From Leuctra nigra (lineage: Eukaryota > Arthropoda > Insecta > Plecoptera > Leuctridae), in NCBI GenBank assembly GCA_934045905.1, contig OW203769.1, positions 806,001 to 870,000 on the forward strand: a stretch of 64,000 bases of DNA, in the 5' to 3' direction. The notes under the pieces were generated by a model, which was given only the letters and a program-made list of their open reading frames with translations, was not told the origin of the DNA and did no database searches. Position 1 is the stretch's first letter; every line of letters starts with the position of its first letter. Position numbers and translations under genes: made by a program. Of this stretch, positions 1-64,000 are shown piece after piece.

Positions 1-1302
1 CTAAACTAAAGTAACATACTTAAATTGTAGTACTGTACAGCATAGCATAGCATTGTATGGCATAGTATTATTAATATTTAGTAATTTTACAACGTTGTGT
101 ATTATTATGTAATGCGTGTAACGCAAGTAGTATAGATATAGTATGTGTAGTATATAGTATATATATATATATACTATACTCTACTATATATACTATATAG
201 TATATATATAGTATGTTGTCAAGAAGTATAGAAAGAACCAGTGCGCGCAACCAGAACAAGCCACCTGGACTGACTATCTCGCCCCACCTACCCGAATAAT
301 TTCCTACCACTCCTCATTCACAAGGAGCTCCCCAGGAGCGTCCGCACCCAACCACGTCTACACATAAACTGAGCTAGCAAGCGCGTTGCTCCCAGGTACC
401 TTGATTTTCAAACAGCTTCAGGGAGTTGACACAATTTTTCGAGAATAAAACCACAAGTTATTGCAGCTCTTATACCTATATGGAAATCCTGAAAATGTGT
501 GTATACTAATTGGACTATGAGGAATTAAAAAATGATTGTCTTAAAGCTGCATTCCATTTATATTCTGATTTATATAATAATTGTTTAGATTTAGATGTCA
601 AATTCCTTCTTCTTTTCATGATATATTCGAGTTGATTATAGATTTGAAATCTAATAATGTTAGTTAACTCTCCAAATATATTATGCCGGCTAAAAATGCT
701 AAATGCTAAAATGCAAAATGCTTGCTTGCCATTTACCGTGAGCACGAAATACAGTTTGAAAGTAAAATTAAAACTAATAAACAAATATATCGTCCCCCCA
801 GTTCAAGACTGCGTTATTGCAAAAATCGTTTTTTTTTTTACTTAAGTGTCTTTGTCAGGACCTCACCTATTATGTCCAATAATGCAAATTCTTATATTTC
901 ATAATTTGGTCATCCTAGACCACATAACGTTGTATTACCCGTAGGTCATTTTCAACTTTTAATTCGTTCAATACTACGCTATATACAAATTTCCTATGCT
1001 ATTTACAGATAGTGCAGTCTTGCCAGAATTATATGTAAACCTGGCGTCAAAACTACGAATTTACGACAAATTTACCATGTTAAATCTGTCTTTAAAAATT
1101 CAACTTGAGAAGAATGTTAGTTCAATACTGCACTATCTGCAAATAACGTTGTATTGAACAATAAATTTACCTTTTAATTAATATTGCCAATTGTAATAAT
1201 CCAATCAATATTTTGAAGTACGTAATGCGTATTTTTGTTGAGACTAATTATATAAAAATAATGATACCATTCAACTGTTATTCTGATTTGTTAGGCGATT
1301 GT
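1..1302. other. AT-rich intergenic DNA with (TA)n tract
   Basis: No gene is supported here. A TA/TATAG-rich simple-sequence tract occupies about 129-211. Around 405-465 there is a short piece matching the right edge of the dispersed repeats at 6.7-7.0 kb and 15.7-16.0 kb (shared core CTTCAGGGAGTT then ACACAATTTTTCGAGAA). The remainder shows no recognisable coding or structured signal. Confidence 0.6.
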
Positions 1303-1316
1303 TAGGCGATGTTGGA

Positions 1317-1534
1317 TCAACATAACTATAACGTGTCCTGGGATCAATGTGAAAACAAAATCAAAAGATTTAAAAAAAACTAACAAAAGCATCATTGATG
1401 AAAGTAACAAAACTAGTACTGCACAGCAGCGCACATGGGTGTATTTCAATGCAGTTCACGAAATTTTGGGCAAAAAGCCAGAGATGAGGTCACTTGCAGT
1501 GGCTTCATCATCTAAAGGTCTTTTTAACGAGTAA
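1317..1534 (+). pseudogene. Trihelix/Myb-SANT-like DNA-binding fragment
   Basis: A short decayed coding piece. In one frame it reads SWDQCENKIKRFKKN and then stops. In the next frame it continues with IIDESNKT, RTWVYFNAVHEILGKKPE and AVASSSKGLFNE, then a stop. The W..CENK.K..K pattern followed by TW.Y...HEILGKKP is typical of trihelix/Myb-SANT-like domains in insect transposon accessory proteins. The frame break falls in an A-rich run near 1370. There is no start codon in a good position and no upstream helix, so this is a fragment. An AATAAA-like stretch follows the stop. A remnant of a Harbinger-type Myb ORF or of a host trihelix gene are both possible. Confidence 0.5.
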
Positions 1535-2560
1535 AAAGATAATAAATGTTGTCTATGTATTAAATGTTCGAAATGTTTTAAATGTATTAAATGTTGTTCG
1601 ACCATGTTCGAACTACTAACTGCACGAGCGCTAGTAGCACTTCAAAATGCATGTAATTTCCATAGCCTCCTGAAGTTTTACAGCCTTCATTTAAAACAAA
1701 AATCTGCTATAAAAGTTCGTAGGTTACTTACTTCATATAGTTTAATATTAACCTGCCACTTATCTGCAATTTTAACTGTAGTTACAAGTTCTGAATTTCT
1801 ACACGGCGCGCAGCAGTAGTAGTAAGTCTATTCTGATTGGTTTGTCGTAAGGTTTTGTTTTAAGAAATGAATTTTATTCAATTCGTATACCACTGTGACT
1901 AAACACTAATCACAATAACATATTGTGGCCCATATCACATAAACCCTATCATCCATTTCTCTTAGACATTAAACATTAAACACTAAACATTAAACATTAT
2001 GCACTACGACAATTGTGGCCTAGCCTTAACATAAGGTAAGTTCTTTGCATCGCATTCGCTTCGTTTCCGAAAATGAAGTGTTACTAATATATTTTACAGT
2101 AAAGCCCCCTCTCCCCCCCCTCCCCCTACGCTCTCCTCTATTCGCACGCACCTCGCTTTATCTCATGTCTAATTGGCTCCGTCTAAGATATCTGCGTCTG
2201 CATCTTATTGCCTCGACAATCATCATTGGTCGGTTAAAACACGGGTACGTCTTCATCACCTTCCATCTTCGTAAGTATCTTCTCGCGTTTCTTTGAATAC
2301 AATTATCTTCATATAGGTACCATACCTATAGGTTCATAAACATTACTCTGCGTGTTGTATCAATTACTTTTCGGACTTACTTATTCCGTGTATGATGTGC
2401 AATCAAAGTAAGACTAAATACCTTCAACCATCTGATAGGTTTGACAGTTGCCACACTTATTGCACTTCGTTTTTTTACTAACTAATATCCTATTGCAAGA
2501 TGTTGTTAGATTCAGCAATAATCACTAGTGAGTTGGAAATAATTGCGAGTGAAAATGGCG
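1535..2560. other. Non-coding DNA with a heptamer repeat
   Basis: No gene supported. A short (ATTAAAC)n-like tandem repeat, about five units, lies near 1967-2000. A pyrimidine-rich patch lies near 2105-2150. Nothing else recognisable. Confidence 0.5.
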
Positions 2561-2583
2561 TATAGAATACCAAACTCCAATAA

Positions 2584-2787
2584 TTGCTAGCGAGAGCAAC
2601 ATTAGCAAAAGCTCGTTTGACCGCAGAGCTAAAAGCACTTCCAGCTGCACAAATACACAGATTTGCATTCCTCATTGTCGTTGAGATGCAAATCAAAGAG
2701 ATATTATGTTACGACAAGTTGAGGGACAAGTATTTCGGGTTAGTTGAAAACAGCAGTAATGTTCAAGATGATGTTCATGATGAATAG
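2584..2787 (+). pseudogene. P-element-type transposase-like fragment
   Basis: A 67-codon open stretch contains IHRFAFLIVVEMQIKEILCY and then DKYFGLVE. It is clearly homologous to the longer open frame at 12431-12928, which reads DEMQIKEKLYYEKIKDKLFGLVE at the same point. The DEM.IK..L.Y....D...G.V pattern resembles the start of the RNase H-like core of P-element/THAP9-type transposases. Here the first acidic residue of DEM is replaced (VEM), and the frame ends just before the 94-bp satellite. I infer a dead fragment. Family assignment is from motif memory only. Confidence 0.4.
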
Positions 2788-2869
2788 TTGTTAAGGGATG
2801 TGACTAAAGATTACACCAATAACACTCCAAGAGAAGAGCAGCTCATCACCGATAGACCAACACTGGCTA

Positions 2870-4257
2870 GCACAGTACACTGTTACGTTCTGCACAGCTT
2901 CACTAACAAGAAAATCATACCTGTTGCATACTTCAGGACTCGATTACAGACCAACACCGACAAACAATGTACACTGATACGTTCTGCACAGCTTCACTAA
3001 CAAGTACATCATACCTGTTGCATACTTCAGGACTCGATTACAGACCAACACCGACAAACAATGTACACTGATACGTTCTGCACAGCTTCACTAACAAGAA
3101 CAGCATACCTGTTGCATACTTCAGGACTCGATTACAGACCAACACCGACAAACAAAGTACACTGATACGTTCTGCACAGCTTCACTAACAAGAACATCAT
3201 TCCTGTTGCTTACTTCAGGACTCGATTACAGACCAACACCGACAAACAATGTACACTGATACGTTCTGCACAGCTTCACTAACAAGAACATCATACCTGT
3301 TGCTTACTTCAGGACTCGATTACAGACCAACACCGACAAACAATGTACACTGATACGTTCTGCACAGCTTCACTAACAAGTACATCATACCTGTTGCATA
3401 CTTCAGGACTCGATTACAGACCAACACCGACAAACAAAGTACACTGTTACGTTCTGCACAGCTTCACTAACAAGAACATCATACCTGTTGCATACTTCAG
3501 GACTCGATTACAGACCAACACCGACAAACAACGTACACTGATACGTTCTGCACAGCTTCACTAACAAGAACATCATACCTGTTGCATACTTCAGGACTCG
3601 ATTACAGACCAACACCGACAAACAATGTACACTGATACGTTCTGCACAGCTTCACTAACAAGTACATCATACCTGTTGCATACTTCAGGACTCGATTACA
3701 GACCAACACCGACAAACAATGGACACTGATACGTTCTGCACAGCTTCTTTAACAAGTACATCATACCTGTTGCATACTTCAGGACTCGATTACAGACCAA
3801 CACCGACAAACAATGTACACTGATACGTTCTGCACAGCTTCACTAACAAGAACATCATACCTGTTGCATACTTCAGGACTCGATTACAGACCAACACCGA
3901 CAAACAATGTACACTGATACGTTCTGCACAGCTTCACTAACAAGTACATCATACCTGTTGCATACTTCAGGACTCGATTACAGACCAACACCGACAAACA
4001 ATGGACACTGATACGTTCTGCACAGCTTCTTTAACAAGTACATCATACCTGTTGCATACTTCAGGACTCGATTACAGACCAACACCGACAAACAATGTAC
4101 ACTGATACGTTCTGCACAGCTTCACTAACAAGAACATCATACCTGTTGCATACTTCAGGACTCGATTACAGACCAACACCGACAAACAATGTACACTGAT
4201 ACGTTCTGCACAGCTTCACTAACAAGTACATCATACCTGTTGCATACTTCATGACTC
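2870..4257. repeat. 94-bp satellite array, about 15 copies
   Basis: The landmark CGATTACAGACC recurs at 2941, 3035, 3129 and 3223 and onward, exactly 94 bp apart, to about 4257. 94 is not a multiple of 3, so reading frames shift between units and the array is not protein coding. Units differ at a few diagnostic sites (AAGTACATC versus AAGAACATC). A variant with GGACACTG plus CTTCTTTAAC occurs at 3721 and 4003, 282 bp apart, showing a three-unit higher-order duplication. The array begins right after the P-element-like fragment. Confidence 0.92.
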
Positions 4258-5325
4258 GAACAACAACTTGACTCAAGCTGTGTGAAGTAACACGGCAGGC
4301 ACTTCAGTTGAAAGTTGTGGATTCTTCGTCCCTTCTGGATTCTTCGTTTCGTTCCTTCTGGATTTTTCGTTTCGTTCCTTGTGGATTCTTTGTCGTTTCG
4401 CTTTCATTTGTGTAGAACAGCTGAAACTGAAGCGTAGACAGATGCCTGGCAAATTAACAACGAAACAATTATGCAACAGTATTTAGTGTAAATATTATTT
4501 ACAAATTGATCATCAACGTCTATTATTCATTTAATTCATAATTCGACAATGTAACCACGGAAACCTCACTATGTTTCAAGAACAACTGTTCTAGTTGATG
4601 TTTGGCTTCAGTTTTCTGGAGGTCGGTAGAGCGAGGTCACCGCGGATTATCTGAGAAACACCGGCGCCAATTTCTTGCCACAGTCTTGTGTTTGAAATAT
4701 GAAACACGAAACACGGATTAAATCCCACGTATAATCACGTTTCATACTTCAAACAGCGCATGCGCAAGAAATACGGATGAATCACGTAATTTAATAGGAT
4801 GTTCTATTTGCTATTGGCACTGAATGAAACGGTGCTATTTGTTTTGATCAATGTTTTGTTCACAACCTTGTGTTTAAAATAAGAATAAACACGGAATGGA
4901 TCACACGTATTGTCATGATTCAGCTTTCAAAAAGACAAATAAACTGTGAAATATGGAAGAAATCAGGTAATTCAAACGCATCCACATGTTACGCAATGTT
5001 ATCACAGTCGCGACATCATAAAATTTGATAACAGCATAACGGCCATCGTGACTATCAAAACAATTGCACAAATTTGCGTAACATGTGGAGGACAACAAGG
5101 ACGAATTTAATGACTGAAAATGCGAGTTGGAGATGTTTCGTGATGTGTAATTGATGTGAAAAGAATCGTGGTGAAAAATAAGGAAGAGCCTTCTAGTTAG
5201 AATCACAGATATGTGTTTAATATTTTTATATTTTCTAATATTGGTTGAAAGTGTGTCTTTGGTAGCAGATTCTCCGCATTTCGCACTCACTTTTTAATTC
5301 AGTTAAGCATTGCCATTATTAAAAT
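4258..5325. other. Non-coding DNA with short imperfect repeats
   Basis: No gene supported. At 4317-4410 about four imperfect units of roughly 23 bp (GGATTCTTCGTTTCGTTCC) are arranged in tandem. Between 4680 and 4920 related AAACACG-type stretches recur in both orientations, suggesting a decayed foldback element. Open frames here have no recognisable content. Confidence 0.5.
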
Positions 5326-5727
5326 ATGCCATATTATGATGGTGTCGATCAAGGATGGAATAAACATCACGGACCAAACAAGAACCACAGCCTACATCGC
5401 AGTGCTGAGATGTCTTCAACATCAGATGACAATACTCTACAAGCATTAGTGGACAATCTAAGACTATCGAGTCAGAAGAACCACAGCCTACATCGCAGTG
5501 CTGAGATGTCTTCAACATCAGCTGACAATACTCTACAAGCATTAGTGGACAATCTAAGACTATCGAGTCAGAAGAACCACAGCCTACATCGCAGTGCTGA
5601 GATGTCTTCAACATCAGCTGACAATACTCTACAAGCATTAGTGGACAATCTAAGACTATCGAGTTCAAGAGAGCCAAGTCAATACCTGTATTGTGCTCAC
5701 GTTTCTTGCCATTCATTTGCCTCTTGA
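5326..5727 (+). repeat. 96-bp minisatellite (3 copies) inside an open frame
   Basis: Three tandem 96-bp units begin at 5380, 5476 and 5572 and end near 5667. Units 2 and 3 appear identical; unit 1 differs at one base or so. Because 96 is divisible by 3, a forward frame of 133 codons stays open (repeat peptide begins KNHSLHRSAEMSS, contains LQALVDNLRLSS) and a reverse frame is open too. Openness is therefore weak evidence of coding. I recognise no domain. It may be a captured exon that expanded or simply a minisatellite. Confidence 0.75.
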
Positions 5728-6429
5728 CCAGGGAATAACAATAATGACAGGGTTATCCAATACACGTTGGCAAACTTGAATCACAGATGAAACAGGGAAG
5801 ATAAGCTGTGTACCCTACTTGCCATAGAATCATTTGAACAGTGAACAACGAACAATAAACAAAGATTATTATTCAACAACGTCAAATAATTTTTTACTAT
5901 ATAATTAAAAATATAGAACAATATATAAATCCTGTTTCAACTTGTTTCCCAGCAACAACTTCATTCGGTAATAACGTAATTGAAACATTAAGTAATTAGG
6001 TAATTGATAATACCGAAGATGATACGTACTGACTAAGTACTGCACAAGAGAGGTTTCAAAATTCATCAAGAAAATAACATTGAGTTATCAATAATATCAA
6101 TACAAATATTCCAACAATGTAATTGGTTATTGCATTCAACAAATATGAACGAATGCAGTTACATTTGTAGCCAATAGTGAACAGATTTTCACATTTGAAT
6201 CGACCAATAGGAAATGTGCTCCAATTGTTATTTTTTTAATGGGAAGGTTCCAAGTCAATTCAGAAGAAAGTAAGAAAAATGGATATGAATTCAGCTGAGA
6301 CCACTTAAAATAACCATTAAATAAATATTGAAATATGGAAAAGTAAAAATTACTTATAAATTCAAATGTATTAATTTTAATGTCACATTTAATGTCTGAA
6401 CCAGAAATCATGGAAGTCGAATTGGAAAT
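5728..6429. other. AT-rich DNA, nothing recognised
   Basis: No coding, RNA or repeat feature is supported in this stretch. Confidence 0.5.
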
Positions 6430-6570
6430 AAGACCAAGCGGCGGTCCAGCTTCACGGAGGATGGAATAAAGGCTATTGTTAACGCAGTAAAAGAGAAAAA
6501 GGTTTTGTCTAATTCAGCCTAAGCTAGAGGTTTGCCGCGAAGTGAATTCCGGTGGAGTTAATCGCCGAAC
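6430..6570 (+). repeat. Dispersed repeat, pair of 15285-15426
   Basis: GTTAACGCAGT, then GGTTTGCCGCGA and GTGAATT..GGTGGAGTTAAT, recurs in the same order at 15285-15426. In that copy the frame reads FVRGLPRRELQW before a stop, so it may derive from a coding TE segment. This copy is more degraded. Confidence 0.5.
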
Positions 6571-6659
6571 AGTTGACGAAATAAAGAAGAGTTTAAATCT
6601 TACAAGTCATCATCAAAAAGACAAATGTAAAGTCTCTTTTAGTAACTAAATAATAATGT

Positions 6660-7035
6660 CAGTTTTTTCAATACCATGTTAATTCAGTAATTAAGATGTA
6701 ACCAGCTATGCCACGAGTCATTGGTTGTTACCAAGGTAATATTCTTTGCACTGCTGCATAAAGCAGGCATTGTTGTGAGCTCCACGGCCTGAGCCCGGAG
6801 TGGAAGTAATGTGAGTGCACTACCAATCAAGCCATCCGACCAGCCTGTGCTAATCTCCCCTCCAACTACAATGCATGTTGAACACAGAGAGCGCGCAGCA
6901 ACACACACACGTCCGACACGTTGAGCCTCCGGCTGCCGACTAACAAACTCAGCAGAGCGCGGCTGGCTGGTGATTTCAGGACAGCTTCAGGGAGCTTACA
7001 CAATTTTTCGAGAACAAAACCATAAGTGTCTGATA
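6660..7035. repeat. Dispersed repeat, about 350 bp, copy 1
   Basis: Shares with 15690-15995 a long colinear stretch including CCAGCCTGTGCTAATCTCC, GCGCGCAGCAACACACACAC and CGACACGTTGAGCCTCCG, ending in GAGAACAAAACCA.AAGT. A terminal fragment also occurs at 405-465. On the minus strand both long copies keep the frame LCKLPEA...SRRLNVSDVCVLLRAL, so it may be a coding-derived repeat or a chance open frame. The shared right edge suggests a transposon terminus of unknown class. Confidence 0.65.
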
Positions 7036-7520
7036 GATTTGTACTCAAAATTTCATTACTCATAGAACAATTATAATTTCTATTGCTGTGGCGACGTGAT
7101 AAAGAATTATTTGACCTTCTGCAGTTGCAGCGAACTTTCCTTCCACTCGCTGGAGCCCGCTTGTCACTGACGTGGATGTATTTGGCGATGCAGACGCGGT
7201 ACTTCCGTTGTCCTATTACAGATAGCCAACTGCCCACAGAGCTGAGGCCATCAGCTGTCCTCGCCGAGCAATAATGCGTTGGCTTACAATACGGACCAAG
7301 TTAAAGTTTCAAGTTTAAAACATTTTGACATTCATAGAAATAATGGGATCACGACGAATTTTGAAAAGGAACTGTGGAAACGATACAATTTGTCGCATTG
7401 TCATAGAGATCAACAATCGCTTTGTTCAATATTAAAACAAGTATTTTTGTTGATAATTTTGAAACCACGGCCCATGATACCGTTTCTAATAGACCGTGTT
7501 TTCCATAGTGCAGAACAAAA
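7036..7520. other. Unassigned DNA
   Basis: No supported gene. Open frames on both strands overlap each other and show no recognisable motif. Confidence 0.4.
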
Positions 7521-8367
7521 TACCGAGTGGCCCCCAAAAAAAACGTCCAACGAGCGAGAGGTTACTGTCACGAAACTACTGTACTGATCGTGCTGAAAAT
7601 AAAACCAATTATAAAAACACATACTAAGGTCTAATATGTGAAAGTTTTAACACCATAACTTTAATAGAAAAAAAGTTACAGCTGTTCAAATTTCGTTGTC
7701 GAAAAATCGATGACACGGAGCTCAAAATTAACGCATGCAGAAAATGGCCAATGGCCGGGACGCTGTTTACTCAAAACTACTGACGATATCAAGCTGAAAA
7801 TTGTATATGTTATTCAAAATATATTACTATTGATTTATATAAAAATTACGATTTATTTGAATCAATGTAACGAAAGTTATGTGATCTTGAATTTGCGCTT
7901 AAAAAGCAAAATACACAAGAGATAATTTCTCATGTTTAATTTCACATGTTAATTTTGGAAGTGAAATTATCACTTGTATTTTCCGTTTTTAAGCTCAACT
8001 TCCAGATACCATAACTTTCGTCCTACTGATTCAAATGCATCGAAATTTGTATACAATGGATAGACATATTTATTGAACAACATTTGAAATTTTCAGGCTG
8101 ATAACATAAGAAGTGTTAAAAATAAATGTGTCCATACCACCATACTTTTTTTGAAAAAGCGCTCTTTGAGCACCGTATAATCGATTTTTCGACAACCAAA
8201 TTTGAACAGCTGATTCTTTTTTCTTACATAGGATATGTTTTTGAAACTTTCACATATTAAACATTGGTATGTTTTTTATAAAATGTAAAATTTTTGGACT
8301 AATATCTGTAGTAGTTTCTTCACAGCGGAGTTTCGCCCATTAGACTTTTTTTTTGGGCCACCCGGTA
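7521..8367. mobile_element. Mariner-type foldback MITE
   Basis: Terminal inverted repeats read CCGAGTGGCCCCCAAAAAAA on the left and CCGGGTGGCCCAAAAAAAAA on the right (reverse complement), each directly flanked by TA, the Tc1/mariner target. Much of the element folds back on itself: the stretch after ATATGTGAAAG near 7636-7735 is the inverse of 8160-8255, including CGAAAAATCGAT against ATCGATTTTTCG. Length is about 843 bp. There is no transposase, so it is non-autonomous. Confidence 0.75.
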
Positions 8368-8765
8368 TACATACAAAAAGCTCCAACATTTTTTTTTTAA
8401 TTTGTTTTCCTTATATACTCCAAATTTCATACGTCTTAACAACTTTAAAAATACAACTACGTCTATAATTTGTTTGGTCGAGATTTAAGTGGACATTTTA
8501 CAACTTGAGTTGTGAACAAAAATTCAAGAAATCACCGAAAACACAAGGGACCACTCACCTAGATGAAATTAGGCTTCGTATACCTACCAGTCATCGATTT
8601 AATGAAAGTTATTTCATAGTTTGGAATAGTTTATTGGTTTTATTTTGATCTACAGACATTTAGTGCCTGATATTGGTAAAAATTTGGCACTAATCGTCTG
8701 TATAGGACAAAATAATATTTAGCCTTATTTCATAAACAATTACATTGTCCTAGAGTCATAGGAAT

Positions 8766-9165
8766 CCCCATAAAAAAACACTTCGTGTAAAAATACCAGC
8801 CAAGTCTCTTCTACTAAAAAAAATATATGAAATCTAAAAATTCTACACTGAAAAGTAATGATATCAAAAAATTTGCCAAGTCAAAACTTTATTTGAAAAT
8901 CAAAAAATACTTGGCGCATCGTGTATATTAATAGCTTAGAAGTATAGGCCAGATATAAAATATACATAAAATATACAAACATAAGTAAACCTAAAATGCC
9001 CTAAAAAATCGATGCGCCAAGTATTTTTTGATTTTCAAATAAAGTTTTGACTTGGCAAATTTTTTGATATCATTACTTTTCAGTGCAGAATTTTTAGATT
9101 ATATATATTTTTTTTAGTAGAAGAGACTTGGTTGGTATTTTTACACGAAGTGTTTTTTTATGGGG
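8766..9165. repeat. Long inverted repeat (hairpin) of copy A
   Basis: Left arm 8766-8925 begins CCCCATAAAAAAACACTTCG; right arm 9009-9165 ends with its near-exact inverse. The arms include ACTTGGCGCATCG, inverted as CGATGCGCCAAGT. The loop is about 80 bp. The arms are so similar that a transcript would form a near-perfect duplex of roughly 155 bp. Confidence 0.88.
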
Positions 9166-10362
9166 AGATCACTCCTTTTTTTAGTTTATTCTAACAACTT
9201 GTGACACATATGAAATGAACAATTACTAAATTCTTTTAAAAAATCATCACCCTTTACAATTTGGTTACCACTAATGAATAGCAGCGTATGGTCCTAAATA
9301 ATTGCTTTAAATGATCTTTCACGAAGAATAGCAAAGGTTTCATTTCATTCCAATCACTCAACCCAGTTCCGAGATATGGCAACACTTCGGCTTTCAAAAT
9401 GGCTGCTGAACTTTCTGCAATGCCACATAGAATTTATTTGTATAAATGATGTGTATCATTTTAAGCTTTCTGAATATGTATTTATTGTATAGGAGGGAAT
9501 TTTAATAATTTATACATTTGAATGACGTCATTTCCGATCTCATAAACAGTAAAATTCTATTTGTACTGTTCATATTCCATAGAGATGGCCTTCCGAATCG
9601 TTTGGCGCTAGTTTCATACCGATTTGTCTACCAGTTTTTGAGATATGACGTTACTTCCGGTTTAAAAATGGCGGCTGAAATCTCTGACCCCTTGAAGTAT
9701 ATTTTAAACATGATTACAATTTTATAAGTTGTCTCAAATAGTATATTTATTGCATAAAAATAAAAATGTGTAAGTTAATTAAAATGTGTGACGTCATTTC
9801 CGGTTTAGGTATGGGAAACTGCAAATATTATTGATGATAATACATAAAGTTGACCGTCTAAATTGTTTTGCGCTGGTTTCGTTGAAATCTATTTAGCCGT
9901 TATTAAGATATGATGTCACTTTCGGTTTCAAAATGGCGGCTTCCGGTTGGTTTTATAACAAGTCACATGAGACGTCAAAAGTACAAACGTTACATAAATA
10001 TCAAAATAATCGGATCAACCTTTGTTGCCAAAAAGCCAATCGATGTATTTCAAATTTCATTACGTCATTACCGGTTTCTTTAACATAATGTTTAGTCTTT
10101 TGCTACTTATCATGCATATAAATGACCGTCTGAATCGTTTGGCGCAATTTTAGTTCCAATCGGTCCAGCCGTTGACGAGATATGACGTCACTTCCGGTTT
10201 CAAAATGGCGGCACAAAAAATTCATGGGGTGAAGGTTAAATCAGACGCCAAAAGTGCACACGTGGTAAAAATGTGGGATCAATCGGTTCAGCCGTTTAGG
10301 CTGTGGCCTGTTTACCGGATTTGAATTCCAGGAGACTACTACTACTACTGAGATTATTATTA

Positions 10363-11360
10363 CTAGGAAAACGCTCAGTGTAACGCGTTGATGAGCGAGC
10401 ACGGGTACGTGCAAATTCTCGAACCGGAAATGCGTACACAACGCACAGAAACATATACAACCATAGCTTCGTAACCATATTGAATTGATTATGATATCAA
10501 CTTAAAAGAAGGTATATACTTTTCATCGAAACTTTAAAATAGCATCTAAGCACCTGGTTCATAAAGCAAATCAGAATGAATTCAATTGGCACTGGAAAAC
10601 ATTCATTTCGATACTTCATTACTGACAGATATTACAAATGTCAATACGTTCATACGTTCTTAACTGATTGGGATAAAATTTTGTAAAATAAGAGACAATA
10701 TTGGTCTTAATGATCATGCAAAATATGAGTTTGATCAGAATTATCGAAGACCGTTTTCATTTTTCAGCCTATCGGGAGATATTTATTTAAATTTTAACCA
10801 AGGAATGGATTTCAAAAAAAAATATGGTATGCAAACAGAGAAGGTTGGTTTTACATGTGTGCAAAATTTCAGCTCGATCAAAGAAATACTCTGACCTGTA
10901 TAGCCAAAATATGATTTTGATCAGATTTATCGAAGACCAGTTACATTTTTCAACCTACCATCAGGAGATGTTTATTTAAATTTTAGACAATTAATGGATT
11001 TTAAAAAAATTTGGGGTCTGCAAACAGAAAAGGTTGTCTCTACATGTGTGCAAAATTTCAGCTCGATCGAGGAAAAACTCTAGACATGTATAGCCAAAAT
11101 ATGAGTTTGATCAGATTTGTCGAAGACCATTTTCACTTTTCAACCAATCAGGAGATGTTTATTTAAATTTTAACCAATCAGTAGATTTCAAAAAAATTAG
11201 GGTCTGCAACGCCCAGAGAATGTCCAAACACGTGTGCAAAATTTCAGCTCGATCGAGGAAAAACTCTGACCTGTATATCGTCAGTAACAGAAAAAAAAAA
11301 AAAAAAAAAACAAAGGTCCGTGCCAAATGAACCAAAAGGAGACCCTCGCTTCGCTCGCTC
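10363..11360 (-). mobile_element. Helitron-like insertion in copy A
   Basis: Read on the minus strand, the 3' end is a short hairpin AACGC...GCGTT followed by TTCCTAG|T, matching the CTRR-plus-T ending of Helitrons. The other end starts near GAGCGAGCGAAGCGAGG; I do not see a clear TC start. It lies within the (ATT)n tract of copy A without a target duplication. The interior holds three imperfect units around GTGCAAAATTTCAGCTCGAT and a long A run at 11290-11310. No Rep/helicase coding is present. The same 3' end recurs at 37213, 38016 and 41693 and, disrupted, at 29578-30284. Confidence 0.7.
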
Positions 11361-11645
11361 AATTATTATTATTATGAAAACCGCCCTAAAACACTGTTTT
11401 CACGGCCCTCTAGCGCGCAAAGGGCGTAACCTATTGTTCCCAAATTTGGTATATGTTGTAGGGTGGGCCATAGCTCGAAATTAAGATATATCGCAACAAT
11501 GTGAGATTTTCCAATTTTAAGATCCAGTAGGCCGAAAATGCCACTTTGATGCTTACAGTAAAAGTGGGTTTGCTCCAGCCTTTTTAAATGAGTGTGTGCG
11601 CGCGCCGTACGACTTGGCTGGCGTGGAGCGACCGCTCCACTAGAT

Positions 11646-12430
11646 TCTAGGTTTACGACCTTGAACTGTAAGCTACTGCTGGAATATGAGAAAGTTGTTA
11701 GGACACAGACCATTCGGACCGCCATGGACCGTTGCCCTAGGTTGCACCCTGAGCACAACAAATATGAAATAGAAACTGCTTAACTTCTATTATTACCTCG
11801 CTGTTAACGCGACTTAAAAGAGAAATAGGAAAACAAAATGAATAAAACGAGGCTCGTCTAAAAGGTTGTTCGCAGAAAAAGAAAAGGAAATGCTTTTTAA
11901 ACCTTTTGCGTTGCGGAAAACGTTCGCATTCTAGTGGCGTCGACGTCATTAAGCCATCGGCATGTTTAGCTGGTTATTCACCGACTTCTTCGGATTTGAG
12001 TAACCCTGTGCAAGTACAAGGCTGCAGGAACTTCAATACAATACTTAATTTTAACATCACTATTTAATTAACTGTCAACAAATTACATTTTTTATAAACC
12101 TGGATTCCACAATAATTTCTGAAAAGTTATGATATGTTTAATTAGTCATGATTAGCTCTCATGTGACACAACAAGAAGACAAATTCAAACATGTGATGCC
12201 TTAAAAAAATTATAAAAGATCACAATTTCCATGCATTATGAAGGCTTGCTTATCAATGCATTTACTAAGAGTTTCCTAGTTAATGGAATGGAATGGATGA
12301 TTCTCGTCAACAATCTAATCTTTCAACTGCTTGCAGCTATGAACATGTTCGTCACTCCCAATTCATATATGCACCATGCAGTACATTGGCAATCCTGAAA
12401 GTGAAGTTGGATTGTCAACATTAGACAATA
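11646..12430. other. Unassigned DNA
   Basis: No gene or repeat with support. Open frames lack recognisable motifs. Confidence 0.4.
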
Positions 12431-12928
12431 ATGTTAGCTGAGCTAAAGGCGCAATTACCAGGCTCACCAATATACAGATTCGCCTCACTTGTCATAGATG
12501 AAATGCAAATTAAGGAAAAACTTTATTATGAAAAGATAAAAGATAAATTATTTGGACTTGTCGAAGACAAAATAAAAAATTCGGTTATTGAAGACGTCCC
12601 AGATGAACAATTACTATGCGATGAAGAAATGGACATAGCTAATGAATATTCCTACCAGTGTGACAGAGAGAGGAATGGACAACCCGGGGATGATTCAATG
12701 CAGGAACAAGCTCCATTTCCCGACTTGCCAATGGAGTTGTTGGAGCCCCCAGAAAGTGTTCACGTTCATGTCTTGCATGATGGTACCATCACTTCAAGCC
12801 ATTCAGTTGGAGAAGACAACAAAAACCACAGCACTGACAAGTGGTTCAACGCCAGAGAAATACGACTCACAGCCTCAACATTTTCAAACACTTGTAGAGG
12901 AAAAAAGTTGTCATTAACATCAGCATAA
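12431..12928 (+). pseudogene. P-element-like / YqaJ-like chimeric ORF remnant
   Basis: A 165-codon open frame. Residues about 15-40 (YRFASLVIDEMQIKEKLYYE, then DKLFGLVED) resemble the RNase H-like core of P-element/THAP9-type transposases and match the fragment at 2584. An acidic linker follows. Near the C-terminus KWFNAREIRLTASTF resembles the opening motif of YqaJ-type phage exonuclease domains (W...R..R.TAS.F). It stops soon after, so neither domain is complete. Downstream, from 13127, are remains of a Harbinger Myb-like gene. The DEM acidic pair is intact here, unlike the 2584 copy. The chimera could be a real TE architecture or the result of nested insertion and decay. Confidence 0.4.
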
Positions 12929-13126
12929 CAATCAATGAAAAGGGTGCACTGGCACTCGAAGGGGGAATTGGGTGAACGTCAGGAGAGGTCTCGCTGAAGG
13001 CCATGAAGTAATTGTAAACTTGGAAAACACCGAAGAAAACGCCAGGTTGCATGGAGACAGTATGACTGTCACTGCCATCAGATATTTAGTATGTATTTTA
13101 CAACATGTTACAACGTCCTACCTGGA

Positions 13127-13786
13127 GCAATGAAAATGGGCGCTGAATGGCAAAAGTTGTTATATTATTTTTAACAGCAAGTCTTTCAAACATAATCACA
13201 AGCAATGAGAATTTTATCAATAAGTAAAGAGTTATAGATAGTGATTATTGCACTTAATTAACACACTTGAATTTAACACGTATGCTCACTAAATGAATGA
13301 CGAAAAAGTATTAATGAAATTAGTTCAAAAAGACAGTGAATTTTTCAGACCTGGGCACCAATTGTGTAATTTAAAGCTTCCGGATTCAGCCCGAATTCGA
13401 TCCACGTTCATATGGATTAACATTGTACCGCATCTGATTCAGGCCGCATCCGGGTATTTAAAGTTATAGAATAGCTGCCCTGGCATGACATGAGGCTGGG
13501 CGCTAAGAACAATGCCGTGAAAATATTCAGCCATATTAATGACAGAGGAAGCGGTCCGCCATGTAAATATACACAACCTGAGATTCAGCAGCGGATAATC
13601 TTACTTATCGGGCCCACTGCAATAAGGGGTTATGAAACTCGAGAAAGCACAGTTGTTGGATCCATTGAAGTTGTGCTGGAAGATCAAGTCTACTGCATTC
13701 CACCCGAGGACGAGGTTAGACAACAAAATATGCAACTTCGAGACATCAAATACCAAATACCTAACACTTCCTATGTTGAGACATGA
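13127..13786 (+). pseudogene. Harbinger Myb/SANT-like gene, decayed exons 2-3
   Basis: Two blocks are homologous to the intact gene at 20051-23404. 13127-13185 matches the end of exon 2 and its donor region (AATGGGC.CTGAATGGC.AAAG). 13349-13786 matches exon 3 and reads MRLGAKNNAVKIFSHI, GSGPPCK, IQQRIILLIGPTAIRGYETR, then EDEVRQQNMQL. The intron between them is retained. Exon 3 is interrupted by a 124-bp foldback insertion at 13355-13478. Exon 1 and the final exon are not visible. It is an older relative of the Harbinger element 3 kb downstream. Confidence 0.75.
13355..13478. mobile_element. 124-bp foldback MITE with 5-bp duplication
   Basis: CCTGG occurs directly on both sides (13350-13354 and 13479-13483). 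Removing the insert restores ACCTGGCATGACATGAG, which matches the intact exon 3 start at 20732 (ACCTGGCACGACATGAG). The ends are imperfect inverted repeats (GCACCAATTGTGTAAT versus GCAGCTATTCTATAAC), followed by inverted CCGGAT..AGCC / CCGGATGCGGCC blocks. Confidence 0.75.
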
Positions 13787-15284
13787 GACTTGCCAGGAAT
13801 CATCACTGCGATGGTGAATCAGTTGAAAGCATGTCCTTGACAGACATTATTTTGCTTTTCAAGTACTGGCCAACAAATCACCGATAAATATTGTGAAGTG
13901 TGATGGACGGAGAAGACGGGAATTATGATGAATGACGCCTCAGCAAGACGACGGACGCGATGTGTTAAGTGTGTTGCCATAGTTTTTACAAATTTGTTTA
14001 AATCAAATTGGGAATTGCACAACAACATCAAGGCTCAGAAACTGAAGGAAGATGAACATCTCAGAATATTTTTAAAGTATATTGAATTTAAAAAATCCCA
14101 CTGTGTGCTTATGAGACATAATTCCAATACTTGTCTTGGAAACCGCTAATAATGATGAAAAGCAACAAGCATCATGTCAGTTCATATTGGTTATATTGGA
14201 ATTGTTGATCTGCCGATGATTGACATAATGTATTGAATCGTTGTTACAAAGAAAACATTAATCGGTTTCAAAATCAAATGTATCTTTCACTGATTGTTTT
14301 TCCGTGTGATAATAGCATATTTCAATAGTTGAATAGTTTTGACTGATCGTTGACTGAGGTAAATGTTAAAGAAGAGCTTTCACACTATTAAATGGACAAT
14401 TTGACAAGATTTAATTAGTAAGCTTCGCTTGTTTATGATATTTTAGTATGTCTGGAGCGAGCATTATTCACTATTGGATGAAGCAACAAGAACAGCAGAC
14501 ATTGATCACAGATGATTTCAAGTAATTGGTATCGGATTAAGTCGATTGCTTTCAAGTATCTGAAGAAACATCTGAAGATGAGAGCAGAGGACCAAATGAG
14601 ATGCCTCAAGACGAAGAATTGTACTCACGAGACAATGACAATGTAACAGACGTATGCAATGGTAATGTAATGTAATGCTTTCATTGATGCATTTGATTGC
14701 TCTTGATAAGTTTGTCAATGGATTTTACTGGGGGACCGATTGTCTGACTGCATGTTTGTTGAGGTGTGTTGTATTTCTGTTTCTATTTTCTATATCTTTG
14801 AGTTTTCACACTCATCACACCATGCAATGGTTTCACTGGTGTAGTTGTGGTTGTTCGGTGTAATGAAAACGAAGTTTCAACAAAAATAAACAAGGACATT
14901 TCTTAATCAGCAGTTTTGTCCTTTGAATTATTGTCATCAAATTGTTGTTCAGTACAGTTTGTTTAAAGTCTTGTCTCAATTTCTCTTCATTCTCTATATT
15001 CGTTTTTTTACAAGTTGCAAAATACCGATGCCACCTCCGTTGTTTCCCATGTCTACATATTCAGTGTGAAGAATGTCGGTAAGCTGTTGTCTCATGAAGA
15101 ATAGGAAGATCATTGCCAAGATGTTGTGATTTCATTTATTTCTAACTGGTTATTGTAATTTTGGTCTGACAGCTTCAGATCAAAATTCAGACTCTTTCTT
15201 GTCTTATATGTTATTAATTGTCCATTGCTTGCACCAACATTTAATGATAAGCGTGTTGCTTCTCATTACAAAGGACGTGTTAAC
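13787..15284. other. Unassigned DNA
   Basis: No supported gene. Probably the decayed remainder of the transposon region that starts near 12.4 kb. Confidence 0.4.
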
Positions 15285-15426
15285 GCAGCTCTTGTTAACG
15301 CAGTGGAAGCGAGGAAAGTAATAATAAACGGCAAATTCACAAGTCAATTCACAAACACGAAGAAAACACGAAGAAAAACAGGCTTTGTTAGAGGTTTGCC
15401 GCGACGTGAATTACAGTGGAGTTAAT
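15285..15426 (+). repeat. Dispersed repeat, pair of 6430-6570
   Basis: Contains GTTAACGCAGT and an open frame ending FVRGLPRRELQW; colinear with 6430-6570. Likely a TE coding remnant of unknown family. Confidence 0.5.
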
Positions 15427-15689
15427 CAATAAATCAAATGTTAAAATAAAATAAAAGCTGACTACAAATTAAGGTTGACTTCTGGGATCCAGCATAATAT
15501 AATAGAAATCTTAGAATTAACATAATTTTTTATAAATATGAATATGAAGTATGCTATATTAATCTTTGAGTATGGAAAAAACTAACTGATCAACTAGTGT
15601 ATTGTATTGTTAAAACTCGTCAACATAAAACCAAGGTTACGTCCCATTTAGTAGCTACATAATAAGGGCCGTTTTTCAATGCCATGTTA

Positions 15690-15995
15690 AACCTATAATT
15701 AAGATTTATCCGGTCATTCCATCAAAGTCATAGTAGTTGAAAAGGCGATAACCCCTTACCATACCCCTTACCCCATTGGTTAATAACCAACCAAGCCATC
15801 GGACCAGCCTGTGCTAATCTCCCCCTCCACCAGCAATGCATGTAAACATGTTAAAGCGCGCAGCAACACACACACGTCCGACACGTTGAGCCTCCGACTG
15901 CTGACTAACAAGCTCAGCATAGCGCGGCTGGCTGTTGATTTCTGAGCAGCTTCAGGGAGTTTACACAATTATATGAGAACAAAACCACAAGTATC
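15690..15995. repeat. Dispersed repeat, copy 2 of the 6.7-kb repeat
   Basis: Colinear with 6660-7035 through CCAGCCTGTGCTAATCTCC and CACGTCCGACACGTTGAG to GAGAACAAAACCACAAGT. It ends about 25 bp before the left end of the Harbinger element. Confidence 0.65.
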
Positions 15996-16020
15996 GGAGC
16001 AATCAATATACATTTTGACA

Positions 16021-16053
16021 GGGAAGCAATTTTCGAAATCGTTCGAGCGCTCG
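16021..16053 (+). repeat. Harbinger left terminal inverted repeat
   Basis: Shares a 21-bp perfect inverted match, beginning ATTTTCGAAATCG, with 25130-25162. The first eight bases are only partly conserved. Confidence 0.7.
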
Positions 16054-16555
16054 CATGATTCGAGTGCTCGAATGGTTTTGAGACCGTATCGTATGTGAAA
16101 ATGGCATTTTTGACATTTTCGCCATGCGATGCGGCGTGAGTTCTCGAGTGAAATATCATGCGAGCACTACGTCATGGATACGTCACGACTGCAAAGAATT
16201 CCAACTAATCAAAATAGAGGAGGCCATATTGGATAGCAACGTAAACAAATACAAATGTCACAATGTAAGTAATATGTTTATATTTATTAATACGAAAGTA
16301 AAAAGTAAATTGCAGTACAAAACTTCTATGTAATATCTATATTTCTATCTCAAAGAAAGATATTGTACACATACATATATAAATTAAAGGTGTTATTAGT
16401 TAATGTAAACTTGGGTTTCTCCTAGATGTAGGGTTAAAGAATACCAAACCATGAAATTTATGCAGTACAAAATTAATAATAAATAAGTGATTAAATGTGC
16501 TACGTATACCTTTTAAATGTGATTTCTCTGTACAAGATACCTACTACACATTTCT

Positions 16556-18555
16556 TTAATACAAATCATAGCTTTTTACATAGATGCACCACAAAGTTCT
16601 TTCATATGTGCTGGAACTTGTGTCCGTCCAATCTCTCTGGAATTCTCTCCTTATTAGGTTTTGCTGCAGTCTCCTCGCATTGGCCAAAAGTGGATTGACT
16701 CGCCGACGGACTGCAGCGGCGGCAGCACCTGCTTCGTCTTCGCTGTCATCATCATCCGAGCTGGCAATGTCTTCATCATCCGGTGGCGGTACCCTCTCCC
16801 GCACACACATATTGTGCAATACGCAGCAGGCATATATGATGTTAATGGCCTTTTTTGGATGGTAATGGAGCAACCTGTGCTTGAGAAGGCACCGCCACCT
16901 CATCTTCAACAACCCATTGCATCGCATTTGGCGTCGATTGTAACGTTCTTCTGCATCATTCTGTGGCCGCCCAATTGGAGTAAACAACCACGATTCTAAT
17001 GGAAAACCGCTGTCACCTTTTACCAAGAATGATTGATATCAGTGTATATTCATACCTTTAAGTAACTTCATAATACTATAAACTGTGTTCTAATATTCAT
17101 ACCGAGAAGCCACGCACTCCGATTGTCTTGATGCACGCGTTGGAGACTGCGCCTCAAGTTCGACATCTTCCAAATGTACGCATCATTGGTTCCCCCGCCA
17201 AACCTTGCGTTCGCATACAAGATTAGGATATCAGCATCACAGACCTAGTGCAAATTATTCTTTACTTATAAGTGTAAATTATTACTCGTTCTTCTGTGTA
17301 GGTACTATGTGAAAATATTACAACTTATATTATGGCAAGAACTTACTAAGATGACATTCATGGAATGGTATAATTTTCGGTTGACGTAATCCCTTTCTGG
17401 GAACTCTGGATCATCTTTAGGTGGAGCAATGATGGCAATGTGTGTTCCATCTATTGCACCGATGATTCCAGGAAACCCACAGTCTTCGTAAAACCCAGTA
17501 ATTATAATTAATGTGAAGTTGTAATCTCAATACCTACTAATCTGGCCTAAAGGCTAAATTATCTCTTTAAAATATTGAAGTAATTTGTATATAATTCTAA
17601 AAATTTAGATTGATTATGTGTGTTCCAACCGTGATGTGAGAGTAACCTTATAAGCAGACTTTCTTTTCTGCCACCCATGCAACATTCAATTTTCAATAAA
17701 ATATAATTTTAGTAATTCAAATGATAAACTTGTTGGCGATTCTTTTTCCACCAACCTTAATAGCACCATCATGGGATTCTTGCTTTTTCCATCATAGGGA
17801 ATGTGGACACAATGTGTGCTATGCTTTATATAGTAATTAGTAATAAATTCTCAAACAATGCAAACACATTCCATGTAAAAGTCTATGCAATTGTAATTAC
17901 TCTACCTTTGCTTAATAGGTTGCAAGTTGTTGAGTGGATAAGCAACCCATTCATCGAACAGATGGGTGTATATCGCATCGACAACTTCTGTAATGCAATT
18001 GCTGACAGTCGACTGGCATACAGCAAGGTTTATATCCTGTCCAATGCCCAGCTGGTAGCCCCCACAAGCTAGGAACCTTAGTGTTGTTAGAACCTAAATA
18101 TCAGTTAGTGAATTAATAAATAATATTCCAAATGAGCTAAATGTAATCTGCACTATAATTACGATGTCTATTAATTTAAAGCACCTGTTGCAAATAATAA
18201 TTTATCACATGAAAGTGAATTAGTTCTGTCCATAAAAAAAAATCACAAGTCTAAAATTTAATTAAATTGCTAGAAAGACAGGTGCTAGGTATGTGCATTC
18301 AAAATATTAAAATTATTTATTTACCTTCGTTTCGACACTGATTGCAGATTCTCGAGTTGGAGGTGGTAACACTGTACGCAAACGATTGATTAGGGTGCGG
18401 GCAAGAGGCTTTGACAGACGGAAAAGCTTCCTGAATTTTGTTTCATCCAAGTCAAAAGGGTTGTCTTTGACATGAAATGTCCTTGGTTGTCTCTCTGCTC
18501 TTTGCTCAGCCTCTTCCAAATCGTATAGAAACATTAATAAATTCCAATCCTCCAT
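16556..18555 (-). CDS. HARBI1-like PIF/Harbinger transposase, multi-exon
   Basis: A DDE transposase that would cut at the element ends together with the Myb-like partner. Five or six exons read on the minus strand. 18555-18325 (77 codons from ATG; contains FRKLFRLSKPLARTLINRL). 18093-17906 (LTTLRFLACGGYQLGIGQ, then CQSTVSNCI). A possible short exon near 17790-17730 (GGKRIANKF). About 17497-17347 (GFPGIIGAIDGTHIAIIAPP, YVNRKLYHSMNV). 17244-17103 (VCDADILILYANARFGGGTN). 17016-16556 (GDSGFPLESWLFTPI, AEERYNRR, then stop). The three catalytic acids are all visible: D in DGTH, D in VCDA, E in AEERYN. Donors GTAAAT, GTAAGT and GTATG and acceptors TAG and AAG give consistent phases where checked. 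The acceptor before the DGTH exon is unclear (CTGG instead of CAGG), a possible lesion. No nonsense codon appears in the confident exons. Confidence 0.82.
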
Positions 18556-18709
18556 ATTAACTTAAAAAAACTTTTTAGAAACAGTAGAGAACAAATCTTA
18601 AAATCACTGACTATTGTGTGGAAAGAAGTCCAGAAGCTGCACTTTAATAACAGAATAATTTTTAGTGGAATCTTGCAAAGTTGCCTCCATTCATAGTGTC
18701 ACTGTCAAC
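18556..18709. promoter_or_regulatory. Short divergent intergenic region
   Basis: 154 bp separates the transposase ATG (minus strand) from the ATG of the duplicated Myb-like exon (18710, plus strand). In PIF/Harbinger elements both genes are often transcribed divergently, so this could be an ancestral bidirectional promoter. No specific motif is identified. Confidence 0.35.
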
Positions 18710-19400
18710 ATGGCGTCAAAGAATTTAACTGAAGAGCAGAAGGATACGCTGGTTTCTTTCATGGAATACTATGAGTAACAATTCAAGATATTAATTGTAT
18801 AATGGATTGAATAATTTCATAAGTAAATTCAAGAAACAAACAGCAACAGATATATACTATCTTAACCCCAAATCTTAGTGTTGTATGCTCTCTAATAAAA
18901 GTATGCTTCAAAATAACTTTTACATTCATTTTTTTTTAATTTATGCTTTCCTGATACAGTTGTAATAATTTATGGAGGTATACTAATAAAAGTATATAAA
19001 GTAATGTCATTAAAACATCTTAACCATTACTGAAGTAAACTGTTCATACATTCAATCAAGAAATTTAAAATTATGTACTCGAATCTCTATGTTTATTTTA
19101 CAAAGTACATTTCAGTATTAATAACAATATTTTTTAGAATTAAATCGTATTAAAATCAGCCTAGTAGATAACTCTTTATGAACTGGCACTATTCAATTTA
19201 AGAAGAGCATTCAGTAAAATATAATAACATGAATAAAAAGTGTTTAATTTTGTAAATTGCACTCTAATTGCATAATATTTTATTCTAGGTCATCCTGAGC
19301 TAGTTAGTTCCAAATTTTTTATAACATGTACTCAGAAAATAGCACAGGATCTCTTGATTTCTTGTAAATGCATTTCGTCAAACATCCCTGAACCCCGTCA
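18710..19400 (+). pseudogene. Duplicated, dead Myb-like exons 1-2
   Basis: 18710-18778 reads MASKNLTEEQKDTLVSFME and stops, paralleling exon 1 of the intact gene (MPPKSITEEQKLSLVEFMK). 19289-19400 begins after TTCTAG with HPELVSSKFFITCTQK, paralleling exon 2 (HPELVSSKFTSTFTHK), then loses frame. So the first two exons exist twice in tandem inside the element and the upstream pair is broken. Confidence 0.75.
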
Positions 19401-19549
19401 GTTTCAAAATAAAAAGTGAGCATTGCAAAGTAGTGTTGTGTAGGCACAATCTCTTTTGCTATTCCAGACTTCTGTCAGTCATAACTGTAGTAGCTTCATT
19501 CAGTTCTAAAATAAGTATTCAGTGTTTTCCACTGCGAAAGTAATAAAAT

Positions 19550-19735
19550 AATGAAAAATATAGTGAAAAATGCTTTCAATAGTATTTCAAGTATTTTAAA
19601 ATAAAATACTAATGTATTTTGTATTTTAAAATACTCTGAAATGAAAGTATTTCGATACTTTCATTTTAAATACTTTTTTGAGAGTATTTTGATACTTGTA
19701 GTATTTCAAATACTTTTTCAGAGTATTTTGCTCAA
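19550..19735. repeat. Palindromic AGTATTTTAAAATACT-rich tract, hAT-MITE-like
   Basis: Repeated inverted hexamers (AGTATT/AATACT) fill the tract, which ends with GAGTATTTTGCTCAACCGTG, similar in style to the ends of hAT-type MITEs such as the one at 52251. The left border is not resolved. Confidence 0.4.
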
Positions 19736-19865
19736 CCGTGATAACACTAAACCACAAAAATATAATTAACAGTTTTATAGTCACTAAAGTAATTTCTATT
19801 GTAAAATTTACTATTGTTGCTGGCAATTATTGTTGTGACAATTCATAAATCAGAGCCACCTGAGG

Positions 19866-19972
19866 TGGGATTCTATAACTCCATTGCGACCGCTTAGCAA
19901 TTTCTTCCATAAGGATTAACATTGAAATAATTGCTAAGCGGTCGAAATGGAGTTATAGAATCAGGGCCCTGA
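19866..19972. mobile_element. About 105-bp foldback (MITE)
   Basis: GATTCTATAACTCCATT and GACCGCTTAGCAATT are followed after about 30 bp by their inverse (AATTGCTAAGCGGTC, then AATGGAGTTATAGAATC). Arms are near perfect over roughly 34 bp. The target duplication is unclear. Confidence 0.7.
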
Positions 19973-20050
19973 TAATTACTGGTTGCTATAACCTACAAAA
20001 TTCAAAGAATTCAAAAAATATTCAAAGAAGCTGCAGGTCAACTCATAATC

Positions 20051-23000
20051 ATGCCTCCTAAAAGCATTACGGAAGAACAGAAACTTAGCCTAGTTGAATT
20101 TATGAAAGGTAAGCACATTAATAGATTGTGTTAAATGCAATTAAAACATTTATTGCATAAATAGGTACATTTTAACAAATTATACATCTAGATGAAAATT
20201 TATTCAACATGAAACTATAAATGAGTAAAGAGCCATTCAACCTGATTGACTATAGTATATATATATATATAAAATGAACAGCTAAGCATATATTATATTT
20301 TTGTAACTTTAACATAATACAAAAACAAACTGAATGGTTTATGCAGATGGCATGCATTTCACTAGGACGATGTTCATGCAAACTGCTTGTCAGCTACAGC
20401 TAAATAAATGAAATTGTTTTTACTAGATCACCCTGAATTAGTATCATCAAAATTTACATCTACATTCACCCACAAGTCAAGCTTAGACCTCTGGGCCGAT
20501 GCGGCAAAAATTTTAAACGCCCTCCCGGGACCAAAGAAAATGGGCACTGAATGGCGAAAGGTATTTATAATTTATTTTCTACAGCAAGTCTGTCAAACAA
20601 GCAGTGAGTTTTATCATGAAGTAAAGAATTCTAGATTGTGATTCTTACACTGAATTTGCACATGAATTTAACATGTTTGCTCACTTCATGAATGGAGAAT
20701 AATTGTAGGTAAAAAATCATTTAATTTTCAGACCTGGCACGACATGAGACTTGGAGCTAAAAATAAGGCGGGCAAAATAAGTAACCATGCCAAAGGCACG
20801 GGAAGCGGTCCGCCTTGTAAGGGCACCCTATCCAACATACAGGAGCGTATAGTTGCTATAATCGGCCCCACAGCGATAAAGGGTCACAAAACTCATGAAA
20901 GCCGAATTATTGGTGAAGATGGCCAAGTTGTATTGGAAGATGATGACATTTTGGTGATACCATTGGATGAGGTTAGACAACTAAACATGCAACTTTGTTG
21001 AGGGATTAAAAATAACTTACATTGTTAGTTCATTACTTTTGTAGAGACAATGTTCATGCATACTTAAAATCTGATTTTGATTAATTTAATATAATATAAA
21101 CTATTAGGCCTTGCCTAATATAGAGGCTCTGGGAAGGACATCAAGGAGGCAGAGAGAAAAGAAGAAGATAGGATTATTGAGATGGAAAAGAATGTAAGTT
21201 TGTTCTTGTGAGAAGAGAATAAAAAGTCTTTTAAACTAATCTTGTTGCATTTCTATCTCCTGGACACAACAAGTGGGGGCTCGTCCGAATTTCACTTTAA
21301 AGCCAGGTATTTCATGTTGGCATGGAGCAAAACATGGAATTATGCTGCCGGTTGGAACAAATTCCAGGGTGGAGCAGGTTGCCCCTCGACCTGCAACGCG
21401 ACATGTTACGTTTCAAGGCCTGTGACTTTCAAGGTTTCTTGGCTGCGATGCGTCAAATAGTAGCAGAACGAGCAGCGTCTACGACGTCTACTGTACTATC
21501 AGTTCAGGACACAACCGCCACGCCTTCTCCACTTCGACGTCAAGGGGACTCCGTCGAAGGTTCCGAGGTGCAGTGCATGGACGCCGTCGAGGCTTCCAAG
21601 GTGCAGGGCACGGACGCCGTCGAAGCTTCCAAGGTGCAGGGCACGGACGCCGTCGAGGTTTCCAAGGTGCATTGCATGGACGCCGTCGAGGATTCCAAGG
21701 TGCAGTGCATGGACTCCGTCGAGGCTTCCAAGGTGCAGGGCACGGACGCCGTCGAGGCTTCCAAGGTGCAGTGCATGGACTCCGTCGAGGCTTCCAAGGT
21801 GCAGGGCACGGACGCCGTCGAGGCTTCCAAGGTGCAGTGCATGGACGCCGTCGAGGCTTCCATGGTGCAGTGCATGGACTCCGTCGAGGCTTCCAAGGTG
21901 CAGGGCACGGACGCCGTCGAGGCTTCCAAGGTGCAGTGCATGGACGCCGTCGAGGCTTCCAAGGTGCAGTGCATGGACTCCGTCGAGGCTTCCAAGGTGC
22001 GGGGCACGGACGCCGTCGAGGCTTCCAAGGTGCAGTGCATGGACGCCGTCGAGGATTCCAAGGTGCAGTGCATGGACGCCGTCGAGGCTTCCATGGTGCA
22101 GTGCATGGACTCCGTCGAGGCTTCCAAGGTGCAGGGCACGGACGCCGTCGAGGCTTCCAAGGTGCAGTGCATGGACGCCGTCGAGGCTTCCAAGGTGCAG
22201 TGCATGGACTCCGTCGAGGCTTCCAAGGTGCGGGGCACGGACGCCGTCGAGGCTTCCAAGGTGCAGTGCATGGACGCCGTCGAGGATTCCAAGGTGCAGT
22301 GCATGGACTCCGTCGAGGCTTCCAAGGTGCAGGGCACGGACGCCGTCGAGGCTTCCAAGGTGCAGTGCATGGACTCCGTCGAGGCTTCCAAGGTGCAGTG
22401 CATGGACGCCGTCGAGGCTTCCAAGGTGCAGTGCATGGAATCCGTCAAAGATTCGAAGCGACGCGAAGCGACAGCAAAATGTCGACACAAGTTCGCCAGT
22501 ACGCAGCTTCACTACGCTGCAGGTACTCAGCGTCGCCAGGCACCACCGCACCGCAAAGGCATTGCAAGCGGTCTGGCATCAAAGAGGAATGGTCCGTTCC
22601 GTATTGTCCGGGCCATAGGACGCAACGTCTACGAGCTCGGCGATCCGAAGTCTGGCAAGTCAGCGGGCCGGGCAAATGTAGCCCAATTGTTGCCGGTCAT
22701 TCCAGTTCCCGCATGGGTGCGTAGCGCCTAAGCACCCATGCCTCAAGGCTCTTTTTGGAGGGGGAATTATTAGGCCTTGCCTAATATATAGGCTCTGGGA
22801 AGGACATCAAGGAGGCAGAGAGAAAAGAAGAAGATAGGATTATTGAGATGGAAAAGAATGTAAGTTTGTTCTTGTGAGAAGAGAATAAAAAGTCTTTTAA
22901 ACTAATCTTGTTGCATTTCTATCTCCTGGACACAACAAAACATTACAACAGATATTTAAAGGCTTATTCAAATTGTAGTCTCAGAAATATTATCAATAAT

Positions 23001-23404
23001 CTAATATATTTTACAATGTCTGATTTTGCTACTAGAATGATGATGAGGAACAAATATTTGTTGCTCCTGGAGGAAGTAATGATTCCTTACTAATGGAAGC
23101 TTTGGAGCCTGAGCAGAGCACTTCGGCAGCACCGAAGAAAACACCACTGAAGCGACCAAAGGTAGTCCGGCCAAGGTCAATCGCCGACAAGCGCCTTGCC
23201 AGGACAGAGGAGACTGCCAAGAAGATGTGCGCTTCCCAAGACGAGCGGCTGAGAATAAAACGTGAGGAGTTAGAAATAACAAAATCCCATAATGACCACA
23301 TGTACCTTCTGGAGGAACGTAAGGTCGAGGCAAAAGAGATGAAAAATGAGGCTCTTTTACGTATTGCCTCTGCAATTGAGGATCTCCGCGACAAGTTTTG
23401 TTAA
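20051..23404 (+). CDS. Harbinger Myb/SANT-like DNA-binding protein, 4 exons
   Basis: Partner protein of the transposase, expected to bind the element ends and bring in the transposase. Exons: 20051-20108, 20427-20560, 20732-20971 and 23036-23404; donors GTAAGC, GTATTT, GTTAGA; acceptors TAG, CAG, TAG. Lengths sum to 801 bp (266 residues plus stop) with consistent phase. The N-terminus (ITEEQKLSLVEFMK, HPELVSSKFTSTF, W..AAKILNALPGPKKMG, TEWRKTWHDMRLGAKNKAG) has the spaced tryptophans of a zeste/Myb-SANT-like domain. The middle has GSGPPCKG and IIGPTAIKGHKTHESRIIG. The last exon is charged and helical (REELEITKSHNDHMYLLEER), probably a coiled coil, and ends AIEDLRDKFC. Intron 3 holds a whole LTR element but no exon is damaged, so it could still be functional. 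Confidence 0.8.
21102..21271 (+). repeat. 5' LTR (170 bp)
   Basis: Starts TATTAGGCCTTGCC, ends CTGGACACAACA. Contains AATAAAAAG near its 3' part, a likely polyadenylation signal. The terminal dinucleotides are TA...CA rather than TG...CA. Confidence 0.88.
21274..21287 (+). other. Primer-binding site, tRNA-Pro type
   Basis: TGGGGGCTCGTCCG is complementary to the last 14 bases of tRNA-Pro including CCA, two bases after the LTR. Confidence 0.8.
21322..22731 (+). CDS. Chimeric ORF of the LTR element (gag-like head, repeat, integrase tail)
   Basis: A 469-codon frame between the LTRs. Residues 1-50 (LEQIPGWSRLPLDLQRDML, then FLAAMRQIVAERA) look like a gag N-terminus by position, though I cannot name the family. 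Residues about 75-378 are 27 full copies of an 11-residue unit, consensus AVEASKVQCMD. The last 60 residues (SKRNGPFRIVRAIGRNVYEL, then GRANVAQLLPVIP) resemble the C-terminal tail of Gypsy-type integrases. Everything between gag and the integrase tail is missing, so the frame is probably a deletion derivative. Whether the protein is made or useful is unknown. Confidence 0.65.
   Translation: MEQNMELCCRLEQIPGWSRLPLDLQRDMLRFKACDFQGFLAAMRQIVAERAASTTSTVLSVQDTTATPSPLRRQGDSVEGSEVQCMDAVEASKVQGTDAVEASKVQGTDAVEVSKVHCMDAVEDSKVQCMDSVEASKVQGTDAVEASKVQCMDSVEASKVQGTDAVEASKVQCMDAVEASMVQCMDSVEASKVQGTDAVEASKVQCMDAVEASKVQCMDSVEASKVRGTDAVEASKVQCMDAVEDSKVQCMDAVEASMVQCMDSVEASKVQGTDAVEASKVQCMDAVEASKVQCMDSVEASKVRGTDAVEASKVQCMDAVEDSKVQCMDSVEASKVQGTDAVEASKVQCMDSVEASKVQCMDAVEASKVQCMESVKDSKRREATAKCRHKFASTQLHYAAGTQRRQAPPHRKGIASGLASKRNGPFRIVRAIGRNVYELGDPKSGKSAGRANVAQLLPVIPVPAWVRSA
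21545..22458. repeat. 33-bp coding minisatellite, 27 full copies
   Basis: Unit GTGCAGTGCATGGACGCCGT plus CGAGGCTTCCAAG, period 33 bp. Variants QGTD/QCMD, AV/SV, EAS/EDS and K/M allow units to be tracked. Units 10-16 and 17-23 carry the same seven-variant order, a 231-bp higher-order duplication. Because 33 is a multiple of 3, several frames on both strands stay open. Confidence 0.93.
22768..22937 (+). repeat. 3' LTR (170 bp)
   Basis: Preceded by a polypurine tract at about 22756-22766; followed by the AAAC duplication. One visible difference from the 5' LTR. Confidence 0.88.
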
Positions 23405-23465
23405 CTGCTGCATCGGAGCCTCTGCACTTTTCTTTTGCGATGACCTCCAGGTAGGTAGATACTTG

Positions 23466-23656
23466 ATTTCGGAAACTTTATAAAACCAATTATTCGGACA
23501 TCTGATTATAAAATATGGAACAATCTGAAATGGCAGTGGCACATACAGAACTATAACTAGGTAGGTAGCATGTAATGTGCCGACATTGTTCAACAATCTG
23601 ATTGTTTCATATTTTATAATTAGATGTCCGAATAAATGGTTTTAAAAACTTCCAGA
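23466..23656. repeat. Imperfect foldback
   Basis: ACTTTATAAAACCAATTATT and CGGACATCTGATTATAAAATATGG are inverted at the other side as CATATTTTATAATTAGATGTCCG and AATAAATGGTTTTAAAAACTT (each quoted in part). It lies just after the Myb-like stop codon, in the 3' region of the gene. It may be a small MITE or a 3' UTR structure. Confidence 0.6.
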
Positions 23657-25129
23657 AATCGTTTTCTTTTACAACTCCACGCATTACATGCTAGGTGTAG
23701 GTACCTAGTTCGTTCTGTATTTCTCGAACTATTTGACTAGATAGAGCAGGGTCTATCTCCAACTCTGGTTGACATTGCTAAATCATTGACACTTTAATGC
23801 TATAACTGCTGCTAGAGAAGCAGCGTTCTTAGCCCTTGAGAACTGCCAACCCATCTTGATCACTTTTATATTGCAGATGAATATGTTAATTTGCAAAATA
23901 AAAAAATAAACTTGAAATTACTACAGCATTGATTTCATTCAGTAATAACCTACCTAACAACTATGTAGGTAACTAGACTACCTTTTACCTACAAACAGAA
24001 TAGCTAATAAATAAATTCGAGATATTTCCAGTGTGAAAAATATCCGAACGAATGAGGGCTCAAACGAAAGACTCTGACTAGTACTAGCCCAGTAAAATAA
24101 TTTCCAACTTGAGACAGGGATGTGCTAAGTAAGAAATATCCAGATAAACCGGGTCTCAAGCACAGTCTTTATACTAGAACACCTATTGCCAAAGTTATTG
24201 CTAAAATTTAACAAGCTTTACTGCTAGCTAACACCTAGCTAACACTAGGTAGGTCCTACCTATACACGGTAGGTAGGTCCTACCACTGGTATACATATAT
24301 GGAGGGTAGTACTATCTCCTATCAAGTAGGTACCTAGGTGGTACCTACACTCGGCACAACAAAACTTGACCAGTGAACAAATTTGAGTGACTGTTGGTCA
24401 TGTTCCATAACAATCAATGCTTGTTGTTAGGTATCATTGAAATGAGAGGTCACTTCACCTACTAGAGTGAGACAAGGAGATCGCTTGGACTGACTTCTGA
24501 TGGTGCAATCTAACATTTTTCAGTCAATCAGATTTATTGAATGATCAATTTTAGTTGTGCCAAGTGTAGGTACCTACCTACCTAGGTCCTAGTTTGAAAG
24601 ATGACTGCATGAAGAACTTTGACAAGAGGTGTACAAAACCCTGGCCACTGGAAAACAAATATTATAATATTGGAATACACGGACATTGCATTTAATTTAG
24701 TATCTACTTGATAGTACTACCTACAGTATTTACATTGATGTAAAATATTACCCAACCAAACTTACCGAGTAGATCTTCATTCACGGCGTTGCTCGCCGTT
24801 TTCAGTTTCACTTTTCATCACAGAAATGTTCACTGAGTGTTCTCTTGTTAATATTGTATAAGGATTTGTTCGAATCAATCCTTTGATATTCCCTAATTCA
24901 ATTTTGTGTTTGTACTTTGTTGTTGTCAAACAAAACAGACAATAACATCCGCCATTTTTCTTCAGAATATCATACGACTTGCTTGACATCGACAGCAAAA
25001 AGCGGGCGAGACAAAATGATCGTTCGATGCGGCCTTCAGACCGTATGAAAAGTTTCAATAATACCGATTTGGCAGCTCGAATGATATTTTGTACGGTCTG
25101 ACGTCATATCGGCTCGAACCCGTATGATT
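23657..25129. other. Harbinger right flank region, TAGG-rich
   Basis: No gene supported. 24180-24380 and 24565-24595 are rich in short palindromic TAGGTAGG/CCTACCTA words. A 93-codon minus-strand frame (24777-25058) has no recognisable motif. Confidence 0.45.
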
Positions 25130-25162
25130 CGAACGCTCGAACGATTTCGAAAATAGACTCCC
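25130..25162 (-). repeat. Harbinger right terminal inverted repeat
   Basis: Inverse of 16021-16053 over CGCTCGAACGATTTCGAAAA. Confidence 0.7.
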
Positions 25163-25218
25163 TCAGGAACTATTTTATTTCCCATTGTGGTAGAGATGCG
25201 AGCGCATATAATTGACTT

Positions 25219-25852
25219 TTAACGCCATTGCATATCATGTGACTTTATTTCTCTACATCCGATCAAAAGAAATAGTTACCTATGAGTACATACCTTACAT
25301 CGTTCATGTTGAGTAATCCAAGGTGATTTATGAAGGAAATTCACTGCATACTGGAGCTTATTAATATTTTCAGTCAATATTATTTAATTTTGCAGTGATT
25401 TAATAATAAAAACAATACAAATTTCGTGTATACGTACGCGTGTGAAGACTGTCAAAACCAAGTGCTGTTCGTTTAATCATTACATTCATAATAGTGGATA
25501 TAATTAATATCTCAACATTTCACTGGAAAGACGAAAAATGAGCGCATGTTATACATTCTGACATTGCGTCAGGTTAGTGATGCATATATGTCTTTTTATT
25601 AGAGTAATGTTTGCTGTTCTTGGCAACTCGTAGAATTTCCTTCAACTTCAGGTCTTGATTTGAGAATATTTAGGTGCAAGGAAGTAAAATCATCTAATAT
25701 GTTATTTTCGCAGTTCTTTTCTGCGTAGATGAGGTCCAACTGATGTGTCCTAACTTATCTGATGAGTGAGAAGTATTTGCTGAACTGAACCCTTCCAAAT
25801 GCAAATGTGTAGCTTTATGGTTGAAAAGTCACGTGATATACAGCCACCTTAA
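25219..25852 (-). mobile_element. piggyBac-type MITE, copy 1
   Basis: 634 bp bounded by TTAA at both ends. The right end reads ATATACAGCCACC|TTAA; the left end has drifted (TTAACGCCATTGCATATCATG). It is the reverse complement of 42423-43056, with scattered substitutions. No transposase. Confidence 0.78.
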
Positions 25853-26327
25853 GTCCATATATGCCCATCTGTTTATAATTATCTGCAATTTACAGTTCCT
25901 AGGCTGGGTTAGGTTCCTCGGACACTTACCATGCATATATCATTATATGCAACATTTTGGTTCTCGCAACTATTAATGTTGAGTCGATATTTTTTATATT
26001 CTTACCATTTTTATCATACATATTTAGTGATATTTATCTTTAACAGTTTTTAGTCAGTATCTTCGGAATCTGTAGGCATGATGAAACGTAATTTTGTAGA
26101 ACAGGGGATTATATGACAGAATGTGCTGAATTTTCAGGCAAAGTGGAAAGTGGATTGAGAAACCTTGATAAATCTTAATCTGAATGAATACAAATTCGAT
26201 TGCGTAATTCGTGAATAATTTCTCTGGATGACTCGATCAACATGTACCAGAAAGCTGCTTTTTAATTTTAGTTTTAGTTCAATTATTTTTAGAGCTATGA
26301 ACCTTGTAGCTCATAATGTCATAATAT

Positions 26328-27161
26328 CGTCGTGTCAGAGGGTAAGTGATCTATCTCCAATTTTTGAAATTTTGAGATTTTTGGTTTAGGTCATGTATTA
26401 GAATGTACTTGATCTATATCAATTGAAATTCCCTCCAATTTATCACTTTTACGGTAATTATGAACGGAAATCGTTTGCTCTATGTCCAGTCATCCATGAC
26501 TTGTTCGGATGCATTTGCTCTATGTCCGCATCGTCCAATCAGAGCGCTCCCTCACGTTCAAACTGTCAAGTTGGCGCGCATCTGGGATATTAGTAAACCT
26601 GCTGTTAATTTCTTAATTCGAAGGTCACGTCAGAGTAAGATTAAAATTAAGTAGTTAGTTATTATTTGTATAATTTATTTACATTTATTTTGTGTGGAAT
26701 TGAGATTTTTTTGTAATTTTATAGTTTTCTAAAATATTTAATTCAATCAATTTTTAATTTATATGAATAATTAATTGTTAATCCCTCTGAAACACTAACT
26801 AATACAATATCTTCAGTAATATTCATGAGAAATAAAAAATATTAGTGTACCGCAATAGCATTGGTAATTGTATTGATTTCCAAATGCAGAAGTCCTATGT
26901 CCACATTTCTAACAGACACTTGCTAAGAAATGTGCACAAAGTCCTATGTCCAACAGAAAATTACCTATTTTCGCTTCGTTTGTTACTGAAACATCAATGA
27001 AACACATAAATAAGTGTTCTTATTCGAATAAGTGATGATATAAACTTAAAACTACAGTTATTGTTTATACTTTTAAAGGGTTAATAAAATCATAAAGTTT
27101 GACCCTCTGTTTCTCCGGATGGGAAAAGTTGGACATAGAGCACTTACACTCTGAGGCGACG
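26328..27161 (+). mobile_element. 834-bp TIR element, copy 1
   Basis: Ends CGTCGTGTCAGAG.GTAAGTG and, inverted, CGTCGCCTCAGAGTGTAAGT, with similarity extending over about 34 bp. ATAT flanks both sides. A second copy lies at 35027-35873 inside composite copy B. Interior has recurrent CTATGTCC words but no gene. The family is not recognised; the ATAT/TA flanks would suit a TA-targeting DNA transposon. Confidence 0.78.
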
Positions 27162-27252
27162 ATATGTTATGAATCATCTATGGTGGAATTGTCACCCCCA
27201 TATGGCATTGACAATTAGGACACAATTATTTGTCATAGGATACACATAGAAG

Positions 27253-27459
27253 AAACTCATCCAACGGAAGGACTGCCATACACGGACAATAAGAAATTTG
27301 AATCAGCTCAACATCCACGCTCATCACAGTCAGAAATTTAAATCATCTTTTACTTACTCTGCCGCTTCAACATACAATAAAATATCAGAAAAATTCCAAG
27401 AACTTAATTTGCCATCGTTTAAACACAACCTAAAGAATTTTCTACTTCAAGATAATTAA
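27253..27459 (+). pseudogene. LINE ORF2 C-terminal fragment
   Basis: A frame reading CHTRTIRNLNQLNIHAHHSQ, then YNKISEKFQELNLPSFKHNL and NFLLQDN before a stop has the layout of the extreme C-terminus of LINE reverse transcriptases (TR...L..P..., ..YN.LP..., FK..LK.FLL). It is 5'-truncated. The 3' UTR continues to about 27690. Confidence 0.65.
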
Positions 27460-27690
27460 TAACATCAAAATAGCCACACCACAGAAGAAATACAAGTTCA
27501 CCTACGACTTTAAATATTATGCTTTTATTATGTATTAGTAATTTTCTATCTATCCGTTATAATATTTAGATGTAGTTAAGATTTAGATACTAGTTGGTTA
27601 CATGGAAGATCAACAGACACAATAGTGTATTTTCCTGTTGAATGTTCGCCATTTTGTATATCATGCAAATAAAGATAATTGAATTGAATA
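27460..27690 (+). repeat. LINE 3' UTR with TTGAAT tail
   Basis: Ends GCAAATAAAGATAATTGAAT followed by a short TTGAAT repeat. The same ending recurs at 31945-31982 (ATGCAAATAAAGATAATTGA, then AATTGAAATTGAA), defining a second 3' end of this LINE family. Confidence 0.7.
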
Positions 27691-28558
27691 CATAGTAAAA
27701 AACATTTACTGCAACCTCAGGGTTACCTCAGACCTCAAAGTCTAAAAGTTATCATTCTACTACCTCATTCATGAAATAAGTAGTAGTATTATTGAGATTT
27801 ACTGTCTCTCGACAAAGCAGGGAAATACATTTGCAACTTTAGTGAAAGTTCACTAAAAGCGTTTCTATTTTTGTTTCTTTACTGCCTTATGCCTTGATTT
27901 AATACAGTTGACAAACCATTTAAAAATTATTATTTTTATTGTGTTCATTTTGGGTTACTTCCATACACTTATTTAACACAGAGGTAATTGGTTGAATATT
28001 GCAAAAGTAGGATAGTATTAAAGTACAAATGGACAACTGATCTTCACTAAGCATTAGTACCAGGTATGCTATTTAATATTATTTTGCTCAATTAGTTGGA
28101 GGTTGTTTGCTAGCAATGATGAGATATATCTATATATATTAGATATGGTTTGAAGATGACTAGCACATTGAGGCGTGCGGCAGTTCCACAAATGACAACT
28201 ATGAAAACAAACTTCAGTTAGCGGCGTCAGTAATGATATTCACTTTCATGCCACCGCGTGCACAGATATGAGAAATACATTCAATACGGTGTTTCGCAAA
28301 CAAACTACAATTATAAATTAACAATACACCAGTTCCTATTGTTTATAATGAAATTGTTTAACTGTGACAATTGACAATTGAATCATTGCAACCAAGGAAA
28401 CTCCATGCCGTGTAAATAAAAATTTGATTAATTGTAAACGTTATTCAATACATCGTCGAAGCCAAACTAAGGTGTAACAAGAAGCGAATTGAAGATCTGC
28501 CCGAAATAAATAAGACACATGCATCGAGTGGAACATCTCAAGTGCTGATAACTCAAGT
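27691..28558. other. Unassigned DNA
   Basis: No supported gene or repeat. Confidence 0.4.
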
Positions 28559-29070
28559 GGTACGATTACTCAAAGGCTCGAGTGAAGACAAGGAGAGCTC
28601 GCAGGAGCGTCATCAATGAGCCACTCAGTATTCCACTTCTCCGCGGATTGAGCTAACACAGTCACGTACACGATGTAGATCCGTGAGGTACGATTACTCA
28701 AAGACTCGAGTGAAGACAAGGAGAGCTCGCAGGAGCGTCATCAATGAGCCACTCAGTATTCCACTTCTCCGCGGATTGAGCTAACACAGTCACGTACACG
28801 ATGTAGATCCGTGAGGTACGATTACTCAAAGACTCGAGTGAAGACAAGGTGAGCTCGCAGGAGCGTCATCAATGAGCCACTCAGTATTCCACTTCTCCGC
28901 GGATTGAGCCAACACAGTCACGTACACGATGTAGATCCGTGAGGTACGATTACTCAAAGACTCGAGTGAAGACAAGGAGAGCTCGCTGGAGCGTCATCAA
29001 TGAGCCACTCAGTATTCCACTTCTCCGCGGATTGAGCCAACACAGTCACGTACACGATGTAGATCCGTGA
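28559..29070. repeat. 128-bp satellite, 4 copies
   Basis: Units begin GGTACGATTACTCAAA at 28559, 28687, 28815 and 28943 and end at 29070: four units of exactly 128 bp with very few differences (GGCTCG/GACTCG, GCTAAC/GCCAAC, GCAGG/GCTGG). Very recent expansion. 128 is not divisible by 3; no coding. Confidence 0.93.
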
Positions 29071-29591
29071 GGTCGACAGGTTATTTTGTGCACATGTATA
29101 ATACAAATGTTCATTCGTAAAGTTAAATTTAGTAATTTCTTTCTGTATTACTCCTGTTGGGAGGTACTCTTATGACACTTTCTTTTTGTATTTGTTTTTG
29201 GTTATTTATATATTTTTGCTTTTTTTTGCCAGCAGTGGCCAGGTCAAACCGCACAAACAATCGATCTGAAATTTTGCACACCTACTAATGTAATCTAAGC
29301 GGCCACGAGGTATAGTCTTTGAACAGGATCCTGCAGATTTTTGAAAATAAAACTGTAACCGTTTGAGCGATCAACTTTAATATATACATGGCATTGGGGC
29401 AAAACTTTTATGTGGTTTTCTAAAATTTCAGATTAATTTGTACGGACATGCGTGTTTGGAAATATTTTACAAATTTCATGAAAGAAATGCTATATTTGTT
29501 TTCACTGTTTCTATGACGCATTTCATTTCGTCTCTTCCCAAAGTCTCTAGAGCAGAAACTTGCAAACGCAGGCTCGCTTATCAATGCGTTA

Positions 29592-29874
29592 AGCTGGGTT
29601 CCAATACTTCGCATCGAATTCGCTTCCGGTTCGCTTCGCTTTCGCAAATGGCTACCTTTTAACAAAGGAAATCGTCCATGTTTACATTCGCATGTTCCCG
29701 TGTTTCGGTTTCGTTAAAGTTGAGCCAATTTTAACTTTGACGAAACCGAAACGAAACCGAAACAAGTGAACATGCGAATGTAAACATGGACGATTTCCTT
29801 TGTTATAAGGTAGCCATTTTGCGAAAGCGAAGCAAACCGGAAGCGAATTCGATGCGAAATATGGGAACCCAGCT
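29592..29874. mobile_element. Harbinger-type foldback MITE 1
   Basis: Ends AGCTGGGTTCC...GGAACCCAGCT flanked by TTA (29589-29591 and 29875-29877). Almost the entire 283 bp folds back: TCGCATCGAATTCGCTTCCG is inverted near the right end, as are the AAATCGTCCATGTTTACATT block and GAAACCGAAA. A TTA duplication is typical of PIF/Harbinger MITEs. Confidence 0.82.
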
Positions 29875-29877
29875 TTA

Positions 29878-30263
29878 GGCCGGTTTTACATAACACGCGT
29901 TTCGCGTTTTTTTAATTGACCCATCAAAACCACCGAACATTTCACCGCACGCGTTTTTTTTAAGCTACCCCATTTCGATTGTAGGGAGGTCTTTTCAGTA
30001 CCGCGCGTGGCGAAATGACGTCACTATACGTAAACTATAAAATAAACTATAACATAACTATAAAATAAGACCATAATGTTAATAATTGCTTACATGTGCA
30101 TATAATACTATCTAATAATATCTAATAACACCCACATTGTTACTAACAATAATAAAACATTTATATCAACATTCTGTTTTCAACTGCCTCTTCTAGGTGT
30201 TATAAAAAAATACAAAAAAACGCGGAACTCAAAACGCGAAACGTGTGTTATGTGAAACCGGCC
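29878..30263. mobile_element. Harbinger-type MITE 2, sharing a TTA with MITE 1
   Basis: Ends GGCCGGTTTTACATAACACG and (inverted) GGCCGGTTTCACATAACACA, continuing GTTTCGCGTTTT. Flanked by TTA at 29875-29877 and 30264-30266; the left TTA is also the right duplication of MITE 1. 386 bp, no gene. Confidence 0.82.
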
Positions 30264-30389
30264 TTACAAGGAGTGTTTTCCAAGTACATACTTTCATTTA
30301 TAACTCTAAATATGAGCCTCCAATCAAATCAATCAGATTATCCTCCAACTTGCTGACCTGCCCGGCGTTCCTCAGGAAATTGTTTTTTA

Positions 30390-30545
30390 ACAGGGGTAGT
30401 CAGAGAGATGGGGTTGTTTGTCTAGGTTTTTCGCAGAGTTCTGAAGGATAATTGTTCAAAATTTGGTTGAGATCGGTCAAAGGGTGTAGGAGTATATGAA
30501 GAAAAGACAGACAGACAGACAGACAATCTACTTTATATATAGATA
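30390..30545 (+). repeat. LINE/RTE-type 3' end with CAGA tail
   Basis: CAAAATTTGGTTGAGATCGG, then GGAGTATATGAAGAAAAG and a (CAGA)n run at 30507-30524 followed by ATCTACTTTATATATAGAT. This arrangement is common at 3' ends of invertebrate non-LTR elements. Clade not determined. Confidence 0.5.
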
Positions 30546-31849
30546 TCTTTCAACAGACCATTTCCAAAGTTATCAGGATGGCTCTGGATTCTAATGAATT
30601 CACAAGTAATATGATTTTCCAGGTGTGTATTGTTGTACTGACAGATATCTTGAAATCCGAACTGCATGTGAATGTATTTAGAAAGCAGAGCCACCCAGAT
30701 ATTTTCTGAATTGGAATATGCGTTGCAATGGCAACAGCCCCGCTACATAAAGCCACGTTGACCCTCCATCCCGCATGCTAGAAGGCCGTGAAAGCTCCCC
30801 CTAAGTGTGATGCGACGTTGCCATGTATGGAGCAGGAATGCACATTACTTCATGACTCTGCGTGGCTAGCAAGTAGCACGTGGCAACTATGTGACTCAAA
30901 GAGGGCTTATGACATCGCACAATCACTTTATAATACTGCCTGATGAAACCGATATGTATAGTCATTGTTCGTCTAACAATGTATTTGTAAAAATATAATC
31001 AACCTTCCTCAACAATGTGCTAGTTTACTTTTTTCATTTTCGACAAAAATTTAACTTTTCGTTGCATTTTTACCTAACAATAAAATATAAAGGTTCCACC
31101 AATAATAATATTTATATAAAATATAGAATGATTCATTCTGTCCACGTTGCTAGGTGACTGTCAGTGACAGTCAGATAATTTGGAAGCAGAGAATTCTAGC
31201 AAACATTTTCGTCTAATCCGAGGATGCTGCAATAAGAACAAACTAGAGGGACCCGCTTACAAATTGTAAGTTGTGTGATTCGCATTTATGATTAATTTAT
31301 CACCAACTACCAAAGTTTGGGAATTGTTAAAAAGCGTCCTTCCTGACGGTTTTGTTCGTGGTATTACCTCAGTCGACAGGCAAATGCTGGGAAGGTATAC
31401 CCAACTAATAGGCCACGACCACCTCCTTCCCTGCTTCCATCTTTACCTACTATTCACCATCATCTCCCATCATCATAATAGGTTAGCTGCAGAACAGTGC
31501 GACGTTATACACTACTAAAACAAATAGGTACCTTCATGGAAATTACAAATCTACTACATATTAAAATTTCTAAACGAATCCAAGTTACAAATCTGAAATC
31601 ATAAATGAGTGAATTATACTGAAACAAATACGCAACTTAAAAAAATAACGACCCAATGAGTACATAAGAAGTGAAAAATTAAAAATTGGGTAAAAAAATG
31701 TTAAAAACGTTTCTAAGAAAACATGGAATACTCTATCAAATTTAGATAAAACCAGAGCAGCTCTCTAATTGACTGAAATCTGTCACGTGATCTTACTTGC
31801 CTCCTGATGAAATAAAGGTTTGCATCTCTGCACAATTCACATCAACATC
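30546..31849. other. Unassigned DNA
   Basis: No supported gene. Open frames such as 31288-31518 have no recognisable motif. Confidence 0.4.
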
Positions 31850-31982
31850 AGGAATTCACATCAAGTTACATGGCAGATCAGCAGGGAGCCGCTGAGCTTC
31901 TCAGTCGATTCTCACATTGCTGAATGTCGCCTTTTTGTACTGAAAGATGCAAATAAAGATAATTGAAATTGAAATTGAAACA
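31850..31982 (+). repeat. LINE 3' end, second copy of the TTGAA-tail family
   Basis: Shares CATGGCAGATCA, GAATGTCGCC and ATGCAAATAAAGATAATTGA with 27600-27690, ending in an AATTGA repeat. Strongly 5'-truncated. Confidence 0.65.
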
Positions 31983-32784
31983 TCAATGATCGATCGCTTT
32001 AGTACAATTTTGATTCCCAAAACGTAACTTTCAATATACTAATGAGAAGTTGCGACGTTAGGTATGTATACTCGGGCTTAAAAGTTCACTTACGCCCCCC
32101 CCCCCCTAACCCCTCACCCTTTGCAACCCCAAAAATATCATCTATTTACATTATATTGCTTTACCCGTGGTTCTACTAAGTCAAGGTCCCAAGAGTTAAT
32201 TCCAATTTTCGTTTAATCTAAAAAAAATCACGGCCTACTGGGCCAATTTGAAAGTTTCGAAACTTGTCTGTTCTTCCATGGGCTACACGTCTTGGCAAGT
32301 TGGCTACACTCTTGCTTCTCATGTAATTTCTCTCAAAATACTGTCAAACGTTAGTGAAACGGAATTATTTCATCAATCAGGTATGTAGAATGTGATTTCG
32401 TATATTATTTGAACGAATTATTGTTATAACTTCCTTGAAAGTGGATATAAAGATTCGTGCTGACATTTTGACGTTTTGGAATGACAGTTCGATTAATTTC
32501 CATTGTCGGACATACAGGACATACAGGACACCCGGACATACGCGACATGCGCATGCTTGAAAAGTGTACATTATGTAAGAGGATTATCGGTGCAAGGTAA
32601 CTAAATCACGTGGTTGGGAAAAGTCCATGTAAAACTATCTAGTTCTGAACTTCTGAGTGTGTATTCAATGTGTGTAATTGATGAATCTCAATGTGTTATT
32701 TCAATTACAATGAACGATTATTGTGTATTGTTATTTGTTATTTGTATGTTTATATTCCATGAGAAAAATTATGTTTTATGTTAA
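31983..32784. other. Unassigned DNA with poly-C run
   Basis: No gene supported. A C run of about 12 lies near 32095-32106. Short ACATACAGGACACCCGGACA-like repeats near 32510-32550. Confidence 0.4.
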
Positions 32785-33245
32785 GCTGTTGCCCCAGACT
32801 AGCCGTTCTGGCTACGGGGCTTGGTTTGTAGAAAATTGTATTTTTATTTTGAAATTAATAAAGAATATTCAAACTGAAAACTGGAACTGAATCTTTACAA
32901 ATTCCGACAATTTAAAATGCACCATGTGTGTATTTTATCTTATCATTATTAAAATATTAAATCGTTTCGTCAACCCATTTCCAAAATCGTATCCAAAAAA
33001 GTACCTGGAAAACACGGCAAAATCACTTGCGCTTTATCGTTGATGTGTCTTATTCTATACTTAAACATGAAGAGACACCCCAACGCGTGCTCAGTCATAT
33101 AGCAGGAGATAGACGACACTTCCAAAAGGCTGGCAGTGATGAAAGAAGTTCTGAAATCTACACGTAAGATACCTTCGTACTACCCATCTTTGTCAAATGT
33201 GTCCCCTTTTCCCCTACTGTTACATGCCTCATTGCTCTCACTGTG
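32785..33245 (+). repeat. Segmental duplicate, unit 1
   Basis: Colinear with 33765-34180: GTTCTGGCTACGGGGCTT, TATTCAAACTGAAAACTGGA, TTTAAAATGCACCATGTGTG, and AAGATACCTTCG.ACTACCC. In this copy the small frame of unit 2 is broken by a stop (GTCATATAGC region). The leading part, with AATAAAGAATATTCAAACTG, looks like a LINE-type 3' tail. Confidence 0.75.
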
Positions 33246-33764
33246 CCCCCTATCGCAATGTGTCCTCCTTCTCCCCTAATGCTATTTTAACTATTACACG
33301 TGTGTTTGTTTCCATGAAACTACAGAATGAGTCTTCTGACCTCACACAATGTTTTCGGTGTTTAGGATTGAAAATTGCAGTCAACCACAACAATGCAAAA
33401 ACTTAGTAAGAATGAGATCGCTCGAACAGCAGATGTTTGCTGTAAGTAAGTTGCTCATTTAACACATGAATTCTCAAAATTACAAGAATATATTATGCGG
33501 TTGAATTCTCAAATCGCTGTCTCAAGTTTTGCAAAACTAATTGAGCTAAGGTATTATCCCATGAGACAATAACTAATTTGTCCAACATGAATAAAGTTCA
33601 ATAATGACACGGTAAACTATGATACCAAAACACATACTTAAAGCTTTTACATCTAGCTTGCATATTGCAAGCTTTTACAAAGGAAGGGAGGGGAGAGGTC
33701 TCCCATTTCCTTACTTTATTAGTAACTCTTCTCCAAGAAGAGTTTTATGCGAACCGTTCTGGTT
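33246..33764. other. Unassigned DNA
   Basis: No supported gene. Confidence 0.4.
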
Positions 33765-34180
33765 CTGCCGTTCTGGCTACGGGGCTTTGTTTGTAGACAA
33801 TTGTATTTTTATTTTGTGATTAAAAAAGAATATTCAAACTGAAAACTGGAACTGAATCTTCACAAATTCCGAAAATTTAAAATGCACCATGTGTGTCTTT
33901 CATCTATTCAATATTAAAATATCAAATAATTAAGTCGTCAATATCCAAAAAAGTAGCTGGAAAACATTGCAAAATCACCCGCGCTGTATCGTTTATGTGT
34001 CTTGTTCTAGACTTATCATGAAGAGAGCAGCCATAGAGAAGGATATCAACAGCTCTTCAAAGAAGCTGGCATTGATGAGAGCGGATCTGGAACTGATTAG
34101 TAAGATACCTTCGCACTACCCTCTGTCTAATGTATCCCCTGTTCCTCTACTGTTACATGCCTCATTGGCATGTAACGGCA
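33765..34180 (+). repeat. Segmental duplicate, unit 2, with possible small exon
   Basis: Partner of 32785-33245. It keeps an open stretch from the ATG at 34018: MKRAAIEKDINSSSKKLALM, then ADLELIS followed by GTAAGATACC, which would be a fitting splice donor. It could be a first coding exon of a short gene, now duplicated and broken upstream, but I recognise no protein and no downstream exon. Confidence 0.55.
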
Positions 34181-35026
34181 CGGCATGTAACTGTTTGGAT
34201 AATATTTCTTAAATTAAGTTTGCTCATATTAGCATTTAGCTAATGGCCTATTTTGTGGTTTGAATCTCTGTATTTTTTTATTTTTAATTAATCCATAATC
34301 TAGTGGAGCGGTCGCTCGACGCCAGCCAAGTCGTACGGCGCGCGCACACTCTCATTTAAAAAGGCTGGAGCAACCCACTTTTACTGTAAGCATCAAAGTG
34401 GCATTTTCGGCCTACTGGATCTTAAAATTGGAAAATCTCACATTGTTGCGAAATATGTTAATTTCGAGTTATGGCCCACCCTACAACATATACCAAATTT
34501 GGGAACAATAGGTTACGCCCTTTGCGAGCTAGAGAGCCGTGAAAACAGTGTTTTAGGGCGGTTTTAATCAGTAATCTTAGTAGTAGTAGTAGTAGTAGTC
34601 TCCTGAATTCAAATCCGGTAAACAGGCCACAGCCTAAACGGCTAAACCAATTGATCTCAAATTTTTACCACGTGTGCACTTTTAGCGTCTGATTTGCCCT
34701 CGCTTCCATGACTTTTTTTGTGCCGCCATTTTGATACCGGACGTAACGTCATATCTCGTCAACGGCTGGACCGATTTGAACAAAATTTACGCCAAACGAT
34801 TTAGACGGTCAACTATATAGGTCATCAGTAGCAAAAGACAAAAAATTATGTTAATGAAACCGGAAAAGACGTAATGAAATTTGAAATATATCGATTGGCA
34901 TTTCGGCGACAAAGTTTGATCCGATTATTTTGATATTTATGTAACGTATGTACTTTTGACATATCATGTGACTTGTTATAAAACCAACCGGAAGACGCCA
35001 TTTTGAAACCGGAAGTGACATCATAT

Positions 35027-35873
35027 CGTCGTGTCAGAGTGTAAGTGATCTATCTCCAATTTTTGAAATTTTTAGATTTTTGGTTTAGGTCGTGTATTAG
35101 AATGTACTTGATCTATATGAATTGAAATTCCCTCCAATTTATCACTTTTGCGGTAATTATGAACGGAAATCGTTTGCTCTATGTCCAGTAATCAATGACT
35201 TGTTAGGATGCATTTGCTCTATGTCCGCATCGTCCAATCAGAGCACTCCCTCACGTTCAAACTGTCAAGTTGGCGCGCATCTGGGATATTAGTAAACCCG
35301 CTGTTAATTCCTTAATTCGAAGGTCACGTCAGAATAAGATTAAAATTAAGTAGTTAGATATTATTTGTATGATATATTTACATTTATTTTGTGTGGAATT
35401 GAGTTTTTTGTGTAATTTTATTTTTTTCTCAAATATTTATTGCAATTAATTTTTAATTTATATGAATTACTCTGAATTCTGAATTACTATGAATCACTCT
35501 GAAACACTAACCGATACAATATCTTCAGTAATATTCATGAGAAATAAAAAACATTAATGTACCACAATAGCATTGGCCATTGCATTGATTTCCAAATGCA
35601 GAAGACCTATGTCCACATTTCTAACAAACACTCGCTAAGAAATGTGCACAAAGTCCTATGTCCAACAGGAAATTACCTATTTTCGCTTCGTTTGTTACTG
35701 AAACATCAATGAAACACATAAATAAGTGTTCTCATTCGAATAAGTGATTATATAAACTTACAACTACAGTTATTGTTTATACTTTTATAGGGTTAATAAA
35801 ATCATAAAGTTTGACCCTCTGTTTCTCCGGATGGGAAAAGTTGGACATAGAGCACTTACACTCTGAGGCGACG
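35027..35873 (+). mobile_element. TIR element copy 2, nested in copy B
   Basis: 847 bp, same ends as 26328-27161, flanked by ATAT on both sides. Removing it restores a site like that in copy D at 53035-53050 (reverse strand): GTGACATCATATC then C.CAA.AACGGCTAAA.AG. This confirms the borders and the insertion order. Confidence 0.85.
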
Positions 35874-36619
35874 ATATCTCAATAACGGCTAAATAGATGT
35901 AAACGATTCCAGCGCTAAACAATTAAGACGGTCATCTTTATGTATTATCATCAATAATATTTGCAGTTTCCCATACCGAAACCGGAAATGACGTCACACA
36001 TTTTAATAATCTCACAAATTTACATTTTGATGCAATTAATATACTATTTGAGACAGCTTATAATAAAATGTAATCATGTTTAAATTATAATTCAAGGGGT
36101 CAGATAACTCAGCCGCCATTTTGAAACCGGAAGTAACGTCATATCTCGAAAACTGGTAGACCGATCGGCATGAAACTAGCGCCAAACGATTCGGAAGGCC
36201 ATCTCTATGGAATAGGAACAGTCAAACTAGAATTTTCCTATTTATGAGACCGGAAATGCCGTCAATAAAATTTATAAATTATTATAATCCCCTCCTATAC
36301 AATAAATACATATTCATAAAACTTAAAATGATACACATCATTTATAGATATAAATTCTATGTGGCAGTGCAGTACGTTCAGCAGCTATTTTGAAAACCGT
36401 AGTGTTGCCATATCTCGGAACTGGGTTGACCGATTGGAATGAAACCTTTGCTATTCTTCATAAAAGATCATTTAAAGCAAATATTTAGAACCATACGCTG
36501 TTTTTCATTAGTAGTACCTAACCAAATTGTAAAGGGTGATTTTTTTAAAAGGATTTAGTAATTGTTTATTCGATATGTGTCACAAGTTGTAAGAATAAAC
36601 TAAAAAAAGGAGTGATATC

Positions 36620-37008
36620 TCCATAAAAAAACACTTCGTGTAAAAATACCAGCCAAGTCTCTTCAACTAAAAAAAAATATGAAATCTTAAAATTCTGCAC
36701 TGAAAAGTAGTGATATCAAAAAATTAGCCAAGTCAAAACTTTATTTGAAAATCAAAAAATACTTGGCGCATCGTTTTTTAAGGCATTATAGGTTTACTAT
36801 TATATTTGATGTATATTTTATATCTGGCCTATACTTCTAAGCTATTTATATACACGATGCGCCAAGTATTTTTTGATTTTCAAATAAAGTTTTGACTTGG
36901 CTAATTTTTTGATATCACTACTTTTCAGTGCAGAATTTTTAGATTTCATATTTTTTTTTAGTTGAAGACTCTTGGCTGGTATTTTTACACGAAGTGTTTT
37001 TTATGGGG
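36620..37008. repeat. Long inverted repeat of copy B
   Basis: Arms about 36620-36777 and 36852-37008; loop about 75 bp. Same sequence family as 8766-9165 and 51236-51687. Confidence 0.87.
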
Positions 37009-37149
37009 TACCTAAATACTCCAATAAATACACTTGTGTGTACTGTTACAGCAAGAAGAACAAAATTCAGCTATTTTTTATATAATTTAGTGGACCGTGC
37101 TTCTAGATTTCAGTTGATTTAGGAATATTATTTCCGGGTTTTAAGGAAT

Positions 37150-37214
37150 TATGGTTTGAGGTGTTGCACGTATCCGTGCTCGCTTATCAACGCGTTGCCA
37201 GAGCGTTTTCCTAG
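37150..37214 (+). repeat. Helitron-like 3' end
   Basis: GTGCTCGCTTATCAACGCGT, then hairpin partner GCGTTTTCCTAG|T. Same terminus as the insertion in copy A and as 37955-38016. Confidence 0.65.
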
Positions 37215-37345
37215 TAACTTACAACTGGCAATACACGAACTGGCAATGGAACTGTTTAATATGAGTATCAAGTTGTTGAATAATATTGGAATTGTGATTA
37301 ACGTCAATAAGGGTTGTGTATTTGTAATGGATAAAGGGAGGGTTG

Positions 37346-37545
37346 NNNNNNNNNNNNNNNNNNNNNNNNNNNNNNNNNNNNNNNNNNNNNNNNNNNNNNN
37401 NNNNNNNNNNNNNNNNNNNNNNNNNNNNNNNNNNNNNNNNNNNNNNNNNNNNNNNNNNNNNNNNNNNNNNNNNNNNNNNNNNNNNNNNNNNNNNNNNNNN
37501 NNNNNNNNNNNNNNNNNNNNNNNNNNNNNNNNNNNNNNNNNNNNN
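37346..37545. other. Assembly gap (200 N)
   Basis: Exactly 200 unknown bases, a conventional gap size; real length unknown. Open frames that cross it are not meaningful. Confidence 0.99.
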
Positions 37546-37954
37546 GTCATCGGGTCCAACATTATCTGTATTTTTGAAAATTTTCAGACTAAACTGTGTT
37601 TAAATTCAAAAGTTATCGACAGTTTACGGATATTTTGCTTGTTGGCTATCATATTTCTCGAATTTCATATTTCACGGAATCTTCGAATCTTCACTTCAAG
37701 GTTGTTAGAGCAGAAACTTTCAAACGTATTATGAAACTGATATGACCGTTTAATATTTTTTTGAACGATATCCTGTGATTTTTGGAAAATAACAAGGAAT
37801 CGTTCAATCATAAAGGTTCAATCGATCAATCCATTCAATCGAGCGTGGTTATTGGGACCAATATTTTAGGAATTGTTGGAGATTTTCATACAAGTCCGTG
37901 ACGAAATTCAAGAATTATTGGCTTATAAGTACATTTTCGATAAACATAATTTCG

Positions 37955-38016
37955 GTTCGAGGTGTTGCGCGTATCCGTGCTCGCTCATCAACGCGTTACT
38001 CAGAGCGTTTTCCTAG
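37955..38016 (+). repeat. Helitron-like 3' end
   Basis: GAGGTGTTGCGCGTATCCGT, CTCATCAACGCGTTACTCAG, then AGCGTTTTCCTAG|T. It repeats the 37150-37214 ending about 800 bp downstream, with the assembly gap between them. Confidence 0.68.
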
Positions 38017-38739
38017 TATTGATATAATGATATAAATGTGATCAACACTGTCTGAAGACTTGAACTTGATTTTAATGGTGATCTAGACAAGGGTGACTAC
38101 CCTACATCTTGAATATTATTTTGAAGTTTCATTTTATGATTCATTCACACAATAATAACGACAAATCAACAAAGCAATTCAACAATGACCCTCATCGTAA
38201 TCAAAACGTTGACCACCGAGGAACTTTACGTTGACGACCCTACGCGCCAAGCCAGGAAATATTTACGAGTAATAATGCACAAATCTAAGAGCTGAATTTA
38301 ATAAACATTTGTATCTAGTGGAGCGGTCGCTCCACCCAGCCAAGTCGTACTATACACTCACAGTCACTCAACATACCGTAAATGCCTAATAAACTGAGGA
38401 GCAGACCAAACACTTTTACTGTAAGCAACAACATGGCATTTTCGGCCTACTGGATCTCAAAATTGGTAAATCTCACATTGTTGCAAAATATCTTAATTTC
38501 GAGCTATGGCCCACCCCACTACATATACCAAATTTGGGAACAATAGGTTATGCCATTTGCGCGCTAGAGGACCGAGAAAACAGTGAAATTACACCACTTT
38601 CTGATTCTGAAGATGATGATGATTCTGATGATATCACGAAACGTCGCTATCACCGCCACAGCCTAAACGGCTGAACCGATCGACCTGAAATTTTTACCAC
38701 AAGTGCACTTTTGGCGTCTGAGGTGCCTTTTTATAAAAC

Positions 38740-39365
38740 CAACCGGAAGCCGCCATTTTGAAACCGGAAGTGACGTCATAACTCAAAAACGTCTGGACCG
38801 ATTAGAACGAAATTAGCGCCTTTCGATTTAGATGGTCATCTATATGAAGTATCAATAAAAAAAATATTATTTTCTTATTTTCTAAACCGGAAGTGACGTC
38901 ATAAATACGCAATATTTAACTTATTTCAACAAATTATACTTAAAATACGTACATAATTAACTTACATTGTAACATAGACAATACAATTTATATATTCAAG
39001 GTAGCAGTGTTCTCGGCCGCCATTCCTGAAACCGGAAGTGACGTCATATATCTAAAACGCCTGTACCGATTGCAACTGAACTAGCTCCTGCGTATTCATT
39101 CTGCTATTTATTTGAAAAATCAATTGTGAAAAATGAATAAATAAATTAATGGTACCGGAAATGGCGGCAGGAACCACTAAATGAAACCGGAAGTGACGTC
39201 ATATATTACAAACGGCATGACCGATTTTACGGAAATATAGGGATTAGGAATTCAGATGGTCGTTCATGAAGGTATCAACTAGATAAAACTAGATTGTTTT
39301 CTTATTACCTATACCGGAATTCGGCCGCTATTTCAAAACCGGAAGTGACGTCATGTATCGAAAAC
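38740..39365 (+). promoter_or_regulatory. Array of YY1-like/ETS/CRE composite sites in copy C
   Basis: Five units combine CCGGAAGTGACGTCA (ETS core overlapping a full CRE palindrome); the clearest is GCCGCCATTTTGAAACCGGA at 38750, where a YY1-type motif directly precedes. Spacing is about 120-155 bp. Each CRE is followed by a conserved AT(A/C)-rich link and an AACG..T..ACCGATT block. Binding is inferred from consensus only. Confidence 0.7.
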
Positions 39366-39543
39366 GGCTTGATCGATTAACACGAAACTTAAGCTATTCT
39401 TCTTGGATAATCATTTTCATCTTATACCAAACGCAACTTTTCATAGTAACCAAATCGGTTGAGGCGTATTTTTTTAAAGAAATTAGTCCCTGTTTGGACA
39501 TGTGCTACAAGCTGTATGAATAAACTAACAAAAGAAGTGATAT

Positions 39544-40669
39544 CCCAGAAAAAACACTCCGTGTAAAAATACCAGCCAAGTCTCTTTAACTATAAAAAAT
39601 AATAGAAGAAATCTAAAAATTCAGCACTGAAAAGGAGTGATATCAAAAAAGGAGCCAAGTCAACGAATTTTCCAAATTTTAATCGTACCATTGAAATAAA
39701 AATATCAACCCCCGAGAAATACTTAAAAAAAGGACTTGGCGCATCGTTTTTTTAAAGACATTTTTCTATTCTTAAGCTTATGCCACTCACATACTACGTA
39801 GTTCAGAAATGCCTAGAAAAATTGGGACAAAACTTTCAAATTAAATATTGAACATTCTGTAAAATATTTTAAATTTAAATATAAGTACGCAAAGAAACAT
39901 AGCATTGTCTTACAAGCAATAAATACAGAACAGTTGTGTTTGTGATTGGTAGGTACCTATAGTTTTGTGGGTACATCAACATACCTACTACAGCATTATA
40001 CTTTGAACCTTCTCGCCGTGTAATTAATTGCTATTAATTAACATTTTATACCAAAAAAATTCATAAATTACATAACGTATTACTTTAGATAAAAATCTAG
40101 TCAGTAATTATTTGAGCAGCATGGCTCAGTGCACTAGTCACTTATACAAATCTCATTGACGGCCTTCTTGTAATGAGCGCTTTCGCTATTTCCCTCAGTC
40201 ACGATATTGAGAAGTATGATTGATTAATATGACCCTAGAAATAGTGGCAATAACGAATAGACTAGGCCGCTTCCGTTTATTCGTTATTCGTTTATCCGTT
40301 TATTTCCTCTGAATATTGACAAAATACCAAAACTGCCAGTAGGTAAGAGTACTAGTTATATTAAAACGTAGTATGATTCGTCGATAATGAATGTGATATA
40401 CTCAGGAAAATATACTTGTAGAGTTCTTCCTATACTTTTAGGATAGAAAAGTGTCTTTAAAAAAACGATGCGCCAAGTCCTTTTTTTAAGTATTTCTCGG
40501 GGGTTGATATTTTTATTTCAATGGTACGATTAAAATTTGGAAAATTCGTTGACTTGGCTCCTTTTTTGATATCACTCCTTTTCAGTGCTGAATTTTTAGA
40601 TTTCGTCTATTTTTTTTTTATAGTTAAAGAGACTTGGCTGGTATTTTTACACGGAGTGTTTTTTCTGGG
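39544..40669. repeat. Long inverted repeat of copy C, 0.66-kb loop
   Basis: Arms about 39544-39775 and 40445-40669, starting CCCAGAAAAAACACTCCGTG and ending with the inverse. Arms match over GGAGCCAAGTCAACGAATTT and ACTTGGCGCATCG. The loop (about 39776-40444) has no recognised content. Confidence 0.88.
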
Positions 40670-41129
40670 TTGTAACTAACGCAACATTGAGTTACATTAA
40701 CAAAATGACCAACGAAATATTAAGCTTCGAAAATGTTATAGCACACACAACATACATCTGATATTTTTAAGATGATATTATTGTGAGAACTTGAGACCAA
40801 TTACAAATTCACAAAAAAAGTAGTATGTACCTACTTATTTTTGGTAACAAGAAACATAAATTAAATATGTACTTTGAATTGATTAAGTAGTATTGAATGA
40901 TTGACTATTTACATAAATATGAGAGGCTAGACTCTCTATTAAAATAAGTTTGAAATGTATGTGTCACACTGTCTAACTCTGCTCTACGATGCAGATGCCC
41001 ATGTAGACGATCTGCTCTCAGGAGGAACACAGCTGGCTTCTTCTTCAGCGTCAAGCCCTGTGGGTAAGATACAAACATTAGTGACCAACATTGACAAACG
41101 TCCAACATAATTGAGCGATCGTCTTCATT
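40670..41129. other. Unassigned DNA
   Basis: No supported gene or repeat. Confidence 0.4.
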
Positions 41130-41693
41130 TTGCACTTTTTGACACTATCTGTTTTTTTTTTGTTTTTGTTTTTGTTTGGCCCGAAAGCACAGGCCACAAT
41201 TTTTTCCGTTCGAGCAGAAATTTTGCACCCATCAAAAATATCATTCTGTGTATAGTTTTGGATTGGTTCAAAAATGAAAATATCTCTTGATTGGTCAAAA
41301 ACCAAAATGTTCCGATTAAAAGTTTAAATTTTGCATGAACATTAAGACTACCTACCATTTTTCTTATTTTACAACTTTTCGGCCCCATCAGTAGAGAATG
41401 TATATACTTATTAACATTTAAATAGAGGACCAGAAGAGATTTTATTGAAATCTTATTTCCATAAATTAAATCTGATTTAATCGGACTTAGATCTGATTTT
41501 GGATCAGAGTGTATAGATGGATATTCTCAGTTTCCATGAAGATCCAGTAATTTTTTTTGATCGAGTGGATCGTATTTCAATTCACTATGGACGTAGGTAT
41601 AATTGTTTTATGTGCGTTACGATATTCCAGTTGGAGATGCTGTTTGTTTCCGTGCACACTCATTTAAACGCGTTACACATAGCGTTTTCCTAG
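41130..41693 (+). mobile_element. Helitron-like copy, 3' part
   Basis: A T-rich run (41150-41180), then TTCGAGCAGAAATTTTGCAC as in the other copies, then the terminal hairpin AAACGCGTTACACATAGCGT and TTTCCTAG|T at 41693. Non-autonomous; the 5' limit is uncertain. Confidence 0.6.
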
Positions 41694-42422
41694 TTCTATT
41701 CTCATTTTATCACGACCAATGCTTTTTTTTAGCCTACAGCACTACCAACTTACAGTCTGGATGACATGGAAGAGAATATGTAGTAAGGTCTATTTAAGAG
41801 CATGAACAATATTTAAAAAAATGAACTCAAATATGATCGCCATGATCAATAGAGAATGGGAGAAACATCTCGAAGCAACCTAAAGCACACATAGACCATT
41901 TATGTTCCTTTCAACTCTGCTCAAAAGTTGCTTGTGATAGAACTTTTAGTTGATAAGTATTGTAACGATAGTCCTTTGTCTTTCATTCATTGATAGGTAG
42001 TTATATTAGTTTTTTTCTTACTCCAGAGCACGGCCAGAGTTAGCAATAAAAGCGGTGATAGACAAGCATAATATTAGCGATGAAAATGCTGAGGTAGTTA
42101 TCTAACAATAGATACCTACTGTTAATTGCATTGAATAGATTAGGATTTAAATTATTGAGCAAATGTATAAGTGTCCCTTGCGCTCTTTTGTAATTTTTTT
42201 ATTTTTCTTTGCACTCTTTTGTTAGTTTTTTTGTATTTTTGTCCATACGACTCTAGAAGTTGAATCGCTTCTCCGATCGAGCTGAAAATTTTCACACATG
42301 AACGGACCATTTCGTACGGACAATACGGTAATTTATTTGTTGAATTACAATGTGTAGGTAAATTACGGTAAAATAAAATCTAAGACGAGAATTGAAGAAA
42401 AATAATGTATAACTTTAATTAC
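41694..42422. other. Unassigned DNA
   Basis: No gene supported. 42236-42300 (CGATCGAGCTGAAAATTTTC) resembles the Helitron interior motif. Confidence 0.4.
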
Positions 42423-43056
42423 TTAAGGTGGCTGTATATCACGTGACTTTTTAACCAAAAAGCTACACATTTTCTATTGGAAGGGTTCAGTTTAGCAAAG
42501 ACTTCTCACTCATCAGATAAGTTAGGACACATCTGTTGGAACTTATCTACGCAGAAAAGAACTGCGAAAATAACAAATTATATTATTTTACTTCCTTGCA
42601 CCTAAATATTCTCAAATCAAGACCTGAAGTTGAAGGAAATTCTACGAGTTGCCAAGAACAGCAAACTTTACTCTAATAAAAAGGCACATATGCATCACAA
42701 ACCTGACGCAATGTCAGAATATATAACATGCGCTCTTTCTTCCTCTTTCCAGCGAAATGTTGAGATATTAATTATATTCACTATTATAATTGTAATGTTC
42801 AAACGAACAGCACTTGGTTTTGACAGTCTTCACACGCGTAAGTATACACGATATTTGTGTTGTTTTTATTATAAAACCACTGCAAAATTAAATAATATTG
42901 ACTGCAAATATTGATAAGCTCCAGTATGCAGTGAATTTTCTTCATAAATCACCTTGGATTACTCAACATGAACGATGTAAGGTATGTACTCATAGGTAAC
43001 TATTTCTTTTGATCGGATGTAGAGAAATAAAGTCACGTGATACACAGCCACCTTAA
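42423..43056 (+). mobile_element. piggyBac-type MITE, copy 2
   Basis: 634 bp between TTAA sites. TIRs GGTGGCTGTATATCACGTGA and, inverted, GGTGGCTGTGTATCACGTGA differ at one position. Same element as 25219-25852 in opposite orientation. No transposase. Confidence 0.85.
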
Positions 43057-43341
43057 GAGGTTAAGAAACCTGCTGATCACTTAATACAAATCGCTTAAAC
43101 AAGACTTGAATGCAATGTTCACCAGCCCCCCCCCCCCCCCCCCCCTCCTCAAATTGACTGTTCAGTTTTTGACATTTAAAAATAATAATGGTCAAATACG
43201 AGATTTTAATTATGCAATGAATTTCAATGATCTGTTGATACACTTTCTTATGCATTGCAAATGCAAAAATGTTATGCATGTCTTATGCAAATGTTTACTT
43301 AAAAGCATAGAGCTCTGTTTTCCTACCTACAAAATCATGGC
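43057..43341. other. Short unassigned DNA with poly-C
   Basis: C run at about 43127-43145; otherwise nothing recognised. Confidence 0.5.
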
Positions 43342-43547
43342 ATTGCTAGTAGTAGTAGTAGTAGTATTCTTTATTTAGATATTTAGCTATTTCATGTTTA
43401 CATAGGTATTATACACTCAGTACTATAAGGTTTTTGTCAAATAATACATTTTTAACAATTATAACACAATTAAGAGATAATTATGAGATAAGGTAAATAA
43501 GAGATAAACAAGAGATACACAATTTCACCTATTCCAAAAACCTTGGC

Positions 43548-45752
43548 TTAGGGCCTATCCCAAAAGCCTACATTTATATTTGCTAGTGGGTCTGAAAGCC
43601 AATTTCCTTTTTTTATTACCTCAACGCACATCCTTCTAAATTTTTCTGTACACTTTTCGTTTCTTATTATCTCTGGGATGCGATTATACAATTTCAAGCC
43701 TTTCGAAAATAAGGTATTGTTTCCAAATTTTGTTTTACATCTAGATACAGGTAAGTTATTTGAATGTCTAGTTTTATACAATGGTGTTTCTTTAGCAACC
43801 TTATTAGTTAAGTAACTCGGCGCTACCCCTTTCGATATTTTATGAATAAATGTCATTGTATTAAGAACTATCCTATGTTTGACAGTGAGCCAACACATAG
43901 CGTTGCTCATTTTCAAAACACTGGTAGATTTATCCACCCATAAAATACTTCGCATGACCTTATTTTGAAGTTTTTGCAATTTGCTTATGTAATTTTGTGA
44001 AAGAAGAAACAATATTGAACTGCAGAAATCGAAATGGGGTGTAATTATAGCTTGACATATATGAATTTTACTAATAATCGGTAAGCTTGTGCAATGTCTC
44101 TGAAACAATCCCACTTTCCGTGATACTTTTTTTATTATATAGTCAGCATGTTTATGAAATAAGAGGAACTCATCTATTATAATACCCAAATATTTGAATT
44201 CTGAGACATTTTCAATTTGGCCATTATCTATGACTAGCTTTTTAGTAGCATATGGGTTGAACGTTTTTCTGTTGACTGTCTTACATATGACCATAGATTT
44301 AGTTTTAGATATGTTTATCTTTAACTTATTAATTCTCAACCATTGTTCGAGCAATTGTATGTCCTCATCGAGTTGCTCATGTACAACTTGTGGGTCTGCA
44401 CCACTGCAAATTATAAGGGCGTCATCCGCATATAGTTGTATTTTACAATGTTTGAAAACGAATCCCAGATCATTAATGTATAATATAAAAAGTAATGGGC
44501 CTAAGATTGAACCTTGCGGTACCCCTACTGAGCAAAGTTTTTCATTAGATCTAGTATTATATAATTTTACTATTTGTCTTCTATTTACGAGATATGAATT
44601 TAACCAACTTAGAACTTGGCCACGGAAACCATATTTATGAAGTTTTAACAAAAGTAAATTTCGGTCTACCGTATCGAAGGCTCGTTTTAAGTCCACAAAT
44701 ACCAGTCTGGTGTAGTAATTATTCTCCATTTTTTGTTTCAAATCATCTATAATATGTGTTAATACTGTCTCACATCCATGCTTTGACCGAAAGCCCGATT
44801 GTTCATCAATAATAATTGATATTTTATTAATATATTCAACAAGTTGTTTCTTTACTACAGCTTCCAATACTTTGTCAATGATATGTAAGGTATTTATTGG
44901 CCTGTAGTTTTCTCCATCAATAGCACTTTGGACTTTGGGCACTGGAGTTATTATTGATAATTTAAGTTTGTCAGGGACAATTCCCCATCTAAGGGAGTCG
45001 TTTATCATTGTTACGAAAAAGTTTGTTGTTTGATAATGAGATAATACTAGTATCAGTATTTTCTTTGAGATTCCGTCTTCCCATGGGGATCCGTCTTTTA
45101 ATTCTTTAATAATCAAACTAATAGTGTCAGCGCTAATACTTTCGAACTCTTCCATAAGTTCATTTCTACAAATTAATTTTTCAAATGATTTCGAAGCACT
45201 TTCGTTATTTGCCGGTTTAATATTTTTCACTATTTCATCAATACTATCAATAAAATACTCATTGAAAGTTTTTACTAAATTTTTGAGCCCATAAACCTTC
45301 TTGTTGTTAAAATATAGTTCAGAATCATTAAATGCATTTTTTTTCTTATAAAATGTTTTTAAAATCTTCCACATCTCTCTTGGCTGTCCCTTTTTTTCGT
45401 CAATCTTCCAGGAATAATATAACCTTTTCTTTTCTTTAACAAGCTGCACTACACTATTTCTCTTTGTCTTAAAATTGGTCCAGTCATCAGTCTTATTTGA
45501 TTTCCTTGCAATCTTAGACAGTCTATCTCTCTCTCGCTGTGCTTGTTTAACTGTTTCGTCGTACCACAGTCTACTTTCATGGCCCTCTCTAATACGTATA
45601 GTTTTGTGTTTAGCATGAACCCCAATAACACTAGTCACATTTGAAACAAAATGCTCCATCATGTCATTTACACTGCTGCTATTCTGAGAAACTGGGATAT
45701 TCCAATCTTGCACTTTTATGTCTTGGATAAATGAGTCCCTCCTTGCTTGGTT
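43548..45752 (-). CDS. LINE ORF2, reverse transcriptase part
   Basis: Over 720 codons open. In the stretch from MQDWN (45713), RT motifs are: GENYRPINTLHIIDKVLE near residue 270; GFRSKHGCETVL near 307; motif A FVDLKRAFDTVD near 339; GVPQGSILGPLLFILYINDL near 397; catalytic YADD near 428. The C-terminus has RHSNNLPVSRCKTKFGNNTL and LYNRIPE..., a typical LINE tail. The frame is the same as the endonuclease part, but a 66-bp stretch between them (about 45753-45818) reads in another frame. MQDWN is therefore not a real start. The catalytic core looks intact. Confidence 0.9.
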   Translation of the reverse strand, partial: NQARRDSFIQDIKVQDWNIPVSQNSSSVNDMMEHFVSNVTSVIGVHAKHKTIRIREGHESRLWYDETVKQAQRERDRLSKIARKSNKTDDWTNFKTKRNSVVQLVKEKKRLYYSWKIDEKKGQPREMWKILKTFYKKKNAFNDSELYFNNKKVYGLKNLVKTFNEYFIDSIDEIVKNIKPANNESASKSFEKLICRNELMEEFESISADTISLIIKELKDGSPWEDGISKKILILVLSHYQTTNFFVTMINDSLRWGIVPDKLKLSIITPVPKVQSAIDGENYRPINTLHIIDKVLEAVVKKQLVEYINKISIIIDEQSGFRSKHGCETVLTHIIDDLKQKMENNYYTRLVFVDLKRAFDTVDRNLLLLKLHKYGFRGQVLSWLNSYLVNRRQIVKLYNTRSNEKLCSVGVPQGSILGPLLFILYINDLGFVFKHCKIQLYADDALIICSGADPQVVHEQLDEDIQLLEQWLRINKLKINISKTKSMVICKTVNRKTFNPYATKKLVIDNGQIENVSEFKYLGIIIDEFLLFHKHADYIIKKVSRKVGLFQRHCTSLPIISKIHICQAIITPHFDFCSSILFLLSQNYISKLQKLQNKVMRSILWVDKSTSVLKMSNAMCWLTVKHRIVLNTMTFIHKISKGVAPSYLTNKVAKETPLYKTRHSNNLPVSRCKTKFGNNTLFSKGLKLYNRIPEIIRNEKCTEKFRRMCVEVIKKGNWLSDPLANINVGFWDRP

Positions 45753-45826
45753 TTAAAAATCTCTTTATAGTCCCAATAACTTTTGTATTTCTTTTTTAAT
45801 GGTACATTACGTGCATTAGATTTTTC
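45753..45826 (-). other. Paired compensating frameshifts in ORF2
   Basis: The endonuclease frame hits TAA at 45816 just after a GGGG-AAAAA run; continuity with family-like sequence (RNVPLKKKYKSYWDYKEI) is found in the next frame and returns to the RT frame after an ATTTTTAAAACC run. This looks like one extra base in the first run and one missing in the second. It could be real inactivation or homopolymer sequencing error. Confidence 0.75.
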
Positions 45827-46562
45827 CCCGGGTTCTTTTAGCTTTATCCCAATAAAACCCATGATCCGAGAGTGCAGTATCATTTAGTGATATGTTATAC
45901 AATTCTTCATCAATAGCATTACAAATTATATAGTCTATTAAGGTTCTAGATATTTTGACAGTTGTATCATCATTTTTTGATTTATTACTTGCAATCCTTG
46001 TAAACTCTGAAACCATCTGTATCATATCATGTTCTGTCAATATATGAAGTACTTCCTTTGCGTAGAATATATTTTTACTCAGGTCAATATTAAAATCGCC
46101 GCATAGAATTATGCTATCATTATTGTTTTGCCTTTTTAGTGATTCAATTATAATTTCCATGCCTTCCAATACATCACGCTTCCTCATTGTAGGTGATATG
46201 TATGTGATGCCAATGGTTTTACCTGCAAGAATACCAGTACTAACTTTAACCGCAAGAGACCATAATTTCTTATCAATAGTTTGTTGGAAAACAACTTTGT
46301 ATTTGATTTCACTTTTTATATACAGTAATACTCCTCCCGTATGTCTAGTACTAGAGTCAACCCGTACAAGATTGAAACCTGGGACATTTATCTCCCAGTC
46401 TTGGATGTCATTAGTGAGGTGAGTTTCCGACATTGCAAAAATCTGAGTCTTACAATTTTTGTATAATAGACAGTTTCTAATCTCATCAATACAATTAACA
46501 ATGCTTTGAATATTTATGTACAGAATATGTAAATTTGAATTTATACTATTACTCTCTTCTAG
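45816..46562 (-). CDS. LINE ORF2, APE-type endonuclease part
   Basis: Reads in frame from the codon after the ORF1 stop (46562): EESNSINSNLHILYINIQSI, so the endonuclease N-terminal strand LHILYINIQSI lies upstream of the first in-frame ATG (46433, MSETHL). APE motifs: SETHL (E of the active site), HTGGVLLYIKSEIKYK, ILCGDFNIDL (GDFN), LIDYIICN and LSDHGFYW (SDH). The frame ends early at 45816 because of a probable frameshift. Expression would depend on passing the TGA at 46563 or on reinitiation that would lose essential N-terminal sequence. Confidence 0.88.
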   Translation of the reverse strand, partial: LEESNSINSNLHILYINIQSIVNCIDEIRNCLLYKNCKTQIFAMSETHLTNDIQDWEINVPGFNLVRVDSSTRHTGGVLLYIKSEIKYKVVFQQTIDKKLWSLAVKVSTGILAGKTIGITYISPTMRKRDVLEGMEIIIESLKRQNNNDSIILCGDFNIDLSKNIFYAKEVLHILTEHDMIQMVSEFTRIASNKSKNDDTTVKISRTLIDYIICNAIDEELYNISLNDTALSDHGFYWDKAKRTRGKI

Positions 46563-46569
46563 TCAGTAG
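46563..46569 (-). promoter_or_regulatory. Candidate leaky stop codon context at the ORF1/ORF2 junction
   Basis: On the coding strand the junction reads TCC TAC TGA CTA GAA GAG. The ORF2 frame is the same as the ORF1 frame with nothing between but this TGA. UGA followed by CUAG is the best known stop-codon readthrough context in animals and animal viruses. The feature marks the stop codon; the CTAG lies immediately downstream at 46559-46562. Confidence 0.65.
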
Positions 46570-48779
46570 GACTGTAAGATTTTTGGTTTGGGTGTACGTT
46601 TACTAACCCGAAGTTGCACCTGGCTTGCAGCTTCTTGCTTCCGAGTGACATTTGGGCCTGACTGTGCACTAGTAGTTTCTGAGTGACGACTCAAGTTTTT
46701 ACTGATGCTAGCGGGAGACACTGTAACACGCTGCACTTCTGGGGACGGCTCTGGCTGTGGTGTTGGTGTCGGTTGTAGGGCTACGTCTGGCGTAGCTGAG
46801 GGTGTCGCCGGTGCCGCTGTCCCTGTCAGCTCTGCGTCTGGCGTAGCTGAAGGTGTCGTCGGTGCCGCTGTCCCTGTCAGCTCTGCGTCTGGCGTAGCTG
46901 AAGGTGTCGTCGGTGCCGCTGTCCCTGTCAGCTCTGCGTCTGGCGTAACTGAAGGTGTCGTCGGTGCCGCTGTCCCTGTCAGCTCTGCGTCTGGCGTAGC
47001 TGAAGGTGTCGTCGGTGCCGCTGTCCCTGTCAGCTCTGCGTCTGGCGTAGCTGAAGGTGTCGTCGGTGCCGCTGTCCCTGTCAGCTCTGCGTCTGGCGTA
47101 GCTGAGGGTGTAGGTGTCGTCGGTGCCGCTGTCCCTGTCAGCTCTGCGTCTGGCGTAGCTGAAGGTGTCGTCGGTGCCGCTGTCCCTGTCAGCTCTGCGT
47201 CTGGCGTAGCTGAGGGTGTCGTCGGTGCCGCTGTCCCTGTCAGCTCTGCGTCTGGCGTAGCTGAGGGTGTCGTCGGTGCCGCTGTCCCTGTCAGCTCTGC
47301 GTCTGGCGTAACTGAAGGTGTCGTCGGTGCCGCTGTCCCTGTCAGCTCTGCGTCTGGCGTAGCTGAAGGTGTCGTCGGTGCCGCTGTCCCTGTCAGCTCT
47401 GCGTCTGGCGTAGCTGAAGGTGTCGTCAGTGCCGCTGTCCTTGTCAGCTCTGCGTCTGGCGGAGGAAGTTGGCTCATTTCATATAGTTGATTTAATGCCA
47501 TCATTTTGTCAGGATTTGTTAAGAGGCATATGTTGGATGGTCTTCGTTTCCTGTCGTTCATTACATTATTGATGCTGTTGATGCTTCGGGGTATTGGTGT
47601 CAGCTGTTGTTGTTGTTGTTGCTGCTGCTGATGTTGAAAGTGGTCTAGGATGATTTGGGCCAGTTTGTTCTTTCCGAATTTGTTTAGGTGTAGGCCTTGT
47701 CTCGTATAGTCCCTTCGTTTTAGGGAGTATGTTGTAGCAAAACGAATTTTTGGATTTCTGTAGCTGTGTATCAGCGTTTTGATTTCGTTGTTGATGGTAC
47801 TAATCCATTTATTCATTTCCTTTGTGCCTTTTCTGTCGTGTCGTTGGGGAATATTCACTATGATAATGTTTGGTTTCGGATTTGAGTTCACTAGTGATTC
47901 TATTGTGTATTTAATATTTGTTGCAGTGTTATTTGTGAAATTGTTTGTTCCTGCAAGTACTACTAGTGTATCGGATTTTGACATTTCACTCAGATTGTAT
48001 TTCTCTATTAACTCCTCAATAGGTGCACTTGGTTTGAATTCGCACTTACATATGATTTCTGTTGACATTTTTTTATTCTTATTCTTGTTGATTATGCTAT
48101 TTATTTCTTCTCTAAGATCTCGCCCATGGCTGTCAGCTATAAGTTGCATCTGAATGGGTAGTTGAGCTTGCTTACTTTTTTCAGTAGTGGTAGGCGTGTG
48201 AGTTCTCACATTTGTTGTGTTGTGGTGCCCTCTGTCGTATGATTTTTGAACTTGCGGCTCCGTCGGTAGGATAGTAGTGGAGTTAGGGTTGGCTACAGGC
48301 TCACTAGGGTTGGCTACTAGCGCTACTAATGGCTCCATTAAAACTGCAGCTACACTTCCGTTTGCTGCTACCCTCATGTTGCTCCCGTTTTCCTTTGCTT
48401 TTGTGCTCGTTTCTGTACACTTTCGACATCTCTGAGGCATTGCGTTTATGTAGTTTTTTAATTCCTCTATTTCTGCTATCATTTCTTTTATTTTCTTGAT
48501 TTGATCTTGGACATTAGCTGCATTCGCACATGTAGGTGCGTTCTGTGCATGCTCTGCTTGGAAATTGCTGTGCCTCGGGCTGTGCCGTACGTTTTCGTAG
48601 CTTATTGCCTGTCTTTTGTATTTATCTGGTATATTAACACTGAAATAGGTTCTTGTAGACTCACCATGCATTTGACTTTCTTCCGTTGCACTTTCATGAT
48701 AGTTTTTCGTATATTTTTTATTGATAAACGTGGAGCTGTAATAGGTTTGTGTATTCACGGGCGCCATCTTGTTAAGCAC
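46563..48779 (-). CDS. LINE ORF1, SGNH/GDSL-esterase type, 738 aa
   Basis: ORF1 proteins of this type bind the element RNA and carry an esterase-like fold. ATG at 48779, TGA at 46563-46565. Residues 90-113 (QDQIKKIKEMIAEIEELKNY) form a likely coiled coil. Residues about 213-385 are the SGNH-like domain: LIADSHGR (nucleophile Ser 217), VVLAGTNN (277-280), GLHLNKFG (His 364). A Gln run follows near 382-391. The rest is 13 tandem copies of a 17-residue Pro/Thr-rich unit (TPDAELTGTAAPTTPSA) and a basic tail ending KPKILQSY. The C-terminal repeat is odd for ORF1 proteins. The catalytic motifs look intact. Confidence 0.88.
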   Translation of the reverse strand: MLNKMAPVNTQTYYSSTFINKKYTKNYHESATEESQMHGESTRTYFSVNIPDKYKRQAISYENVRHSPRHSNFQAEHAQNAPTCANAANVQDQIKKIKEMIAEIEELKNYINAMPQRCRKCTETSTKAKENGSNMRVAANGSVAAVLMEPLVALVANPSEPVANPNSTTILPTEPQVQKSYDRGHHNTTNVRTHTPTTTEKSKQAQLPIQMQLIADSHGRDLREEINSIINKNKNKKMSTEIICKCEFKPSAPIEELIEKYNLSEMSKSDTLVVLAGTNNFTNNTATNIKYTIESLVNSNPKPNIIIVNIPQRHDRKGTKEMNKWISTINNEIKTLIHSYRNPKIRFATTYSLKRRDYTRQGLHLNKFGKNKLAQIILDHFQHQQQQQQQQQLTPIPRSINSINNVMNDRKRRPSNICLLTNPDKMMALNQLYEMSQLPPPDAELTRTAALTTPSATPDAELTGTAAPTTPSATPDAELTGTAAPTTPSVTPDAELTGTAAPTTPSATPDAELTGTAAPTTPSATPDAELTGTAAPTTPSATPDAELTGTAAPTTPTPSATPDAELTGTAAPTTPSATPDAELTGTAAPTTPSATPDAELTGTAAPTTPSVTPDAELTGTAAPTTPSATPDAELTGTAAPTTPSATPDAELTGTAAPATPSATPDVALQPTPTPQPEPSPEVQRVTVSPASISKNLSRHSETTSAQSGPNVTRKQEAASQVQLRVSKRTPKPKILQSY
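46790..47470 (-). repeat. 51-bp coding minisatellite in ORF1, 13 copies
   Basis: Unit of 51 bp encoding 17 residues; one unit has a 6-bp insertion (TPTPSA) and a few carry SV for SA or single substitutions. The frame is preserved throughout. Confidence 0.92.
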
Positions 48780-48999
48780 TGTTAAGCTAAGATTACTATG
48801 TTACTAAATTGAAGGACTAGATTTTTTTTAAACATTTTTCCCTAGACCCTTCTACACATACGAAATAGTTTATTTTAGATTTATTAAATTTACCAGGGGT
48901 TGGTAAATAACAAGGTTTACATCAGTGTTGGTTCAACGTTAGGCCCAAGTTCCGCATCCCAGCGAGACAGTCCATGTTTCAGGTCATTTAGTCCAGAGT

Positions 49000-49600
49000 C
49001 TAAATGGTTTGACCCAAAACTAATTGCAACACAAGCGTTTTTGATATCGTTGAATTCAGAAAAAAAAACTACATAACATAGTAAAAGTCCTCCGAAATAA
49101 AATTAATGGGTTAGGGTCTAATTAATCGATTAGTGAAAAATCAATCAATCTAATTATCGGTAAACTATAATAGTAAACTACGTCGAATTTGGTATCAAAC
49201 GAAAGCTTGATGTGTCTACTATTTATTAAAAATTATTTAAAAAAAAAAAAAATCAATACTAATTACGGCCATTAATGAGCTAAAACAACCAAAAATATGG
49301 ATACTATTAAAAATTGGGGCTGTAGCCACCCCTAATAAGTTAGAAAACCGCGGTTGATGGCAAATCATTCATAAATGTGTACTTTATAACATATCAAAAG
49401 TCCTCCGAAATTATCCAACCGGAAGTGGCTTTAATTGACTAATCAATTTAAAAAATCGGCGTGATTTTTTTTCTTGACAAAGGTGGCTTGATGGGTATCA
49501 TTTAAAAGGTCTTTTCAATTACATTGTAAATACATTACTATAAATGTAGCTTAGGTTAATACAAAGGTCATGTGAGGTCACGAAGGTCAACTTTAATTGT
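49000..49600 (+). repeat. Dispersed repeat, inverted partner of 59712-60315
   Basis: About 600 bp matching 59712-60315 in reverse complement: TCAAAAACGCTTGTG, TAATCGATTAGTGAAAAATC, TTAGAAAACCGCGGTTGATG, AGTCCTCCGAAATTA and GGTCACGAAGGTCAA. AGTCCTCCGAAAT occurs twice inside. The class is unknown; no gene. Confidence 0.78.
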
Positions 49601-49869
49601 CAACACTAATGTACGAAAAGTCGATTTATCAATCGATATTACATCGATTTATAAAAATGAATAGTCAATTACACTGAATTTACCAACACTTGTTCGTGTA
49701 TGGTGGTGCTTTATAGCATCCATTGTTTATGCCTAATGCATAAACATTTCCTGGTAGAATTCCGAGATCGTCACTTTGCGCCACTTCTGCGCTGCGTTGA
49801 AAGCTTAGGACTTCCTTGTACCTTAGACTAAATAACTTATTTAGTCTAAGCTTGTACACACAACAAAAT
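49601..49869. other. Short unassigned DNA
   Basis: Nothing recognised. Confidence 0.5.
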
Positions 49870-50930
49870 CCAAGTCAATTCGGAGTTTCGATCAGGAATC
49901 TTGAGCCAAACAAGTCAGAAATGTAGTTCTGCATTTGTACACCAAGACCTACTTGAACAGATTACAGCATCCTTGGCCGTGCTGCTTGAACGATGTCCCA
50001 CGGAAGTCATCTTAAAATCGTTACGGTGTCCAGAAACAATGTTACTCAAAAAATCGCATAATAATAAGGAGTCTGGGATGTATTCTATACTTTTCTTATG
50101 ACTGAAGGTCTTCGATGGGAACGTAAGAGTCTTTTTCTTGGCATTGCATCGACTTGACATCAGTTTTTATTAATTCAGCTGCAGCTTTAATGATGCGGTA
50201 CTTTTCTGCATTAGTATCGTCAAGTCTGGTGGTAGATAGTATAAAACCGATCTAAAATAGAAGCCGCATTGCTGACTAGAGTGACAATGTTTGCCTTCCC
50301 TGCGATGTGTGATAAATACCCGAGGTCCATAATATTCCAGTATTTTCTGTTTCATTCATAAACGGGAAACTATATGCATCTCCGTCCGGCAATAGGTCCT
50401 TCAATTTGGTGATTACTCCTGGACGTGAGCTGTTCTTCCTTGTATTCTTGAAGATGGAACATCGTTTTGACAAACGCGTCATGTCGGGCAGAATTAGCCG
50501 GTCTTCCTCGGGAGCACTCATCTGATGACGCCTGATTGATCGAAAGCTGAGAAGAAGGATGGAATATTCTTCCCAGTCCTGAAGTTGGTGCTGCAGGCTG
50601 GGTGATACACAGCATCAGCAAGGACTTATAGTCCGCCCACTCGTCATGTCGGGTCGCACAAATCCCATGTGTGTCTTTAATACTATCACACCTCACAGTG
50701 ACAACAGGAATACTTGTGTTGATGACACCTATGAGATCCTTCGACCGGCTGCATAAAAAAAAACTTATCTTTGTAATCAAAATAGTCACTTTTCGAACGT
50801 AAAGTAGGTAGGACACTATGAGGTGCAGTGTCAGATTTAAACTTTTTACATACATGCCGCCTAACAAAATGTTTACGACAATGTTTACGACACGTGAACT
50901 CCTTGTCCAACACCCACTTCAATGTCATTA
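49870..50930 (-). pseudogene. Decayed member of an uncharacterised invertebrate repeat-gene family
   Basis: Reading right to left on the minus strand: FTCRKHCRKHFVRRHVCKKF, SDYFDYKDK, EGSHRCHQHKYSCCHCEV, IKDTHGICATRHDEWADY, RPANSARHDAFVKTMFHL, then VTLVSNAASILDRFYTIY, NAEKYRIIKAAAELIKTDV, SYVPIEDLQ, YIPDSLLL and FKMTSVGH, then SRFLIETPN-like residues in another frame. The order (cysteine-containing head, R.D.W, RP.....AF.K...L, V....AA.ILD.FY, RII..AAELIK.D, a VGQ-like block) matches a widespread uncharacterised family seen in many insect and other invertebrate genomes. Several frameshifts and stops show it is dead. Recognition is from memory; the function is unknown. Confidence 0.55.
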
Positions 50931-51235
50931 CTTACTTCTAGATGTACTAATTTACTGTTTTCACCTTTTTCACGTAAAAACACTGTTTTTCACCATTGGC
51001 AAGAGGAAGTAGGTTTAACTTGCAAAATACACACAGGAGTGACATGGTACGCAAACGAGCACATGGCAACACTGACCAATGTTACACAATCTTTGACACG
51101 TGGTAGATTTTATGAGCAAGCATTTAAAATGTAATGGAGAGAGAGCTAAAAATAGCTCTACCTACTCACTGAGAAAATTCTGATGCATCGTGGTTTTAGT
51201 CTTTCCGTAGGTTAGAGTGCGACAAGTAGCTATAA
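50931..51235. other. Unassigned DNA
   Basis: Nothing recognised. Confidence 0.45.
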
Positions 51236-51687
51236 CCCCATAAAAAACACTCCGTGTAAAAATACCAGCCAAGTCTCTACAACTAAAAAAAAGCTATGAA
51301 ATCTTAAAATTCTGCACTGAAAAGTAGTGATATCAAAAAATGGGCCAAGTCAAAACTTTATTTGAAAATCAAAAAATACTTGGCGCATCGTGTTTACATA
51401 GTTTAGAAGTATAGACCAGATAGAAAATATACATTAAATATACATAATACATATAGTATAATATACTTGTACTATATTCAACTGAATAAAGAATATCTTA
51501 TCTTATCTTATCTTATTATGCCCTAAAAAAATGATGCGCCAAGTATTTTTTGATTTTCAAATAAAGTTTTGACTTGGCCCATTTTTTGATATCACTACTT
51601 TTCAGTGCAGAATTTTAAGATTTCATAGCTTTTTTTTTAGTTGTAGAGACTTGGCTGGTATTTTTACACGGAGTGTTTTTTATGGGG
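51236..51687. repeat. Long inverted repeat of copy D
   Basis: Arms 51236-51390 and 51533-51687. The loop contains a small retroelement-like tail, GAATAAAGAATATCTTATCT followed by (TATCT)n, absent from the loops of A and B. Confidence 0.85.
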
Positions 51688-52250
51688 ATATCACTCCTTT
51701 TTTTAGTTTATTCTTAAAATTTGTGACAGTTAAATCGAATGAACAATTTCTAAATCCTGTAAAAAAAATCGCCATTTACAATTTGGTTACTACTAATGAA
51801 AATCTGCTATATATTTGCTTAAATGGTCTTTTATGAAGAATAGCAAAGGTTTCATTACAATCGGTCAACCCAGTTCCGAGACATGCCAACACTTCGGTTT
51901 TCAACATGGCTGCTGAAATTACTGCACTGCTTAGAATATATATCTACAAATGTGTATCTTTTTAAGCTTTCTGAATATGTATACATTTTATAGAATGGGG
52001 ATTAGGTATAATAATTTTTAATTTTTAATGACGTCATTTCCGGGCTCATGAATAGGAAAATTCTAGTTTGACTGTTCCTATTCCAAAGAGATGTCCTTCC
52101 GAATCGTTTAGCGCTAGATTCGTACCGATCAGTCTACCAGTATTCGAGATACGACGATACTTCTGGTTTCAAAATGGCGGCTGAAATCTCTGACCCCTTG
52201 AAATTTAATTTAAACATGATTACATATTATTATAAGCTGTCTCAAATAGT

Positions 52251-52865
52251 CAGGGATGGGCAGTATCTAAGATACAAGTATCTTAGATACGTATCTTGAG
52301 ATACAATAGTATCTTAGTATCTGTATCTTAGATACTTTTTAGTAAAGTATCTTATGAATGTATCTAAGATACATTTTTAAAGTATCTTGAGTATCTTATT
52401 TTTCCAAGATACTTAAGATACTTTTAAACTAAGAATGGTCAAAATATTCACAATATTTTTGCAAACAAATACCTGAAACTCCATTATAGACGATTTTCTG
52501 AGAATGGCACGTTAGGTGTCTGGGCAAGCATGAGATCTCAATCTAACTTCCTATGGACTTTCTGAAGAAATTCTTTAATTTGTATTTGTTTCTTTGGTAA
52601 TAAAAAATAAATAATTGGTATGACTATGTTATCACCTAAAAGAGTTTAAAAAATTCTATATTGACTCATATTTTTTCCCGAATCTTAATTCTCCTTTAGT
52701 TTTGAAGTATCTTGTATCTTAAGTATCTTCAAGATACTATAGTATCTTGTATCTTTAGATACTCTTAAATGAAAGTATCTTGTATCTTGTATCTTGAGAG
52801 CAAATAATCAAGGGTCTTGTATCTTGTATCTAAGATACTTTTTTTAAGTATCTTGCCCATCCCTG
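52251..52865. mobile_element. hAT-type MITE nested in copy D
   Basis: TIR CAGGGATGGGCA...TGCCCATCCCTG, perfect over 12 bp. The 8-bp duplication CAAATAGT lies on both sides (52243-52250 and 52866-52873). The uninterrupted site is visible in copy A at 9740 (CTCAAATAGTATA). The interior is mostly permuted AGTATCTTAGATAC words. 615 bp, no transposase. Confidence 0.93.
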
Positions 52866-53864
52866 CAAATAGTATTAATTGTATCAAAATGTAAATTTGT
52901 GAGATTATTTAAATGTGTGACGTCATTTCCGGTTTTGGTATAGGAAACTGCAAATATTACTGACGATAAAACATAAAGTTAACCGTCTTAATCGTTTAGC
53001 GCTGGTTTCGTTCAAATCTGTTTAGCCGTTTTTGGGATATGATGTCACTTCCGGTTTCAAAATGGCGGCTCCGGTTGGTTTTATAACAAGTCAAATGAGA
53101 TATCAGAAGTACATACGATACATAAATATCAAAATAATCGGATCAACATTTGTTGCCGAAATGCCAATCGATGTATTTCAAATTTCATGACGTCATTTCC
53201 GGTTTCGTTAACATAATGTTTAGTCTCTAGCTAATGATAATCCATAAAGTTGACCGTCCGAATCGTTTGGCGCTATTTTCGCTCCAATCGGTTTAGAAGT
53301 TGTTGAAATATAACGTCACTTCCGGTTTCAAAATGGCGGCACAAAAAATTCATGGGGTGAAGGTTAAATCAGACGCCAAAAGTGCACACGTGGTAAAAAT
53401 GTGAGATCAATCGGTTAAGCCGTTTAGGCTGTGGCCTGTTTACCGGATTTGAATTCCAGGAGACTACTACTACTACTACTACTACTATTGAGATTATTAT
53501 TATTATTATTATTATTATTATGAAAACCGCCCTAAAACACTGTTTTCACGGCCCTCTAGCGCGCAAAGGGCGTAACCTATTGTTCCCAAATTTGGTATAT
53601 GTTGTAGGGTGGGCCATAGCTCGAAATTAAGATATATCGCAACAATGTGAGATTTTCCAATTTTAAGATCCAGTAGGCCGAAAATGCCACTTTGATGCTT
53701 ACAGTAAAAGTGGGTTTGCTCCAGCCTTTATATGAGAGTGTGCGCGCGCCGTACGACTTGGCTGGCGTGGAGCGACCGCTCCACTAGATAGCACCTTCAG
53801 ATAATAATATCCTAGTAGCTAATTGGTGCAGTTACCATGCATCGTTAATATATGTATTATAAAT

Positions 53865-56190
53865 ATCTAGTGGAGCGGTCGCTCCACACAGCCAAGTCGT
53901 ACCGTACACTCACAGTCACTCTACATATACCGTAAATGCCTATATAAACTGAGGAGCAGACCAACTACTTTTACTGTAAGCAACAACATAGCATTTTCAG
54001 CCTACTGGATCTCAACTATGAAAAATCTCTCATTGTTGTGAAATGTCTTAATTTTGAGCTATGGCCCACCTGACAACATATACATCACGCGACAACAACC
54101 AGTCATGCCGTTTACGACCTAGAGGGCAGTGAAAATCGTGAAATTACACCGCTTTCTTCTTCTTCTTCTTCTTCTTCTTCTTCTTCAGATGATATCAGAA
54201 AAGGTCGCTGTCACCGCCACAGCCTAAACGGCTGAACCGATCAACCTGAAATTTTTACCACATATGCACTTTTGGCGTCTGATGATACCTTGCCTCTTGT
54301 GATTTTTTGTGCCGCCATTTTTAAACCGGAAGTGACGTCATATATGAAAAACGGCTGGACCGATTAGAACGAAATTAGCGCCATTCGATTAAGATGGTCA
54401 TCTATATGAAGTATGTTACTTAAAAATATAATTTTCTTATATTCTAAACCGGAAGTGACGTCATAAATTTGCAATATTTAGCTTATTTCATCAAATTATA
54501 CTTTAAATACACATATAATTATCTTACATTGTAACATAGACAATACAAAAACACAGTGATCTCGGCCGCCATTCCTGAAACCGGAAGTGACGTCATACAT
54601 CGAAAACGCCTGTACCGATTGCCACTGAACTAGCTCCTGTCTATTCATTCTGCAATCTATTTGAAAAATCAATTGGGATAAATGAATATACAAATAACGG
54701 TACCGGAAATGGCGGCAGGAACCACTAAATGAAACCGGAAGTGACGTCATATATTGAAAACGGCATGAGCGATTTGACGGAAATTAGCGCTATTGAATTC
54801 AGAAGGTCATTCATGAAGTATCAACTAGATAAAACTAGATTGTTTTCTTATTACCTATACAGGAAATGACGTCATTAATATGCTAAATGACACTAAATTC
54901 ACCACTTTATACTTTTAATAGATATTTAGTAAACATACATTGTAAATAATGATAAATTCAAGGTTGCAGTGCTCTCGGCCGCCATTTTATAAAACAGGAA
55001 GTGACGTCATATATCGAAAACGGCTGTACCGATTGCAACTAAATTTTGGAATTGTGTAGGACTTATAATTATGAATTTAATACGACATTATTTTCGGCCG
55101 CCATTGTTAAAACCGGAAGTGACGTCATAAATCGAAAACGGATGTACCGATTGCAACCAAATTTTAGAATTATGTCGGACTAATAATTATGAAATAAAGA
55201 CGACATTATTTTCGACCGCCATTGTCAAAACCGGAAGTTACGTCATATATCGAAAACGGCTGTACCGATTGCAACTAAATTTTGGAATTGTGTAGGACTT
55301 ATAATTATGAATTCAATACGACATTATTTTCGGCCACCATTGTTAAAACCGGAAGTGACGTCATATATCGAAAACGGATGTACCGATTGCAAAAAAATTT
55401 TAGAATTATGTCGGACTAATAATTATGAAATAAAGATGACATTATTTTCAGCCGCCATTGTTAAAACCGGAAGTGACGTCATATATCGAAAACGGATGTA
55501 CCGATTGCAACAAAATTTTAGAATTATGTCGGACTAATAATTATGAAATAAAGACGACATTATTTTCGACCGCCATTGTCAAAACCGGAAGTGACGTCAT
55601 ATATCGAAAATGGCTCCGCCATTGTTATAACCTGAAGTGACGTCATAAAATGAATTCGGCCTGACCGATTTAACGGAAATTTTCGCCAATGAATTCAGAT
55701 GGTCATATATGAAATATCAATAATAAACTAGATTTCTTTGTTCCTAAACTGGAAATGACGTCATAATTAGGCTAAATATTACTAAAAAATTCAAAATTTT
55801 ATACTTTTAAATAGAAATGTAGTACATTTATTTGTAACATTAAAATATATAATCATGAATAGTGACAGTACCTAGTCTAGGCCTCAATTTTTTAAACCAG
55901 AAGTGACGACGGTTTGACTGATTGGAACGAAATTAAAGTGTCATTGATTCAGATGATCATTATAAAATATCAATAATAAAACTACATTGTTCTTATTTCC
56001 CACACCGGAAATGACGTCAGAAAAAAAAATATATATACATACCTAATTCATACATATTTACTATTTAGTTAACTTATGTCAGTGTCAGTTATAAGCACTT
56101 ATAATTATAATTTCTAGTTTGCAGTGTTCTTGACCGCCATTTTGAACACCAGAAGTTATGTCATTTTGGAAATTGCTCAACCCAACCAAT
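53865..56190 (+). mobile_element. Composite YY1-ETS-CRE element, copy E, expanded array
   Basis: Starts ATCTAGTGGAGCGGTCGCTC like C and F but has an enlarged array: about a dozen CCGGAAGTGACGTCA or one-off sites from 54327 to about 56005. No terminal inverted repeat is found; it seems to be truncated near 56190. A (TTC)n tract replaces the GATGAT tract of C and F at 54150-54184. It lies 75 bp from copy D, ends pointing at each other. Confidence 0.82.
54990..55640 (+). repeat. 118-bp tandem units inside copy E
   Basis: The AACCGG/AACAGG start of the site recurs at 54993, 55111, 55229, 55347, 55465 and 55583, exactly 118 bp apart. Each unit holds GCCGCCATTGT, CCGGAAGTGACGTCATATAT, CGAAAACGG.TGTACCGATTG and an AT-rich spacer. 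This is a local expansion of the regulatory-like unit. Confidence 0.9.
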
Positions 56191-57273
56191 TGAAACTAAT
56201 ATTATGTACAAAATTCCAGTACACATAAAATATACTCAAGGCCATCTAGGCTCTCTACCTACATATAGTTATGAAGCCCTAGAAGCAATCTTTGCTAAAA
56301 TAATTTTATATTTCATTGGAATTGTTAATGATTGGTTGAGACAGCATGGGAGATTTACAAATTGGTGTACAGATACACCTACTTATCCTGCAGATACATT
56401 CCCAGATATTCAGTATCTTTATCGAAAAGCGTTCGCTTATGGCTCTGCCTAGTGGGTTCTAATATTTTCTTTATTTCTTGTATCATTATAGGAGAATCTC
56501 GTATTTCCACGTAGGTTCCAAATCTTGAAGGTGTACCTATAGTGTGTTCTGCATTTTATTTGCTCTACAGATTCAATATTGCTGTTGTGATGATGCATTT
56601 AGTATCAAACTTTTAACGTATAAAATCATTGTGAAAATTTTTCGAATACGAGATTCTGCGTCTAAGAAATCAATATATTATACTATTAATCTCGAGTTAC
56701 ACCAAGATCAGCCTTCCTCTATGCCTCTATGCTCCTCTATGCCTTCCTGCTTATGATTATAAAGTAACACATTCTTTTTGAAGGGAAATGAAAACAGGTC
56801 ATGATCGTAAACTGTGGTCTCTTCTCACAGAGGGAATTATTGGAATGACAAAAACGTAGTAGACAGTTTTGAAAACACAAAACTGAACATTAACTTTGTG
56901 CATAATGGTTAAGAAATATATTTTGTACCTATGCAAAACCATTACCAGCGTACCTACGCCAATGGCAAAACTCTATAATATTTTGCAATGAAATCGAGCG
57001 AGCGCCATCCAAATTACTGCCTTCTGGAAATAGAAAGTTTGAAGACCACTATTGCAATCAATAGAGCACGGAGGTATGTAGAGAACTAGTTAAACCTGCA
57101 CAACTTTAAATTAGTTTCTACATTTGTAACAATGAAATAAAGTGATTTGGAAATGAGATGAATGAAGGTTATACACAGTACCTACCTAGTATTTACACTT
57201 TGATTGGATTGTGAATTCAATCTTGTGGGAATTTTTGGAAGGTTTGCAATTTGTTGTACAAATCATTCCTTTA
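56191..57273. other. Unassigned DNA
   Basis: No supported gene. An 82-codon forward frame at 56204-56452 has no recognisable motif. Confidence 0.4.
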
Positions 57274-59626
57274 ATCTAGTGGAGCGGTCGCTCCACCCAG
57301 CCAAGTCGTACTATACACTCACAGTCACTCAACATACCGTAAATGCCTAATAAACTGAGGAGCAGACCAAACACTTTTACTGTAAGCAACAACATGGCAT
57401 TTTCGGCCTACTGGATCTCAAAATTGGTAAATCTCACATTGTTGCGAAATATCTTAATTTCGAGCTATGGCCCACCCCACTACATATACCAAATTTGGGA
57501 ACAATAGGTTATGCCATTTGCGCGCTAGAGGACCGAGAAAACAGTGAAATTACACCACTTTCTGATTCTGAAGATGATGATGATTCTGATATCACGAAAC
57601 GTCGCTATCACCGCCACAGCCTAAACGGCTGAACCGATCGACCTGAAATTTTTACCACATGTGCACTTTTGGCGTCTGAGGTGCCTTTTTATAAAACCAA
57701 CCGGAAGCCGCCATTTTGAAACCGGAAGTGACGTCATAACTCAAAAACGTCTGGACCGATTAGAACGAAATTAGCGCCATTCGATTTAGATGGTCATCTA
57801 TATGAAGTATCAATAAAAAAAATATTATTTTCTTATTTTCTAAACCGGAAGTGACGTCATAAATACGCAATATTTAACTTATTTCAACAAATTATACTTA
57901 AAATACGTACATAATTAACTTACATTGTAACATAGACAATACAATTTATATATTCAAGGTAGCAGTGTTCTCGGCCGCCATTCCTGAAACCGGAAGTGAC
58001 GTCATATATCTAAAACGCCTGTACCGATTGCAACTGAACTAGCTCCTGCGTATTCATTCTGCTATTTATTTGAAAAATCAATTGTGAAAAATGAATAAAT
58101 AAATTAATGGTACCGGAAATGGCGGCAGGAACCACTAAATGAAACCGGAAGTGACGTCATATATTACAAACGGCATGACCGATTTTACGGAAATATAGGG
58201 ATTAGGAATTCAGATGGTCGTTCATGAAGGTATCAACTAGATAAAACTAGATTGTTTTCTTATTACCTATACCGGAATTCGGCCGCTATTTCAAAACCGG
58301 AAGTGACGTCATGTATCGAAAACGGCTTGATCGATTAACACGAAACTTAAGCTATTCTTCTTGGATAATCATTTTCATCTTATACCAAACGCAACTTTTC
58401 ATAGTAACCAAATCGGTTGAGGCGTATTTTTTTAAAGAAATTAGTCCCTGCTCGGACATGTGCTACAAGCTGTATGAATAAACTAACAAAAGAAGTGATA
58501 TCCCAGAAAAAACACTCCGTGTAAAAATACCAGCCAAGTCTCTTTAACTATAAAAAAAAATAGAAGAAATCTAAAAATTCAGCACTGAAAAGGAGTGATA
58601 TCAAAAAAGGAGCCAAGTCAACGAATTTTCCAAATTTTAATCGTACCATTGAAATAAAAATATCAGCCCCCGAGAAATACTTAAAAAAAGGACTTGGCGC
58701 ATCGTTTTTTTAAAGACATTTTTCTATTCTTAAGCTTATGCCACTCACATACTACGTAGTTCAGAAATGCCTAGAAAAATTGGGACAAAACTTTCAAATT
58801 AAATATTGAACATTCTGTAAAATATTTTAAATTTAAATATAAGTACGCAAAGAAACATAGCATTGTCTTACAAGCAATAAATACAGAACAGTTGTGTTTG
58901 TGATTGGTAGGTACCTATAGTTTTGTGGGTACATCAACATACCTACTACAGCATTATACTTTGAACCTTCTCGCCGTGTAATTAATTGCTATTAATTAAC
59001 ATTTTATACCAAAAAAAATCATAAATTACATAACGTATTACTTTAGATAAAAATCTAGTCAGTAATTATTTGAGCAGCATGGCTCAGTGCACTAGTCACT
59101 TATACAAATCTCATTGACGGCCTTCTTGTAATGAGCGCTTTCGCTATTTCCCTCAGTCACGATATTGAGAAGTATGATTGATTAATATGACCCTAGAAAT
59201 AGTGGCAATAACGAATAGACTAGGCCGCTTCCGTTTATTCGTTATTCGTTTATCCGTTTATTTCCTCTGAATATTGACAAAATACCAAAACTGCCAGTAG
59301 GTAAGAGTACTAGTTATATTAAAACGTAGTATGATTCGTCGATAATGAATGTGATATACTCAGGAAAATATACTTGTAGAGTTCTTCCTATACTTTTAGG
59401 ATAGAAAAGTGTCTTTAAAAAAACGATGCGCCAAGTCCTTTTTTTAAGTATTTCTCGGGGGCTGATATTTTTATTTCAATGGTACGATTAAAATTTGGAA
59501 AATTCGTTGACTTGGCTCCTTTTTTGATATCACTCCTTTTCAGTGCTGAATTTTTAGATTTCTTCTATTTTTTTTTATAGTTAAAGAGACTTGGCTGGTA
59601 TTTTTACACGGAGTGTTTTTTCTGGG
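57274..59626 (+). mobile_element. Composite YY1-ETS-CRE element, copy F
   Basis: 2353 bp, nearly identical to copy C over its whole length. Differences seen: a 3-bp change in the GATGAT tract, CTCGGAC for TTTGGAC near 58453, and a few poly-A length changes. It has the same palindrome, five composite sites and 1.1-kb inverted repeat (58502-59626). Different flanks from C. Confidence 0.9.
58502..59626. repeat. Long inverted repeat of copy F
   Basis: Arms about 58502-58735 and 59403-59626, loop nearly identical to that of copy C. Compensating arm changes were not assessed in full. Confidence 0.87.
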
Positions 59627-59711
59627 ATACCTACTTACATTAACACACGAAAGCAAATGTTTTTTTTTAATAATTAGAAGGAAAAGAATATCACTTTTTT
59701 GTGGTCAAAAT

Positions 59712-60315
59712 GTTGAGTTGACCTTCGTGACCTCACATGACCTTTGTATAAACCTAAGTTACATTTATAGTAATGTATGTATGTACAATGTAATTGAAAA
59801 TACCTTTTAATTGATACCCACCCATCAAGCCACCTTTGTCAAGAAAAAAAAATCACGGCAATTTTTTAAATTGATTAGTCAATTAAAGCCACTTCCGGTT
59901 AAATAATTTCGGAGGACTTTTGATATGTTATAAAGTACACATTTATGAATGATTTGCCATCAACCGCGGTTTTCTAGCTCATTAGGGGTGGCTACAGCCC
60001 TAATTTTTAATTACATCCATATTTTTGGTTGTTTTAGCTCATTATTGGCCGTAATTAGTATCGATTTATTTTTTAATTTTTGAAATAATTTTTAATAAAT
60101 ATAAGACACATCAAGCTTTCGTTTGATACCAAACTCGACGTGGTTTACTATTATAGTTTACCGATAATTAGATTGATTGATTTTTCACTAATCGATTAAT
60201 TAGACCCACGCCCATTAATTTGATTTCGGAGGACTTTTACTATGTTATGTAGTTTTTTTTCTGAATCCAACGATATCAAAAACGCTTGTGTTGCAATTTG
60301 TTTTGGGTTAAGGCC
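59712..60315 (-). repeat. Dispersed repeat, inverted partner of 49000-49600
   Basis: Reverse complement of 49000-49600, from GACCTTCGTGACCTCACATG to CAAAAACGCTTGTGTTGCAA, with moderate divergence. Confidence 0.78.
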
Positions 60316-60898
60316 TATATTTGGCTTTAGACTCTGGACTAATTGTGCATAGAGGTCACACATCCAGGCCGACATAACTTTCCTCTGTTAGAGTCGGCAA
60401 GGTAACGCCTTGTCAAGAGAGGTTTCGCCTGAAAGCACACATGTAAAACTATTGTAAGGTGCTGCTGTCATGTGATTAGGAGCTAACACATGGTTCTGTG
60501 TTTATATAACTCGAGGCACAGGTTACACTAGATCGGTGGGTGTTGGTCTAGGTCGCCGGAGCCTCGGCGCAAGAAATGTAACTTTTCACACAACTTGCTG
60601 GCTCTACAATAATTACTTGACTAACCAGTGGTTAATTTGTAAAATAATAAGTGGGCGGACGCTCGGCGATGTCAGGGGGAATATATTTGCTTACGTAAAC
60701 AATGGGGGGATTGGGGAAGGCCCTCCAATATAATGTGGGTCCGGACTGCCCGCAAGGCCCCGGGAAAATATTGAATTTCAGTAACAAAATTTGGGGCCTT
60801 TATACCTACCCGATTTGTACACAATTTCAAGCCTTATTTTACTTCTTTAAAAATAAGTGGGCGGACGGCGGTTACCAACCCTGAAAAAAGAGTGGGGG
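60316..60898. other. Unassigned DNA
   Basis: No gene supported. AATAAGTGGGCGGACG occurs twice (60647 and 60852). Confidence 0.4.
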
Positions 60899-61142
60899 GA
60901 CCACAGCCGTCTGTATACTCGTCAGTTCGCCCCTCCCTCCTCCTGGTAGCTGCCTGTCGTCTGAGTAGAAATTGTAGTTCCAAACCTGCCACCCGGGATG
61001 GGGTCACTACCGTCGCGCATTTAAATAACCAAGAGACGGTGGCGGCCCCATCCCGGGACGGCATGTGAGGAACTACTAAGACGACAGGCAGCTGCCAGGA
61101 GGAGGGGGAACGAACCGACGAGTATACAGACGGCTGTGGGGG
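60899..61142. mobile_element. About 245-bp GC-rich foldback (MITE)
   Basis: CCACAGCCGTCTGTATACTC is inverted at the right end as GAGTATACAGACGGCTGTGG. The arms continue with CTCCTCCTGG.AGCTGCC and TGTCGTCT.AGTAG. The centre has CCCGGGATGGGG inverted to CCCCATCCCGGG. The target duplication was not resolved. Confidence 0.8.
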
Positions 61143-62180
61143 GGACGCGTTCGCCCCCAATTAACCACTGTGACTAACATTGTAGGTATATAACTGTCTA
61201 GAGTTAGTTACGATTAGCCCTCATGAGACGCAACAATATTCAATAGGTCGGACAAGCGATGCTAAAAAATTAAGAATAACCAATCAAGAAAGAAATTTGT
61301 GTCCGACTTTCCACTGCACACTTGAGTTGTCGATCTATTTATAGATTCGTAACAAACGCTATTATTGTATTGTATTGTGATTATTATCCATACATATAAA
61401 CCATTACGTCATCATTATTTTGTTGAAAACCTCCAAGTAGGTAGCTACCTAGTTACTTACCTAAAGCTTTATTAGGCTGAGCACAGCTATCTACTAGTAC
61501 TTCCATCCATGTTCAAGCTTTAAGATTTTTAGATAGGTAGGTAGTATCTAGTTGGGCGCCAGCTCGACGCTGCCAAGCACCGCTCTAATACAACGTGCGA
61601 GCTACTACCAGAGACTTATACCGCAACGGCTTAAGTGGTCGAAACGAGGTGTCGACAGGCATACATGCAGTGAGAAATGAAAGTTGAAAATCATGGTTAT
61701 CGGGTATATTTAGCCACCTGACAACACCTAACCAAATATCAAAGTGCTGCGTTCATCCCTTCGGGGTGAATTTTGGGCCTCAAACATGCAAGGATTGACT
61801 TTCATGCTGGCTGGCTGGCTGGCTAGCTAGGCACGTCGATTTGCTTGGCCTTTTCTACAGATTGCACGGTTTGGTCTAGAGAGTTGAAATTTGGTAGACA
61901 CATAGAGTCCCCCTTCTCACGCCTACTTCTGAAAGAAAATCTGAAATATTTTGACCGGAAGTGAATTTAATCCAATTTTAAATTTAATTTTTTTTCAAAA
62001 GTCAAACGGGTCCATCGACAGTTTTGAAATTTGGCAAGATTAAAGATAATGTATTGCTAGACACTCCACTTCAAGGAAAAACGAAATTTTCAAACCGGAA
62101 GTGGAAAAATTATCAATATTAAGCGTTTCGCTCTTCCCCTTCATCTACCAACACAGCAGCTTCGCTGTCAACTCCTTACC
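61143..62180. other. Unassigned DNA with (GGCT)n
   Basis: No gene. (GGCT)n at about 61809-61830. 61860-62110 repeats GTTGAAATTTGG/GTTTTGAAATTTGG with GACCGGAAGTG and AACCGGAAGTG, loosely like the units of the composite elements. Confidence 0.4.
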
Positions 62181-62184
62181 CTGT

Positions 62185-62258
62185 CGGCCTGAATAGCTGA
62201 ATTATCGGAGGCAGCTGGCTTGTGTTCCTGCATAACGGGTTCGATTCCCGATCCTAGA
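62185..62258 (+). ncRNA. tRNA-like relic 1 (SINE head or pseudo-tRNA)
   Basis: A-box-like TAGCTGAATTATCGG with a D-stem GCTG/CAGC and a B box GGGTTCGATTCCCG, followed by a T run (CTTTTTC). The acceptor stem does not pair, so it is a tRNA-derived relic or SINE head and not a functional tRNA. Confidence 0.4.
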
Positions 62259-62523
62259 AAAACTTTTTCTTCACATCATCCTTTTTTAATTTGTGTAAGC
62301 GATGATACCTTCCAGTATATATATTCAAATGAGAGGTCGAGGGATGCTGTGTAGATCATCAATAACCCGAAACATCGCCATCGCGGCAAGCCGATTGCCA
62401 TCGCGATCACAGATAGTATCAGGTTCGTAGGTAATGCTGCAGGTATGACGAGCGACATTGCGTCTTGTTGAAATCTTCGCCCATTTGCTAGTTTAGTGGT
62501 TACGAACGGCTTTCAGGATCGCC

Positions 62524-62596
62524 GTCCTGGTGGCGCAATGGACAGTGCATTGGCTTACGGTGTTAGGGGTCGCCGGTTCGATTCCGGCGGGGGTGG
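62524..62596 (+). ncRNA. tRNA-Arg(ACG)-like relic
   Basis: A box TGGCGCAATGG, D-stem GCGC/GTGC, anticodon loop TTACGGT (ACG), T-arm GCCGGTTCGATTCCGGC with five perfect pairs, and TTTTTT shortly after. The acceptor strands (GTCCTGG and GGGGGTG) do not pair, and the anticodon stem is weak, so probably a pseudo-tRNA or SINE promoter. Confidence 0.45.
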
Positions 62597-62601
62597 TCCT
62601 T

Positions 62602-64000
62602 TTTTATTAGAAATTTTTACAAGTTTTAATTCTGCCTAACCATAGAGTTATTTTTTAAGTTGCCCAGTTTTAATTTTCGCCAGTTCGATTTTGTCTACCC
62701 ATAGAGAGTTTTATTCCTTAGGCTGCCCAGTAAAACTTATGCGCGCGCCCTACGCCGCCTGGAGCACCTTCTGTCTCTAGCCGCTCGTAGAATTCTAGGT
62801 GAACTTCATAATTTTGTCACATTGAAAGATTCAAACCTCAAATATACCTCAATATGACGACAGAATATGACGTAGTATCAACCATTTGAGAAAACTCGTT
62901 TGGATAGTTATTATTGATATCCAAGTATTGAGACAACAAACGAATAACAGACATCGATTCCGTTTCATAATGAAATCTTTAGTTCTACTACTTCACGTAC
63001 ACTCAACCAAACATAAAATGATCGTGATGAAAAGGTAGGGAAGCATCTCTTGTCTATGAATTTTCCGATTGCCTGTACAAACCGGTCAGACCTCTCACTC
63101 TAGTTGTTATCTCTCTCTGTGCTCGAGTAATAACAAGGGATGGGGGAGATATTGACGTCAAATAGAAGCAGGTAATTTATCTATCCAATCAGCCTAGAAG
63201 GTCGAAGCTTCATTCGAATCTTGCTCATCAGGCTAACCCGATCGTGGTCTACCGAGATTTTGGCTCAAATTTTCTCAATAAGTTCAATCTATATTATGTT
63301 TCAGATTCATAATTTTAAAAGTGTATAATATGATCTTATGCTTTTCCTAATGTATAATTTCATTTGCAAACAATCCGATCTAAGTGCAGTTAATCAATGG
63401 AACAAAGTATACCTACATCTATATAATGGATTGGGCTAAAATTACATAGGCTCTTTAAATTAATTTTATGAGAAAACGTAAATTTCAAAGTTACCCTATC
63501 ATTGATTCATACAATATTAGTCTATACAAAAAAATTACAAATTGCCAATAGGACAGTTACGATTTATTTTTGAATTTATTTCAAACCTGACTTTAATATT
63601 CCTTTATTCATAACAAAAAATATGTAAATTTTCATTAATAAATATCAATTTAAAAATTCCGTAAATATTATTCAGTATGTTAAAAATCAGTGTGATGTTA
63701 TATTTATCAACCAACAATGATGTTGCCATGGCAACAATAAAACTAGGACAGCACATGACGTTAATTCTTTGTCCCGCAATAATGTGCACTGAAATAATAT
63801 TCATATTGACGGAGGGAAATTTGGGCTATTGAGTATCCTGACAAAATTAATCTACGCCCACTATTTAGGGTATTCGTAAGTATGAATCAAAGGAAAATTT
63901 TAGTTGAAAAGTCTGCGCCCTTAATATAAAAGTGACGTTGTTACCATAAACTGCATGCATTGCATTTTATAAAACAATGTATGTAACAATGATCTTATCT
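62602..64000. other. AT-rich DNA, nothing recognised
   Basis: No coding, RNA or repeat feature supported to the end of the window. Confidence 0.45.

Follow-up and report, generated by a model that had tools for sequence, protein, structure and literature searches.

Tandem YY1 and ETS-CRE sites in an abundant rolling-circle transposon family of Leuctra nigra, a candidate promoter of its transposase gene

The window, i.e., the whole stretch of 64,000 nucleotides of Leuctra nigra DNA analyzed here, contains six copies of a dispersed element, which are designated as copies A–F. They lie at 8766..11645 (A, minus strand), 34298..37008 (B, plus), 38313..40669 (C, plus), 51236..53789 (D, minus), 53865..56190 (E, plus), and 57274..59626 (F, plus), as the initial annotation had placed them, and share the left end (A)TCTAGTGGAGCGGTCGCTCCAC, which has one change in copy B. 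In copy C, the left end (38314..38335, plus strand) is 22 bp long with an 18-nt imperfect palindrome (8-bp stem) and is followed by the subterminal repeat CCAGCCAAGTC; its counterparts are at 11623-11644 (A), 34299-34320 (B), 53767-53788 (D), 53866-53887 (E), and 57275-57296 (F). The long inverted repeat reported for five of the six copies was indeed seen in A, B, C, D, and F and is absent from E, in which no right end was found either. Its arms are at 8765-8921 and 9010-9166 in copy A (span 8765..9166, minus strand, 97% complementary), 36626-36774 and 36854-37002 in B (span 36626..37002, plus, 98% complementary), 51224-51395 and 51527-51699 in D (span 51224..51699, minus), and 58499..58733 (inner) and 59395-59629 (outer) in F (plus). 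In copy C, the inner arm (39536..39775, plus) carries the right-end sequence in reverse, while the outer arm with the right end (40437..40677, plus), in which the likeness extends 8 bp beyond the copy end originally given, reads GACTTGGCTGG (subterminal repeat), TATTTTT, ACACGGAGTGT (4-bp stem), and TTTTTCTGGG. Copies C and F are 99.4% identical. Nested insertions are present in copies A and B: that in A (about 10350-11362), a stretch missing from the other window copies, includes an array of three 186-bp repeats, related to sequence that adjoins L061, a Rep-helicase (RepHel) family described below, and that in B (35016-35877) interrupts the array and is 93% identical to 26317-27165.

The array consists of units built on two motifs, CCGGAAGTGACGTCA, which is identical at 15/15 bases to the published cooperative GABPalpha/CREB (ETS-CRE) site, and GCCGCCATTTTG, which is identical at 12/12 bases to the published long YY1 site. 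With up to two mismatches, the ETS-CRE 15-mer occurs at 39 sites in the window (0.03 expected), 19 of them exact, and all 39 fall within the six copies. Copies A, B, C, D, and F have five each, within the 5–13 units per element first counted, but copy E has 14. The five sites are all exact in copies C and F, and none of those in copies B and D is. The array of copy C (38749..39353, plus) has YY1 at 38749-38760 and ETS-CRE at 38764, 38887, 39032, 39187, and 39339, and that of copy F (57707..58311, plus) has YY1 at 57707-57718 and ETS-CRE at 57722, 57845, 57990, 58145, and 58297. The array of copy E (54311..56019, plus), the largest expansion among the six, has 118-bp tandem units at 54975-55610. 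The YY1 12-mer, with up to one mismatch, occurs 15 times in the window (0.25 expected). The original description of composite YY1-ETS-CRE units was thus accurate as to the words, with a gap of 3 bp between them in the best units, but YY1 is found in only about every second unit, and most of the remaining units carry ETS-CRE as CCGGAAATGACGTCA.

The units are of two types, which have the ETS-CRE word in common and differ in their flanks. The types agree at 17–18 of 20 motif-window bases, a likeness that is partly due to selection as the units were located by the motif, while the flanks agree only at chance level. Position 7 of the ETS site is G in 41/41 units with a YY1 core and A in 36/57 others, as counted after contexts at least 90% alike were collapsed (264 to 98) and L066 and L068 were dropped as repeats of L064. 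The units for this count and for the unit profile, which omitted copy F, were gathered by motif likeness, and motif conservation in this collection is therefore partly selection; L009–L028 were picked for holding the exact motif.

The claim that the element is mobile and dispersed was borne out by 12,504 exact 22-bp left ends in the 536-Mb genome. Exact ETS-CRE 15-mers numbered 29,778 and exact joint YY1 and ETS-CRE sites 5,850, and the reversed controls gave 0. An array was present in 15/20 sampled left ends, the other five having no forward array within 1.3 kb, and the site number per element ranged from 1 to 14. Viral carriers of the element were rejected because neither a 30-mer nor the left end had an exact match in IMG/VR, in which records near this genome may be absent.

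Three RepHel copies (C12, C5, and C7), which are about 99.9% identical, have the left end, followed by four good sites and an ORF of 2341 aa, and the array therefore lies 5′ of a transposase gene in 3/3 copies read. Their mutual identity (C12 and C5, 100% over 831 bp; C12 and C7, 99.9% over 829 bp; C5 and C7, 99.9% over 2,962 bp) begins at the common left end, 1–3 bp before TC, and this end matches that of the non-autonomous copies exactly. Copy A is 98.2–98.6% identical to the RepHel copies over 281 bp, and copy D 91% over 913 bp, four units included. The array is followed by splice-like signals, read by eye, and by an ATG about 2.77 kb from the left end and 1.5–1.9 kb from the array; a bacterial promoter scan of the gap between array and ORF was set aside, as the sigma-70 consensus is meaningless in an animal. 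Pfam assigned to the protein (P0001) Helitron_like_N (PF14214, residues 940-1115), PIF1 (PF05970, 1545-1771), and a C-terminal UCH domain (PF00443, USP-type), and no Exo_endo_phos (endonuclease) domain. Its Rep signature is RGNQHFH (HFH motif), the preceding F/Y-x-R being present as FWR, and about ten basic repeats of 15 residues were read by eye in its N-terminus. This Rep-Pif1 helicase with a C-terminal USP-type deubiquitinase domain is most likely the transposase of the family. Because the right end (GACTTGGCTGGTATTTTTACACGGAGTGT...TGG(GG); GACTTGGCTGG...TGG(GG)) was not met within about 3 kb past the ORF, the partnership rests on the left end and the array. L061 and L062, one 10-kb copy each of two other RepHel families, were rejected as partners, having no ETS-CRE site within three mismatches and no family right end, and so was the canonical family of the same genome (L049 and L050, covering in each about 3.5 kb that surrounds the Rep domain; signature RGLPHAH), with no ETS-CRE site and no ends. 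The sole end match among these four was a left-like end with two mismatches in L061, beyond the ORF.

Judged from their sequence, the six copies belong, as non-autonomous elements, to a very abundant rolling-circle family of the Helitron superfamily in the broad sense, the partner combining Rep (HUH) with a Pif1-type helicase. Canonical Helitrons, in the available parts of the sources, begin with TC, are inserted after a host A (PMC6544945), and have a Rep motif with L, RGLPHxH (PMC4067079), unlike the RGNQHFH of P0001. TC is present in 46 left ends by selection, as the ends were retrieved with that word; the preceding base is A in 46/46 and may therefore belong to the element itself, in which case the left flank is T in 26, A in 18, and C in 2. 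For Helentrons and HINEs, the available part of PMC4067079 describes a partner with a C-terminal AP endonuclease and an RGSPHxH motif, subterminal inverted repeats of 12–15 bp located 2–4 nt from the 5′ end and 38–60 bp from the 3′ end, a palindrome 8–35 bp from the 3′ end, and T on both flanks. In the present family, the subterminal repeat (C)CAGCCAAGTC is 10–11 bp and is found at both ends in inverted orientation. The arrangement on the right agrees with that description, the repeat lying about 40 bp and the hairpin, whose stem is just 4 bp, 10–22 bp from the end, whereas the left repeat lies about 23 nt in, behind the palindrome. Among 19 right ends, 12 read ATGG(G)(G) and seven CTGG(G), one of these stopping at CTGG; the next base is T in 14 and A in 5, which, together with the left bases given above, departs from T on both flanks. 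P0001 has the UCH domain in place of the endonuclease and differs from RGSPHxH, and in a quick tree it fell into a 17-row clade (SH-aLRT 100) separate from the endonuclease-bearing fish rows. With several defining features lacking, we rejected a filing under HINE/Helentron. The family nevertheless resembles HINE/DINE-1 (PMC4067079) and the oyster Cg_HINE (PMC7492417), as far as these are described in the parts available, in being high-copy, non-autonomous, and rolling-circle, in having subterminal inverted repeats and a palindrome at the 3′ end, and, in many cases, in the tandem repeats at the center. It differs from HINEs in the left palindrome outside the subterminal repeat, the A before TC, the partner with a deubiquitinase domain and without an endonuclease, and the exact ETS-CRE/YY1 sites in its repeats. 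Rolling-circle elements should leave no target-site duplication; a search for unfilled sites with 19 joined flank pairs, covering part of the sequence, gave one related site, ragged and with gaps at the junction. RepHel-deubiquitinase fusions are known from other Helitrons (PMC9741609); theirs, in the part of that source available, are VTD or OTU, unlike the C-terminal UCH/USP (PF00443) without endonuclease found here. Proteins with PF00443 and Rep-helicase were found in ants, Nasonia, whitefly, psyllids, and sturgeon, and PF00443 with helicase in a sponge. Ubiquitin/SUMO protease domains have been exchanged within the RepHel protein clade.

The initial annotation proposed that the element spreads ready-made promoter/enhancer arrays or exploits the factors that bind them. 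Its mobility and the published motifs agree with this; however, the RepHel copies carry the same array upstream of the transposase gene, which suggests the transposon's own promoter rather than a spread of host promoters. We consider it probable (roughly 0.6) that the array is a promoter/enhancer of the RepHel gene, that RepHel mobilizes the family, and that the array has been kept in the non-coding copies. The tandem units would display YY1 sites and precisely overlapped ETS-CRE sites in the 5′ regulatory region of RepHel, host YY1/pho, GABP-like ETS, and CREB proteins are predicted to bind them together, and the resulting promoter activity would drive RepHel transcription wherever the factors are active, namely in growing or germline cells. 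The non-coding copies would have dropped the gene, kept the left end, array, and right end, sometimes expanded the array, and been mobilized in trans by RepHel; the abundance of exact left ends across the genome would result from this retention.

The units might instead act in transposition, as RepHel recognition or replication sites whose likeness to ETS-CRE and YY1 is coincidental. They lie near the terminus, type I units have a second conserved block (see below), and the repetitive, basic N-terminus of RepHel is a possible DNA-binding array; STPR repeats, which are DNA-binding, were matched by Pfam in L061 and L062, of the sister families, but not in P0001. Such a role is nonetheless quite unlikely, given the full 15/15 and 12/12 identity to two animal promoter motifs that were each defined independently, an overlap that is exactly that needed for GABPalpha/CREB1 cooperativity, and the single sister-family copies that have N-terminal-type repeats without the motif.

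The promoter reading is also consistent with the conservation of ETS-CRE relative to the spacers; the refuting outcome named at the outset, motif bases no better conserved than spacers, did not occur for ETS-CRE, and the result for YY1 was uneven. In 20 elements chosen by left end only, including the overlapping neighbors L044 and L045, the ETS-CRE columns scored 0.813 vs. 0.708 for the other array columns, and 0/297 shifts scored as high. The YY1 site exceeded its flanks in unit 1 (0.837 vs. 0.761) and not in unit 3 (0.658 vs. 0.683). In the whole alignment, from which, as in the 20-element test, columns with more than 40% gaps were removed, the three ETS-CRE copies ranked only in the middle (231, 185, and 384 of 687 windows scored higher) owing to the strong conservation of the left 290 bp, which exceeds that of the array. 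A coding exon in these 290 bp (open frame IFGLLDLKIGKSHIV...) was rejected, as the substitutions showed no codon periodicity; the frame in copy A had no Pfam match. In type I units, the block CGGCTGGACCGATTGGAACGAAATT downstream of the motif was equally conserved (0.768 vs. 0.764), the block itself being the anchor by which these units were collected before those at least 93% alike were collapsed (156 to 88). Conservation among copies could reflect descent from active sources. The repeats might instead be ordinary satellite-like ones, grown by slippage or rolling-circle replication and functionless in the copies, with the motif a relic of the promoter of the source. HINE-type elements frequently contain central tandem repeats, according to the available parts of PMC4067079 and PMC7492417, and the variable site number, the left ends without an array, and the mixed YY1 result are in keeping with this origin. 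We regard it as unlikely, since the ETS-CRE columns beat the spacers in elements selected by left end and the motif is common to two unit types with unrelated flanks. Co-option of the arrays as enhancers, with host selection on many copies as the source of the conservation, would draw on the thousands of left ends and joint sites, but it is highly improbable: some copies are young, as the identities of C with F and among the RepHel copies indicate, and there was therefore little time for host selection.

The array is best read as a case of convergence with the YY1 monomers of LINE-1 in the mouse. As far as the available part of PMC11602158 describes, the 5′UTR of L1 Tf is a tandem array of promoter monomers that each contain a YY1 site and synergize through YY1, and GCCGCCATTTTG is the long form of the YY1 motif, of high affinity, in Peg3 and Xist. 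Both systems have tandem units with promoter-factor motifs 5′ of a transposon gene. However, L1 Tf is a mammalian retrotransposon with the YY1 word GTCGCCATCTTG, the available account of it describes no fused ETS-CRE site, and the array here belongs to a rolling-circle DNA transposon and is mostly borne by non-coding copies. The fused site is known from mammalian proximal promoters as the GABPalpha/CREB1 composite, with the identical 15-mer and overlap in the available parts of PMC3464117 and PMC4555227; the human table row for this 15-mer in the former gives 7, vs. the 29,778 transposon-borne sites of this single genome. We suggest, tentatively and with the odds against it, that the convergence involves a housekeeping-type YY1/GABP-CREB tandem promoter that was selected in non-coding copies for opening germ-cell chromatin and has seeded thousands of promoter/enhancer arrays. 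The family offers a testable promoter mechanism for one clade of rolling-circle transposons and a test of whether selfish elements of mammals and other animals converge on the YY1, GABP, and CREB grammar of housekeeping promoters. With thousands of arrays of 1–14 sites dispersed in one genome, it is a natural replicated experiment, and the effects of site number and single bases on chromatin and neighboring genes should therefore be directly readable. The host has genes for factors of the kinds invoked by the promoter reading, the ETS domain having 14 exon matches and the CREB pKID domain one.

All six copies of one dispersed element that the initial annotation had described were present in the 64-kb window, C8:806001-870000, at 8766-11645 (A, minus strand), 34298-37008 (B, plus), 38313-40669 (C, plus), 51236-53789 (D, minus), 53865-56190 (E, plus) and 57274-59626 (F, plus). 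They share a start point, (A)TCTAGTGGAGCGGTCGCTCCAC, which contains an 18-nt imperfect palindrome; (C)CAGCCAAGTC comes next, within 2 bp. In copies that have a right end, it reads GACTTGGCTGG-TATTTTT-ACACGGAGTGT-TTTTT(A/C)TGG(GG) with small variants and recurs inverted about 160-1,240 bp further inside the element, thus forming the long inverted repeat. As annotated, five of the six copies have this repeat; the exception is E. The 19 elements having both ends are 1.3-2.9 kb long. Their terminal G number varies from GG to GGGG, while the inner arm mostly keeps 3 or 4, as if the right end had been copied imprecisely. D and E (51236-56190) lie head to head with their left ends 75 bp apart, and a second such pair, about 90 bp apart, was found in locus L027 (4175-4305); these pairs may point to insertion beside existing copies. 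An array of three 186-bp units is nested inside copy A (10719-11277). Related sequence lies upstream of the ORF of another Rep-helicase transposase (RepHel) family, family b (L061), so copy A may have taken an insertion from a second rolling-circle family.

The ETS-CRE motif, CCGGAAGTGACGTCA, occurs at 39 sites in the window with two mismatches or fewer (0.03 expected), 19 of them exact, and the YY1 site, GCCGCCATTTTG, at 15 sites with at most one mismatch (0.25 expected). Across the 536-Mb genome we counted 29,778 exact ETS-CRE 15-mers, 12,504 exact 22-bp left ends, 11,040 32-bp right ends (an intact element contributes two) and 5,850 YY1 sites followed by ETS-CRE after 0-6 bp; the reversed control words gave 0 each. 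If each exact left end represents an element of 1.3-2.9 kb, the family would very roughly total 16-36 Mb, an estimate in which some left ends are truncated and inexact ends fall outside the count. In the parts of the sources consulted, cooperative binding of GABPalpha and CREB1 is reported to require the overlap of ETS and CRE words seen in CCGGAAGTGACGTCAC (PMC3464117; PMC4555227), and GCCGCCATTTTG is named the long high-affinity YY1 motif (PMC11602158). Since the same overlap and the same long YY1 motif appear in published work, the motif is no chance likeness. None of the full-text matches for GGAAGTGACGTCA was, by title, a transposon paper.

The units alternate at about 123 and 145 bp in element orientation. 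In type I units the YY1 site precedes ETS-CRE by 3 bp and a conserved block follows ETS-CRE; in type II units ETS-CRE stands alone. Among 98 non-redundant contexts, ETS position 7 was G in all 41 units with a YY1 core and A in 36 of the 57 without. Most units without YY1 have the CCGGAAA-type form, and CREB1 raises sites of this type only two-fold according to PMC4555227 (section 13). In a RepHel-bearing copy, four pairings of type I (units 1 and 3) with type II (units 2 and 4) agreed at 17-18 of 20 bases in the motif window, partly by selection because the motif was used to locate the units, but their flanks agreed at about chance level, with 12-19 of 57 bases shared on the upstream side and 18-23 of 73 on the downstream side. 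The recurrence of the motif words at regular spacing is not a selection effect.

Conservation was examined in 20 consecutive left ends on one contig (C1), a choice in which the motif played no part. At least one ETS-CRE site (two mismatches or fewer) lay within 1.3 kb in 15 of the 20; the other five were cut short, changed over to different sequence, which is partly masked in one of them, or abutted a neighbouring copy (L045). The comparison of motif with spacer proposed in the initial annotation came out in favour of ETS-CRE and divided for YY1. Mean majority identity over the 45 columns of three ETS-CRE copies was 0.813 vs 0.708 for the other array columns, and 0 of 297 circular shifts reached the observed value. 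Across the whole alignment these copies held middling ranks, with 231, 185 and 384 of the 687 windows above them, because the left 290 bp is more conserved still. The YY1 site was better conserved than its flanks in unit 1 (0.837 vs 0.761), whereas unit 3 showed no such excess (0.658 vs 0.683). In type I units the block downstream of the motif, which served as the anchor for collecting units, was as conserved as the motif.

A six-frame search of the genome placed Helitron_like_N, of several kinds, at 78 places, seven of which had an open frame of more than 2,200 aa. The array was present in all three long-ORF copies whose flanks were read (C12:1661436, C5:28336189 and C7:28573867). Identity among them begins at the left end (L064:2371-2373, L066:324-326 and the reverse of L068:340), with TC one base beyond the last of these positions in each, and they are 99.9-100% identical across left end, array and ORF as far as read. 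Compared with the window copies, they are 98.2-98.6% identical to A in the first 281 bp and 91% identical to D over 913 bp. The C12 copy has ETS-CRE sites 431, 554, 702 and 824 bp from the left end (0, 1, 1 and 1 mismatches), with an exact YY1 site at the first and third, followed by three decayed sites; the ATG lies at about 2.77 kb. Splice-like words were seen by eye between array and ATG (GGAG|GTAAGT; TTTTCCAG, TTTTCTAG). No right end was found in about 3 kb of common sequence past the ORF.

Most likely, the array serves the RepHel gene as its 5' regulatory region. Its units would be bound jointly by YY1, a GABP-like ETS factor and CREB, as at mammalian promoters; the host genome contains ETS-domain genes (14 exon matches) and one CREB pKID exon. 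A likeness may be proposed to mouse L1 Tf, for which the portion of PMC11602158 consulted describes YY1 at tandem monomers. Non-coding copies would have lost the gene and kept the ends and array, which some lineages, e.g., that of copy E, would then have expanded. The array perhaps aids non-coding copies also, for instance by keeping them accessible. The conservation of ETS-CRE fits such a benefit, though it could also have been passed on by active sources.

The RepHel protein P0001 (2341 aa) comprises DUF6570, Helitron_like_N, a PIF1 helicase and a C-terminal UCH domain (E 7e-14); the domain search gave no endonuclease. By sequence comparison, the helicase is similar to solved chains of PIF1 and Helraiser, and the C-terminus to USP36, 12 and 46. 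Of its 139 relatives, many among the 120 matches listed have USP, OTU or Ulp1 domains, and those named there come from ants, wasps, whitefly, psyllids, lacewing, Parnassius, sturgeon and sponge; endonuclease-bearing fish proteins are more distant. A quick tree built from 30 rows selected among 127 (121 proteins and six ORFs of this genome) put P0001 inside a 17-row group (SH-aLRT 100). The Rep motif, found in 16 rows of this group, was RGxQHxH in 13, 11 of them RGxQHFH, vs RGSPHxH in the endonuclease-bearing fish rows and RGLPHAH in two canonical-Helitron-type RepHels of the same genome (L049, L050). P0001 is encoded at L063:2123-9145, and its USP-type deubiquitinase domain spans residues 2077-2336. 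Since relatives carry OTU or Ulp1 in its place, the clade seems to exchange ubiquitin/SUMO proteases. The parts of PMC9741609 consulted report the deubiquitinases VTD and OTU in Helitrons and do not name USP for them.

By the enzyme of its partner, the element is classed as a putative rolling-circle transposon. As far as the consulted parts of PMC4067079 and PMC6544945 define these groups, it differs from canonical Helitrons in the 3' CTRR with hairpin and the Rep signature, and from Helentrons/HINEs in the endonuclease, T flanks, Rep signature and position of the left subterminal repeat; we therefore place it beside both, in the RGxQHFH clade. Non-autonomous rolling-circle elements with tandem repeats, L1 promoter monomer arrays and deubiquitinase-bearing Helitrons are already known; their combination, with the exact YY1/GABP-CREB grammar in a rolling-circle element, was not found in the portion of the open-licence literature consulted.

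The window also holds a non-LTR retrotransposon (43548-48800, minus strand) with reverse transcriptase and endonuclease; the ORF upstream of them combines a 51-bp in-frame tandem repeat (46784-47461) with a GDSL-like match below threshold. A 33-bp minisatellite of 27 copies (21546-22446) lies inside a long open frame, which closes with a weak Tf2-type SH3 match below threshold and is perhaps the tail of an LTR retrotransposon polyprotein. Transposase fragments at 12425-12928 and 16556-17038 match TNP-like RNase H, which we take to be of P/THAP9 type, and DDE_Tnp_4, presumably of Harbinger type. A run of 200 N (37346-37545) marks an assembly gap or masked stretch, and a 94-bp tandem repeat of 15 units with 96% matches occupies 2854-4259.
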